DNA of 64,000 nt, from assembly GCF_964355755.1 (NCBI RefSeq), contig NC_092675.1, positions 21,528,912 to 21,592,911 of the forward strand, given 5' to 3'. A model generated the notes under the pieces. The model made no database searches. It was not told the DNA's origin and worked only from the letters and a program-made list of their open reading frames with translations. The position numbers and the translations under genes are program-made. This stretch comes from Antedon mediterranea (taxonomy: Eukaryota > Echinodermata > Crinoidea > Comatulida > Antedonidae). Shown here piece after piece: positions 1 through 64,000 of the stretch. Positions within the stretch are counted from its first letter, which is position 1. Each line of letters opens with the position of its first letter.

Positions 1-913
1 GCTTTACAATGGTACCAAGAACGATTTTCAAATCGCAATATGTAAATCGTAATAGTAAAATGAAAGTAACCCACTTTTTGAGTTTTTCGTAGTTTCGCGC
101 AAGAAAGTCGAGATATTCGCGATTTTGTGCAAGACATCACAATATGAAAATATCGCCCGGTGAGATCAACAAACAACGAAAAAGTTACTTACACGGCACC
201 GGTAGGCCTATAAAAACAAGTTATCACTATCGAAAAATGTATTACATTTTATAAATCATAAATCTTACATCAATGTTTCGCCAAAATCCACATAGTAAAG
301 ACACCAGGCCTAGTTAACTAGGCCTAAAGTTGGTCCGGAACCGTTTTACGACTAGGCCTAGGCTATAGCCTAGTACTACTAGCCTAGCTAGTAAACTGAT
401 GATAATATTCATACCATTTCTAAACAAGTTTGTTGCGTGAAACTCGGCCACTTACAGTGAAGCACCAAAACAATTAGGGTATACATACAATAATAAAATC
501 AAAGACTTCATACTGAAAATTCATCCATTATTTTTTATTCAGATAACAAACAAACATGCCAATCCACATAAACCTTTGTAATGCTTCGGCGGCATAGCTA
601 GCGCGCGACCGATACACAATGCGCCAAACCATCGCTGTACGCGCTACTGTGATGCGCGGTGTATGTTATTTCGACAGGTACCATTTTGACAATCGTTCGT
701 AACCAGATTAGTTACTTTCAAAAAGTAAAATATTCACGGTCCAGACCGAATATAGTGTCCATATTTATAGTATATACCAATAATTAACCTTCGTGTTTGG
801 CAGTCAAGCGTTGTGTTTCCAAAAAGGAAGATCTTCGTGTTTGGCAGTCAAAGTGTTAAACGTCAATAAAAATTTCATTTAATTCAATACAGTTAAACTA
901 CTTATTTGTATAG
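1..913. other. Non-coding sequence 5' of the first visible CFAP299 exon
   Basis: I find no convincing exon here. Because the exon at 914 starts inside a codon, this stretch should be intron of the CFAP299-like gene, with the 5' exons either hidden here or outside the window. It contains a cluster of AGGCCTA words at about 306-390 and a short duplicated phrase (cttcgtgtttggcagtcaa) at about 791 and 834. Confidence 0.5.
306..325. repeat. Perfect 20-bp palindrome of the AGGCCTA family
   Basis: The 20 bases are identical to their reverse complement: AGGCCTAGTT followed by its mirror. More AGGCCTA/TAGGCCT words follow to about 390, and the same word recurs through the window, for example near 23095-23160, 23395-23450, 30570-30650, 31245-31310, 45040-45060 and 45200-45225. 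It is a genome-wide word, not a gene-specific signal. Confidence 0.8.
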
Positions 914-2403
914 AACACTAGCAAGTTCAGGAAAGCAACTGAAAAATCCATTTCTGAAAGCATTAGCGCAGAGAGAGGAAGCAAACAGAAGCGGCAAGAT
1001 GACATCTATTATATTTATACGCGACAAAAACGGCAAAGGTCAGGAAATTTCCGGATACATAGATTTTGCGCACAGATTGAAAACCGAAGATTTCGAACCC
1101 TACTTTGCTGGAAAGAAACGATTACTTCCTAGGCCATCTGATCTTAGGTAAGCATGAACAGAAACGCAGCGGTAATAATTAAGTCACATTTTTACATTTT
1201 AACCGTGAAATAACAACAATGTTCAAATCAAACACAAACTGTATTTTAATAATGAAATTGCATACACAATGCATTACAGTGAGTCAGATGTCAATTTGAC
1301 AAATTATAACAATATTAAAACATTACACAGTTACACACGAAAATGTTTTTTTAATAAAGATAAAACACAAGGATAAAACACGCACAAATAATTATAAATT
1401 AGAAACAGAAAAAGCACTGTATTAAATATGATGTGAATTAAACTAATTATGTACATGTATCTATAAACAATAACTAAAAATAAACAACTTCACTACAATA
1501 ACATTTAAATTTCTTGATTCTAGTTTTTACAATTGGGAAACGCAAACTTCAACGTCGAATCCAACACCCAACTATCAAGTTATTGCTGAGAACGCAACAG
1601 GACTTTTATTTAAAAACAAGCGTGATAGAAAAATATTAAATGTAGACCCAAAGGTATGTTTGAATGCTTATGATTGATGTTAGTGAGCTCCCGTGTCATT
1701 TTAGGATGGTAGATTGAAGACGGAAGGACGAATGTTAAATCAACCATGTCATACAGTCTTGATAATAAACAAAATGCATGCAAAGATTAGTCTTGTCAGG
1801 ATCTAAGGAAATGTGTTCCTTTGTGGGCTAATCCTAGATATCAAGAGTTTTAATTATGCTGCATTTTTTGTTTGTTTATGTATGTGTAACTCTCGTCCAA
1901 CGCCCTGAAACGAAAGCTCACAGTTTGTTGTTCAATGCTTAACAGTAAACCAATATTGTATGTAATCCTATACAGTCTATCTAATACAACGATCCTAAAA
2001 CAGCCTTTCTGTTCACAGGCCCATAGGTACATATTTATAGAATACATAAATTGTGAATACATAAAATATACAAAACAAAAGAGTTCATCCTATGAGAAAC
2101 CTCTATTTGGGAGAGACCCCTGTTCAGTAGAAACTCCTTTCTCTTAAAACAAAGGGAAAAATAACGAAAAAAGGGCAATAATATTGCCCTTTATTGAAAC
2201 ACTTTTTTATTTTTATCCCAAAAACTCCTATTTTTAAAGTAAAGAACCTCAAATTTCATTATTATATATTTTATGTGATATTCATATTGTATTTTTTTCA
2301 ATAGGCTCCCACACCAGGTGACAACTCTACTAGAACACCTATAGACTGCCCTCAGTATATTCAAGTCGTAATCTATGATCACATCACCAGACGAAAGACG
2401 TAA
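914..2403 (+). CDS. CFAP299: Cilia- and flagella-associated protein 299-like, last three exons (partial)
   Basis: The exons are 914-1147, 1524-1653 and 2305-2403 (stop TAA 2401-2403). Acceptors and donors are canonical (tatag/, ag/gtaagc, tag/, aag/gtatgt, atag/) and the phases join cleanly. The translation carries the family's conserved blocks: [31 protein letters not shown] and KKRLLPRP in the first exon, [14 protein letters not shown] and [12 protein letters not shown] in the second, and [12 protein letters not shown] at the C-terminus. Vertebrate CFAP299 (C4orf22) is a small conserved protein tied to cilia and flagella; its biochemical role is not well defined. The N-terminal exons are not visible, so the gene starts upstream or in an unseen exon. 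It is convergent with receptor gene A and seems unrelated to the receptor cluster. Confidence 0.93.
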
Positions 2404-2548
2404 ACTTGAAGAATTTAGATTAATGAATTGAAAATATTATTATGTCTTGTACATATTTTACCTATTACTGTAAATGTATTATTAAAGTTTATATAAATCA
2501 AATGTTAACAGTGTCGTTCTGTATTAGTGGTGTCAATAAGAAGCTTTC

Positions 2549-2672
2549 GCCCCACTGGACTGTGGAGCTGTTGAGTAAAAAAGTCATACTGCACATGTGC
2601 AGAAATAATAATGGGCATGTTGGAGCATGTGCAGAATATTTATTACTCGACAGCTCTGTAGTCTAGTCGAAA
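2549..2672. repeat. Hairpin/MITE-like inverted repeat of about 125 bp
   Basis: GAGCTGTTGAGTAA at 2565-2578 is matched by its reverse complement at 2643-2656 with one mismatch. The similarity extends outward about 17 more bases with mostly transition differences, giving arms of about 31 bp around a loop of roughly 64 bp. It lies just past the CFAP299 stop, so it may be in the 3' UTR. It could be a small MITE or an RNA hairpin; no coding potential is evident. Confidence 0.5.
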
Positions 2673-3199
2673 ACGGAAGTGCCCATTTCAGTACATACAC
2701 ATTACCAATGTAACAGCATAATATTATGTTTGAGCAATTCAAATTTATTGATACATACTGTAATATGCCATATAGCTATTTAGCAGGCTTTGATTGGGAT
2801 TACAACATGTAGGAAGTGAAAATAAACTTACTCCATTGTTAAAGAAAACGAAATATGTTTGCAGAACGGATGTATTTAGAGTGGCAGTCTCTTCCCTAGT
2901 TTCTCAAGTCATACTTTCAACCAAGACGATCAATCTTTAATTTTAACGTATACTTATTTACTTGCGATTATAATACATTTAAAAGCACATTTGATTTAAT
3001 TTACAGCAAATATGGCTTTCCGTGTGCACTACCAATTAGTTTTTAATGGGCGTTTATTCGAGCGAGGCGGTACGGTCAATGCATTATACGAACAATTTGC
3101 TGTATATATTTTGTGTATTATTCGAGTGAGGGTGAGGAGTGTTTATTGGAATAAATATATTTTCTTGCACACTTGTATCGTTGTGCATGGAATGTATAC

Positions 3200-6100
3200 T
3201 CATGCTTTAGGTATCACGTAGATGTTATCTTGAGACGGAGAGATATCTTCGTATTCGTCATCATAAACTCCTGGAGAGCAGTCGTCTTTTTCTGACATCT
3301 TCGACACCTGATAACTGCCATCTTTTAAACGTATCAATCTATTACCTTTTGAAGCAGAGATATCTTCGTATTCGTCATCATCAACTCCTGGAGAGCAGTC
3401 GTCTTTTTCTGACATCTTCGAAACCTCATAACTGCCATCTCTTACCAATCTATTATTTTGAGAAGAAGACATATCTTCGTATTCATCATCATATATTCCT
3501 CCTGGACAACATTCGTTTTCTTCTGGCGACTTCGACGACTTACAACTATTGTCTTCCATAGGTACCAAGTAGAGAGTATCTTGATTGTTAGGAGTTTTAT
3601 CTGGATGGAGAATAGTTTCGTAGATATCTTCATCAATTCCTGCACATCCGTCATCAACATCTTGATAGACATCTTCATCTGTCTGACCAATTATAGTACG
3701 TTTGATAAATGATGTCTCGTGACCAGTTTGAATATACGTATTACTAAGACCCTTCTCTGAAGGCATGTTCGGATTGTCTGCTAAATCACATACATGCTTT
3801 CTTCCTCGTTGCTTTTTATGACGACAGATTACAGTTATAAGACATACCGTGGCTGCCAGAATAAATAGAAGCACCCCAGCGCCAACATAGATGAAACTAT
3901 AAAGTAAAAAAAACAATATGGTTTTGAAGAAAAACTTAAAATATAATTTGATCAATCATTCGCTTTCGTCCTAGTTGGAATCAAGCTTAAGGGTGGGATA
4001 CATTACATCTACAATAGCTTACTTAACATACTGAAGCCATGGTTGATTTTCCATTACGTCAATATGAACCAATACAAAATCCGTTTTTGTGTTTCCGATA
4101 ACGTCGGTGGCTCGAATCCAAATTTGGTATGTTCCAGATTCTTCTTCGTCTTTAAAGTAAATATCGACAATGTCTTTCTATAAATTGCAAGCAAATTGAA
4201 TTATTAGAATGCTTTAAAATAGTTTATAAAGACCTGTTTAAACACCTTTCTTACAGAAACAAATACAATTATTAGATAAACAAAAGGTTAATTCTTTGCT
4301 ATATTTTGTTTCTGATTTATATTTAGCTTCGTTTGTTACATCTTTGCTCCAATAAACAGGCCTCTATGGTATTGTATTTTATATTGAAAGTAGGCTTACT
4401 GTGTTGTTTGAATAATTACTACAATACTGTATAAAAATAGAAAAAATTATATGTTAAGGTAACCTACAAGTTTTGTTATATCTTTCCAATCTGGTTTCAG
4501 TAACGTTTCTCCTTCAGTGTCATCCTTTAAAAGTCCGAATTCAAACTTGATAATTCCATTTATATTATTAATAGCTGATACGGGACGCCCCGATGGATGT
4601 GCCTCTGAATCGTAATCCAATGTGACGTCATCATCGGTTTTAATTGCAAGTAAAAGACTTTCGTTCATGTGGAGTTTGTTTATGAAGTGACCCTTCCATG
4701 ATAACGTTACCTAAAAAATATATATACATTACCGAACGTTAATTTTATACTTGTAAACATTACGATGCATAGGAATGATAAATATATAGATAATAATGAA
4801 ACACCTTTAATCATGAAAATGTTTCCGAAAATGAAATGAATTATTATGTTGATACCGAAATAAAACTAGAAACCCTCCTTGCCACCATGTTCCAATGGTC
4901 CTTTTAAACAAATTTGACCAATATTCTGATGAAGCGCTTGCCAGAGGTAGTGATTTTTTAAACGAATGTTATAAGAAAAATATAGAGCAAGCAACTCAAT
5001 ATATTATTCAATGGATTATATAAATATATTGCTATCTTTGAAGAAATTGATAGTCAAACCTAAAAAAAAGAAAATGTTTTTTAACGAATAATATTTCGTG
5101 TATCGCTGATTATATAATAATAAAAATTCAGAAAAATAACGTACAGCTTCGTTTTTAAAGACTGACAATGTGCTATTGTCTATAATTGAGTCTTCACCAA
5201 CTGTCAGATAGATTGGATTATCGTCAATGATACTGATTACACTTTGGTTATCATAAATAAAACAACGCCGTGCATTACGTGTGTTTCCAGCGACATCATC
5301 AACCGTCAATATGACACAGTAAACACCTGTTATATTAAAGAACAATAAGTTGTTGTGTAAGGTTCGTATTGGGGTGACTTTGAAAAGGGCGACTTTGTAA
5401 AGGGGCGACTTGATCACTCCCTATCACTAGGCTTAATTCTAAGCACAATGCAAAGTTTTTTATGGAAATAACAGTATTTTAAAAATAGATACAACTTCTG
5501 ATTTAAATGTATTTACAATTGAAAAAAAAAATGGTTATTGAAAATAGATTACATCCGTTGATGACCACATGAACTTAAAAGCAAACTCACCAGTTGATGT
5601 CAGTTTAAATGTCACACGATATTCCCCATTTCTCTGTATATAATTTAGAGGACCAAAATCATCTTTGGGAATTAAAATATCATTTTTTGCTGCCATTTTG
5701 AAAACGCGGCACTTGTAAGGTTGTGCTGTCAATCCAGAAATATAGTCAGTCCATGCCGTCCAACTAATATTAACTTCATTCTAGAAAGAAACATAGCAGT
5801 GTTTTTTATCTGCACATATAAATAAAATAATAAAAAGGTATTTATTGAAGTACAAACACACCGTGTGTGTTAGTCATATTGAACACAACACGTTTTAAAA
5901 CACTGGTCTATAATGCAGAGTAACAATGTATTGTTACCAAGTAGTATAAAGTAAAAACTAGGAAGATACCCAAATCTCGTACAATAAATATTTTATTTTG
6001 GGGCAGAAACAAGAACTTTTTCCGTTTATTTTTATACAAATCTGGAATACTGTAAATTTAAGAATACTCATCTTCAGCTACAGTTACTCTAATTATATAC

Positions 6101-9100
6101 ATTTAATACAGTCAAGCATAGAATAATAAATCATTATCCCTAGTTCTATCACAGCAAGCTGTCGTTTGACTAGACTACAATATTTGTACTCTTGTGTATA
6201 TATTACCATTCTCGTATATGGATCACCAATGTCTAATGCATTCCCAACGCATGGAACATTTCTCGTAACAGAGCAATGTGTCGGCGGTTCAATATCAACC
6301 ATTACATTCACATACATAGTTATACTTTTTCCTTCATAATATTCACGTTCAGTAAGATCACCAGTAAGTGAAAAGTTCTTCAGGTGAAGATATCCACCAT
6401 TTGTCGAATCTGCTGTTAAGATCAAACTAAACCCACTCAACGATATTAGTGTCGTTAATTATTTTCATTAAGAATATTATACGTATTAGTTAATTGTATA
6501 GTTACTACGAAGTAGCTTTGTGTGGTGTAGATAAGTCAATTGATCAGATGTTTTGCCCTGCTCTGACTTGCATACTCCGTCAGAAAACACAATTACATTA
6601 ATATACTTACTTTATTTGTTTATTGAGAGGTTTAAATAATACACAATGGTCTGGCGTAAAAGATGGGTCTTAGTGCCAACCACAAATTCATAAAGTCTTT
6701 AAGTCTACTGATAAACATTGTTTTATTCAACACTTATATTAATCTGTCATCGTAGATTCTTTTCAAACTGCTGGTCAAATTTTGAACGATATCTTTACTA
6801 TATTGTGTTAACTCTCCTTTGTTATTACAAATGTTTGTTTTTTTGACAAAAATAAGTAAAAATACCAAAATAACCTACAAAACTATTAATATTACCTAAT
6901 ATGATTGACAGTTTTGAAGTATTGCGCACATTGGTAATCAAGGAAGCCCAATAGCTAATAATAGCTTATTTGCATAATTCAGTAGGCTCTATATCAAATC
7001 CGGAATAAATACTGTAGACCATACCTGTCACCGTGTCGAAGTTGTTCATTCAAATTTTCAAAGGCATCACAGGAATACAGCCCCTGCTTTGGATTGTCTA
7101 GGCCAATGTTACCACCGCAATTTATATTTCCACTGCCAACAGCTTTATCTTCTACAAATAAAAATAAAAGCACCTACACTGATTTTTAGATTAATCTTAC
7201 TATTTAATATCTTATTTAACATATTAACGATTAATCTTTTTTTATTTAAATGATCTAAAAAATGTAGGGTGGCCACTGACTTAACTAGATACTATAACCA
7301 GATACTGTTTTACTAGGTAAAGGAATATCTATTATATTAAATTATTGTGCATCATTCTATCATACATTATTAGATATACACATACATAAATAAAATAAAT
7401 ACAAGTACAAAACTGACTCTCTTAACTACAATTATATACTGTATTATCAAAGCTGTACAGAACCATAAGAACACTTCTCTCACCTCGGATATGTTTCCAA
7501 TAAAAAGAAGAAGACGTAATACCAACTCTGTAATCGTAGATATAATATGGAAATGGATATTCATCCGACGAAGGACCAGAAAAGCTCGTTTGCCACTTGA
7601 TGGAAAATGCATTACCGTCAACTGATGAATAGCTGTATGTGTGTGACGCAGTTGAATACACGCAAGGTAGGTCAATGGAAGATATTCCATTACATTGTAG
7701 AGATATTGAACAATTTGTTACTTTTGGTGGCACAGTGACTGTAAATTAGGATATCAGAAAGTAAGTATTTAAGGAATTAGTGTTTGATACTAAAAAAAAC
7801 ATAATTTGTTCAATTGTTTAAACGACACACCAGTAACAAATGATGCACAATTGTATCTTGGTAATTTTCGACAATTATTCACTTATATTCATTATTTTGG
7901 GGGACATTTTGTTCCATGTGATTTCAGGAATCAAACAGAATATTTATTTAATCCAATTCAAATAACAAAAATCTACCTCACTTAATTATACAGGCTCTTA
8001 TAAAATATACCTTATTTATATTTGTTTTTACTTCTTTTAAATTACATTATTAACTTGTCACAGAAATTTGAATTTTGATTTTCCATAGAATAAAATAACT
8101 TACTGTTCATGCAGTTGTCTTTGTCATCGAACTCGAAATCACAGTAACATTTATACGTATCATCACCTATGAGACCACAAGTACCCGGATAACACGACTT
8201 GCTATCACTTCTCAATGAACACGTTCCTTTAAAATAATATCGAGTAAATGACTAGTTGATCCTCAATAGATTTAGAAAAAAACAAGGCCATATACATGGC
8301 TGCAGTCGCGTGCTCAAGTTAGTGTTTACCGACCAACCGACCGACCAACCGACATAGTGAGCTGTAGAGTCGCGTTGCACGCGACTAAATACACACAAAA
8401 ACACTGAATAGTAATACTGATGCGATGATAAAAAGAATAAAGACAAATAAATGAGAAAAAGCAATATACATCAAAGTTAAACACTTACGTCCGGTACACT
8501 CGTTGATACCAGGAAGCGATGAATACCCACTGCAGCAATGACATGTATTTGAATAAACTGTTCTGTACCTAGTGACCGATCGATATGCTTTTCTATAATA
8601 ATTAGACAAACAAGTAGAGTATCAGGAATAAAAGTATAGTTTTGTTCCACAATGAATAAGTAAAGGTTTTTGTGTATCAAATTTATACATAATTCCAAAA
8701 AAATAATACAGATGCTGGACATTATAGCCCTATGTAATAATGATAATACTATGCATGGACTTATATGGCGCTTTTAACTTAAGTGAGAAAGTGCTTGGAT
8801 TATGGATTAAAAAAATTAAAAGACTATAATTACAAGAAAATACATGATGATATGATGTCTAATTTGTAATTTGTTAAGAACATGTCGTATATAAGTGAAA
8901 AAAGGCAAAAATTATTAAAAACCAAGGCCACAATTACACCAAAATAAAAGAAATGACTAATAAACGACACCAACAATACAACATACAAGTATAGCGTTTT
9001 CAGATATTTCCTAAAAAGTTCAACATTTGGCAGAAGTTCGAAAAAATAAAATGTCATTTGTTCATAAAATTGTCACCAAGATCGTTATTACTGATGAAAT

Positions 9101-9658
9101 GAATATGCAGTATTTGTATCACCATTAAACTGTGCTATTTGAAAATATTATCACAACTCACCGGTAACGAGTTCTCCTACAACGGTCCCAACCAAAAGCG
9201 CCACACTTAGTGTATGTCGTATAACTTGACGAATATGACTGGCTGGTGCTGTACGCCTCTGATGAACTTACTAGTGTAGTACATACGTTTTTCCTTTATT
9301 TTGTTACAAAAGAACATGGAAATGTACGTTTATTCATTATTGCTTCTTTTCCCCTTTAATTGAAATTAATTTTTCAAATTCTGTATTTGAAAAGCAGTGT
9401 TAAAAACACAAAGGATTAATTACAATTCAAATAGAAACAGTTGCACGGCATCAGAAGGGTTTATGTAAATAGAAAAACAGATCTTCTTTCAAAGTAGTGT
9501 GATATGCAAGTATTTATTATTATAAACATAAAATAAAAAAAAAATTGTCTTAAAGTTAAGCTCTTAAACATTATTACTAACCCATTTGGATTCAAAGTAT
9601 GCACGTGATTCCATAAAACTATATTGAAAACTACGAGAACCAAGTAACGGAGTGCCAT
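3200..9658 (-). CDS. Receptor A: EMI/EGF-like single-pass receptor with acidic YED(I/M) repeat tail
   Basis: The coding exons in transcript order are 9582-9658, 9162-9293, 8489-8592, 8104-8226, 7484-7738, 7025-7151, 6207-6426, 5591-5780, 5145-5326, 4468-4710, 4023-4177 and 3200-3896. They sum to 2505 nt, in frame throughout, giving 834 aa. Residues 1-25 are a signal peptide (MALRYLVLVVFNIVLW). Residues about 27-104 form an EMI domain (NVC start, CGAFGWDRC, YRTVY, CCSGY), like Draper/CED-1/MEGF10. About 105-145 is an EGF-like module. About 146-602 is a cysteine-poor ectodomain of FN3/HYR-like repeats (ISWTAW, VDDVAGNTRNARR, WIRATDVIGNT). A transmembrane helix starts near 603 and is followed by a basic stop-transfer. 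The cytoplasmic tail has YQDV, YETI and three acidic DDEYED(I/M) units. I infer an engulfment or innate-immune receptor; the ligand is unknown. I chose this ATG because it opens the signal exon right after an acceptor. Confidence 0.85.
3240..3480 (-). repeat. Tandem coding repeats of about 118 nt in the tail of receptor A
   Basis: Two nearly identical blocks start at about 3240 and 3358, and a third, more diverged copy starts near 3470. Each encodes an acidic run plus YED(I/M), a short spacer and SY(E/Q)VSKMSEKDDCSPG. The high nucleotide identity of the first two copies implies recent duplication inside the exon. Each unit adds two tyrosines, and the acidic residues just before YxxI resemble the hemITAM context seen in Dectin-1-type receptors. 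Confidence 0.75.
8281..8390. mobile_element. AGTCGCGT/ACCGACC dispersed element, copy 1
   Basis: It lies in an intron of receptor A. It has AGTCGCGTGC at 8304-8313, a (CCGACCAA)n-type run, and then AGTCGCGT-TGC-ACGCGACT at 8368-8386, a perfect 8-bp stem. Copies with the same opening (aaggccatatacatggctgc), run and end occur at 10966-11142, 43692-43782 and 44256-44362. It is a short non-coding interspersed repeat, MITE-like or SINE-like, whose insertion mechanism cannot be decided here. Confidence 0.6.
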
Positions 9659-10192
9659 TCTGTAAAGTAGAAGTAAAATGGTTAAAGTCAGTGTCACGCA
9701 TGAATTAGGCTCTATTCTAAAATTAAGTTCCTAACTTAATTTTCCATCAGTAGACAGAAAAACTAGTTTATTTTACAAAAATTCAATCGCGTTACAATGA
9801 GACACACTTATATGTTGATTATTATCTTTATTTTGGGGGGTTTTCCAAATAGAGAAAGTGTGTCAAAAACATTTTGACCAAATTACATCATGTGACCATT
9901 GTTTCGATACTTCATTTCCTCGTCGGAAAGAGTTTAGTTTCTATAGCTTAGTAAAAGCAGTTTGTTGTCGCTACCCATATATATTATTACAGAAACAATT
10001 AGGCCTACTCTGAATGTTCAAGCCTCTTCGTATATAAGTACAACAAAGCAATATTATAATATTACACCTACTATATTGGAACCGTACGGATATTGTACAA
10101 TATAGATAGGCCTATAAATCGTCTTTATACGAGGGCTCTTTGTAACTTAAGAATCAGGTACTAATGCGGCTCAGTCAAATAGTTTAACTTAC

Positions 10193-10296
10193 CAACATGA
10201 GATCGGCTAATTCTCAGCTTAGAAACTTGACTGAAGAAACTGGAGTAGAAAATTGATACCACTGGATGTAGACACTACATTTTACGACGAGGAAAT
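10193..10296 (-). promoter_or_regulatory. Candidate non-coding first exon and proximal promoter of receptor A (proximal copy)
   Basis: A canonical donor (ttg/gtaagt) faces the gene at 10192/10193. The exon resembles those at 10607, 18436 and 61170. The signal-peptide exon of receptor A begins one base upstream of its ATG, directly after an acceptor, so a 5' UTR exon must lie upstream. A GAGGAAAT box (10289-10296, + strand), an ETS/PU.1-type core, sits 96 bp upstream of the donor. The start site itself is not visible; I see no clear TATA box. Confidence 0.5.
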
Positions 10297-10606
10297 GAAG
10301 CATCAATCAATACATAAAATGCTAATAATGCTAATAATTTGTGTTTAAATAAACAATAGGCCTACATTATTGTCAACAAATGATATCATTAGGTTAATGT
10401 TCGAAACCTTACTTCTTCGTCAAAAAGAATTAGTTTAAATAGCATAATGATTGATTAAATACAATTGCTGTCTAGTAAGTCTAGTCTATCAAGGAATTCA
10501 TGTAATAACATAGCTTATTGAACGTCATTCTAAACTAGTTGATTTACCAATTCTGATAAGAAAATTAAACGGCTAATATTGTTGGTTATTAAACAGTTAA
10601 ACTCAC

Positions 10607-10740
10607 CATATGAGATTAGGTAATTTCCAGCTTAGTTTGAAACCTGCAGACCTGACAAATGTTAGTAATCCACTGAAACACGGTATGTAAAATGAAACCA
10701 CCGGATGTATACAAACGAATGGTTTTTCCAACGAGGAAAT
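10607..10740 (-). promoter_or_regulatory. Second candidate first exon and promoter of receptor A (distal copy)
   Basis: This is a diverged duplicate of the 10193 exon: the same CTAAGCTG...CTCAT core ends at a donor (atg/gtgagt) at 10606/10607, with a GAGGAAAT box at 10733-10740. It could be an alternative promoter for receptor A or a leftover of a tandem duplication. Confidence 0.45.
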
Positions 10741-11715
10741 AATTATATGCTGCTTCAACAGTCATATGTAACATTACCTGATCCGAAGTTTCTAAAAACA
10801 ACCCCTAATGGGGACACGATCTGTTCAATATTCAAAGCTTGGTTTCTATATCGCTATCGCTATCTCCAACTTTATTGTATCAATATGGTACTACAGTACG
10901 CATGCGCATTGTCACCAAAACAACAACAACAACGTCCTGTTCTTAGACGTCGAGTTGTAATTTAAACAAGGCCAACAGCCATGAGTCGCGTGCTCTCAGA
11001 AAAAAATGAACTTTCAAAAAGTAATGTACATCAAAACAGTTCAAAAAGTACAGAAAAGCGATAAAACGCATAGTGATACCGGACCGACAGACAGACCGAC
11101 AGACCGACAGACCGACATAGTGAACTATTGAGTCTAAAAATACTGCAATAATGCAAAAGGCATTGAAATATAAGCCTACCTAGCTTGTGGTCCGGACACT
11201 ATTGTACCATTGGATGCATTCTCACAGTACAACCCACTTTTCTTAACTACATACATTGCTTTTAATTCTGATGTATTTGAATTCCTGTAGACTTTTGTCG
11301 TAGAGACAACAATTAACGGAATTTATTTAGAAGTTGGTCGCTGCCATCATCGCGATATTTGTGGACGAAAAAACAGACGGACATACTTCCGCGACTGAAA
11401 GTCAGTGAGTGATCCTAGTATAGTTACGACTTAACAAAAATGTATGATATTGATTCATTTATTATTTTAATACAACTTGTAATTCGTTTATATACAGGAG
11501 TTTAACTTACTTTTTTTGATGAAATAAACACATTTCTATGACATTGGTAGTACCATGGTGTTAATATCTGTCAAACTAGTTTGACAACAAAAAGTGTGAT
11601 GTACCCAAATATGGTAGTAATATGACATGGGCACATCATATTTTTGTCACATAAAGTTTGATAGAGACTTGATTTTCAACTATGGTATGGTGTGTAGACC
11701 CATCTTTAAATCTTT
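10741..11715. other. Intergenic between receptor A promoter and receptor B 3' end
   Basis: I see no exon. It holds copy 2 of the AGTCGCGT family (10966-11142) with a (GACAGACC)n run near 11085-11120, and a perfect 16-bp palindrome GTCAAACTAGTTTGAC at 11570-11585 within a sequence rich in short inverted repeats (about 11540-11700). Confidence 0.5.
10966..11142. mobile_element. AGTCGCGT/ACCGACC dispersed element, copy 2 (longer variant)
   Basis: It opens with aaggccaacagccatgagtcgcgtgctc, carries about 90 extra internal bases, then the (gaccgaca)n run and a diverged cgacatagtgaactattgagtc end. It lacks the perfect terminal stem of copy 1. Confidence 0.5.
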
Positions 11716-14700
11716 TTAGGCCTTTCGTAAACATGATGTATAGTATAGATTTCCTTGACTAATAGAAGATTGACCAGGATTAGCGACTTCGTAGATATCA
11801 TCATCTGCTGTACATCTTTCTGCAATATCTTCGTAACAGCTGTCATTTGCTTCACCAACCGTACGTTTGAAAAAAGATGTCTCGTGACTTTGGTTTGTGT
11901 TACTGATGTCATGTTGGTATAAATCCTCATTTTTTTCTACTAAATCGCTTACAGCTTTGCGTTCATTTCGGCGTCGCTTCTTTTTATAACGACAGATCAA
12001 AACGAGAAGACACACTGCTGCCAGATTAAATATTATCCCACCAGCACCAGCATATATTACACTTTGACTATAACATATAAAAAAAACCAAAAAAAAAACC
12101 CAATGTTTTAATATTCTTCGGTACTTCACATATTTATAACCTATACGGCTTCGGATAATAATACAGTGGATATGCAACTGACTTACAGCGATGATTTCTT
12201 TTCTACACCGATTAAATTAACTGACATAAAATCCGTTCTGGTGTTTCCGATGACGTCAGTGGCTCGAATCCAAAATTGGTAACTTCCAGATTCTACTTCA
12301 TCACTGAAATTAACATCTACAATTTCCTCCTAAAATGCAACGTAATATAATAATAATAATAGGCCTACTTTGTTAATAATAAAAAGCAATCAAATAATTA
12401 TATTATCTGTTATCTAAGAGTTGCTAACAGAAACATAAGTCATGGTAATAAGTTAACCTACAAGATCTGGTAAAGTTTTCCAATCTGGTGTCAATGTCGT
12501 TTTTCCTTCAATAGGCATTTCTTCCTTAAATAGTCCAAATTCAAACTTTATAATTCCATTTGCATTATCAATGGCCGATAAAGGGCGTCCTGCTGGATGT
12601 GCCTCTGAATCGTAAGCTTCCTGGAATGTGACGTCATCATCTGATTTAATTGCAAGTAAAATACTTTCGTTCACATGTAGCTGATTTATGAAGTGACCAT
12701 TCCATGATAACGTTACCTATTGACATTTTTAAAAATAATTATTGTTACAATTTTATAATAGGCCTAGTCAACATTGACAGAATATAATGTTATCTACGTT
12801 TAGGGCCAATAATTACTCAAATGTAAAATACTATTGTCAAATAAAGATATATCAGTTAGATGAAGAAAAAAAAAACAATGATTGAAATTAAATCCGTCAA
12901 AAAATGAAATAACTTACATTTTCAACAACGTTTATGGACACATCAGAGTTATTATTGAATGTCTCTCCGTCAATTGTTAGATAGATTGGATTATCGTCAA
13001 TAATACTGATTTCACTTTGGTTATCATAAATAAAACAACGTCTTGCATTACGTGTGTTTCCAGCGACATCATCAACAGTCAAAATTACACAGTAAACACC
13101 TGTATGAAAAAGACATATTTAAAAAAATATTTATTTAAAAACAGGACGTTGTTTTGTGAGACTTCTATTCTATATCATTATACTTATTACTATCTAAGAT
13201 AGGCAGACACAATGTTGAGAAAGCTACCGTCTTGGATATTGAGTATCATATTGTAGCTACTCCAGATGTTCCGCGAAACCTATATTTTACAAGATTATAC
13301 ATAGTCTAACCCTACGGTATATTTGATGATACAAATGATTGGTAACATGTTGGTTTTTTTGGTTCACGGTAGATCTTCTGTTATAGTGGGTTATAAAAAC
13401 ACGAGTATTTCGGTACAGTAACACCAAAACTTAACTTACCAGGCGTTGGAAGCGGCCTAAACGTTACATTATATCTAACGCCACTCTGTGTGTAATCTAA
13501 AAGACCGAAGTCATAATCAGGAATTAAGTTATCGTGTGTGGTTGCCATTTTTAAAACGCGACACTCGTAAGATGGCCGAGCTGTCAACCCAGAAACATAG
13601 TCAACCCATGACGTCCAACGAATATCAACTTCAGTCTAGAAGAAATCATATTTTTACCGTAAGTAGGCCCTATAACTAATATACTTTTCCACATTATGAC
13701 AATTTTACACTCTACTTGATCATGTATTCAATCGTAAACATTTGAAATTGTTTTTTCTTTATATGATGGAAGATAGTTCTTACAGATCTTGTATATGGAT
13801 CTCCAATGTCTAATGCATTCCCCACACATGGTACATCTAGTAAAGAACAATGTGTCGGCGGTTCAGTATCGACCTTTACATTCACATACATAGTTACAGT
13901 TTGTCCAACATAGTATTCACGCTCGTTTCTTTTATTCCCAGAAATTGAATAGTCATAGTTTTTCCGTTCAATATATCCACCATTTGTTGCATATGCTGAA
14001 AATAACAAACTAACAAAGAAAAATGTTGTTAGAATTTTGAACTGGAATAAAAATAAAGTAATCTTTGTCTGTAATTACAATGAATTCAATGACATCTTAC
14101 CTGTCTTTGTGTTGAAGTTGTTCACTTAACCTTGCAAACTTTCTACAGTAATGCAACCCTTGCTTTGGATTATCAGGACCAATGTTAAAATCACAATTAA
14201 TGTTTCCATTTTCAATAATATTTTCTCCTAACAAACAATTTGGATAGTTAGTGCTTAACAAACAACTGAAATAATGCAATTTCTAGCAAACACGAAAATA
14301 TGATCTAGATGCTAGGACTAGGGCCTACATTTAGTGTACATACACAGTACATTTACTGTACAACACTCACCTCTGATGTGTTCCCAATGAAACGAAGATG
14401 ACGTAATACCAACTCTGTAATCGTAGATATAATATGGAAATGGATATTCATCCAATGAAGGACCAGAGAAACTCGTTTGCCATTTGATGGAAAATGTTTT
14501 ACCATTAACTGAGCTGTACATGGGTGACGCAGTTGACAACAGGCAAGGCATGTCGCTGGAAGATATTCCTTTTAGTCGCAGAGATATTGAGCAACTTGTT
14601 ACTTTTGGTAGTACACTAACTGTAATTCACAATACAAATACTGTATCAATACTATTGACTAATTAAGCAATTGTAATTAATAAATAGAATAAAACATTTT

Positions 14701-17361
14701 TAATATAGATAAAAATATTAGATAATAAAAAAATGTTCAACATACAAATTACAGTGAACACCAAACAAAATATCTTATTTGATCATAATCTCCATTCTTG
14801 TTTTTCTTTCAAACTTAAAATATAAAAATAATATAACATTTAACATAGCTTACTGATCATGCAATTGTCACCGTCACCAAACTGGGTGTCGCACGAACAT
14901 GAATCTGATGTGAGTTTACAAGTACCCGGATAACATGACCTGCTATTCCTTCTCCATGAACATATTTCTGTAGAGAACATGAACTATATATAAATAATGT
15001 AAGTGACCTCAGCATTTTAGCTGTTAAAATAGTATAGGTATGTATATTATATATCTTATTAAGATACTCCGAATTAAGTTGTGCTTTTCAATATGCTATC
15101 ATTCATTGGACATTCGTTGTTTCTCCACATACGACAATTTGCCCAGTATAATAGGAACATTCGTTAAACACAGCATCTCATGTGTATCACATGCGGTGTC
15201 TCTATCCTGTAAGGTTAGGCTATCTGTTACCAGGCGATACGTAGGAAACACATGCTGTATTCGGAATTTTCCTATGATACTAAAGAAATTTAGATAAAGT
15301 ATGGATAATCGAAAAGAATATTGAGGGGTACAGTATATGATTTATAATTTATTTTTTTAAACATCAATAGCACCTTTGTTTATGACAATTTATGAAAATA
15401 GGACGCAATAGAAATCTTTCGATTTAATGTAGGCCTATATTTCCAACAACGGATCATTCGTTTCACTTCAATTGAAACTAAAACGTTTATAATTTACTAG
15501 ATACCGTATCGAACTGCAATGGAATCGCAGCTCAAAAAGTGATTCAATATAGAGAAGGAACTCGGAATATACTGTAATAAGCTCATTGTTTGGAACACCA
15601 TTAGACACATCAAACCATGAATTAAACTTACTATTACATTGCCCATTAATTAGTTGATAAGCTTTAATTTCGTCATTAATGTGATACATACATCTTGTGC
15701 AGAATGAATTTGAACGTGTGGAACAATCTACAACTTGGCAATTATCAATATCTGTTGTACAAGCTGGAGAAAAAAATAAAGTATTTGTAAATAATCGTAT
15801 GTAACACAACATAACAGTAAGTTTAAAATATTAAAAACACGTGAATAACTTTACTGTATTGACATGTCGGTCCATGGTATCCTTTGTAGCATTCACAGTG
15901 ATTAGGCTCATCACATACCCCATTGCTGCAATCATACTCACATATAGCTAAAATGGAAATTTAAATTAAAATCTCGTTAAGGAACAAACAGATATGTTTA
16001 TTATATTTTGTATCTGTTTTTCATCTGTTTTTAAACATTCATTCGCGATTGAACTTATATTCTTTAGAAACCAACTGTGAGTTTGCTTCTCCTATAGATT
16101 CTAAGCATAGGTATATACAGATACCTGCTTATACTCATCCTGGATGGAAATATCCTATTCCACACTACATGGTACAAACTCGATCTTAATTCATGCTAAA
16201 TCAGTTAATAACTTACGTTTGGTACACTCATTACTACCAGGATATGATGTATACCCACTGCAACATTTATATGTTTTGGTATAAACTGTTCTATACCTAG
16301 TGACCGATCGATATGATGTTCTATAATTTAAGAAAGAAATCGACCTTCAATGGTGAAATAATATTTAAAAACAATTACTATATCAGGCATATCTAAAAAT
16401 AGGAATGGATTGATTGACTAACATTTAGAATGGGGCACCATACGCAGCAAAAGTGTACATTTTAAGAATCACTGTATATTTCAGAATAACACTTTTGCTG
16501 GGTACCGCGCCAAATACAGTTAGTCAAGCAAAAATCTTTACCAGTTGGGCTTCCTACCGCCACAGCAGCTTTTTCTAATGGTATTGTTTGTTTGTTTGTT
16601 TTTATTCGTTTACCACACACATTTTAATACAAAGTAAGACAAGTAATTATTAAAAGATCATTATTCTATCTTTAATATAACACGGGATAACTGCCATTGT
16701 CAAAAGTATAACATCTTATCTGTGATATGAAGTGATATTCAGTAACATTTGAAAGTACAACTTACCGATAGTGAGTTCTACTACAAGTGTCCCAAAACAA
16801 AAAGCCACAGGAAGTGTATGTACTATAACTTGTAGCATATGACTGGCTGATGCTGTACCTTTGTGACACACTTGTCGAAGTAGTACAAACGTTTTGTCTT
16901 CGTTTTGTTACAAACATATAAAAAAGTATGTTTATTCGGTAACTTCTTTTCAACGTTAAAAAATGTCAAGGTAATTGTAATAAACACAAAATAAGAAATG
17001 TACATTGAAATGCATACAGGATAGGCTAGTTTCCTAGAACGAGATGATTTTATACTAATAGAATACTAATATTTTATTTTAAAACAAGGTTATTAAACGG
17101 ATTTAGCTCACTTCCAATACAAAAAAGGAATGTACTAAAAAGATGTTTTAAGTACAAAATAAATTGCTGACCACATTGAGGCCTGTTTTGTACTCTAGCA
17201 TGTTATACAGAACATTAAGACATATTGTGTACTTTATTTATGAACAAATTAAGCTAAATACTTAAAATTATTATTACTAACCCATTTGTGTTCAAAGTAT
17301 GCACACAGTTCCATAAGAATACATTGATAACAACTACAAAAACCAAGTAACGGAGAGCCAT
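11716..17361 (-). CDS. Receptor B: EMI/EGF-like single-pass receptor with short tyrosine tail
   Basis: The exons in transcript order are 17282-17361, 16766-16897, 16217-16320, 15855-15947, 15632-15763, 14854-14967, 14371-14619, 14101-14227, 13784-14009, 13440-13635, 12918-13099, 12462-12716, 12187-12329 and 11716-12067, totalling 2385 nt, in frame, 794 aa. There is a signal peptide (1-26) and an EMI domain (NVCTT, CGFLFWDTC, YRTVYTKTYKCCSGY). Next comes a canonical EGF domain (about 105-136), then a cysteine-rich EGF-type exon (about 137-180), then the EGF-like exon shared with receptor A. The long shared ectodomain (WVDYVSGLTARPSYECRV, VDDVAGNTRNARR) follows, then a transmembrane helix at about 681-703 and a short tail with YEDI, YEVA and LYYT. 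Two exons (15855-15947, 15632-15763) are absent from receptor A. All module exons are phase 1-1, which allows gain or loss without frame damage. Function is inferred as for receptor A. Confidence 0.85.
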
Positions 17362-17595
17362 TCTGTAGAGTAAGTAAAACTGTAAGGTTAGTTGCAAAAT
17401 TACTTTCCGAAATATTATTTTCCATCTAAGCTAAATTAGGTAAGATTGCAAAACTAAGTTGTGTTTTGTTTTAAGTTCAGTGTTAAGTATTATTAATATA
17501 CTTAATGACATCATTTTTAAATACTATAAGATAGAATATAGATAGTATAAGTATTTCCTGATAGTAATGTTTCAATCTTACATACAATATTGTTA

Positions 17596-17726
17596 TATCA
17601 ATAATACAATATCTGTATTTTATTGTTAACCGTTTTTGATGTTGTATTGTTTTATGTTTCAAACCTGTTAGTGGCGGTATTTATCGCTGTTGGTTTTGAT
17701 TGAATAAAATAAAATAAAATAAACTA
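17596..17726 (+). mobile_element. Short retroposon 3' tail ending in (AATAA)n
   Basis: The duplicated copy of this region (about 29958-30000) lacks these bases, so they are an insertion. The segment ends in four AATAA-type units, and the text before them (gtggcggtatttatcgctgttgg...) resembles the end of the LINE at 29270-29315. It lies in intron 1 of receptor B. Confidence 0.6.
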
Positions 17727-18435
17727 TGGTTTTCATAGTGTGGCTTTGTAGGAAGTTATTCTGTGATTACATTGCATCTTCTGACTCTTGTGATCGATAC
17801 TTTACTTCCTTTCAGAAAGGAATAGTTTATTGAAGATGTCCGATACTCTAAGTGTTAATTCAAGTGTTTTAGTTATCAACTGCATTTTATGGTATAGTAA
17901 TCTAAGTAAACAGAACCACAGTAGTTTTTAGGATTTTAAAATCGGCCATTTGATCCGAAGTTGTTTTGTTTTGATATCAAATCTGTTCTTCAGAAATTAG
18001 ACACCATTACAGGATTTTCCATTTTGAATATAATATATGAATGAATATAATAACTAACGCCCTAAAAAGTGCAGTACTCGACTAAGAAATTCATTTACTT
18101 ACTCAATTTATATTTATAATGCTAACTGACCGATGATTTCCAGAGCAATACCTCATGCTATAATATGTGTGCAGTCCCAATCTTTACATAAGTGACAATA
18201 AAAATAACTTATATCTTGTAAATAGGCTTCGTATACTATTGCAGAAATAAACGCACAAAATGTTCAAAAATTCAAATTTGAAAACAAAACAGTATACCAG
18301 ACTACAAAATGTGACGTCATTTTCGGTATCTGGTATAGATTCAAAATATTATCAAGCAATATTTAAATTATTAATAATACAGAATGCTTTTTGTACAGAC
18401 AATACACATACATCTATCTATCGAAATTAACTTAC

Positions 18436-18547
18436 CAAATGAATCTTAGTTTAAAAGGAGCAGACCAAGCAAATACGCGTATTCAGCTGGAAGACAATAT
18501 GCTAAATAAATATCCTCGTATTTAGAAACTCCGTCCAACGAGGAAAT
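18436..18547 (-). promoter_or_regulatory. Candidate non-coding first exon and promoter of receptor B
   Basis: Donor ttg/gtaagt at 18435/18436 faces receptor B; a GAGGAAAT box is at 18540-18547, 104 bp upstream of the donor, in the context CCGTCCAACGAGGAAAT. The sequence is homologous to the first exons at 10607 and 61170 and is copied in inverted orientation at 32792-32903. Confidence 0.55.
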
Positions 18548-18981
18548 AAAGTCCTTCAATATTGGTAACAAGATGTAAACAAGTTAATGACAATTTAACT
18601 ACTTGTGTGTCAGGAAGAAGTAAGTACCGTAACATTATTCTGTTTTTATTTCTTATTGACAAGCAACTCAAGTTTAAAAAAAAACCTCTTTTACCGATTT
18701 CTAGAAAAAATATTAATTAAACTTAAACTTTAATTGACTGAATGAATAAATACTGTAAACTGAATACTAGGAGATAATTATTAGTAGCATGTATTTAGAA
18801 TTCGATAGAAAGGGGAAATCTAGAAACATCAGATTTGGTTAATATATTTATTACCTGCATTTTTACGCACTTTGATAAAATATTCTTATTTTATATTGAT
18901 GTTTTAATAATAATTATAATAGTTTGAGCAATGTAAACATTTTCCCATAGATGAAAATGAAATAAAGATTTTAGTACTTAC

Positions 18982-19102
18982 CTCAATAAAGGCACTTAAT
19001 TGCTCTCTTATTTCATCATCTTCTTTTGAAATCTGTTCTTCTAATTTCTCTAGACTTCTACCTAACTGAGTTACATCAGCCTTCAGTGTATCTATAGATA
19101 AT
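18982..19102 (-). pseudogene. Orphan formin-like FH2 exon
   Basis: A single 121-nt open exon is bounded by an intact acceptor (ttattgtag/) and donor (gag/gtaagt). It encodes 40 residues, including DVTQLGRSLEKLEEQIS and a following EDDEIREQLSAFIE. The pattern (aliphatic heptads, xLxxxLxxLEKxL, acidic break, then xxFxxxMxxFI/E) matches the coiled segment near the C-terminal end of formin FH2 domains, which nucleate and elongate actin. No neighbouring FH2 exon is visible, and the inverted copy of this region lacks the segment. It may be a captured exon, a fragment of a duplicated formin gene, or a distal exon of a gene with very long introns. The family call rests on one short exon. Confidence 0.5.
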
Positions 19103-19189
19103 CTACAATAACAGAATTGAAGAGGAGATTCAGTTAAAATAAATCAAATCAAAGAAATAAAAAGCATGAGGGTTGGTGAACTTCAGTGA

Positions 19190-19772
19190 GTCCAAAATGC
19201 GGAGAATTATTTTTCCTAAACACGTTAACTTGAGGGCGCTAAACTAATAAATAAATCAAAATACATCAACTTGAAGATGCTATTAATTTTCCACAAAAAT
19301 ACGTCAATCTGACGGCGCTTTTATTTTTTTTTCTAAAATACGAGAATGCGTCAATGCAATTTATGATTATATTATGTTTTAGTTCAGTGAAAAAAATGGA
19401 TTACAATTATTACTAAGTCTATGCTTCATTTATTTTTATTTACGAATGTATTTCGTTTAAAACTAAAATGTACTTATTTTACGTGAAGAAACGTCGTGTT
19501 ATATTAGGATACTATTTGATATACACGATATACATATGATACACGTTGAGTTCTGACGATAAAGGCAACATTTGGAAAGGCTCCCTAGAAAATTGTTGAC
19601 ACACAAACGTTGACGTAATTTGTAAAATTAATAACGACCCTACGTTGACTTTTTTTGGGAAAAATTTTCGAATTTTATTTTGGTAAATTAATAGCGCTTT
19701 CAAGATGAGGTGTTTTTGATTAGTTTAGCGCCCTCAAGTTGACGTATTTTAAGAATTCTGCGTATTTTGGAC
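19190..19772. mobile_element. Foldback element with repeat-structured terminal inverted repeats
   Basis: The two ends (GTCCAAAATGCGGAGAATT... and ...AATTCTGCGTATTTTGGAC) are inverted copies over at least 55 bp, through GAGGGCGCTAAACTAAT. Inside each arm, degenerate units of about 35 bp recur (TACGTCAACTTGAGGGCGCT, ACATCAACTTGAAGATGCT, ACGTCAATCTGACGGCGCT), as in FB-type foldback transposons. There is no coding region. A second, slightly truncated copy is at 31986-32600 in the right arm of the duplication. Confidence 0.65.
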
Positions 19773-19989
19773 TGACGCGAGTATTACGTGTAGTCATGAA
19801 GAAATAACAGTAATACAGTAAGTTAACTAAATTGTTTCTCCATGGTGTAGTAGACGAAGGACGTTATATCATACGTTATATTATAGCACTGCACAGGTTT
19901 ACCAAAATCACTGCGACTGCAGATGATATCATGATGAAAATGTAGTAAATAGCATTTCAGTTGTAAAATTATATAGTACAAACTGGGAA

Positions 19990-20345
19990 TTATTGTACGA
20001 TACGATACGATACGATACAACTTTTTTGATTACAGCTATGAGATATGGGTCTATAAGTACACTCGAGTAAAATAAATATAACATAAATTACAAGACTAAA
20101 TAAATAATAAACAAGGAAATATAACAGAAACATGAGTAATTATCGGAATAGCGTTTGAAATCTCTATTATACAACCTGATAGCTGATGGAATATATGTGT
20201 TTATAAATCTATTTGTTTTGACTTTGGGGTGGAGTAATCTAAATGATCTACAGGTAACAAGGGTATCAAAGACAGGGTGAGTAACATCAGAAATAATACA
20301 ATTAAGTTTTTTAGACATCATTTCATTACATAAGTGTTCTAACAA
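19990..20345 (-). mobile_element. 3' end of a non-LTR retrotransposon
   Basis: The minus strand encodes a short C-terminal reverse-transcriptase-like tail (PKVKTNRFINTYIPSAIRLYN), followed by a 3' UTR and a tail of GTATC repeats at about 20000-20025. The 3' UTR and tail recur in the other arm at 31612-31775. It is heavily 5'-truncated. Confidence 0.6.
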
Positions 20346-21066
20346 TTTAACATCGGTGCCTATAATCTTACCCGCTTGCTTAATATTCGAATTTAATTTT
20401 TCTTACTATCTAAGTTCAGTTCATTTAACCATATAATGATACAAAATGAAAGAGCAGATTGTACAACAGAAACGTAACGTAACATTACATTTTCTCATTC
20501 TACGTAGAAAGTACATTCTTTTATTTGACATTTAATATAAACTATATATATACATTATATATAAACAAAAGTAATGCCTAGATATTCTATTAAAAAATAA
20601 TGTTGTTATAATAAACTTGTATCCAAATTGAAAAGTGATTTAATATGTACTGTCAAATAGTTTCGGTAAATTTGAATAAATGATTAATTAGAAACACTCG
20701 TGAGTTTCGATATAAAAAAACTTACAATTATTGGTTATTAAGTCGAAAGAGGTTCAGAAAGTAACAACTAATGAGGAAATTTAATGAGCATATGGAGCTT
20801 TCGATTTGCGACGAATTGATATGTCATCGGTCGTCGCCTGTACATAAACCTCCAAAACTGTGTAGAGGTATTATAGCGAGGAAGCTTCCCCGCATGCGCA
20901 CAATGAATTAATAGGTCGAGATCGTCGCAAATAGTAGCTGCCCCCTTTAATGGTTAAACTAACGTAATAGTAAAGGTATTAGTCTTATCTATCGGGGGCA
21001 TGATGGCATCGATAATTGTAAGCCTACAACTGGTATTTTGGTATTGAATTAAGTGAAGAAAACATA

Positions 21067-24000
21067 ATGTTCCTTACAACAAATAGTTATGTAATGTTAA
21101 TTGCTGTGCTGCTGTTGAACACTAATCAATCAAGGTAACTGAAGCATTATTGTTTGTTTGTTTGTTGTTATTTTGGTGATACACACCAAAGATAGCCAAC
21201 TAAATCCGTAGACTTGTTTCGGTGTGGTCCTTCTGGTGGTGAATTGGGCAGTACACCTGGAGACAATCTCCATCTTTTTTCGAAGAGTATAGGGCCTACT
21301 GCGTTCATGTTGCACGTCTCATTCGAAAGACGGTGCGCTATCTACATGTAAACATATTCTAACTCGCAAGTTGGTACAAACGGAGAGCGGCAGTGGGAAT
21401 CGAACCGTGGACCAAAGGAAACCTATGGAATGTCACGGTTCAGTGACTACCACCAGTTGCTAATTTAAACAATAAATTAAATAATGATCATCTATTTTAA
21501 TTACAGTGGATTTTCCTGTATGACAGCAGACAACTGTTTCCTCATCCTACATCAGGATGGAAAATACATTTATAAAGAGTTTACTGAATCTGACGATGAT
21601 TGTTCAGGTAATTTCCCGTACTAATCTTCCCCTCCCACCATTGTCACAATCATAATCGCCATCATCATAAATTATCACCTTCAACCACCATTTTATTCTT
21701 TATATCATCTCCTCATCACCATCAATCATCATTGTCATGATCATTTTAAATATTATTTCATTCTCTCTTCCCACCAAATCACCATCAATTATTATCAGCC
21801 ACAGCATCAACATCTTCTTCTTTACTCATTCAAAATCAGAATTATCATGTTATCAATCATACGCCTACACTTTAATAATAATAATAATTTTCATTATTTA
21901 CCATCATCAGTATCATCGAAAATTAATTAATTTCTAGTATATCACCATAGTTACCTAATGCCTGTAAATTCAATATTATAAGCTTACATTTATCAACATT
22001 TCCTTTAACATTTAGGCCCATGCTATTTATTTTCTTTAAAAACCGAAAAAGAAGAATCGTGTCTTCAGACTGATAAAGAATGCGCCCTCCGAGGAGGGAA
22101 GATCGCTTCTATAGACGGTGACAATTACAATGGAATAAAGAACATGGTGTTAACCATATTCATATTTCAATCAACGAGCACGTTTAATGCTATTATGGGC
22201 GGACAGGAAGAGGAGCAGTGCATTAATGTATCAATACATGATGGCTATATATGGAATGATGCTACTGTAACGAAAATTGGTGAGCATGATGAATACACTG
22301 TTAATTCCTTCCTGTGTGAACAAGGTGAGAATTAAATAGCATTAGTTTAAGATGTTTAGGATCGGTGATGAATTAAATATTATTAAGAAAGTTTAGTAAA
22401 CTTAATTCAGTATAGTGGTAGAATAAATACTCCACTGAATTAAACATAGACAACATTATTTTTTTTAATTAAGACTTCCATTGATTTGATGAAAAAAAAA
22501 TTATTGTTATCAAAGACAGCATAAATGGTTATCCTATAGTTCTAGAATAAAATCATGTTGCAGTTTAATCTTCAATATTGAGAACTGTATGTTATAGAGG
22601 CCTATTGTAATAATGTTTCTATTCAATACATCTTAAGCAAAGTGGAGCTACACTCAGACTTTCTCAGCTTATATTATGTTTAAGTATGTTTAATTGAAAG
22701 TGATTACATAAAAAAAACCAGGAAAAATACGGAAATATTTTCCAAAAACTCATTTCTAAAAAATCGGTCAGAAAATAGTGTTTTTTAACAAATTACAGTT
22801 TTTCAGTAACTTAGGGGTTATTAGTTTACAATACGTCGCGAAACGCGTTACACTTAGCGACTGACGCGTTTTAGTCGCTGGTCAACGCATTGTGGAAATT
22901 TCTTCCCTTTGGTAAATTATGTGTCGAAAAATGGGGAATAAATTCTATACACACAATTAATACGATTTGTTTAGGCCTAAGTAATATTTCCGATAAGAAT
23001 GTCAGTATAATTTACATGTAACCTCATGATTTTCACTGTACAACAACAACAGCATTATAATCTTATCAGATTGCTTTTAACTTTAAGCTAGGGCTAGGCC
23101 TAGCTAAGCCGTCTGCTCAGCCTAGCTAGGCTTGAATTTTTGTCTAGAGGCCTATGTATTCATAGGCATGGTCGTTTCGCCCCATTTATCGTTCCTGGGT
23201 TTTCTCGCATATTAAGAACTGTGAAACACAAAATCCTATACAGAACAAGAGTAGTAAAGAATAGTAAAGCGATGTGCAAGCTTAGACCTGACTGAAAAGC
23301 AACTATTCAGGCACCCTATCATGGCCCATGGGTAGGCCAAGGTCGGGTGACAGCAAAACAAACTTCACTGCTGTCAGCCTAGCCTAGCTAGAGGCCAAGC
23401 CACTAAGCAGCATCGGTACATACCTACACTCTAGTAGGCCTAGGCCTAGCTTTATTGAATATATAGCCACATCTTTCTCAAATCTCGTTAAATTTGACAT
23501 TTTAGTAATAGTCTCATAATCACATTATTACACTGTGAAACATAATAGGGTCACATTCAGAATGTTTTAATATACTTTTCGCCCGTCAAAAATAACATCG
23601 CGACAAAATAACAGATCGCCAGCTGCAGTAGTGTGTGATTGTGAAAAATGTCACGTGATCGGACTCCCTAGCAAAATAAAAAACCCAATTGGACCCGAAC
23701 GGGGGAAAGTGTCTATTTACGCAAAATTGCGCAATGTATACGTGATAAAAATACCAGAAATAGAAAGATCTAGAAAAATTACATAAATATACATTTTACT
23801 TTTTTTTTTTGGTGAAGAAATGAATTTTTTAGGATTATTCAAATATACCCCCCTTTTGCATGTAAAAGAATAGGAAATTACAAGGTATCCCCCCAAAACG
23901 CAAAAAGGCGTGATTTTCAAGAAAATCGTACTCATTGAAAAAAATTTCAAAAAAATATGAAGTATAAGGGATGATATTTTTAAATAATAGTTGAAATGTA

Positions 24001-25024
24001 TGAAAAATAGTAATTTTCTGGGTGGAGCTCCACTTTAAGCAAAACGACAAGTGACATGAAAAAGAAAACCGCACCAAAAAGGCCTTTGTGAACTTACAGT
24101 AAGCCTAAAGTATAAATATAAATGCGCCAGGAGATAATGTTTTGCCCTCTCTGACCATGGATTCATTCATTAATCCATGCTCTGACATATTGCTCAATTA
24201 TGCAGGCCTATTATTAACAAATTGTGTCAGCATAGGGTAAAGATATCACCAATATTGGTTTATATTAATATAAATGCTGTTTCTTTAGTTATCGACGGAC
24301 CACCTAAAACAGCGCTGCCATCATCAACAACTTTAGAGAAAAACCAAGAGGACAGTGAAGTGGAGAAGATAAGCATTTCAACAGTAGTCATTATCGTCGT
24401 AGTAGTAATCATTATTTTAGCATTGACCATCATGTTGACTGCCTTTTTATTTAAAAACAAAAATAAGCAGACAAAAAGGTAATTCAGTATATTTAAACCT
24501 AAGTACTGTACTGTATAATCGTGAATGATGATATACGCGCTCGGCGTTTCACTAGTTAAATTATCCATTTCTTTTTTTTTGGTAAAGGGCACGAGCACAG
24601 ATAGCGACCGTTAGAACCAGCTGTAAGTAAAATGTATTTTACACGTTTTATTTTGTATTTGCCCTAAGTCTCTCGCATCACAAGCAATGATCAAAATACA
24701 TCTTCATAGCCTATAAATATCATATTAAATCAAGAACTGCTGCACTACATTTTTTCACCAGCAACTGGGTTTGATTAATTTAAAATTAATGTCGCCTCGT
24801 AGTTTTTAATTGTGTTATTCTCTATAGGTCATTTGACTCCTAATGTTTTTAACGAACCAAGCAAATCAAACGATGACTATTACAGCACAATAAATGTCGC
24901 CTATAGTAAAACGATAGAACCTGAATGTGTGACGTCACATGATAATCATAGCAGAAGGCATGTCGAGCTAAATGTTGAAGTTATGGGTGATCAGACTTAT
25001 GACCGTCGTATTATTAATGGATAA
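21067..25024 (+). CDS. C-type-lectin-like single-pass receptor with YSTI tail motif
   Basis: The exons are 21067-21134, 21507-21607, 22016-22324, 24289-24478, 24588-24622 and 24828-25024. They total 900 nt, in frame, giving 299 aa. Residues 1-22 form a signal peptide (MFLTTNSYVMLIAVLLL). Exon 2 is a short cysteine-bearing linker. Exon 3 (about 57-159) is a C-type-lectin-like fold: GPCYLFS start, ECALRGGKIASIDGDN, IMGG, C..., IWNDAT, SFLCEQ end. The usual EPN/QPD sugar-binding triplet is not seen, so calcium-dependent sugar binding is doubtful. A Ser/Thr/Glu-rich stalk precedes a transmembrane helix at about 190-215. The tail has DDYYSTI near 253, and also AYSKT and TYDRRI. It is divergent from receptor B, and the large third intron is rich in AGGCCTA words. 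I infer a type I surface receptor that could signal through phosphotyrosine. Confidence 0.85.
21145..21460 (-). mobile_element. tRNA-derived SINE in intron 1 of the lectin receptor
   Basis: On the minus strand the element starts near 21460 with a tRNA-like A box (tggtggtagtcactg). The B box GGTTCGATTCCC is at 21395-21406. The element ends in an (AAAC)n-type tail seen on + as tgtttgtttgtttgttg at about 21150. It has no coding capacity. Confidence 0.7.
22325..24288. other. Long third intron of the lectin receptor
   Basis: No exon is seen. It contains dense AGGCCTAGC-type words at 23090-23160 and 23380-23450, short palindromes, and an inverted-repeat pair 'gtggagct ccactt' near 22640 and 24025 that may mark the ends of a decayed TIR element. 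Confidence 0.4.
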
Positions 25025-25456
25025 TCAACATACTCATAAAATACCTATTTTGTCTTCTTTATACCGGTCATAAGCGTAGCCGGATGAAAGGGTAAGGGGT
25101 GATGAGTGTGTAAATTTGTAAAATCAAGGTAAATGCATGGTAAACTTACAGACTCGTATCAGATGACTGTCAATAGTCAGTTATGATCTACAATGAGACA
25201 TCTGCATAATCTGGAAAGTTCATAATGATATACAAATAGTTTCTTTTTACTGCCAAGAATCTTGATAGCCTATCTCCTCCTGTAAAAATAGATTGTATAG
25301 GAGAAATGTGTAGCTGAGTTAATTCAGAATAGACAACTTTTGATTATTAAGAAGCAGCTGCAGACATATTTTTAGCTTACTTGATAAACTTGCCCCATTA
25401 TTTTCATTTTTCTTGTTTCAATGTATGTAGATTTAACGAAAGATTATGAATAATGA

Positions 25457-25462
25457 AATAAA
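25457..25462 (+). promoter_or_regulatory. Candidate polyadenylation signal of the lectin receptor
   Basis: AATAAA lies 433 bp past the stop codon and is the clearest signal before the tandem duplication that starts at about 25472. The use of this site is inferred. Confidence 0.45.
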
Positions 25463-25471
25463 AGATTCGCC

Positions 25472-25785
25472 TATAATGTGTTTTGATGTTCTTTTGTCTA
25501 TTTATAAATACTTGAAAATACTTGTTTTAACCAATTTGACGGTAGGACTCTCTACTATTCTATTTTTTTTTTAAATAGACCTATACGGATATTTTGTAAA
25601 CATAAACAGCTTTATCATTTTGTTTTAGGCCAAATGTGTTTTTTGAAGTTATTTTGACTATTTATAAATTCTTACAAATATTTGCTTTAATCAATTTGAT
25701 GGTAGGCCTAGATACTACTTTTTTTTAAAGTAGCCCTATACAGACATTTTGTTTACATAAAAAATCTCTATCATTTTGTCTATAT
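25472..25785. repeat. Diverged tandem duplication, unit about 155 bp
   Basis: Two units start at about 25477 and 25632. They share aatgtgttttttgaagtt, gactatttataaat, caatttgatggtagg, a T/A tract, cctatacggata and ctctatcattttg, with many substitutions. No coding content is seen. Confidence 0.6.
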
Positions 25786-26324
25786 TTGAACTTTATCAAA
25801 ACGAAAAAGAAAACAAAACTAATAAAAGTAATCCAATTAGAAAGAGAAAGTTTCAAGTGAAAATGACCTATTATGTATTGGCATTTCTGATGAAAACCAT
25901 CATTAATCACCAAGTAACATCATCTTTTCAAATTCCGTATACTAATAAAACAAAACGAAAAAGGTTTTTTTGAGGAGGCCTACAGAATAAACAATGGCAG
26001 GTAGACTGAACAGTTTTTGGACACATTAACTAATATGCAAACAATATGACACGCGATAACCGTCATTGTCAAAAGTAAAAAAATCTTTTTTTTAATTCAA
26101 CTGTGATATGAAGTGATCTTCAGTAACATTTGAAAGTATAACTTACCGATAGTGGGTTCTACTACAAGTGTGTCCCAAAACAAAAAGCCACAGGAAGTGT
26201 ATGTACTATAACTTGTAGCTGGCTGATGCTGTACCTTTGTGACATACTCTTGTTGAAGTAGTACATACGTTTTGTCTTCGTTTTGTTACAAACACATACA
26301 CAAGTATGTTTATTTATTAGCAAA

Positions 26325-29300
26325 TATCCCATTAACAAACATTGTAAATGCTTCCTTTAGGCAATCTTGTGTACCTCGGCAATGGAAAGACATGTGTGTG
26401 ACATGTGACATGAAAGTGTGTCCTATTCCAAAAGAGCCGATTAAACACGATAAACTAAGACCAGTTTCTTTGACTTCACAATTTGCCAAAGTAGCTGAAG
26501 GAATTGTATACAGCCTCTTGTTAAACGATGTTGGACCGAATATGGACACTAGCCAGTATGGGTGTATGAACAGTGGCGTATCCAGTAGGGGGCTGGGGGG
26601 GCCCGGGCCCCCCTTGATTTCGTTTCCGTCGGCACATCATCGCGGCCGTCGGCAAACAAAGGTGCCGGGGAAAAAAATAAACTATTTATTCTGACAATAA
26701 TTGAACTGTAAACATAATTCTTTTGAGTGTTTGTTTATTTACATATCATACTGTATCATCATTGATCCCTTCAGATCAACTATTTTTTATTTTCATTACA
26801 TCTAACGAAACACGTAAAAAAATGTGTAGCACGTACGTACGGCCGTGCGCGGTAGATTGTTTACTCAAAAGTCTTTGACCTTACCCTAAAACCTTGTTTT
26901 TGCATGCAGTTGAGCCTCTCATTACCTGGGATTTGTATGTCTTCCTACGCTAAGAGATTATATAGTTCCACATGCCATGTGCTTTTTTGTCTAAGATATA
27001 TTTATTATAAGTGCCAAAAACCCGTTTTTTCTCTCGATATGAGGCCTTTATTATTCAAAATTTTTAAAGAAAAAGCACATAATATGTGCTTATGGTATAT
27101 TATACCATAAAAAATATCCATGTATTTCATTTTTGGAACAGAATATTCCGTGAGGCTCAACTACAAAACCACCATTTTGTGATATGATGTCATCGTAAGC
27201 CAATCAAAGCTGAGCTTTCTCTCGATTGGCATTGCTCACGTTTGAATGATTTAGGATTCTAGCTGATTTGATTGGTGGATGCGTATCACCCGCAGCGGAA
27301 TGTTTTCTCTCGCGCGTGTACCATAAATCTCTCTGATCGTTACCACACAAAGTTAGAGCAATGAATTTGTCCGAATTCCGTTAAGTAAACAACTTTATAT
27401 ATTTTATAAGCATTTAATAACATCTTTTATTGATATTTCCAATGGTGATATATAAAATAAATTACTAAAAAACGTAATTATATGTAATTATTTTAACCAA
27501 AAATGGCATAGTTAATAGAATTGTCGACTGAGGCCGCAAATTGTTTTACTTCTTTCGTGGCTAAAAACGATCATTTTCGGCGATGTTTTAGACCCTATAT
27601 TTCGAAAACTACAAATCAGATTTTCCTAATTCTTTCTTTATTGTAATATGAATACAACATACTAACAGATAATGTTGGTTTGGTTTTAATTTTGCATCGT
27701 TATCCCATATAAGACAATATGACTATGTAATCCTAGAACATATATTGATCAGAGACGTCGTGTTTGTACAGATAATGACACCAATTTTGTCGGCAAATTG
27801 GCAATTCCCGCCCCCTCCCCCCAACTTCAAAATCCTGGATACGCCACTGTGTATGAAAAGATGCTCTACATCCCATCACCTGATTGACATGCTCAACTTT
27901 CTTTATAAAGGAACTGATAAGCCGCGCATAACAGGACGCTTGGTTATAACAGATTAACAGATTTCGTTAAAGCATTTGATGATGCAGCAAGTAATGTCTT
28001 GCACTTGGTGCCAAATCCTGGATTGTTGATTGAATATGTAACTTTTTCTCTGGAAGGCGCCAAAGAGTCAAGTACCAATCGACTTTGACAGACTGGGAAA
28101 CCTTATCCTATGGTGTGCCACAAGGTACTAAGCTTAGAGAAACTGTGTTCCGTGCCGCCATCAACGATGCTGTGAAAAAAGCAAATTGTGAAAAGTGGAA
28201 GTTCGTTGATGATCTTTCACTGGGTGAGGTAGTTAACTCTAATGCCACGTCAACTTAATAACATGATGTTGATGATTTGGTCGAATGGGCAACCATGAAC
28301 AAATTTTAATTGAACCTATTAAAATGCAAACAACTTGAATTTTGTTTCATGATGTCGCCACCCCAAATGACACCTATCAACATAAATGGCCGTGAATTAG
28401 AAACAGTTAACTATGCAAAAGTACTTGGTGTTTTCATTCAGGATGATTTAAAATTTGATGTCCAGGTTGACCATACTTATACTTAGTAATGGAGGAAGAC
28501 GTCTACACATGCTTAACCTCTTAAAAAAGTTTGGGATTCCTTATTTTTCCTATGTTAGACCAATTTTCGAGTATGCAATACCAGAATGGCACTCTAGGTT
28601 TACTGCTGCGCAGACAAATGCCATAGTGTCCATGTAAAAACGTGCATTTTAGATAATGTTTGGTAAAAATTACCAAGACTACAACACTTCCCTTAAAATT
28701 CTGAATATTAAACGACTAGGTGAACGCCGCGAAAATATATGTCGCAAATTTACTTCAGATTGTATTACATCTAATAAATTCAAGGATTGGTTTATTAGAA
28801 ACCCTGAGCTTTCTGTTAGACTTAGGAAAAGAAAAGAATTTGTTGAGCCCCTATGTAAAACAAACCGATACTATAATAGCCCTATGCTTTATCTTACACG
28901 CCTCTTTAATGAGAGATAGACTTTAATTCAGTAAAACTAAAGAAATTTTGTAAAGATGTATAAATAAATTAAACATAATATATGTGAATATGTACAAATA
29001 AATATAATCAATTAATAACTCCATAATATCACATTTTTTAACTATATCAAATTTCATAATCTTGTAAATAAATTATCAATTGCCCTATTTCCCTTACTTA
29101 TTTAATTGAATTTTTAAATGTGTAGATAAATTTTAGCTAAATTTGTATTTTTATGTATTTTTCTTGTGCAATATGTTTAATTCCACTTTTGCTGGTTCCT
29201 TGATTTGTACGTGCACTTTATATACTGTTTTATGCCTGTTTTAAATGTTTTTATATTTGTAAGTATCATGTAATTCAGCCATTGGCTGCGATTTTGATAT

Positions 29301-29325
29301 GCAATAAAATGAAATGAAAATATCT
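26325..29325 (+). mobile_element. CR1/L2-like non-LTR retrotransposon, degenerate, inside the receptor pseudogene
   Basis: The reverse-transcriptase pieces at 26340-26560 and 27860-28920 include VPRQWKDM, KLRPVSLTSQFAKVAEG, GVPQGT, the catalytic-type KFVDDLS box, NYAKVLGVFIQDDLKFDVQV and a C-terminal FIRNPELSVRLRK block. Several frame breaks and stops make it inactive. The element ends with an AATAAAATGAAATG-type tail near 29315. The boundaries are defined by comparison with receptor B, which lacks it. The clade assignment is by motif style only. Confidence 0.7.
26571..27849. mobile_element. hAT-like non-autonomous DNA transposon
   Basis: Perfect 15-bp terminal inverted repeats (CAGTGGCGTATCCAG at 26571-26585, its reverse complement at 27835-27849) are flanked by an exact 8-bp target duplication, TGTATGAA, at 26563-26570 and 27850-27857. 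CAGTGGCG ends plus 8-bp duplications are typical of hAT elements. It carries no transposase and splits the reverse transcriptase of the LINE. Two tandem hairpins, AAGCACAT/ATGTGCTT and TATGGTAT/ATACCATA, lie at about 27070-27111. Confidence 0.88.
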
Positions 29326-30275
29326 TCTTTTCAACGTTAAAAAATGTCAAGAATTTCTAAACATAAACACAAAATAAGAAATGTACATTGAAATTCATAC
29401 AGGATATAGGCGAGTTTCTTAGAACGAGATGATTTTATACTAATAGAATAGAATATTATTTAAAACAAGGTTATAAAACGAATTTAGCTCACTTGTAATA
29501 CAAACAAGTACTACTAAGAAGGATGTACACAAAAGATGGTTTGAGCACATTGAGGCCCGTTTTGTACTCCATCATGTTATACAGAACATTAAGACATAAT
29601 GTGTTTACTTTATTTATGAACAAATTAAGCTAAATACTTTAAATTATTATTACTAACCCATTTGTGTTCAAAGTATGCATATAGTTCCATAAAAATACAT
29701 TGATAACAACTACAAAAACCAAGTAACGGAGAGCCATTCTGTAGAGTAAGTAAAACGGTTAGGTTAGTTAGGTTCTATTGCAAAATTACTTTTATGTTGT
29801 TTTCTATCTAAGCTAAATTAGGTAAGGTTGCAAAACTAAGCTGTGTTTTGTTTTAAGTTCAGTGTTAAGTATTGTTATACTTAAGGACATCATTTTTTAA
29901 ATACTATAAGATAGAAGATTGATAGTATAAGTCTTTCCTGAGAGTAATGTTTCAATCTTTTATACAATATTGTTTTATTAATATGGTTTTTCATAGTGTG
30001 GCTTTATAGGAAGTTATTCTGTGATTACACTGCATCTCCTGACTCTTGTGATCGATACTTTACCTCCTTTCAGAAAGGAATAATGTGTTATAAAGTGTTA
30101 ATTTGAGTGTTTTAGTTATCAACTGCATTTTATGGTATAGTAATCTAAGTAAACAGAACCGCAGTAAAGGTCTTTAAATTTAATGTTTTATTACATGTTG
30201 ATGTACTATACTGTTTTGTATAATCTTACTAGTAAATAAAGTTAAGTGGACATAAGGGCAAAAAAAAAAAAAATA

Positions 30276-31524
30276 GTTTGTTTGCTGTCATCCGCCGCCC
30301 CTAATTTCGCCAAAAATTTTGGGCGGAGATAAGAAAAAGTTTTTTTTTTACGTTGAGGGCGCTTTAAAAAAAAAAGTTTTTTTATGATTTTTTTTGACCG
30401 AAAAGGTGTAAAAATCGAGTGTGCGAGGATGAAACAATAAAATAATAACGTAGAGTATATTTCGGTGTATAATCGCACTTTTGACACGCAAATTTAACCT
30501 CTAAATTAAGGGTGCGTCTTATACACCGAACATAAATGCCTCAACACACAGATATCACCACCTCGTTGGCTAGGCCTGGGCTTTTTAAGGTAAGGCCTAG
30601 GCCTATAGTATTAGTATTACTAAAGTCTAAAGAGTAGGCCTAGCCTAGACAGTGTACTAGCGTAACAGCAACCTGCTAGTTTTCAAGGCATTTTAGCGTG
30701 ATTTTGTACTAAATATGATGAAAAGATTTGTTTATTATGGAGCTGTTTTAGGCGCTCCGATAAAATTTCATTTGTAAACGTTGACGATTGGAATATTATT
30801 ATAGTTATACGCATGACCGTCGTACCCTCAGCGCGAGCGAGCCCTTCTTGGCAACCACATTGTGTACACAGTATTCGACTAGTATATTCTCCAGTTGATT
30901 ATAGCATAGACCTAGCGTACACACTTCTAGGATACATAGATACTAATCGAATACGATTGTCCGTGAAAACGTGCGCCTCTCGATAAAAGGATCGAGCGAG
31001 GCTAGCCCACATACACGTGCGGTCATGCACTCGATGTTGCGAGTGCGAAACTCATGAATAACAAGTTAGAAAGAACTGACGGAATGGGGGACTTCCCTTC
31101 TTGTTGAGGCTGGGCGCGGCCGTCTTATACATCGACGATATACAAAATACCGATATTCTACTCTCAGTTAGGGGGTGCGTCTTATACACAGTGACAGGTG
31201 CGACTTATACACCGAAATATACGGTACACTAACTTCTAAAATATTTAATTAGGCCTGCTAACAACGACCTACTGTGTAGTAGGCCTAGCCTAGGCTAGTT
31301 TAGACACGGGGCCTAACGCGCCCAAAACAGAATTAAAGTGTGAAACAAATTATGAATAGATGTTTGAGCTCGTTGTTTTATTCAGTGTGTTTTGTTACTC
31401 TCAAATTTGCGTACAATTAACAGAGAAATTAACATTTAAAAAAAACAAAAAACAAAAAACTTTTTTCCACCCGCCCTCCCCCCCCCCCCTATCAAAAAAA
31501 AAAAAAACTTGACAGCAAACAAAC
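30276..31524. mobile_element. TIR element with A-tract-flanked ends (outer element of a nest)
   Basis: GTTTGTTTGCTGTCA at 30276-30290 and its exact reverse complement at 31510-31524 define the ends; both are bordered outside by long A or T tracts. It has no coding region. Inside it lies a second TIR element at 30455-31222. Confidence 0.6.
30455..31222. mobile_element. Inner TIR element with TATACACCGAAATATAC ends
   Basis: GTATATTTCGGTGTATAA at 30455 is matched by the reverse complement ending at 31222, and each end is followed inward by a GTGCG(A/T)CTTATAC word. It is about 768 bp long, has no ORF of note, and contains AGGCCTA clusters. It is nested in the 30276-31524 element, so it inserted later. 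Confidence 0.55.
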
Positions 31525-31985
31525 AATTTTTTTTTTAGGCCTAATGTTGTTACACACCCTGAATACTTTTTGATTTTGAGTGGACGTGCACTCCGTTTAC
31601 TAGTTTAGCTAGTCCGCTAATTACTCATGTTTCTGTTACATATTTTCTTTGTTTATTATTGATTTAGTCTTGTAATTTATGTTATATTTATTTTACTCGA
31701 GTGTACTTATATACCCATATCTCATAGCTGTAATTTTTGCCTTTGTGACAATAAAGTTTTATCGTATCGTACAATAATTCCCAGTTTGTACTATTTAATT
31801 TTACAATTGAAATGCTATTTACTACATGACGAGATCATCTGCAGTCGCAATGATTTTGGTAAACTTGTGCAGTGTTATAATATAACGTATAATATAACGT
31901 CCTTCGTCTACTCCATGGAGAAATAATTTAGTTAACTTACTGTATTACTGTTATTTCTTCATGACTACACGTAATACTCGCGTCA

Positions 31986-32600
31986 GTCCGAAATACGCAG
32001 AATTCTTTAAACTTGAGGACGCTAAACTAATCCAAAACACCTCATCTTGAAAGCGCTATTAATTTACCAAAATACTTCCACTTGATTGCGATATCATATT
32101 AATTTTACCAAAACACATTACCTTGAAGGTGCAAACAATTTTCTAAAATTCAAAAAGTTGTCCAAAATACGCGATCTTTAAACAAAAAAGGCAATGTAGG
32201 GTCTCTAATACTTTTACAAATTACGTCAACGTTTGGGTGTCAACAATTTTCTAGGGAGCCTTTCCAAATGTTGCCTTTATCGTCAGAACTCAACGTGTAT
32301 CATATTATGTATATTGTGTATATCAAATAGTATCCTAATATTATAACACGACGTTTCTTCACGTAAAATAAGTACATTTTAGTTTCAAACGAAATACATT
32401 CGAAAATAAAAATATTAATGAAGCATTGACGTGTTATGGACAATTCTCGTATTTTGGAAAAAAAATAAAAGCGCCGTCAGATTGACGTATTTTTGTGGAA
32501 AATTAATAGCTTCTTCAAGTTGATGTATTTTGGAAAGAATCGCGCATTTATTTATTAGTTTAGCGCCCTCAAGTTAACGTATTTAGGAAAAATAATTCTC
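31986..32600. mobile_element. Second copy of the foldback element
   Basis: It is an inverted, diverged copy of 19190-19772 with the same GAGGACGCTAAACTAAT arms and internal ACGTCAA repeats. Its outer 3' end is shortened: TAATTCTC runs directly into ACTCACT. Confidence 0.6.
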
Positions 32601-32791
32601 ACTCACTCTTTTTTTTTAATTAATATTTTTTCTAGAAATCGGTAAAAGAGGGGTTTTTTTAAACTTGAGTTGCTTGTCAATAAGAAATAAAAGCAGAACA
32701 ATGTTACGGTACTTCTTACTTCTTCCTGACACAAAAGTAGTTAAATTGTCATTAACTTGTTTACATCTTGTTACCAATATTGAAGGACTTT

Positions 32792-32903
32792 ATTTCCTCG
32801 TTGGACGGAGTTTCTAAATCCGAGGATATTTATTTAGCATATTGTCTTCCAGCTGAATACGCGTATTTGCTTGGTCTGCTCCTTTTAAAGTAAAATTCAC
32901 TTG
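32792..32903 (+). promoter_or_regulatory. Orphan receptor-type first exon and promoter on the + strand
   Basis: This is the inverted copy of the receptor B first exon. It keeps the ATTTCCTC box (32792-32799), the CGTTGGACGGAG context and a perfect donor (ttg/gtaagtta) at 32903/32904. No + strand coding exon is visible downstream, so it may be inert or may drive a non-coding transcript. Confidence 0.45.
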
Positions 32904-33281
32904 GTAAGTTAATTTCGATAGATAGAATGTATGTGTATTGCCTTCTTTGATTAAAATCGTTTATATTTTTGATAATGATGATTTTTCATTTAAAAGTTCA
33001 TTTCTTGTACAAAGAAGATTCTGTATTATTAATAATTTTAATATAGCTTGATACTATTTTGAATCTATACCGGATACCAAAAATTACGTCACATTTTGTA
33101 GTCTGGTATTATACTGTTTTGTTTTCAAATTAGATTTTTTTGAACATTTTGTGCGTTTATTTCTGTAATAGTATACGAAGCCTATTTACAAGATAAAATG
33201 TATTTTTATTGTCACTGTTGAAAAAATACTCTACATTTTTTCCTGATGCTTATACAAACAAGTTCAAAATTAATACATAGG

Positions 33282-33766
33282 TTAAAGATGTATTGTCCCT
33301 TTGACAAAGATTTCGAAAAAAAAGTGGGTCATTTTGAAGTATCATAATAGTTATTAACTTTCACCAAAAATTAGTCGAAAAACAAATCATTTACCTGAAA
33401 TACAGACGTTTTTTTGTTAAAAAAAACATATCTCATAATTCAACGTGCTTGTTTCGCTACTCTGTAGGCCTATGCATAATCATAAAACTTCCTCGCGAAC
33501 TGTGTGAAAACACCTTTTCAACCGTGACGAGTTGTAAATAATTCTAATTAGCATCTTGCATAATGCATTCTCGTGGTTTGAAATCTTTGTTTACTTTCGC
33601 TCGCATGTAATCAAATTAATTTACCTGTTAGCTACGTAAACTTTTTGTTTTTGGCTCGAATTTTCGACTAAAGTGAACAACTTTAATATTACCTTGATAT
33701 GGCCAATTTAAATTTAGAATATATTGACTTTCATTTTTTGTGTTTCAAGGGACAATACATCTTTAA
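33282..33766. mobile_element. MITE with 20-bp terminal inverted repeats
   Basis: TTAAAGATGTATTGTCCCTT at 33282 and its exact reverse complement ending at 33766 bound a non-coding element of 485 bp. The first arm of the inverted duplication lacks it, which shows it is an insertion younger than the duplication. The target duplication is probably TA or TTAA; this cannot be resolved because the ends overlap it. Confidence 0.75.
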
Positions 33767-34991
33767 AGAACAAACAACGAAAACTGATAAGAGTATAAGA
33801 AAAATATGTAAAGATGTAAAACTTCACAAAAATTATAGCATGAGGTATTGCTCTGGATATCATCGGTCAGTTAGCATTATAAATATAAATTGAGTAAGTA
33901 AATGAATATTACATCCTACATTTCATACAGTGACATATGAGCCTTTTTAATGCACTTATACATTTTATTTATAATAGTAGCAGTGTGTACAACAACATAA
34001 AATGTTAATAAGTCTAAGATCAGCTACACAATACAGAATCTGCAGGGTGAACATAAATGCTTCAGTTACTGATCTGTTACAGAGTTTTATCAAATGTAGG
34101 ATAAAGGTTAAATATCATACTTCTGGCCATTTAGAACAAATATTAAGTAACACTAAAAATAATTCAATTTAACAATTGAGGTCAAAAATTAATTTTAACA
34201 ATTTAAAATCGATTCTTTAACCAGCCTGCTTAATATGTTTATAAAATGAAATGTTTACACTTTCCACATGATGTTCAAACGAAAATTAGAATTAGACTTT
34301 TGTTAGGAAGTTCCAGTTCCAATACGAATAAAACTCCTATATACTTTTATAAAAACCTACGATTGGAAACGTATACATATACGCTCTTCCAATTGCCCAG
34401 ATGATTCTTGAAACAGGAACTTTGGCGTAAATAACTGGAATTTGTCAGAATGTACATGCAAGAATACAAACATGATGTAATTATGTAGCCAATTAAAAAT
34501 CATTACCGAAAGTATGTACAAACTTACTATACCATTGAGTAAAACATTTAAACAAGTTCGATTTACCTAATTTTGCCCTTACATAAATTTATATAGGCCT
34601 ATATAGATTATTATATTATTACCATTAACATATTAATAGTTGTGGATTACAACTGTGTATATTACCTAAACTTGTGTTTTTATAATCATTATACACACAC
34701 AATGTATTCAGTGCAGTGACTATCGGGTTGCTTTTCATTTTTATTTTGGAATTAGATCGCCGTCTGAAATATACAAAAATATACAGCTATATACTACTGT
34801 AGTCTAAAGTGTGTTGGGTTGGATGAGTTTGAGAGTGCTGGGTGGATAAAGGGAGATTTTCTACGGGGTTAAGACCCCATCACACTCTTTTCTATCCTCA
34901 AGTACCTTTCTAACAATTTATAGATCGGCCCAAGGAGTGCGTCATCATGTGGGAGAGAATGAGGCAGTAAGTTTTAATAAAAATGTATTAC

Positions 34992-37302
34992 CCATATTTT
35001 CACAAAAATCTCCGAAGTATCCTGGATCACATTCGCAAATGTTGGTATTTGCACAATATCCATGTATGCACCGTGGATTACAAGTTGCTGCAACAGAACA
35101 GAAAATCGAAGACTATTTATTGTAAACACTATATAGGCCTATGTTTAAATTTGCAACCCTAGGCTACACTCCCAGAAAACTAGTAGATTTTTTCAGAAAC
35201 TCTATTATGTTTTGACTCAAATGGATTTTCCGTTTCTTTATTTCGATAAAAATAAAACATTTTTAGTGTAAAAAGGGTATTAGTATTATGTGCAGCATAG
35301 TATAACAGCCTATTAAATAATAAGCTAAAACTAATCAAATACTAACGAAATTACTAATTATAATAATGTAAATAGTTGAAGAAACTAGCAGACTAAACCA
35401 TAAATTTAATCTATGCAGATTTGGTTTTCTACTTAATAAAATATGTAATACAAACCTGTTTAACTCAAAATTCCAAAGATAAAATCTATTTATACAAGTG
35501 ACTTACGCACGGTACACTCGTTGCTGCCAGGCAATGATCGATACCCATCGCAACATTTGTATTCAGTTTTCCAAGCTTGTTTATACATAGTAGCCCAACG
35601 GTATGCTATTCTAATTGAACATAAATAAAGTTGTTAAAGAAGTATAGTCATTTCGGGAATGGAAATGTAACCAACACTAATTAAAATTGTCATGATCATT
35701 TCAATAATAAAATATTATTGACATTTCAGCATAGATATAACACGAAAAGATATTAGAAGACTAACAATGTTATCCAAGTATAAAATGAGAGCTGAATTTT
35801 TGTGAACAAAACAATCATCGCCTTCAGTAAGCCATGGCCTACACATCTTAATCTATCAACTGATAATGCTATTGACAACATTAATGACGAGAAAGAAAAA
35901 GAGGAATTCATGTTAATTTTGGAAATTGTAAGTTCTTCTCCATTTAGTTATTCTTAGAAACACACAATCACTTCTTAAAAAATCATTCTACTAGGATTGA
36001 ATCTAATAGTGTTTTCACTGAACAAGGTTAAGGACTAAATGCGATATAAGAATTTATAGTTTTATTTGTATACTTGTAAATAATCACTGGTGAATTATTT
36101 CACTTTGACCGTGAGATAGGTTTTCCGCGGAAATCAATTTCAAGTTGGTGAATGAGTGACCAACTCAATCAACAACGACGGACTCTGATTCAAAGGACTT
36201 CCTATAAACCAGTAATTACTAGCCCTTAAAAAGTTGAAAAGCACCGTTCAATTTCACTCTCTATTGACCAAACCTATTACAACGCAACCCCTGAATTAAG
36301 ATTTCCTAGACCTAAAGCAGTTCGCTTACACAAACTTCACTGTATGTTAAAATAGCTGAAAGTACTGTACGTTTAAAAAAAAAAAAATAGCACGGCACTT
36401 GTGCTGCGTATGACGCCCATAAAGTAGCATTACTCCACCGTCTAATGTCAAGTAACAATTTTGCTAAATTAGTTTCATTTTAACAAAACAGGTACTGATA
36501 TGCAATGTTCACAATATTTCTATTTCTACCTACCTACAACGCGTTATATAACGCGTACAACGTCTCCCTAAGAAGGGATGAGGACCAGAACTACAGATCG
36601 GGTAAGGTTGACAGTATGACTGAGAGCCACAATACGATACGACGATAGATACCTGGGTCAAACATACGTTTTCCCTTAAGAATAAAATGATTCATAATTA
36701 CGTTAATTCAGTTGTCATTGTTTTAAGGGAAAGAAAAAGGCATTTCACTTTATATTTTTCTAAGTACACACTTACATTATATATTAAATGCATTATTAAC
36801 ATTATTAACACAAATTAAAACAAAGATGATAATTTACAGTCCCATATTGTCCCACTGAAAAAACATTGTTAAAACTTTGTTGAATGATACGGCAATTTTG
36901 ATGCCAAGTAACAGCTATTCCATTTTAGCCAAAAATTATTTACCTGATAAAGCTGTAATTTAAGAAGAATAGTAAACAAGAAGCCTATTTTCTAGAAATC
37001 AATGGGGTTTTTGTTGACTTTTACTGTGTATCTGGTCTTTTATAAATGAAATCGTTTTTGCCAAACGGAAAAAACTTCATTGAAACTAGTAATACTAATC
37101 AAAATTTGATTGTATTTATTATAAATGTTCATGTTTTTGGTGATAAAAATGACGATTATAAACACACAAATTGAATAATAAAATGAATTAGCATAAGTAC
37201 CTGAGTACACCACGAAACTTACCCATTTGGATCTAAAGTGTGCGCATACTTCCATAAAAGTACATTGAAAATAACTACACAAACCAGATTATGGAGTTCC
37301 AT
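34992..37302 (-). pseudogene. Receptor C: signal, EMI and one EGF exon, truncated paralogue
   Basis: The exons are 37223-37302 (signal peptide MELHNLVCVVIFNVLLW), 36534-36674 and 35507-35610 (EMI: ENVCLTQ, RRCTRYITR, TEYKCCDGY) and 34992-35087 (a canonical EGF domain with six cysteines, CECDPGYFGDFC). Each has intact splice sites and compatible phases, so no inactivating change is seen in the exons themselves. After the EGF donor (atgg/gtaata) I find no shared ectodomain, transmembrane or tail exon before the inverted duplication at 33910. It may be a truncated duplicate, a secreted short form with an unseen last exon, or a gene whose 3' half was removed by the rearrangement. I call it pseudogene with caution. 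Confidence 0.6.
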
Positions 37303-37639
37303 TCTGTAAAAAAGGGTCATCATATTGATAATTGTTATGTTTTTCTGAAAGATGGTAATTGTATGACAATAATTCCAATTTGTTTGTTTGCCGAATAGGA
37401 CTAGATATTAATGTTCAAAATAAAAATACGGTACACCATTACTTTAAAACCCTGTAAAAAAATTTACAAAATGTTGAAATACAAATGTCTAATCACAATT
37501 TATTGAGAATGAATGGGCAAAGTTTCAATTAGAATACTATAATTATTTTCAAAAATGTTGAAGGAGTAATAGAGAACCAATAAACTTACGCTAAGCGTGA
37601 TAGACGTCACTTGTGTTCCTGGTATAAGATAGAATGAAG

Positions 37640-38095
37640 TAAAATTTGAGACTATAAAGAGTGTATACACTGTTCATACAATGTAAACGTATAACAATAA
37701 CTCGTGAACAACAAGATTTGAATAACATGTACCACGAAGTATCTTGGCACCATCTTCGAATAATGGTTGCTTTATTTTTTCTATTACAAAGCATTTCTCA
37801 TTGTAAATGAGAAAGGTAAATAATGCTTAGTTTCGCATCATTTCCTGCATTAAATTTGTATTGTTATAAAAACTTGAGTACTCTTGCTATTGCTAAGGTT
37901 AAATGATAACATTCTACCATGAGGAATGCGCCTACCAATACAAAGAATAGGATTATTTCAACAGGTCTCAATAAGTGCGTTGCGCCATTGTAATTCTTAA
38001 AACTTTTATTCAATATAATTTATTATTAATAAAACAGGGTAAATTCCAGCTTGTTTATGAGAGATTGACATTTTTATTTAAATAGTCACAGTGGA
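37640..38095. repeat. Segment duplicated at 46120-46515
   Basis: The two segments share gtgtatacactgttcatacaatgtaaacgtat, the cttggcacca(t/g)cttcgaat block, a gagaaaggtaaataat block and the aaacagggtaaat(t/c)ccagcttg end. At 37590 and 46028 each is followed toward lower coordinates by a minus-strand splice donor, so they look like duplicated 5' flanks or first exons of receptor-type genes. The first copy sits just upstream of the signal exon of receptor C. Confidence 0.65.
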
Positions 38096-38107
38096 TTTTA
38101 ATAAATA

Positions 38108-38645
38108 ACTAGAGGGTACTCCAAGAGTACAAACCTCCGCCTACTGTAAAATTCCCCTACATAAAATGCCCCGTGAATATTTTTTGTTATTACTTCTAAG
38201 TGTAAATATGTTAACTGCACACTACAAAGTGTAATGGTTATGTATCCAGCCTCTCACATTTGAGATCGCTGGTTCAAGTCCCACTGAGGTTTTTGTTTTT
38301 TTATTATTATTATTATTTTTTTTTTTTTTGAGTTTTTTGTGGACCTTGATCTTTGACCCTGACCCTTCAAAATTTAACCACAATTATATGATGTGTCATT
38401 GATCATTGTGGCTAAGTTTGGTGAGAATCGGATAAAAACTGTGGTCTCTAGGCAGTAAAATAGTTTTTTGTTAGTTGTGACCTTGACCTATGACCTTTTC
38501 TCCTCAAATTCGAACTTATCCGAGCTTTTGGGGCATAGATCATTGTTGCCAAATTTGGTGAGAATCGGATAAAAACTGTGGCCTCCAGGCTGTTCACAAA
38601 CACACCCACAGGGGTGAAAATATAACCTCCTTGGCGGAGGTAATA
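38108..38645. mobile_element. Short element bounded by ACCTCCGCC and GGCGGAGGT
   Basis: It starts at actagagggtactccaagagtac, has ACCTCCGCC just inside, and ends at cctccttggcggaggtaat. Inside are two repeats of ggtgagaatcggataaaaactgtgg and tRNA-like A and B boxes (GGTTCAAGTCCC near 38272), suggesting a SINE nested in a palindromic-ended element. It is non-coding. Confidence 0.55.
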
Positions 38646-38672
38646 ATAAAAGTTAATAATAACTCTTATAAC

Positions 38673-40485
38673 ACTAGAAAGCCTCTCCGAGAGTGCATAC
38701 CTCCGCCTACTGTAAAATTCTCCTATATATTTGTGTGTGTCTTAATGCTGTTTGTGATTTAGGCTAATTTCATTACAAGCATGTGTAGCCTATGCGAGTT
38801 TGGTGTAATGGTTTGTAACAGGCCTTTCAATTAACAATAGCTTCAGTTGACTAACAAAAGAACAGCAACGCGAAAATCAAACGAGTGAATTTGAAAAGAA
38901 ATAGGTTTTTTAAACTACTCGCATCAAAAAACGTGCACAATAAATCAAATTATGTTTTAAAATTACAAATCACAAATTATAACTCTGGCCTCTTGTTCAA
39001 AAATGAAGTTTTTTGGACAAGTAATTCTCGAGGAAATGCAATTTCAGTTTACTTGTTACTTTAAGACTAGCAGGTCTGAAAAAGTATACTAAAAAGTGGT
39101 CCAGAATTGGGACTGTGGTCCCAAATGGTCCCAAAATTTAATGGAATGGTCCTTGACCACATATCTATCTGTCTATTCATTTTGGTAAAGATCTTTTAAT
39201 TAATTTTTGATTAATCCTGCTAACAAACAAACAAACAAACAAACAAACAAATGAAAGCACTCAGAAACTGAGTGAAGTACTTGGCAAAATATATCCACTG
39301 ACTCGGAGAATGTTGAAAGATACATTTTTTTGCTTTAGGTATTAGCTTTACATGGTTAAAATATTGCTGGGGTTAATAATTTGTTTAAATAATTTTTTGA
39401 TACAAACAATTCCTAAAATCAAGATTGACCAGAATAATGATCGAGGAGTGTCTTGAAGCTGCGCCGATTTGTGGCGCCTCTGCCTTAACCCATGTAGTAA
39501 GCTTAACCGCTTGACCAGTCGACTAATGTTTTGGTCCATATCAAAGAATATGTCAATGTTAAAAAAACACAGAATGCGTGCTATTTAACATATCGTACGG
39601 AAGATAAGCTTTTGAGACATGACCAATATATCAGTTTTCCTGAAATCAATAGGCATGTTCTGTAAGTATATACCTATGTACAGAATGAAATAAGAAAGGA
39701 CACACGCTAGTACAGTACTAAAAAAACTACTTATCAACTAACAATAGTTTAATTTGAATAACAATAGAACAGCACCGCGAAAAACAAACGGGTGAATTTG
39801 AAAAGAAATAGGTTTTTTAAAACTACTCGTATCAATAAACCTGTACATTAAATCAAATTATGTTTTAAAAATTACAAATCACAGTTAATAACTCTCGCCT
39901 CGTGTACAAAAATGATGTTTTTTGGACTAGTAGTTCTCGAGAAAATGCAATTTCAGTACACTTGTTACTTTAAGATTGCTCGCCGGCTTTTAAAAATTGT
40001 CTCCTATCTTTTAACACTAGCCGGTCTGACAATTTTTTTGTTATTCGTGAAGTTATTAATAAACCAATTTAGTTGATTTTCAATAGGCATGGTCTGAAGG
40101 TATATACCTATCTACACCCAAACATTCAGAACGATAACTTGAAAACTGTAGGCGCTATCGTGCTAACAAACAAATAAACAAACAAACAGACAAACATACA
40201 TACATACATACATACATACATACAAACATACAAACAAAGTGAATACTATACTTGGCAAAATTCTTTTTTGCCAAGTAACAAACATACAAACAAACAAACA
40301 TACATACAAACAAACAAAGTGAATACTATACTTGGCAAAATTCGTTTTTGCCATGTAACAAACAAACATACATACAAACATACATACATACAAACAAACA
40401 AAGTGAATACTATACTTGGCAAAATTCTTTTTGCCAAATAACAAACACACGCTACCGATTACATATACCTCCTTGGCGGAGGTAA
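38673..40485. mobile_element. Second, expanded ACCTCCGCC/GGCGGAGGT element
   Basis: It has the same ends as the preceding element, at about 38700 and 40470-40485. It holds a direct duplication: about 38868-39070 recurs at about 39768-39980 (gtgaatttgaaaagaaatagg, aattatgttttaaaaattacaaatcac, tctcgagaaaatgcaatttcag). Each copy is followed by a TTGGCAAAA word, and the second ends in a minisatellite. Confidence 0.5.
40164..40445. repeat. AAACATAC-rich minisatellite with palindromic cores
   Basis: There are three units of about 80 bp, each with aaagtgaatactatacttggcaaaattc followed by (t)tttgcca and separated by (caaa/cata)n runs. The palindromic TTGGCAAAA/TTTTTGCCAA core recurs at about 40252, 40332 and 40412. 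Long open frames on the minus strand here (FVCLYVC repeats) are artefacts of the repeat. Confidence 0.7.
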
Positions 40486-40550
40486 ATAACTCTAATAATA
40501 ATGATAATGATAATAACGACATGTATCTTCTTAACAGATATATAGTAGAG

Positions 40551-43500
40551 GCTATATATGGTTTGACCTTGAAAAAATTCTAATAAAAGGTCTTTTGGTA
40601 TTTTCTTGTAGCTTTAGGTGTGAATAATTACCAAAAAAATTTTGCAGCCTTCTAGTTGCTGCGTTAGTGAGATATTGAGGGTCAAAGGTCAGTGACCTTT
40701 TTGTGGCATTTGATGGCGCATAACTCCTCAACTCCTGGGTTTAAAAAGACAAATGTGGTTTCTACATCTATGTTTTAGTGGTCAAACAACAAAATAAAGT
40801 TTTTGCAAATTTCGGGTTACTTGTGCCATTGGTCAGATAGTCGGGTCAAAGGTCATTGACCTTTATTCATTAATAACTACTGCTAGTGTAGGACCTGAGT
40901 AAGATTTGTATGCATTCAATTTAGGAGAGAATATCTCAACTGTTATAGGATAATTTGACCCCAAGGAACAATATGGGATATGTGTCAAATTCGTTATCTG
41001 GGGCGAAAATGCCCAAAATCGGGGTCAAGGGTTAGAAATGTGTGGTTCTTATATCTCGACAACCACTTGTCATACAGATTTGCTTTTGGTGTCAAATTGT
41101 TCAAAATATACATATTTATATTCGGGCTAACACAACTTTTACCCAAAAAATGACCGGAAATGCTTTTACTGACCTTTGACCAAAAAACACATTTTCGGGT
41201 TAAATTATTATTTAAAATGTCAATGGACACACTGTATGGTATCCAATGAAAGCATATACAATATGCTACCCATTGCTACCCAACTTGTATTGAACATTTT
41301 TTAATTAGGAATCTAATCTTATGGAAAATGTGCCTAATTTGATTACTTTTATACAAAAAATGAATATTTAGTAGCGTAATTGTTGTGCTTATTTATATAA
41401 TGTTAAATAATTTTAAATAAGTGTTTGGATGAACTATTTGGTATCAAATAAAAGCCCATACAATATTCTATCCATTGCTATCCAACTTGTAATACAAATC
41501 TGTAATTATGATGCTACTTTGGTGAAAAATGTGCATATTTTATTGCTTTTTGACAAAAATGGGTATACATTACCAGATAATTTATTTTGGTTTATTTACG
41601 ATATTAAATAATTCAAATGTTTGAAAAGACATATTTGGTATCAAAGGAAAGCACATATATGCTACCTAACTTGTATTTAATTATGTGATGTTATTTTTGG
41701 AAAATATGCATATATTTTATTAAATTTAGACAAAAATGAGTATAAATTAATGTAAGTTTATTTTGGGTGAAATAATTCTAGCGTTGTAATGAAATATTTG
41801 GTATAAAAAAGAAAAGAATTAGTTGTAGTTTATTAAGTTCTTTATTTGGTAGACCAAACAAAATGGCATTGCAGTAGTCTAACCGTGATGTTATTAGTGC
41901 ATGGACAAGTTTAATAAGCGAGGAGTGGGTTAAGGATTTGCGAATTGATCTTATGTTACGAAGGTGGTAGGTATCCGATTTACTAATGTTGTTGATATGT
42001 CTGGACATAATCATTGCTGAGTCAAATACAACTCCGATATATCTAACCTCCAACGATGATGTGATTGATGTTTCTAGCAATGGCCAATTTCTTGAAGTGT
42101 TTTGAATGAATAAATAAGATTTCTGTTTTACCAGGGTTAAAAAGAGCATGTTTTTAGTTAGCCAATCCTGAACATCAACAACACAAGCTTCGATAACCGA
42201 CTTCGCCTTATTAAACTCTGCTGAATTAAAGCTGATGTATCATCTGCGTACACATGATATTGGACACAATGTCTCTTAATGATATCACTCATGGGCGAGG
42301 TGTAAACTAAAAACAATACTGGACCCAGTATTGATCCTTGAGGAACACCGCATTTCAGGTCGATAGAGGTGGATTTGACATTACCAATCTGGACCTGTTG
42401 CTTCCTAGAAGACAAATATGACTTGAACTAATTTAGAGCAGATCCACGGATACCAATAGATGAGAGTCTTGCAATAATAATGGAATAGTCCATGGTATCA
42501 GAAGCTGCCGACAGGTCGAGGTACACAGAAAAAAGACAATTACCTTTATCCAGAGCTGAAATAATATCATTATGCACCTTGAGAATGGCTGACTCTGTAC
42601 TGTGGCGCTTTCTATATGCTGATTGAAGAGGGTCGAACAGATTATTGTCGTCAAGAAAATGTATGAGATCTAAAGCAACGCATTTCTCAAGGATCTTAGA
42701 TAAGAAAGCGACATTAGAAATAGATCGAAAATTTGCCATGCAAGTATGTGAAGGCGTCTTTAAAATAAGTGTAACTAGACCCAACTTCAAATCATCAGGA
42801 AAGGTCGTACCAGTTGATAAAGATAAATTAATAATTCTAAAAGTCAATTATGCACATTTTCCATAAAGTTATATTCCTAATTAAAAATGTTTAATACAAG
42901 TTGGATAGCAATGGGTAGCATATTGTATATGCTTTCATTTTATACCATACAGTGTGTCCATTGACATTTTATGGAATAATTTAACCCGAAAATGTGTTTT
43001 TTTGGTCATTTTTTGGTCAAAGGTCAGTAAAAGCATTTCCGGTAATTTTTTGGGGTAAAAGTTGTGTTAGACTGAATATAAATATGTATATTCTGAACAA
43101 TTTGACACCAAAAGCAAATCTGTATGACAAGTGGTTGTCGAGATATAAGAACCACACATTTCTAACCTTTGACCCCGATTTTGGGCATGTTCGCCCCAGA
43201 TAACGAATTTGGCACATATCCCATGTTGTTCCTTGGGGTCTAATTATCCTATAACAGTTGAGATATTCTCTCCTAAACTAAATGCATACAAATCTTACCA
43301 AGGTCCTAGACTAGCAGTAGTTATTAATGAATAAAGGTCAATGACCTTTGACCCGACTATCTGACCAATGGCACAAGTAACCCGAAATTTGCAACAACTT
43401 TATTTTGTTGTTTGACCACTAAAACATAGATGTAGGCAAAACATTTGTCTTTTTAAACCCAGGAGTTGAGGAGTTATGAGCCATCAAATGCCACAAAAAG

Positions 43501-43645
43501 GTCACTGACCTTTGACCCTCAATATCTCACTAACGCAGCAACTAGAAGGCTGCAAAAATTTTTTGGTATTTATTCACACCTAAAGCTACAAGAAAATACC
43601 AAAAGACCTTTTATTAGAATTTTTTCAAGGTTACATAGGATAAAT
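40551..43645. mobile_element. Foldback-type element with arms of about 0.8 kb
   Basis: The left arm (about 40551-41345) and right arm (about 42846-43645) are inverted copies; examples are GGTCAAAGGTCAGTGACC at about 40680 against its complement at 43500, and the CAAATCTGTATGACAAGTGG block. After the left arm, units of about 165-205 bp repeat (tttggtatcaaa...gctacccaacttgtat at about 41235, 41440, 41635 and 41800). The centre is occupied by a LINE fragment. The element itself has no visible transposase. Confidence 0.7.
41778..42847 (-). mobile_element. CR1/L2-like reverse-transcriptase fragment
   Basis: Three frame-broken pieces encode FLSKILEKCVALDLIHFLD, FDPLQSAYRKRHSTE, the [16 protein letters not shown] block, the catalytic [11 protein letters not shown] box and a RLDYCNAILFGLPNKEL block. 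Order and motifs match the RT domain of CR1/L2/jockey-type LINEs. It lacks both element ends and is inactive. It sits inside the foldback element. Confidence 0.8.
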
Positions 43646-43691
43646 GTCACATATAGCCTGTACTAATAAGAGTTTCCTGGTAAGAATAATT

Positions 43692-43782
43692 AGAACAAGG
43701 CCATATACATGGCTGCAGTCTAGTCGCGTGCTCAAGTTAGTGTTTACCGACCGACCGACCAACCGACCGAAATTGCTGAACA
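43692..43782. mobile_element. AGTCGCGT/ACCGACC element, copy 3 (truncated)
   Basis: It has the same opening as copy 1 (aaggccatatacatggctgcag) and the CCGACCGACCAA run, but ends there without the AGTCGCGTTGC terminal stem. Confidence 0.5.
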
Positions 43783-44255
43783 TGTTTAAAAATGTTGAAA
43801 ATGTTTAAAAACATTTATATTTTTTTAATTTAAACGTTCGTAGCCTGTCACTTTTGACGTGCTATAACGTAATTTCGAGTTGTAAAACAGTGCGCGTGCA
43901 AAAATTTGCGCACTCATTGCAATTTTTTAAACGCTTAAAATTACCTGAAACGTACTTTAATTTCATCGAAAATAGATTTGATAATTCTTAAAATTTTAAG
44001 CGCATGCGTTATATGCGCTACGCACGTAATTGTATTGCCATATGATGAAATGTGACCTGAAATTTATGAGTACCAAATTGTATTTAATTGTGATTCATGC
44101 TTGTGAAGATTACAAACGTGATTACGTTAAATCGTGCGTAGACCGCGTAATTTTTGATTGCGCACCGTGAAAAACATAACCACATCGAGTACTGGCCATA
44201 AGGAATATACTCTGAAAAATTTACTTAGCTAGATGAAACTGATATCAAGATAAGG

Positions 44256-44362
44256 CCATATACAAGTTAGTGTTTACCGACCGACCAACCGATCGACCAA
44301 CCGACCAACCGACCGACATAGTGAGCTGTAGAGTCGCGTTACAGGCGACTAAAAATAGAGCG
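44256..44362. mobile_element. AGTCGCGT/ACCGACC element, copy 4
   Basis: It lacks the AGTCGCGTGC opening but has the longest ACCGACC run and the right end cgacatagtgagctgtagagtcgcg, with a weakened terminal stem (AGTCGCGTTACAGGCGACT). Confidence 0.5.
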
Positions 44363-44684
44363 CTAGATGCTCCGAAATTGATCTTAATATCAGGCTATAA
44401 TGTTTGGTAGAAGATAGGCCTGATTTTAGATACTAGATGGGAGCAAGAGAAGCGAGCTCACCCTCTAGTATCAGAAGTGTAGACGATGGTTCTCGGAATG
44501 ATAATGATTCGGGTAAAGTGATGTTTCATTGGGGAGGTGTTAAGCGTTTATTCAAATAAATACCATCCTAATTGGTATAATTAATTACTTAGTTTAAACT
44601 AAGCAATTTAGTTAATTTCTTTTGAAACTAACTTCCGCGACACAGTGGGCCGTTTTTGCCTAAGAAGGAAGACGTTTTATCCCA

Positions 44685-45654
44685 GTGGCCGTATTCCCTA
44701 CGGTGGCCCACAACTGTCACGCACACTATAACACCAAGAGTTACTAAGACTAAGAGTTAAGAGTTAAGGGATTCACTTACCTAATTTAAGGATACAACTT
44801 AAGTGTAAAAATCATCATAAATATTCATGAGTTATCCCATTGTCCAACCACAGAGGATTGAATTCTTATTTGGCCCAATCACTTTCCTCTCTAAAAGAAA
44901 TTTGTATATTTAAAAAGAGAGAGGGGATTAGGGAGACGCGGGGACGAATGGAGAGGAAAAAAGAAGTAAGTGTGACGCGTCGATGATCAATAAAAAGAAA
45001 ATGGCAGTCAAAACAAAAACAAATAAATGAATATAGGCCTAGGCCTAGGCCTAGACTAATTATATGATGAGTATAAAAAAAAATAGGTATAGATGCTACT
45101 AACAAAAAACTTTTGTGTTGGCCTAAACCTGTATTGAGGCATATGAATGCTAGGCTGGTTACTGGGCAAAACAAGCCTATCTACCTAAAAACTGGAGCTA
45201 GGCCTAGGGCGGGGCCTAGGCCTATATTTCTATTACAAAGAAATAGGCAGTCAAAAAAAAAAAAAATTAATTAATATATAGGCCCAGATTAATATGTATG
45301 GTGAGGAAAAGAAAAATAGGTCAGATGCTACTATCAAACCAAACATATGGATCCTAGGCTGGTTACTGGGCAGACCAACTAGCATCTCTACCTAGCCTAG
45401 CCCGGGATATCTACAAGTAGGCATAGCACTCGCACATACAGAATCGTCAGCACAACCAAGGTACTGAATAGATAAGGAACTTTTAAGGGACCTATGAGGT
45501 CCGTTAAAAGTTAAGGCGAATATAGACCAAGTTAAGGGTTTCCCTTAACCTTAAACCCTTTGTGAATACCACTTAAGTGGTTTCTTGATTTAAGGGACAT
45601 TCATAGGATTTAAGGGAAATATCTCACTTAAGTGTGATTGGTGAATACGGCCAC
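44685..45654. mobile_element. TIR element with GTGGCCGTATTC ends
   Basis: GTGGCCGTATTC at 44685-44696 is matched by its reverse complement at 45643-45654. Subterminal TTAAGGG/CCCTTAA and CTTAAGTG words repeat near both ends. It is about 970 bp, with no transposase ORF, and includes AGGCCTA arrays at 45040-45060 and 45200-45225. The flanks join into a sequence with TTTTATCC and CTAACGGGACACAG, as if an older repeat was interrupted. Confidence 0.5.
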
Positions 45655-46654
45655 ATGGTCCTAACGGGACACAGATAGCCCATTTATTTCTGCTTGATAA
45701 AGTTTCTTTGTCTTTATTATATTATAGTTTACCACAAAAAAAAACAAAGAAGTGTAATGCTTTAATCAATTTAAATGTGATCCAAAATGTTACTACACAT
45801 TCAAAAGCTGTAAATATGTATCAAGTTTAACAAATACAAATTTCTTACTACAATCTATTGTGAAAAATATATCATTTTAATTATTGTTATTTTATTATTA
45901 TTATTCATTCATTATTCATTATTTTTCATGTTAATGTCCTGTTTAAGTGTATTAGTGTAGTGAGAGTCTCTAATGTTCAACCATCGTTAAATATTGTTGA
46001 AATAAAAATAAATAAATAGATGAACTTACAAATAGGCCTAATCTATTGTTAAATGAGTAGTTTAATATATAACCATTAAACGTTAACGACCACCATATAA
46101 GAGGAAATGAAGTGAATTTTGTCCTAGAATATAAAGTAGTGTATACACTGTTCATACAATGTAAACGTATACAATAATCCGTTAACAATGCTACAATTTA
46201 AATAGCATGTACCTCGAAGTGTCTTGGCACCAGCTTCGAATAAGGATCGCTTTATTTTCTAATACAATGCATTTCTCAGTATAAATGAGAAAGGTAAATA
46301 ATCATTTCCTGGATTTAAACGAGTATTGCTTTTAAATTCAAAGTTCTCAATTTTACCCCGAGTAATGCCTCTAGCAATTTCAAAATTATTTCAATAACAC
46401 CACTGTAATGTTTTATTCACTTATTCAGCATAATTCATTAATAATAAAACAGGGTAAATCCCAGCTTGTTTTCGTGAGATTGGAATTTTTTTTTAAATAG
46501 TCATAGCACAGTGGGGTGTAATGGTGTATTTATAATAACTTTATTGTAATTCTGGTGATTTAAATCGGTTGAATGTTTTTCACTTTTCACCTTTCGCATT
46601 CTAAACATAAATCAAATTAGTAGGACCATATTCCTCTGTAATCAACATATCGAA
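45655..46654. other. Gene-free interval with duplicated 5' flank
   Basis: It contains the copy of 37640-38095 (here at about 46120-46515), a minus-strand donor at about 46026, and a GAGGAAATGAAGT box at 46101-46113 like the one near the receptor A first exon. No linked coding exon is seen; the LTR element and a SINE follow. Confidence 0.45.
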
Positions 46655-46937
46655 GGCGTGTGGCGTAGTGTGTTGGACGTTGGACATAAAGGTTCTCTAC
46701 TTTGACGTTGATCGTGAGATCGAGATTCGAATCCAACTCTCGTTGCATTGCTTGTGTCATTGGGCAAGATACTTTACTTACGTTTGCCTTTCTCCACCCA
46801 GGTGTATAAATTTGTAGCCGGTTAGATCAAGACACAATTTTGCGCTGATTACTATCTGCATTATGGGAGTATGTTTCCATATGTGTTTGATCCCAAAAAA
46901 ATGACGATTATTATTATTATTATTATTATTATTATTG
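46655..46937 (+). mobile_element. tRNA-derived SINE with (ATT)n tail
   Basis: A-box-like text (gtggcgtagtgtgttggacg) begins at about 46660, the B-box-like gagattcgaatcc is at about 46721-46735, and a conserved body (cattgggcaagatactttac, cacccaggtgtataaatttg) runs into an (ATT)n tail. The LTR retrotransposon inserted in this tail, which resumes after 59500. Confidence 0.7.
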
Positions 46938-47374
46938 TGTTACGTGTGACGAGAGTCAGGTGTCACATGTCGCATGCATCAAGTCGTCGGTGGTCAAGTG
47001 GACGAATCAGAATGGAGCATGGTGGTGCGCGGTATTTTGGAAAGCTGTGCTGGGTGTGGGATACAAAGAAGGGAGTCACTCAGGAGACAGGGCCAGCTAA
47101 GGACGCTTGCGGTTAGAACTGTGCTTGAGACTGGAAGCGAGGCAGGACGATAAGAATGGGGAGGTTGTGATGTGTACGGATGGCCAGGCAAACCAACCAC
47201 TCGGTATCATACGTATCTATAATTGTGTTGTTATGTATTTTGTGCTTCGTGAAAGGAAATAAATGGAGCTCGTGCTCTTTGCATAATACTCTGAGTGTCG
47301 ACAATTGTTTGTTCCAAGCCTCGTTGTTGCTATTTATTTAGGTATTTCGGCCTAGGCCAAAAGTGGCCGTAACA
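46938..47374 (+). repeat. 5' LTR of the Gmr1-like element
   Basis: It starts TGTTACGTGTGACG and ends GTGGCCGTAACA, with an AATAAA at about 47259. It lacks the 6 bases (AATGAA) present after GTCGCATGC in the 3' LTR. Confidence 0.92.
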
Positions 47375-47379
47375 GAAAT

Positions 47380-47397
47380 TGGGGGCTCGTCCGGGAT
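47380..47397 (+). other. Primer binding site, tRNA-Pro type
   Basis: TGGGGGCTCGTCCGGGAT lies five bases after the 5' LTR. It is the 18-base complement used with tRNA-Pro, as in murine leukaemia-type elements. Confidence 0.85.
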
Positions 47398-47491
47398 GCT
47401 CCGGGAAAACCGGAGTTATCGGACTCACTCGGGGTTTGGAACAAACAATCACTGCTACACTATTGTAATTTTTTTTAACCATTTGTTTATA

Positions 47492-50341
47492 ATGGAGTTT
47501 GAGGCTGAAAAATACCTTGCAGAGTGTGTTTCCTGGGAAAAATTTAATACGTTAAAAAAGCCAGATTTGTTGGCGTTGGGAAGGTATTTTGATCTGCATT
47601 TAAAACAGTCTACGAGAAAACAAGTTGTTAAAAATAAATTAATTGAAACCCTTGTAAGAGAAGAATACTTAGAAGAATCATGTTTAAAGGAAGTGATTGT
47701 GGTTGAGGAAGTAGAGAGTGAAGCTGTAAAATTAAAAGAATTAGAGTTACAAATGGCTAAGATGGAAATTGATAAAGAGAGAATGATGATGGAAATGGAA
47801 ATGGAGAGGGCAAAGCAAAAAGCAGATGTAGAGTTAGAGCTTGCGAAATTGCAGTACCAAATTGAAAGAGACATTATTGAGAGAGAGAGAGAAGGAAAAG
47901 TAAATGTTGCTAGTGCGCCTAATGCTTTCGATGCGTCTAAACACATTAGGCTTGTTCCAAAATTTCAGGAAACCGAAGTTGATAAATATTTTCAACACTT
48001 TGAAAAAATTGCGTACAGTATGAAGTGGCCGAAAGAAAAGTGGACCCTTCTGTTACAGAGTGTTTTCATAGGGAAAGCACGTGAAATTTATTCGGCTCTA
48101 CCCCTTCATGAATGTAGTGATTATGAAATAGTGAAGAAAGCAGTGCTCAGTGCTTACGAACTTGTGCCAGAAGCTTATCGACAAAGATTTAGAGATGCGA
48201 GGATACAGTGTGAACAAACGCATGTGAAGTTTGCCAGAGTTAAAGAGCAAATGTTTGATAGATGGGTTAGTTCTAAAGATGTAGAATTGAATTATGATAA
48301 TTTAAAGCAAATGATGTTAATAGAAGAATTTAAAAGGTGCATTCATGTTGATATTAAAATTCACCTTGATGAACGTAAAATTGATACATTGAAAGACGCA
48401 GCAGTATATGCCGATGACTATGCATTGACTCATAAATTAAGTGCGATAAACATAAATAATCCTAACCATGAGGATAAACCACGTGATTACAAACGGGTAT
48501 CTGATACTAAGAGACAGAGTCCGTTTAAGAGTAAGCGTTGGGATAAGCCTAAGGTATTAACATGTTACCATTGCAAAAAACCAGGACATGTTATGTCTCA
48601 ATGTTATTTTCTCAAACGTAACTCAAGTAACAAATCTTTTCTTCCAGTAGGATGTGCTACATTAAAAGGGGACACCAACAACATTTCAAAAGTAAATAAG
48701 CAAATTGAATGTAATAAAACTAATGAAAATTTTGCACCATTTATGTCAGAGGCACGGGTATCGCTTAAAGGTGATGATTGCTTTAAACGCATTAGGGTCA
48801 TGCGAGATACATGCTGTGCCCAATCTATGATGTTGGAAGGAGCTCTTTCTTTCGGTAAAAGTAGTTCTACGAGTATGACCGCGTTAATTCGAGGTGTGGG
48901 GATGAATGTTATTAATGTCCCGTTACACAAAGTAATAATTGATTCTGAATTAGTTAAAGGGGAAGCGATAATAGGTGTTGTACCGGAGCTTCCAGTAAAG
49001 GGAATTGATATGCTTTTGGGTAATGATTTGGCTGGCGGTAGGGTGTTACCTGAATTAATGATTAACGATAATTTAACTCGCACACTACAAGAGTCTAATG
49101 TGCTATGTGAAACTGGTACGCCCGACAATGATTGGGAATACCCCGCCTGCGCTGTAACACGTGCAATGACACAGAAAATTGAAGATAGAATGTCCGATAA
49201 CGATGGATTAGATTTAGAGGGGACATTCATGTCAAATCTAGAATTTTATAACCCAGGTGAAGATATCAAAAAGACAAAGTGCGACACTTCCGTAAATGTA
49301 GGGTCAGGTGAACCCAAAAGTAGAAAAAGAGAGCCTTTAAGTACAGAAATGTTGATCAAGGAACAAGAAGATGATTCATTTATACAGAAATTGGGGTCTA
49401 GGGTGTTACCTAAGGAGGAGGCGGCAAAACTACCGGTCTGCTTCTATAAAGAAAATAACGTTGTTATGAGAAAATGGAGGCCACGTCATGCACAGGTACA
49501 TGATGTGTGGGCTGTGGTACATCAAATTGTAGTCCCGAAAGTCTATCACGACGATGTAATAGGCATAGCCCATGACAACTCTATGTCAGGGCACTTGGGT
49601 GTTAGAAAAACACATGATAAAATTATTCAACATTTCTGGTGGCCATCTCTTAAAAAGGAAGTATCACGCTATTGCCGTTTGTGCCACATATGCCAGGTTG
49701 TGGGAAAGCCAAATAAGAAAATTCCGGTAGCACCGCTTAAGCCAATACCCGCTTTTGGGGAACCATTCAGCAAAGTTATGATAGATTGCGTTGGTCCATT
49801 GCCAAAAACAAAGTCCGGAAATCAATATCTCCTTACTATTATGTGCTGCTCTACGCGTTTTCCCGAAGCAGTCCCACTTAGAAATATTAATGCAGCAACG
49901 GTAGTCAAAGCTTTAATTAAATTCTTCACATTAGTTGGTTTGCCTACATCAATTCAATCTGACCAGGGCACTAATTTTAAATCAGGGTTATTCCAACAAA
50001 TTATGTTACAATTGGGCATAGAGCAATCAACATCTAGTGCGTATCACCCAGAGTCTCAAGGTGCTATAGAAAGATTTCACCAAACGTTAAAAAACATGTT
50101 AAGGGCATATTGTGTAGAGTTTCAAAGGGAATGGGACGAAGGGGTACATTTAGTTCTTTTTGCAGCCAGAGAATCTGTACAAGAAACATTAGGTTTCAGC
50201 CCATTTCAGTTGGTCTTCGGTCACTCCGTGCTGAAAGACAAGTGGCTCCAAGGAGAACTAAATAATGTAAATTTATTGGATTATGTATGTGACTTTAGGC
50301 ATAAACTTAACAGGGCGACCGTCATTGCTAAAGCAATTTAG
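47492..50341 (+). CDS. Gag-protease-integrase polyprotein of the Gmr1-like element
   Basis: The ATG at 47492 begins MEFEAEKYLAE, and the frame stays open to 50341 (949 aa). A long Glu/Lys coiled-coil stretch (about 90-145) precedes a capsid region with YRQRFRDAR and related text. The published proposal that vertebrate SCAN domains derive from Gmr1-type Gag fits the look of this region. A CCHC knuckle (CYHCKKPGHVMSQC) follows, then a protease-like RDTCCAQS site. The integrase has its zinc domain (GHLGVRKTHD...CRLCHICQ) and catalytic D, D, E residues in MIDCVGPL, QSDQGTNF and GAIERFHQ. The frame ends early: the expected integrase C-terminus continues in another frame from about 50335, after what looks like a one-base deletion. 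Confidence 0.88.
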   Translation: MEFEAEKYLAECVSWEKFNTLKKPDLLALGRYFDLHLKQSTRKQVVKNKLIETLVREEYLEESCLKEVIVVEEVESEAVKLKELELQMAKMEIDKERMMMEMEMERAKQKADVELELAKLQYQIERDIIEREREGKVNVASAPNAFDASKHIRLVPKFQETEVDKYFQHFEKIAYSMKWPKEKWTLLLQSVFIGKAREIYSALPLHECSDYEIVKKAVLSAYELVPEAYRQRFRDARIQCEQTHVKFARVKEQMFDRWVSSKDVELNYDNLKQMMLIEEFKRCIHVDIKIHLDERKIDTLKDAAVYADDYALTHKLSAININNPNHEDKPRDYKRVSDTKRQSPFKSKRWDKPKVLTCYHCKKPGHVMSQCYFLKRNSSNKSFLPVGCATLKGDTNNISKVNKQIECNKTNENFAPFMSEARVSLKGDDCFKRIRVMRDTCCAQSMMLEGALSFGKSSSTSMTALIRGVGMNVINVPLHKVIIDSELVKGEAIIGVVPELPVKGIDMLLGNDLAGGRVLPELMINDNLTRTLQESNVLCETGTPDNDWEYPACAVTRAMTQKIEDRMSDNDGLDLEGTFMSNLEFYNPGEDIKKTKCDTSVNVGSGEPKSRKREPLSTEMLIKEQEDDSFIQKLGSRVLPKEEAAKLPVCFYKENNVVMRKWRPRHAQVHDVWAVVHQIVVPKVYHDDVIGIAHDNSMSGHLGVRKTHDKIIQHFWWPSLKKEVSRYCRLCHICQVVGKPNKKIPVAPLKPIPAFGEPFSKVMIDCVGPLPKTKSGNQYLLTIMCCSTRFPEAVPLRNINAATVVKALIKFFTLVGLPTSIQSDQGTNFKSGLFQQIMLQLGIEQSTSSAYHPESQGAIERFHQTLKNMLRAYCVEFQREWDEGVHLVLFAARESVQETLGFSPFQLVFGHSVLKDKWLQGELNNVNLLDYVCDFRHKLNRATVIAKAI

Positions 50342-50553
50342 TAAAAGCACAAACTAAGATGAAAACTTGGTATGATAAAAATGCAAAAAGCAGGGTTTTT
50401 AAACCTGGGGACAAAGTTTTGACGTTGTTTCCCATTCAGGGGAGCCCAATGCAAGCGCGATTTCACGGTCCATACGAAATCGACTCAAAAATAAATGATC
50501 TAAATTATGTCATAAATACACCAGGGAGACGGAAGAGTAGACAATTATGTCAC
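50335..50553 (+). pseudogene. Frame-shifted integrase C-terminus of the Gmr1-like element (first part)
   Basis: In a frame different from the main ORF it reads AQTKMKTWYDKNA, FKPGDKVLTLF and the GPY/F-type FHGPYEID box, then stops being homologous at 50553, where the BEL element begins. The remainder of the module lies beyond the BEL element, from 57106. Confidence 0.8.
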
Positions 50554-51303
50554 TGTAAGACACAAAAAAGAATACACTGCGTCCTCACTGTTGTTATACG
50601 ACTCAATCTCAAACTTTAATGCAACGTAAAATATGGTACACACGAAACATTAATTTGTATGGTATTTGGTTCGAAATCTGTAAGATATAATAATAACTCG
50701 CAAGTTAAGCAATTGCTATAGCGCCATCTATAATGGAAATCACTCAAGCGTGACGACCGATCTACGCTACAATCAGTACGATCGGACAAAATGAATACGC
50801 TATAAATAACTAAACTATAGGAATACCGTCAGCGGTGGTTCTAAACAATGTAACTAACCACATAACACATGAAATATAAACAATATGATTATCAAATTCT
50901 ATGTTAATAAATCCAGGTGATCTGTAAATATATCTACGTACGTTAACATGTTATTTCTGTATACTAGCTATCATTATACAAGTTTGCGTACGTAACATTT
51001 ACACAAGATGGATGCCAAAGGCGAAAACTACATGCATCCTCATCAACACTTATGCATAAACTAATTATAAATATTATAACAGTATAACGTTGATTCTGAT
51101 TATGATCTAACAATGATTAGCTATACTAATACTCACTCTTGAGCTCTCAATTAACAACCGAAAATTAAACTGTAGTTAACAATAATATGCCGTGTCTCAG
51201 AAAATCACACACGTGCGTCTATTACTGCTTCTCGTTACCTACACTAACATAAAAAATCACAACATAAATATAGAGGGCGTACTTCAATATCCTAAACGAT
51301 ACA
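50554..51303 (-). repeat. 3' LTR of the BEL/Pao element
   Basis: It is 750 bp. On the element's strand it starts TGTATCGTTTAGG and ends GTGTCTTACA. The other LTR is at 56353-57105. Confidence 0.92.
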
Positions 51304-51328
51304 CTCCCCCACCAAAAACAACACTAAA

Positions 51329-54300
51329 CTATTGTTCTTCAATTGGAAGGATTACAACTAATCGTTGCACAGCTCGTTTTAATGTTGTTACTAAACCATT
51401 TTCTGTATGAACTCGAACTTCCGCATTCCTCACTCTATCATCAGTACTTTGGTATGTCTCTGTTACCCTGCCTAATCTCCATTTACCTCTAACTGCATTA
51501 CTATCTTGTATCAACACAACGTCACCCTTCTTCACATCACGTCTTATGGTATGCCATTTCTGTCTTATAATCAATGAAGGAAAATAATCCCGCGTCCACT
51601 TCTTCCAAAACCCATTTACCAAGCATTGTATGAACTTCAGTCGATCCTTAATGCTTACGTTATCACTCCATGGTTCATCTGGTACCTTTCCAGTAGATCT
51701 GCCCAACAATAAATCATTTGGAGACAGATATGACCCATCCTGTGGATCTGTAGGATGCTTTCCAATCGGCCTCTCATTTGTTAAATTCGCTACTTCAAAC
51801 ATAACAGTCTGAAGTTCACTGAAGGCAAGCACCTGTCCACCGATTGCATGACTAAGCGCTTTCTTAATCCCTCTAATCAGACTCTCAGTCACTCCATTCT
51901 GCCAGGGAGCATCAGGTGTAGAAAACTTCCACGTTGTGCCATGGTTCACCCCAAAACTCTTCAACTGTTTGGCTGCTGCACTCAGCTGTGTCCCAGCATC
52001 GCTGTATACTTCTTTGGGGTATCCTCGAAGTGAAACGAACTTTCTGAACACTTGCAGGAACGCGTCTGTACTATAGTCAGTGGCTATGTCGATGTAGACT
52101 GCTCTCGTCACAAAACAATCAAAAACTACACCGTATGCCTTTCCTCGAGCTCGCTTGTTAACTTCACCTCTTGTTGTGAATGGCCCAAATAAATCAACCC
52201 CTATATACATCCATGGTGGTGATGGTTTCAGTCGAGTAATTGGTAATGGTCCCATTTTCTGAGCTGCAGTGTTTTTCTCAAACCGCCTACAAGTTACACA
52301 ATGGTACTTAATGCTTTTGACCATTCTCTGTACGTCAATTATCCAGTATTTCGATCGAATCTTGGCAACGATTGACTGCACTCCCAAATGCCCTTTACTA
52401 TGGATTTCTTTAGCGTATAGTTTCGTAAAAGCGTTATCGTATGGCAACAAAGGTACTTCTTGCTTATTGTAGCTGAAATGTACGTTTCGACTTATTCTTT
52501 CTCCCACAACAATTACTCCATCTTCACGAATCTTAGGCCCCAAGCGAGCGTATGTCTTGTCAAATTTAGTTTTATCTTTGGATAATAGATTTATCATTAT
52601 TTTCTGCGATTCCTTTATCCAGAAATGTTCCGCACCTTTAGTATCCTTGACCTCGATCTCTTCTAATATACTCTTTAGTCTCCTTTTCTCATACACTTTG
52701 AGAACTCTGGCAGTCACCCTTAACAACTTCTGATACTTGCTCTGCCGTCTAATTATTCTATCAGCTAATGAGTCTTCCTCTTCGATGTTCACTGCCATGA
52801 CTATCTTCACTCGTTCTGGAAGGGTCTTTATATTACAACTTTGTTCAATTGGCCAATTCTCAACTGGCTGTCGCAAAAACTCTGGTCCCCTTTGCCACTC
52901 ACTATTTGGCCCAATCTGGGATGGATTCATTCCTCGTGTGATTGCGTCCGCTATATTAACCTCTCCTCTACACCACCACCAATCTTGAGGTTCCGTGTCT
53001 TGTTGTATCTCCCCGATTCTTGTGGCGGCAAATGTTTTGAACCCATAGCTTTGTTTTTGTACCATGGCTTGTACAATCTCGCTGTCTACAACATAAAAAA
53101 CTTGGTCAAACATAATTCTCGTCTCATTTATGATATATTGTGCCAATCTCTTACTCATCACCGCTGCACTTAGCTCCAATCGCACCACGCTAATAATCTC
53201 TATTGGAGCAACCCTGCTTTTACTGGCAACGATTTTAGATGAAAATTGTCCGTCCCACTGTTCGTAACGGACGTATGCCACTGCGCCTAACGCCTTCTCG
53301 GACGCATCAGAAAACATAATCAAACTTGGTAATATGCCCGGCTTTGCATCCAACGGTTTAACGCATCTCCTAAATTCGACGCTTGATGTTGTACTTAAAT
53401 CTTCAAATAAATCTATCCACTCCGCCCTCTCGCTCATGTTTATAGCTTCATCCCACTCTAATTTAGCTCCCCACAGCTTTCGAAGTAGAATCTTTGCCCT
53501 CACGGTGATTGGAGTTATCAACCCCAAAGGATCATACACAGAATTGATTTTGCTTAGGCATATACGTTTGGTTAACACTTCTGGTATCTCCTTGAAGGTA
53601 CGAACGTTGTCCGTGAACGCAAGAACGTCATCACCTGGTTTCCAACTGATTCCTAACACCTTCTCTTCCTTTGGATTCCATGTTTCTTCAAGCTTTTCTC
53701 TTCCCGAGAATATCCAATGCTTTATGGCGAAATTTCCTGGCTGTATTAATTTCTCTCTTTCTTCCGCTCGTTGCCTTGCTTTCTTTGCGGATTCTTCACA
53801 CTCCAGAATGTCATCCACATAAACATTGTTTAAAACTGTCTCTGCGGCTTCAGGTGTTGACAGTTTCCCTGCTTTTGCCGTTTTCCTCAAAGCCACTGTT
53901 GCTATGGTGGCAGATGGACGGTCTCCAAAATTTACAGCAGTCACGCAATAGGTTTTTGGTAGGGTATTCTGGTTCAAATCTCTCCAGAGAAACCGATGAC
54001 AGTGCTGGTCCAGCTGGGTGATAGCAACACTATGATACATCTTTCTTATGTCACCTACCAGTGCATGAGGTTTTTCTCTGAATCTCAGTAGAACAGCTAA
54101 CAAGTCATTAACAAGGTCGGGTCCTTTGGCCCAATAGTCGTTAAGAACATGTCCCTTGTAGGCCGCACTGCTATTAAAGACGATTCGCACTGGGGTGCTG
54201 GAACTATCAGGCTTTTCTACTGCATGGTGAGAAATATAATGTATTGGTCCTTTGTATTCTTGCAATTCCATTTCCTTTATTTCTCTCGCCACCCCTCGTT

Positions 54301-55483
54301 TCAACATATCTGCTATTTGCTCTTCGTATATCTTTTTCTTTGCTGAGTCTTTCATTAATCTTTTCTCTAGCGCTGCTAACTTCGCCACCGCCACTTTTTT
54401 GTTATCTGGTAGATTGTTTGGGTCTTTGATCCAAGGGTACCTTGCGGTCCATTTACCTGCTTCATACAGTAAGTTGTCTTCTATCAACTTTAATTCACGT
54501 TCTTCTTTCAGAGTGTACTTCTGCGCTCCACTGGGGCATTTGCCACATCGACACGAACCACATTTAGGCTGACAGTTAACCCCCATACTTTCTATCGTCA
54601 GAAAGTCGTCAAAGGACGTTGTCTTAACATAGTTCACTAGTATTCCTGCCCCTTCTTCCCATTCGATAGAAGGATGAGACCCTCCAATACACTGACCAAA
54701 CTGGTTTTTCAGTAGAACTAGATGACCACATGCCTTGATCTTCGTCGGATGGTAACCAGCATACTCGTATCCAACTAACAAGTCGACCTCTCCAGTTGGT
54801 CTCTTGACCTGCTCAGGATATACATTAAGTATTTTGGCGAGGTTTTCTAAGTTCTGATTGCCAATTTTTGCCGTTATCTTCGGAATCCCATAGGCTTCTA
54901 CTGCAACACAGTTTCCCATATTATCATTCAGTAATATTTTATATTTCATGCTGTCGATGCATTCGGTTTGCCCGCCTACTTTGGTCATGCTTATTTTCAC
55001 TGGCCTTCCCTTTGCCTTTATGCGTTTGGCCGCATCATGTGTGATTAATGACGCCGTCGCACAACTATCCCAAAGAGTGTTGAGCTCGTTCTTGCCGCTC
55101 CTCACTTTCATCAATTGTAACAAACAAGGGTCAGATTTCATCTGTAAGCTATTTTCAAGGGACGACACTGTCGGAATTGGTTCTGTGTTCTGAGTCTGCT
55201 GATGTAACAGCTTGTGATGAAGTCTCCTGCAACCATCCGTATCGCATTGCTTCTTCCCTTTACACTTAGCAATGATGTGGCCGGCTGTTAGGCAGCAGAA
55301 ACATGCTCGGTTTTCTTTCAAGATGTTCAGCCTCTCATCCACAGATTTGTTCAAGAAGGTTCGACAATTCTTGGTTTCGTGTTGACTTTCTTTGTGTAGA
55401 AGGCACTTTGGTCTGCTAGATATTTCTACCATGTGCATCGATGCGGCTGCTTTGGTGGGTTGGTTTGTCCGTATTGCCCCCAA
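51329..55483 (-). CDS. BEL/Pao Pol polyprotein (protease, RT, RNase H, integrase)
   Basis: One open frame of 1384 aa. Near the start are Cys/His modules (CLLHKESQHETKNC, CFCCLTAGHIIAKC), then an aspartic-protease-like LWDSCATASLI site. The reverse transcriptase follows, with GDIRKMYHSV and the catalytic NVYVDDILE box, then an RNase H-like region (FSDASEKALGAVAY). The integrase has a zinc domain (GHLGVQSIV...CVTCRRF) and catalytic D, D, E in GVDLFGPF, YSDAGTQL and NGVTESLIRG. Domain order and motifs are typical of BEL/Pao. It overlaps the gag frame by about 68 nt in another frame, so it is probably expressed by frameshifting. No internal stop is present. Confidence 0.92.
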   Translation of the reverse strand: MGAIRTNQPTKAAASMHMVEISSRPKCLLHKESQHETKNCRTFLNKSVDERLNILKENRACFCCLTAGHIIAKCKGKKQCDTDGCRRLHHKLLHQQTQNTEPIPTVSSLENSLQMKSDPCLLQLMKVRSGKNELNTLWDSCATASLITHDAAKRIKAKGRPVKISMTKVGGQTECIDSMKYKILLNDNMGNCVAVEAYGIPKITAKIGNQNLENLAKILNVYPEQVKRPTGEVDLLVGYEYAGYHPTKIKACGHLVLLKNQFGQCIGGSHPSIEWEEGAGILVNYVKTTSFDDFLTIESMGVNCQPKCGSCRCGKCPSGAQKYTLKEERELKLIEDNLLYEAGKWTARYPWIKDPNNLPDNKKVAVAKLAALEKRLMKDSAKKKIYEEQIADMLKRGVAREIKEMELQEYKGPIHYISHHAVEKPDSSSTPVRIVFNSSAAYKGHVLNDYWAKGPDLVNDLLAVLLRFREKPHALVGDIRKMYHSVAITQLDQHCHRFLWRDLNQNTLPKTYCVTAVNFGDRPSATIATVALRKTAKAGKLSTPEAAETVLNNVYVDDILECEESAKKARQRAEEREKLIQPGNFAIKHWIFSGREKLEETWNPKEEKVLGISWKPGDDVLAFTDNVRTFKEIPEVLTKRICLSKINSVYDPLGLITPITVRAKILLRKLWGAKLEWDEAINMSERAEWIDLFEDLSTTSSVEFRRCVKPLDAKPGILPSLIMFSDASEKALGAVAYVRYEQWDGQFSSKIVASKSRVAPIEIISVVRLELSAAVMSKRLAQYIINETRIMFDQVFYVVDSEIVQAMVQKQSYGFKTFAATRIGEIQQDTEPQDWWWCRGEVNIADAITRGMNPSQIGPNSEWQRGPEFLRQPVENWPIEQSCNIKTLPERVKIVMAVNIEEEDSLADRIIRRQSKYQKLLRVTARVLKVYEKRRLKSILEEIEVKDTKGAEHFWIKESQKIMINLLSKDKTKFDKTYARLGPKIREDGVIVVGERISRNVHFSYNKQEVPLLPYDNAFTKLYAKEIHSKGHLGVQSIVAKIRSKYWIIDVQRMVKSIKYHCVTCRRFEKNTAAQKMGPLPITRLKPSPPWMYIGVDLFGPFTTRGEVNKRARGKAYGVVFDCFVTRAVYIDIATDYSTDAFLQVFRKFVSLRGYPKEVYSDAGTQLSAAAKQLKSFGVNHGTTWKFSTPDAPWQNGVTESLIRGIKKALSHAIGGQVLAFSELQTVMFEVANLTNERPIGKHPTDPQDGSYLSPNDLLLGRSTGKVPDEPWSDNVSIKDRLKFIQCLVNGFWKKWTRDYFPSLIIRQKWHTIRRDVKKGDVVLIQDSNAVRGKWRLGRVTETYQSTDDRVRNAEVRVHTENGLVTTLKRAVQRLVVILPIEEQ

Positions 55484-56318
55484 ATTTCAGTAGTTCTGGG
55501 AATCTATCAGTTTTATCGACACCGTTGGCTTCTTCATGCATATGTCGGACCCATCTTCCAAACACTGATGGTGGTAGTTTCTTTTCTATCTCTCCCACCA
55601 CCTTGGAATTAGATATTTCTCTTTCTAGTCCTGCTCTTTTCAGGTCGTGATAACTTGCTTCCACTTTGTCGATATATGTCACTAGTTTGTTATCTTCGCC
55701 ATCTTTAATTTCTCGTTTCTGTTCTAATTCACTTACAATTGTATCTACTAATTTCACTTTGTCGCCATATCTCTCGTCAAGCCTTTCCCACATTAAATCA
55801 ATATTATCTTCAACTGGTCCCAGAATTTTTAGCGGTGCTTGCCCTAGAGTTTGCCTCAAGGCAAACGACAATTGTTTAGGATGTGTCACAGGAATCACGA
55901 AAGTCTTGAAGTCCTCCTTAAATCTAGCGTATCTTCTAACGTTACCTTCAAATCTAGGCAAATCCATCTTTTTTAGTTGCAGTGTTGATCGCTTTTCCTT
56001 TGGATCTCGTTCATCTTCCTGAACTTTCACTGGTGGGTTTACGTTAGCTTTATATTTGATAACACCACGACGGACGTCGTTGAATCTGTTCTGTACCTCT
56101 TCTATCCATGCTGCTTGTTCAGCATCTTCTGGATCTTCTATTTTCATTTGAATCTCTACATGTAAGTCTTGGATTTTCTTCCAGATCTCAGTCATATCTA
56201 CAATCAGAATCTCTAGATATTCTACCGGACTGGACTCTTCCATTGCTTGCTGTATTGTCTTTATGACTCTGGTCATAGCACCTTTCTGCACACTACGTCT
56301 TCTTTTTATCTCATCCAT
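55416..56318 (-). CDS. BEL/Pao Gag
   Basis: The first good ATG (56318) begins MDEIKRRRSVQKGAM just inside the 5' LTR; the frame runs 300 codons and overlaps the start of pol. It has the features of the family's Gag: an N-terminal helical region, a basic LKKMDLPRFEG block, then FKEDFKTFV and a C-terminal LPPSVFGRWVRHM stretch. The usual zinc-knuckle region is read in the pol frame. I chose this ATG because upstream codons in the frame lie in the LTR. Confidence 0.85.
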   Translation of the reverse strand: MDEIKRRRSVQKGAMTRVIKTIQQAMEESSPVEYLEILIVDMTEIWKKIQDLHVEIQMKIEDPEDAEQAAWIEEVQNRFNDVRRGVIKYKANVNPPVKVQEDERDPKEKRSTLQLKKMDLPRFEGNVRRYARFKEDFKTFVIPVTHPKQLSFALRQTLGQAPLKILGPVEDNIDLMWERLDERYGDKVKLVDTIVSELEQKREIKDGEDNKLVTYIDKVEASYHDLKRAGLEREISNSKVVGEIEKKLPPSVFGRWVRHMHEEANGVDKTDRFPELLKFGGNTDKPTHQSSRIDAHGRNI

Positions 56319-56352
56319 TTCAATGGATTGTAGTAAAGATAGGAATTTCGAA

Positions 56353-57105
56353 CGTAAGACACAAAAAAGAATACACTGCGTCCTCACTGTTGTTATACGA
56401 CTCAATCTCAAACTTTAATGCAACGTAAAATATGGTACACACGAAACATTAATTTGTATGGTATTTGGTTCGAAATCTGTAAGATATAATAATAATAACT
56501 CGCAAGTTAAGCAATTGCTATAGCGCCATCTATAATGGAAATCACTCAAGCGTGACGACCGATCTACGCTACAATCAGTACGATCGGACAAAATGAATAC
56601 GCTATAAATAACTAAACTATAGGAATACCGTCAGCGGTGGTTCTAAACAATGTAACTAACCACATAACACATGAAATATAAACAATATGATTATCAAATT
56701 CTATGTTAATAAATCCAGGTGATCTGTAAATATATCTACGTACGTTAACATGTTATTTCTGTATACTAGCTATCATTATACAAGTTTGCGTACGTAACAT
56801 TTACACAAGATGGATGCCAAAGGCGAAAACTACATGCATCCTCATCAACACTTATGCATAAACTAATTATAAATATTATAACAGTATAACGTTGATTCTG
56901 ATTATGATCTAACAATGATTAGCTATACTAATACTCACTCTTGAGCTCTCAATTAACAACCGAAAATTAAACTGTAGTTAACAATAATATGCCGTGTCTC
57001 AGAAAATCACACACGTGCGTCTATTACTGCTTCTCGTTACCTACACTAACATAAAAAATCACAACATAAATATAGAGGGCGTACTTCAATATCCTAAACG
57101 ATACA
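56353..57105 (-). repeat. 5' LTR of the BEL/Pao element
   Basis: It is 753 bp, identical by eye to the 3' LTR except for a longer ATA run near 56490 and the base at the inner edge. Confidence 0.9.
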
Positions 57106-57491
57106 GTCACATTAATATGCTTAAAGAATATGCCGAACATGTTTCTCGCGATGTAAAACCAAATTGTGCGGCTGTAGCTTGTAACAATGACGGTGGCTCT
57201 CACAATGATTTAAAAGAAAAGGGCAAGGAATATGATTTAAAACTAAGCAACTCTGATGTAATGAACAATTTACAACAAAAGTTAACTCATTTATCAATAG
57301 AACAACAGAGTCAATTGAGTACACTTGTGAATAAATGGAACGGTATCTTTTCTGACACCCCTAGTGTAACAAATGCTGCAATCCATGATATCATTGTTGG
57401 GGATACACAACCTATTAAGCAACATCCTTACAGGGTGAATCCAATTAAAATGAAGTATCTCCATAAGGAAATTGAATATAATTTATGTTAA
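57106..57491 (+). pseudogene. Continuation of the Gmr1-like integrase end and RT N-terminus
   Basis: After the second copy of the GTCAC target duplication the Gmr1 coding resumes (NMLKEYAEHV), then runs through a linker to FSDTPSVTNAAIHDIIVGD and KQHPYRVNPIKMKYL, the usual entry into a Ty3/Gypsy RT. The frame stops at 57491, where an out-of-frame change separates it from the main RT frame. Confidence 0.8.
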
Positions 57492-58672
57492 AAAATAGTA
57501 TAATTGAGCTTAGTAAAAGCGACTGGAGTTCGCCATGCATGCTTGTTCCCAAGTCTGATGGTTCATATAGACTCGTGGCGGATATGCGAGCAGTTAATCG
57601 TTGTTTAAAAACAGACTCGTATCCAATTCCGAGAATTGAAGATTTAATAGATAAGGTGGGGAACGCAAAATTTGTTAGTAAATTTGACCTTTTAAAAGGC
57701 TACTGGCAAGTGCCACTAACGCCGCGCGCCCAGGAAATTTCTGCGTTCTGTACCCCGTTCGGGCTTTATCAATACAGGGTGATGCCGTTTGGCCTTAAGA
57801 ATGCGCCCGCGACATTTCAGCGAATGGTAAATCGACTTGTAGCTAACGTAGAAGGCTGCGAGGCGTACGTTGATGACCTGATAGTATACAGTCAAACTTG
57901 GGAGCAACACATGCAACAGCTAAATAAAATGTTTAAAGCTTTGTCACAAGCAAACCTAACTGTAAACTTAAGTAAGAGTGAATTCTGTCATGCTACGGTT
58001 ACGTATCTTGGTCATGTTGTGGGGCAGGGAAGGGTTAGACCCATCAGGGCTAAGGTTGAGAGTATTTATCGGTACCCAGCACCCACAAACAAAAAATCGT
58101 TGATGAGGTTTTTAGGGATGGTGGGGTACTATCGGAAGTTTTGTCCCAATTTTTCTAGCGTAGCAGGTCCTCTTACAGAATTGCTTAAGAAGAATGTAAA
58201 ATTTAAGTGGTCGGATATATGTGAAAGTGCCTTTAGGAAAATTAAGTCTATGCTAATGTGTGAACCAATCCTTATAGCACCGGATTTTAAGAAACAATTC
58301 CGTTTGTATGTAGACGCCTGTGATGTGGGGATTGGTAGCGTTCTCATGCAGAAGAACGTTGATGGGATAGAATGTCCCGTATGTTATTTTTCTAGAAAAT
58401 TAAGTAAACATCAAATGAATTATTCGACTATTGAGAAAGAATGTCTGGCACTATTGGAGTCGTTAACGCACTTTGATGTATATGTAAGCACTACCGTAGA
58501 CCCAATAATTGTGTTCACTGACCACAACCCACTTACCTTTATTTATAAAATGCGAAATAAAAATCAGCGGTTGCTGAGGTGGGGACTAACTTTACAAGAA
58601 TACAATGTTGAGATTAAGCATGTTAAAGGAAAGGAAAATGTGATTGCCGATGCTCTGTCTCGTGGGGTGTGA
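57485..58672 (+). CDS. Reverse transcriptase-RNase H of the Gmr1-like element
   Basis: The frame is open for 395 aa. Its RT motifs are SDWSSPCMLVPKSDG, RLVADMRAVNR, FDLLKGYWQVPL, FGLKNAPATFQRMVN and the catalytic AYVDDLIVYS box. The RNase H follows (LYVDACDVGIGSVLMQ, STIEKECLAL, VFTDHNPLTF, KGKENVIADALSR). It is placed after the integrase, the reverse of ordinary Gypsy order. The reading frame was lost from the upstream part by a small insertion near 57480, so the ATG at 57485 is only an ORF start, not a natural start. Confidence 0.9.
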   Translation: MLKNSIIELSKSDWSSPCMLVPKSDGSYRLVADMRAVNRCLKTDSYPIPRIEDLIDKVGNAKFVSKFDLLKGYWQVPLTPRAQEISAFCTPFGLYQYRVMPFGLKNAPATFQRMVNRLVANVEGCEAYVDDLIVYSQTWEQHMQQLNKMFKALSQANLTVNLSKSEFCHATVTYLGHVVGQGRVRPIRAKVESIYRYPAPTNKKSLMRFLGMVGYYRKFCPNFSSVAGPLTELLKKNVKFKWSDICESAFRKIKSMLMCEPILIAPDFKKQFRLYVDACDVGIGSVLMQKNVDGIECPVCYFSRKLSKHQMNYSTIEKECLALLESLTHFDVYVSTTVDPIIVFTDHNPLTFIYKMRNKNQRLLRWGLTLQEYNVEIKHVKGKENVIADALSRGV

Positions 58673-58680
58673 ACAATATA

Positions 58681-58770
58681 AATATTATGAATGTAATGCA
58701 AATGAATATAAATATTATGAATGTAATGCAAATGAATATAAATATTATGAATGTAATGCAAATGAATATA
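58681..58770 (+). repeat. Three exact 30-bp tandem repeats
   Basis: The unit AATATTATGAATGTAATGCA plus ten more bases is repeated three times without change just after the RT-RNase H stop, in the element's 3' untranslated region. Confidence 0.9.
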
Positions 58771-59045
58771 GATGTGTAAAATTAAGAATAATGTATGTAT
58801 ACTTGTGTGAAAAAAAAAATAGTAAAAAATACAAGTTAAAATAGTGATATGTAGCCCTAAGGTAAAGAAAAGTAGGAAATGTAATAAAAATGGAAGTGTT
58901 AAAAAAAAAAAAATAGATGAATAAAATGAAAATATATGATGATGTAATGTGAAATTGAAATTGTGTAATTAATTAGAGATGTTTTTGTAAATACCAGTGG
59001 TTGGTGAGGAGGCACCAAAAGTTTTCCTGACGAAAAACTAACTTT

Positions 59046-59056
59046 AAGGGGGAGAG
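59046..59056 (+). other. Polypurine tract of the Gmr1-like element
   Basis: AAGGGGGAGAG immediately precedes the 3' LTR. Confidence 0.85.
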
Positions 59057-59499
59057 TGTTACGTGTGACGAGAGTCAGGTGTCACATGTCGCATGCAAAT
59101 GAATCAAGTCGTCGGTGGTCAAGTGGACGAATCAGAATGGAGCATGGTGGTGCGCGGTATTTTGGAAAGCTGTGCTGGGTGTGGGATACAAAGAAGGGAG
59201 TCACTCAGGAGACAGGGCCAGCTAAGGACGCTTGCGGTTAGAACTGTGCTTGAGACTGGAAGCGAGGCAGGACGATAAGAATGGGGAGGTTGTGATGTGT
59301 ACGGATGGCCAGGCAAACCAACCACTCGGTATCATACGTATCTATAATTGTGTTGTTATGTATTTTGTGCTTCGTGAAAGGAAATAAATGGAGCTCGTGC
59401 TCTTTGCATAATACTCTGAGTGTCGACAATTGTTTGTTCCAAGCCTCGTTGTTGCTATTTATTTAGGTATTTCGGCCTAGGCCAAAAGTGGCCGTAACA
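59057..59499 (+). repeat. 3' LTR of the Gmr1-like element
   Basis: It is 443 bp, matching the 5' LTR except for a 6-bp insertion at about 59097-59102. Confidence 0.92.
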
Positions 59500-59868
59500 A
59501 TTGTTAGTGTTAGTGTTAGTGTTATTATTATTATTATTATTATCGGGGAATAATATTATCAAGGAATGCTAACGAAATTCTGCCCACCTGTTTAAATCAA
59601 CAGTTATTCATATTCATCATCAGACTAGAACATAGGTATTCATGTTATCCTCAGTATCATTATCATCATTATTGTGCCTACTTACTGATCTTCCATCTTA
59701 AAATCTATATACTTTTTAATCAAGGAAATTGAGATTATATATATAATATATATATATTGATCTCTGGTGCGCGTGCGTACAACTGAGGACTATTTGTGTT
59801 CCAACCGTACCACGCCGAGAATGTTAAAGGGTCGTTATCCGATCGAGTTAAAGAACAATACCATGAAA

Positions 59869-60000
59869 GCCCCAGTGGTCTAATGGTTAGGGCAACTGCA
59901 TATCAAGCAGACGGTCCGAGTTCGAGTCTCGGTTGGAGCGACTTTTTCTCATTCTCCCAGATTTCCTCATCTTTATCGTTTCAAAAATTAATAAAATAAT
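59869..60000 (+). mobile_element. tRNA-like sequence, probably a SINE head
   Basis: Bases 59869-59940 fold like a 72-nt tRNA: a D-arm GGTCTAATGGTTAGGG, an anticodon arm CTGC/GCAG with loop ATATCAA, and a perfect T-arm CCGAG-TTCGAGT-CTCGG. The acceptor stem has a C-A mismatch and the anticodon stem only four clean pairs, so it is more likely a tRNA-derived SINE or a tRNA pseudogene than a working tRNA. The sequence after it is T/A-rich and has no clear tail. Confidence 0.5.
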
Positions 60001-60112
60001 TTTCAGTGTATCACCGGGCGGTTTGGAATTTATTTCTATGCCTGTTGTGTTTATTTATATATATATTATTCTGGTGGTTTAAATTGGTTGAATTTTTTTC
60101 ACTTTTAACCGG

Positions 60113-60575
60113 ACATAGGCCGCAGGAAGATCATGGAAGATGTCATGATACTGATAATAATTGTAACTACTATTAAACTCTGAATATATGATATGACAGG
60201 ATATGATATTAAATACAACATTTTAGATAATCGTTACACAACATCTGTACAGAAAGAAAAAAAAGAACAAAAAAGATTTTGTACAATAACAATAATTAGT
60301 TGATCTTTTTCTTCTAAATGATCACCTAATAAGCATAAAAAATCACAAATTATTTTCTACAAAAAGTAGTTTGATTAAATTGATAACGCTCGTGTCCTGC
60401 TATCTAACATTTTTAGTTTTTCTACGCATGTTACGCAGGTCTTTGATGATATCATATCACAGGTCATCAGTTTATTGTACATAGGTGGCAGCATTCATAT
60501 ATTCAGGGTTTAACAGTAGTTATTGTATCAGTATCATGACATCTTCCATCCAGCTCCAGATCATCATGATCTTGG
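60113..60575. repeat. Short inverted duplication
   Basis: GGAAGATGTCATGATACTGAT...AACTACT(A/G)TTAAAC(T/C)CTGAATATATGA at 60130-60200 recurs inverted at about 60497-60560. The spacing is about 330 bp. Confidence 0.6.
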
Positions 60576-61169
60576 TTCACCACTTTGGTTTGTCCACGAT
60601 AGCTGGTTTCTATTTCTTTGTTATGTACTCTTGAACTCTTGAACGTTAGCTGATTCTGTAACCCTTTAAATGATTTAGCATGCTCTAATTGTAGTGTTGA
60701 TGCCATTTTGTGGATCTTGTTTGTTTCTGACTAGTATGGTTAGTATAAATATGGTAAGTTGCTTGAATCTTTCGTCGTCCAAACATTAATTCAGATAAAG
60801 GCATTCCTGCTTCAATAGGCTCATCACACCAGCTTCAGAAGCTTTTTCCAGTGCTTCCCTTGGCAATGCCAACGAACCTCTATGATTTGTCATTACATTG
60901 AGGGTATCTTGGGCTACTTGTGGCGTGCTTGAAGTTGTATGAATTTGCAAATAAATTGAATTCATTAGAGTCGTAATGTTTAGCATTGTCATTAATGAAT
61001 TTGTTAGGTGGTTTGTTTACAATCAAAAATGTGTTTATTCATATCTTCCAAATCTATAAATGATTAATCCTCGGGGATTCATAACGTTTACGCGATCCTC
61101 TAAATGGTAGTTATGTAATTTATTTACATAATCTATGTAATATTATATTCTGTTTTGCTGTTAACTTAC

Positions 61170-61289
61170 CAGCTGATTTTTATTTTGAAACCAGCAGTCT
61201 TAACGAATGTGCGTATTTAGCTGAGAGACAATGCAAAATGAATACCCCGGATTCAGAATTAAAACAAATGCTCCGACCAATGAAGAAAT
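61170..61289 (-). promoter_or_regulatory. Receptor-type first exon without an obvious gene
   Basis: It has a donor (ctg/gtaagt) at 61169/61170 and exon text homologous to that at 10607 (ttttgaaaccagcag, acaatgcaaaatgaataccccgga). The box here is GAAGAAAT (61282-61289), one base from GAGGAAAT, in the context GACCAATGAAGAAAT. Any gene it served would lie at lower coordinates, where the LTR elements now sit. Confidence 0.45.
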
Positions 61290-62348
61290 TAAGTCCCTCA
61301 AAATTGGTCATATGATGTAATAGTTGATAATAATTATCTACTTGTGTCGTTAAGAAGTAAGGACGAATATCGTAACATTAACATTGTTTCTTTTATTGTA
61401 TTATTACTCAAGCAATTCAAATTACAGAAAAAAGGATATAGCGAGAACAACATTGAAAATTACAAAAATAATTATAATGGCGTAATGGCGTTAAACGTTA
61501 TTTTCAATTTCGTCATGCTCATTAAAGATTAATCTTTATTGCAAATGTATACCCATTTAATGTTATAATGCCTAATATTAGAGAACAACAGTAAACTGTT
61601 CTATTTACTTAATACAGAATTTGTATTTGCCGTACAAACCCTGTAAATTACGTATTTTACCGTAATACTGTACGTATTTAACTACTATGAAAGCTACATA
61701 AAAAAGGTCAAATTGATTTAAAATATATAATTAAAATAAAATGATATAGTTTTTTATATTTTATAATTTACCATCTAATTTACAAATAAATAACCAGCAA
61801 TAACAAGAAAAATGACAAGCCTAGTAATAAGCAAATAATAATTATAAGCAACGTAATTAAATAATAATCATCATATAAAATTAGAACAGCAGTGTGTCAA
61901 CGCCACTAACAAACTGGTAAGAAACTGAATATACAGTACAACATATACAATAAACAATTCATGAACACATTTCCTCTTACAACATTGATGAAGAATTATA
62001 TTTACATTTACTAGATAAAGTAAAGAGGCATCTGTTAGTACTTTATAATACAATTAACTAAATCATCCTAATACTAAATAGAAACAACTCAAATATTGTA
62101 TAGAATGTTGAATATTACATTAACTGTTTCTTTTTCTTTCTTTTTTTGTTGAACCAATTTCTACTTGCCTTTATTCCCGTTTTCATTGCATTCCGAGAAC
62201 AATTTAAAGTGTAGGCCTACTTTTAAATGTTGAAGTTTATAATTACTTTATTGATTATATGCCGATTTGTTTTCATCAATATAATCATAATATTATAGAC
62301 TCTTCATTTCCAGCTTGTTGATTTATTAACCAGTACGTATCATCTTGA

Positions 62349-64000
62349 CTAATGACGTCTTGAAGTTATAGTTTGGTAGGTGTCATCTTCAACTACATTT
62401 ACCTGACTGAAGTTTAGGTGATTGTACTCGTTTGAATTGCCCTTTTTAGTTGACGCGAGAGTTTGATCATCATCAACGCATGTGCTTGTTTCCTGTTCAA
62501 CAGGTACGTTTACCTCCGCATTTGGGCAACTGTAGTAATTGGAATCGTCCCCTTCAGGTGACTGGACACTTTGGTAGGTATCATCATTGACTCTTGTGTG
62601 CTGTGTGTCTTGTTCAGCAGGTGGGGTTACCTCTAAGTTCAGGCGACTGTAGTCATTGATATCGTCCTTTTCAGGTGACCGGACACTCTGGTAGGCATCA
62701 TCGTCAACTCTTGCGCGTCGTGTGTCTTGTTCTGTAGGTGGGCTTACATCTAAGTTTAGGCAACGGTAATTAGAATTGTCATTTTTAGGTAAGGCTAAAG
62801 CCTGGTAGGTATCATCATCAACTCCTTTAGCAGTCCCGTCTGATTCCCAGTTTAGGCAACTGTAGTCATTGGAATTATGCTTTTTGAGTGAGGATAAATC
62901 CTGGTAGGTATTATCATCAACTCTTTCAGCAGGCCCGTCTGACTCTAAGTTTAGGCAACTGTAGTCATTGGATTTGCCCTCATCAGTTGACGCGAGAGTT
63001 GTGTAGGTATCGTCGTCACCTCCTGCGCGTGTGTCTTGTTCAGTAGGTGCGTCCAACAACTCCAAGTATAGGTTGCTGTCATCGTCGGAATTATCCTTTT
63101 CAGGTGTGGCTACCGTAAGGTAGGTATCATCAATTCTTACACGTCTGACTGGAGCTTTTTCAGAATTATTCTCTTCTTCTAAATCTATGTAACTTCCATC
63201 ATCTAAATCATCTTCAAAAGTATTGAAGCCTTGGTTAACCTCACCAGCGCGATCTGAAGTTATTAACTCCTGGTAACTTTCTTCTTGACTTACGCAGTTA
63301 ACTTTTTGAACAACGGTATTATTTGGAAACGACGTTTCTGGTGACTGGTATGTGTTATCAAGATTCATGCTGTCGACATACATGTTTCGGTTATTTTGTT
63401 TTGAATTTCTAACTGCGGTCTTTTTTTTAAATCCCCGATGCTTCTTTTTTTGACAATAGAATACGACGAGAAGACATGCCGCCATAATAAATATAAGCAG
63501 TCCAACACCAGCATAGACCACACTACAACGAAAAAGTAATATAAAGTATATATAAAGTTATTTTTATTAATATCATTACCATGTGTGCTGTGTTGTTATT
63601 TACCATATCCTGAAGTTTTACAGGGGTCAAGCTTAAAGTTTTTTTAACTTATTTGGCCCCTTCACACTTCTCTGATTAGCAAGTACAAGCAAGTATCTTT
63701 ATTTATAATTAATTTTATTAACATATTTATTATTTATTATTGATACCTGCTTACTGAATTTGTACTATTTGTATTTAAAACGTGAAAAAATTAAATAAAA
63801 GAAAGAAAAGAAATATTGGTGATAACGCTATACATTACACAACTATTACTCTAATCGTGTACTGTAGATTATTACAGCGATGAAGTTATTAAAAACTTCC
63901 TCCAAAAACTTACTGATTATAACTTGATGATGATGATGATGATGATGACGATTTCTCATTAGTTACATCAATATGAACCAATGCAAAATCTATCTTCGTG
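62349..64000 (-). CDS. Receptor D, 3' end: transmembrane helix and multi-ITAM-like tail (partial)
   Basis: The last exon 62349-63522 and the preceding exon from 63914 (running out of the window) join in phase. The upstream exon ends the shared ectodomain (KIDFALVHIDV, as in receptors A and B), followed by a polyserine run encoded by (TCA)n. The last exon gives a transmembrane helix (VYAGVGLLIFIMAACLLVVF), a basic stop-transfer and about 365 cytoplasmic residues. Counting from the first full codon of this exon, about eight units of 33-39 aa recur from residue 132. Each has DDTYxxL/V, an acidic/polar spacer, then YSCLNL. Strict YxxL-x(9-10)-YxxL pairs occur at 173/187, 206/220 and 239/252. This is the ITAM consensus used by Syk/ZAP-70-type kinases, so I infer a strongly amplifying phosphotyrosine receptor. 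Neither the ectodomain start nor the ligand is visible. Confidence 0.83.

Follow-up and report, generated by a model that had tools for sequence, protein, structure and literature searches.

A cluster of EMI-headed receptor genes with divergent tyrosine-bearing tails in the crinoid Antedon mediterranea

A cluster of paralogous receptor genes

The window, a 64,000-nucleotide stretch of the Antedon mediterranea genome (C6:21528912-21592911; genome 354 Mb, 18 contigs), carries on its minus strand three paralogous receptor genes, A, B and D, together with the 5' part of a fourth gene, C, and a pseudogene. Searches of this genome found let-7, which marks a bilaterian, and turned up neither mir-2 nor cellulose synthase. 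We assembled the models of A, B and D manually, combining splice sites and phases with the homologous blocks that self-comparison and exon-by-exon searches placed at 3.2-9.7 kb (A), at 11.7-17.4 kb (B) and at the window end (D). Gene A runs from 9658 to 3200 in 12 exons (834 aa) and gene B from 17361 to 11716 in 13 exons (763 aa). Gene D, with 13 exons and 1051 aa, has its tail exon (63522 to 62349) inside the window; its other 12 exons span window coordinates 70081-63914 and lie mostly in the right flank, from C6:21592912 onward. The main features are listed below in window numbering.

9582-9658, minus strand: signal-peptide exon of A (M..HTLNPNG), with counterparts in B, C, D and the pseudogene
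8489-9293, minus strand: EMI domain of A in two exons (9293-9162, 8592-8489), Pfam EMI 20.1 bits, profile positions 1-68/69
8104-8226, minus strand: cysteine-rich EGF-like exon of A, six cysteines with C-x-C spacing, no Pfam match
4023-7738, minus strand: common ectodomain X1-X7 of A (exons 7738-7484, 7151-7025, 6426-6207, 5780-5591, 5326-5145, 4710-4468, 4177-4023), 67% identical to B and D over the whole ectodomain
3200-3896, minus strand: transmembrane (TM) and cytoplasmic exon of A, carrying the HETSF word and a threefold DDEYED(I/M) repeat
17282-17361, minus strand: signal exon of B
16217-16897, minus strand: EMI domain of B in two exons (16897-16766, 16320-16217), Pfam EMI 19.7 bits, profile positions 1-68/69
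14854-15763, minus strand: cysteine-rich exons of B, EGFb (15763-15632) and EGF1 (14967-14854), no Pfam match
12187-14619, minus strand: common ectodomain X1-X7 of B, Big_13 Ig-like 21.5 bits (cut-off 27)
11716-12067, minus strand: TM and short-tail exon of B, with HETSF, one YEDI and YEVA
26146-29737, minus strand: pseudogene, consisting of a signal exon (29737-29657) and an EMI1 exon with disrupted frame (about 26285-26146)
34992-37302, minus strand: 5' part of C, signal 37302-37223, EMI1 36674 to about 36534, EMI2 35610-35507, MEGF/PEAR1-type EGF 35087-34992
62349-63522, minus strand: TM and cytoplasmic exon of D, with PETSF and a tandem ITAM array (20 tyrosines, four strict ITAMs)
63914-64000, minus strand: exon X7 of D, which extends to 64086 and is cut by the window end
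64438-70081 (C6:21593349-21598992), minus strand: exons of D from signal to X6

A, B and D are intact, with no stops or frameshifts. All introns are of the GT-AG type, with one series of phases, 2-2-1-(1)-1-1-2-0-1-0-0-2, common to the three genes; A lacks one cysteine-rich exon (EGFb) that B and D contain, a loss that is in phase. The first-pass annotation, made from the window alone, had called these genes paralogues on one strand and credited D with the common ectodomain, and both statements hold, although that part of D lies outside the window. At all five signal exons (9658, 17361, 29737, 37302, 70081) an acceptor-like TACAG/A abuts the ATG. Because this site precedes every start codon, the family may have an intron in its 5' UTRs or use spliced-leader trans-splicing.

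An EMI head on a common ectodomain

The proposed EMI domain (Pfam PF07546) is present. Matches span profile positions 1-68/69 in A (20.1 bits), B (19.7 bits) and D (23.9 bits), and C scores 23.0 bits; these values of 20-24 bits fall just below the Pfam cut-off of 25, though all four matches are full length. A chance match is unlikely, since the position, the two-exon split and the full length recur in four paralogues. A genome-wide Pfam EMI search returned one match only, an unrelated exon, and misses the family because an intron splits the domain here.

Behind the head lie one (A) or two (B, D) cysteine-rich modules, and X1-X7 make up the rest, a common ectodomain of ~450 residues. Over the ectodomain, protein identity among A, B and D is 67-69%. 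None of the A, B and D modules matches Pfam EGF, although by our reading the cysteine spacing of EGF1 appears EGF-like; of the EGF modules first proposed for the whole cluster, one of MEGF/PEAR1 type is found in C. X1-X7 gave no Pfam match above cut-off. The FN3/HYR-like repeats previously suggested were not found by domain search, which returned only a sub-threshold Ig-like Big_13 match in the membrane-proximal ectodomain of three of five members (21.5-25.8 bits, cut-off 27), and an X1-X7 profile searched against the PDB found no solved relative. Given that sub-threshold match and the lack of a solved relative, "FN3/HYR-like" stays a guess. Single exons are probably half domains, and the ectodomain as a whole is probably lineage-specific and Ig-like.

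Partial copies share the head. In C, the signal exon and EMI domain are followed by a single EGF exon of MEGF/PEAR1 type, all spliceable; we sought X1-X7 and a tail in C and found neither, so that, within the window's set, the common ectodomain described for the cluster applies to A, B and D and not to C. A similar partial gene, Z (C6:21628.5-21625.1 kb), likewise has a MEGF/PEAR1-type EGF after its EMI domain. The pseudogene, recognized as such from the outset, is a duplicate of the signal and EMI1 exons of B (87-91% DNA identity) in which a ~3 kb insertion splits the copy and the EMI1 frame is broken.

An N-terminal EMI domain after the signal peptide, a single TM segment and a tyrosine-bearing tail are also features of Megf10, Draper and CED-1, as is an ITAM, here in D only (read by Syk in Megf10 and by Shark in Draper; PMC8092387). 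The present family differs in having no tandem EGF array and no NPxY motif, in four strict ITAMs in D, in the extra ectodomain and in a kinase in the paralogue G described below. Were the cluster simply an expansion of MEGF10/Draper engulfment receptors within this lineage, the EMI domain right after the signal peptide, with its LxPNGxNVC start, and the EGF type of neighbours C and Z would be accounted for, but this reading sits poorly with the A, B and D tails, none of which has NPxY, with the missing EGF array, with ~450 residues of ectodomain absent from MEGF10 and with the kinase of G; we consider it unlikely. We looked for an EGF array and for NPxY, and since both are absent we do not assign the family to MEGF10/Draper, whose architecture this combination of EMI head and ITAM tail does not match. 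We found no published description of the architecture in the open-access papers searched, which is weak evidence of novelty.

A kinase-bearing sister gene

The cluster continues ~70 kb rightwards on C6 with paralogues E, F and G. E lies on the plus strand and lacks X4 as well as parts of X3 and X5. In F and G, two additional exons precede the TM segment. G joins the common ectodomain to a tyrosine-kinase domain in seven exons (C6:21651032-21653935; 248.6 bits to Pfam PK_Tyr_Ser-Thr); FGFR and Tie2 are among its best solved relatives. The assignment of these exons to G is a prediction from in-phase splice sites 147 bases past a juxtamembrane exon shared with F; F (C6:21624.9-21642.9 kb) has that exon at 66% identity and ends before the kinase. 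In F, the intron ahead of this exon contains a long (TA)n-type microsatellite.

The G kinase retains the AVK lysine and DFG, and its catalytic loop reads HRNLGARN. Since HRN replaces HRD, the kinase may be weak or inactive, a possible pseudokinase. The ErbB3 kinase likewise has an HRN loop. G thus resembles FGFR/Tie-group receptor tyrosine kinases in its kinase domain and ErbB3 in its loop, but differs from them in the EMI head and family ectodomain, in the replaced catalytic Asp and in having cluster relatives without a kinase. No kinase exons were seen beside E, F, H, I, J or K in the flanking sequence examined.

Further members lie elsewhere in the genome: H and I, almost identical copies ~120 kb apart on C3 (13.79 and 13.91 Mb), J at C6:5.18 Mb, and a family remnant on C5. 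H, I and J have short, tyrosine-bearing tails, with YESI..YETC in H and I. In an unrooted tree of the ectodomains, which gives no direction of tail change, support reaches 100% for each of three clades: (A,B,D), (E,F,G) and (H,I,J). Tail type follows clade, with a kinase found only in (E,F,G) and an ITAM array only in D.

Were the family rooted in receptor tyrosine kinases, A, B, D, F, H, I and J would be kinase-less co-receptors or decoys, their tyrosines substrates of a G-type kinase and not docking sites for Syk. The union of common ectodomain and kinase in G fits this idea, as does F, which ends in the very juxtamembrane exon that G extends into its kinase. Yet a kinase was found in one gene only, its HRN loop may leave it inactive, and kinase and ITAM members fall into separate, well-supported clades of an unrooted tree, which makes a kinase root rather improbable.

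Divergent cytoplasmic tails

The TM and juxtamembrane segments of A, B and D align up to an invariant ETSF, after which the tails diverge. The HETSF-type word first read in all three genes is HETSF in A and B and PETSF in D. The tails do differ greatly, along the lines first described: A has its three acidic units as DDEYED(I/M) repeats, and B has a short tail of about 87 residues with one YEDI and YEVA. Of the 20 tyrosines in D, 17 have a proline or a hydrophobic residue at +3. None of the three has a kinase domain; their own tail exons end first.

Using the strict definition YxxL/I-x6-12-YxxL/I, we counted four ITAMs in the D tail against 0.037 expected, a number matched in none of 2000 shuffles of the same tail. 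The array is tandem, and the roughly eight units first counted resolve into six two-tyrosine units, one without the first tyrosine and one half unit. Each of the five units from 2 to 6 retains both tyrosines, with linkers that vary. Two observations count against reading these proteins as ITAM receptors: a strict ITAM falls within a single unit in only three units of D, others having V or P at +3 and one having lost its first tyrosine, and the A and B tails contain no strict ITAM. Of the ITAM arrays first suggested for the cluster, that of D is borne out, with strict ITAMs in D only.

Multi-ITAM tails are familiar from CD3zeta-type immunoreceptor chains. D is like them in carrying several ITAMs per tail and in its likely reader of the Syk/ZAP-70 type; it is unlike them in its large ectodomain in the same chain and in having more tyrosine units.

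Constraint on the ectodomain and repeats in the tail

Among A, B and D the ectodomain is under constraint, as judged by a dN/dS of 0.37-0.43 at dS about 0.5. Tail alignments are short, unalignable or saturated (dS 1.2 to over 2.5), and pN/pS between repeat units is 0.8-1.0. Tail divergence is real, but selection for it, which the first-pass annotation had suggested, is not supported by these values.

The tyrosine repeats are products of tandem duplication within a single exon (75-84% DNA identity), and such an origin, together with a between-unit pN/pS near 1 and the degeneracy of several units, is what would be expected if they were unstable low-complexity sequence or YxxPhi endocytosis signals and not SH2 docking sites. 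Against this stand the paired tyrosines of the five central units and an ITAM count far above that of shuffled tails, and we regard the idea as quite improbable.

Candidate signalling partners in the genome

An orthologue of Syk lies at C6:~537-545 kb, with N-SH2 and C-SH2 domains followed by a kinase whose best solved matches are ZAP-70 and SYK, one two-domain EGFR entry aside. No ankyrin repeats were seen between the two SH2 domains. Other SH2 loci tried as Syk gave translations that we read instead as SHP-2, Grb2, PLC-gamma and RasGAP, genes also present in this genome. Because it holds both Syk and SHP-2 orthologues, a reader and an eraser exist and ITAM signalling is possible. The parts that D would need are in the genome; that they meet is what we infer. 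Mouse Megf10 and fly Draper provide a precedent for an EMI receptor acting through an ITAM and the Syk family, with Src-family kinases as writers, Syk or Shark as readers and, for Draper, Corkscrew/SHP-2 as eraser (PMC8092387).

One outer part, several tails

Judged from sequence, the family most likely consists of tyrosine-signalling surface receptors, D being ITAM-receptor-like. We favour, with moderate confidence, the view that these are type I receptors whose outer part, a lineage-specific ectodomain behind an EMI head of MEGF10/Draper type, is coupled to differing phosphotyrosine machinery. This explanation draws on direct observations: splice-consistent gene structures, the EMI match in A-D, the TM-juxtamembrane block, the motif content of the tails with ITAM enrichment and retained tyrosine pairs in D, the Syk, SHP-2, Grb2 and PLC-gamma genes, and the kinase domain of G. 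Weighing against it are EMI scores below the Pfam cut-off and an ectodomain without resemblance to solved structures. That exons were misjoined and the tails come from other genes is highly improbable: the joins rest on genomic homology, splice sites and phases, but exon order, phase and juxtamembrane block are alike in A, B and D, and no competing gene lies between.

Under the favoured explanation of one outer part with differing phosphotyrosine tails, ligand clustering of D would lead Src-family kinases to phosphorylate its paired YxxL/I motifs, the tandem SH2 domains of Syk would dock on the phosphorylated tail, and several consecutive ITAMs could amplify the signal. The repeated pYED(I/M) sites of A would resemble Src-family (pYEEI) ligands, with YEDM also a potential PI3K ligand; B would offer one weak site, and G might signal as a receptor kinase or pseudokinase. 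At the level of the cell, a plausible role is recognition that serves engulfment, adhesion or the triggering of immunity.

Engulfment and immune receptors are regarded as modular, and engineered chimeric receptors use that modularity. Here a natural cluster appears to have swapped tails, a constant outer part being joined to a kinase, to ITAMs, to acidic tyrosine repeats or to short tails, and G, a sister gene that carries a kinase behind this ectodomain, adds to its interest. Whether one EMI-headed ectodomain was fitted either with its own kinase or with a Syk-borrowing ITAM array, a direct exchange between receptor-kinase and immunoreceptor forms within one cluster, seems to us evenly balanced. 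The family bears on the relation between kinase-bearing and Syk-borrowing receptors and could show one outer part rewired to different signalling systems; as an in-genome series, it lets the effects of ITAM number and tail type on signalling be tested.

Surroundings of the cluster

Plus-strand open frames at 22009-22335, 24186-24482 and 24803-25024 have the appearance of a C-type-lectin-like module, a TM segment and a YYSTINV tail; the frame at 22009-22335 has no Pfam match. A ~2 kb inverted duplicate (18089-20152 and 31608-33907, 88-96% identical) brackets the pseudogene region. Between C and D lies a young nested insertion: a gypsy-like retrotransposon (46937-59499; terminal repeats 46937-47374 and 59056-59499, 98.6% identical) is interrupted by a BEL/Pao-like element (51329-56414, with repeats at 50555-51303 and 56354-57105 that are 99.6% identical).
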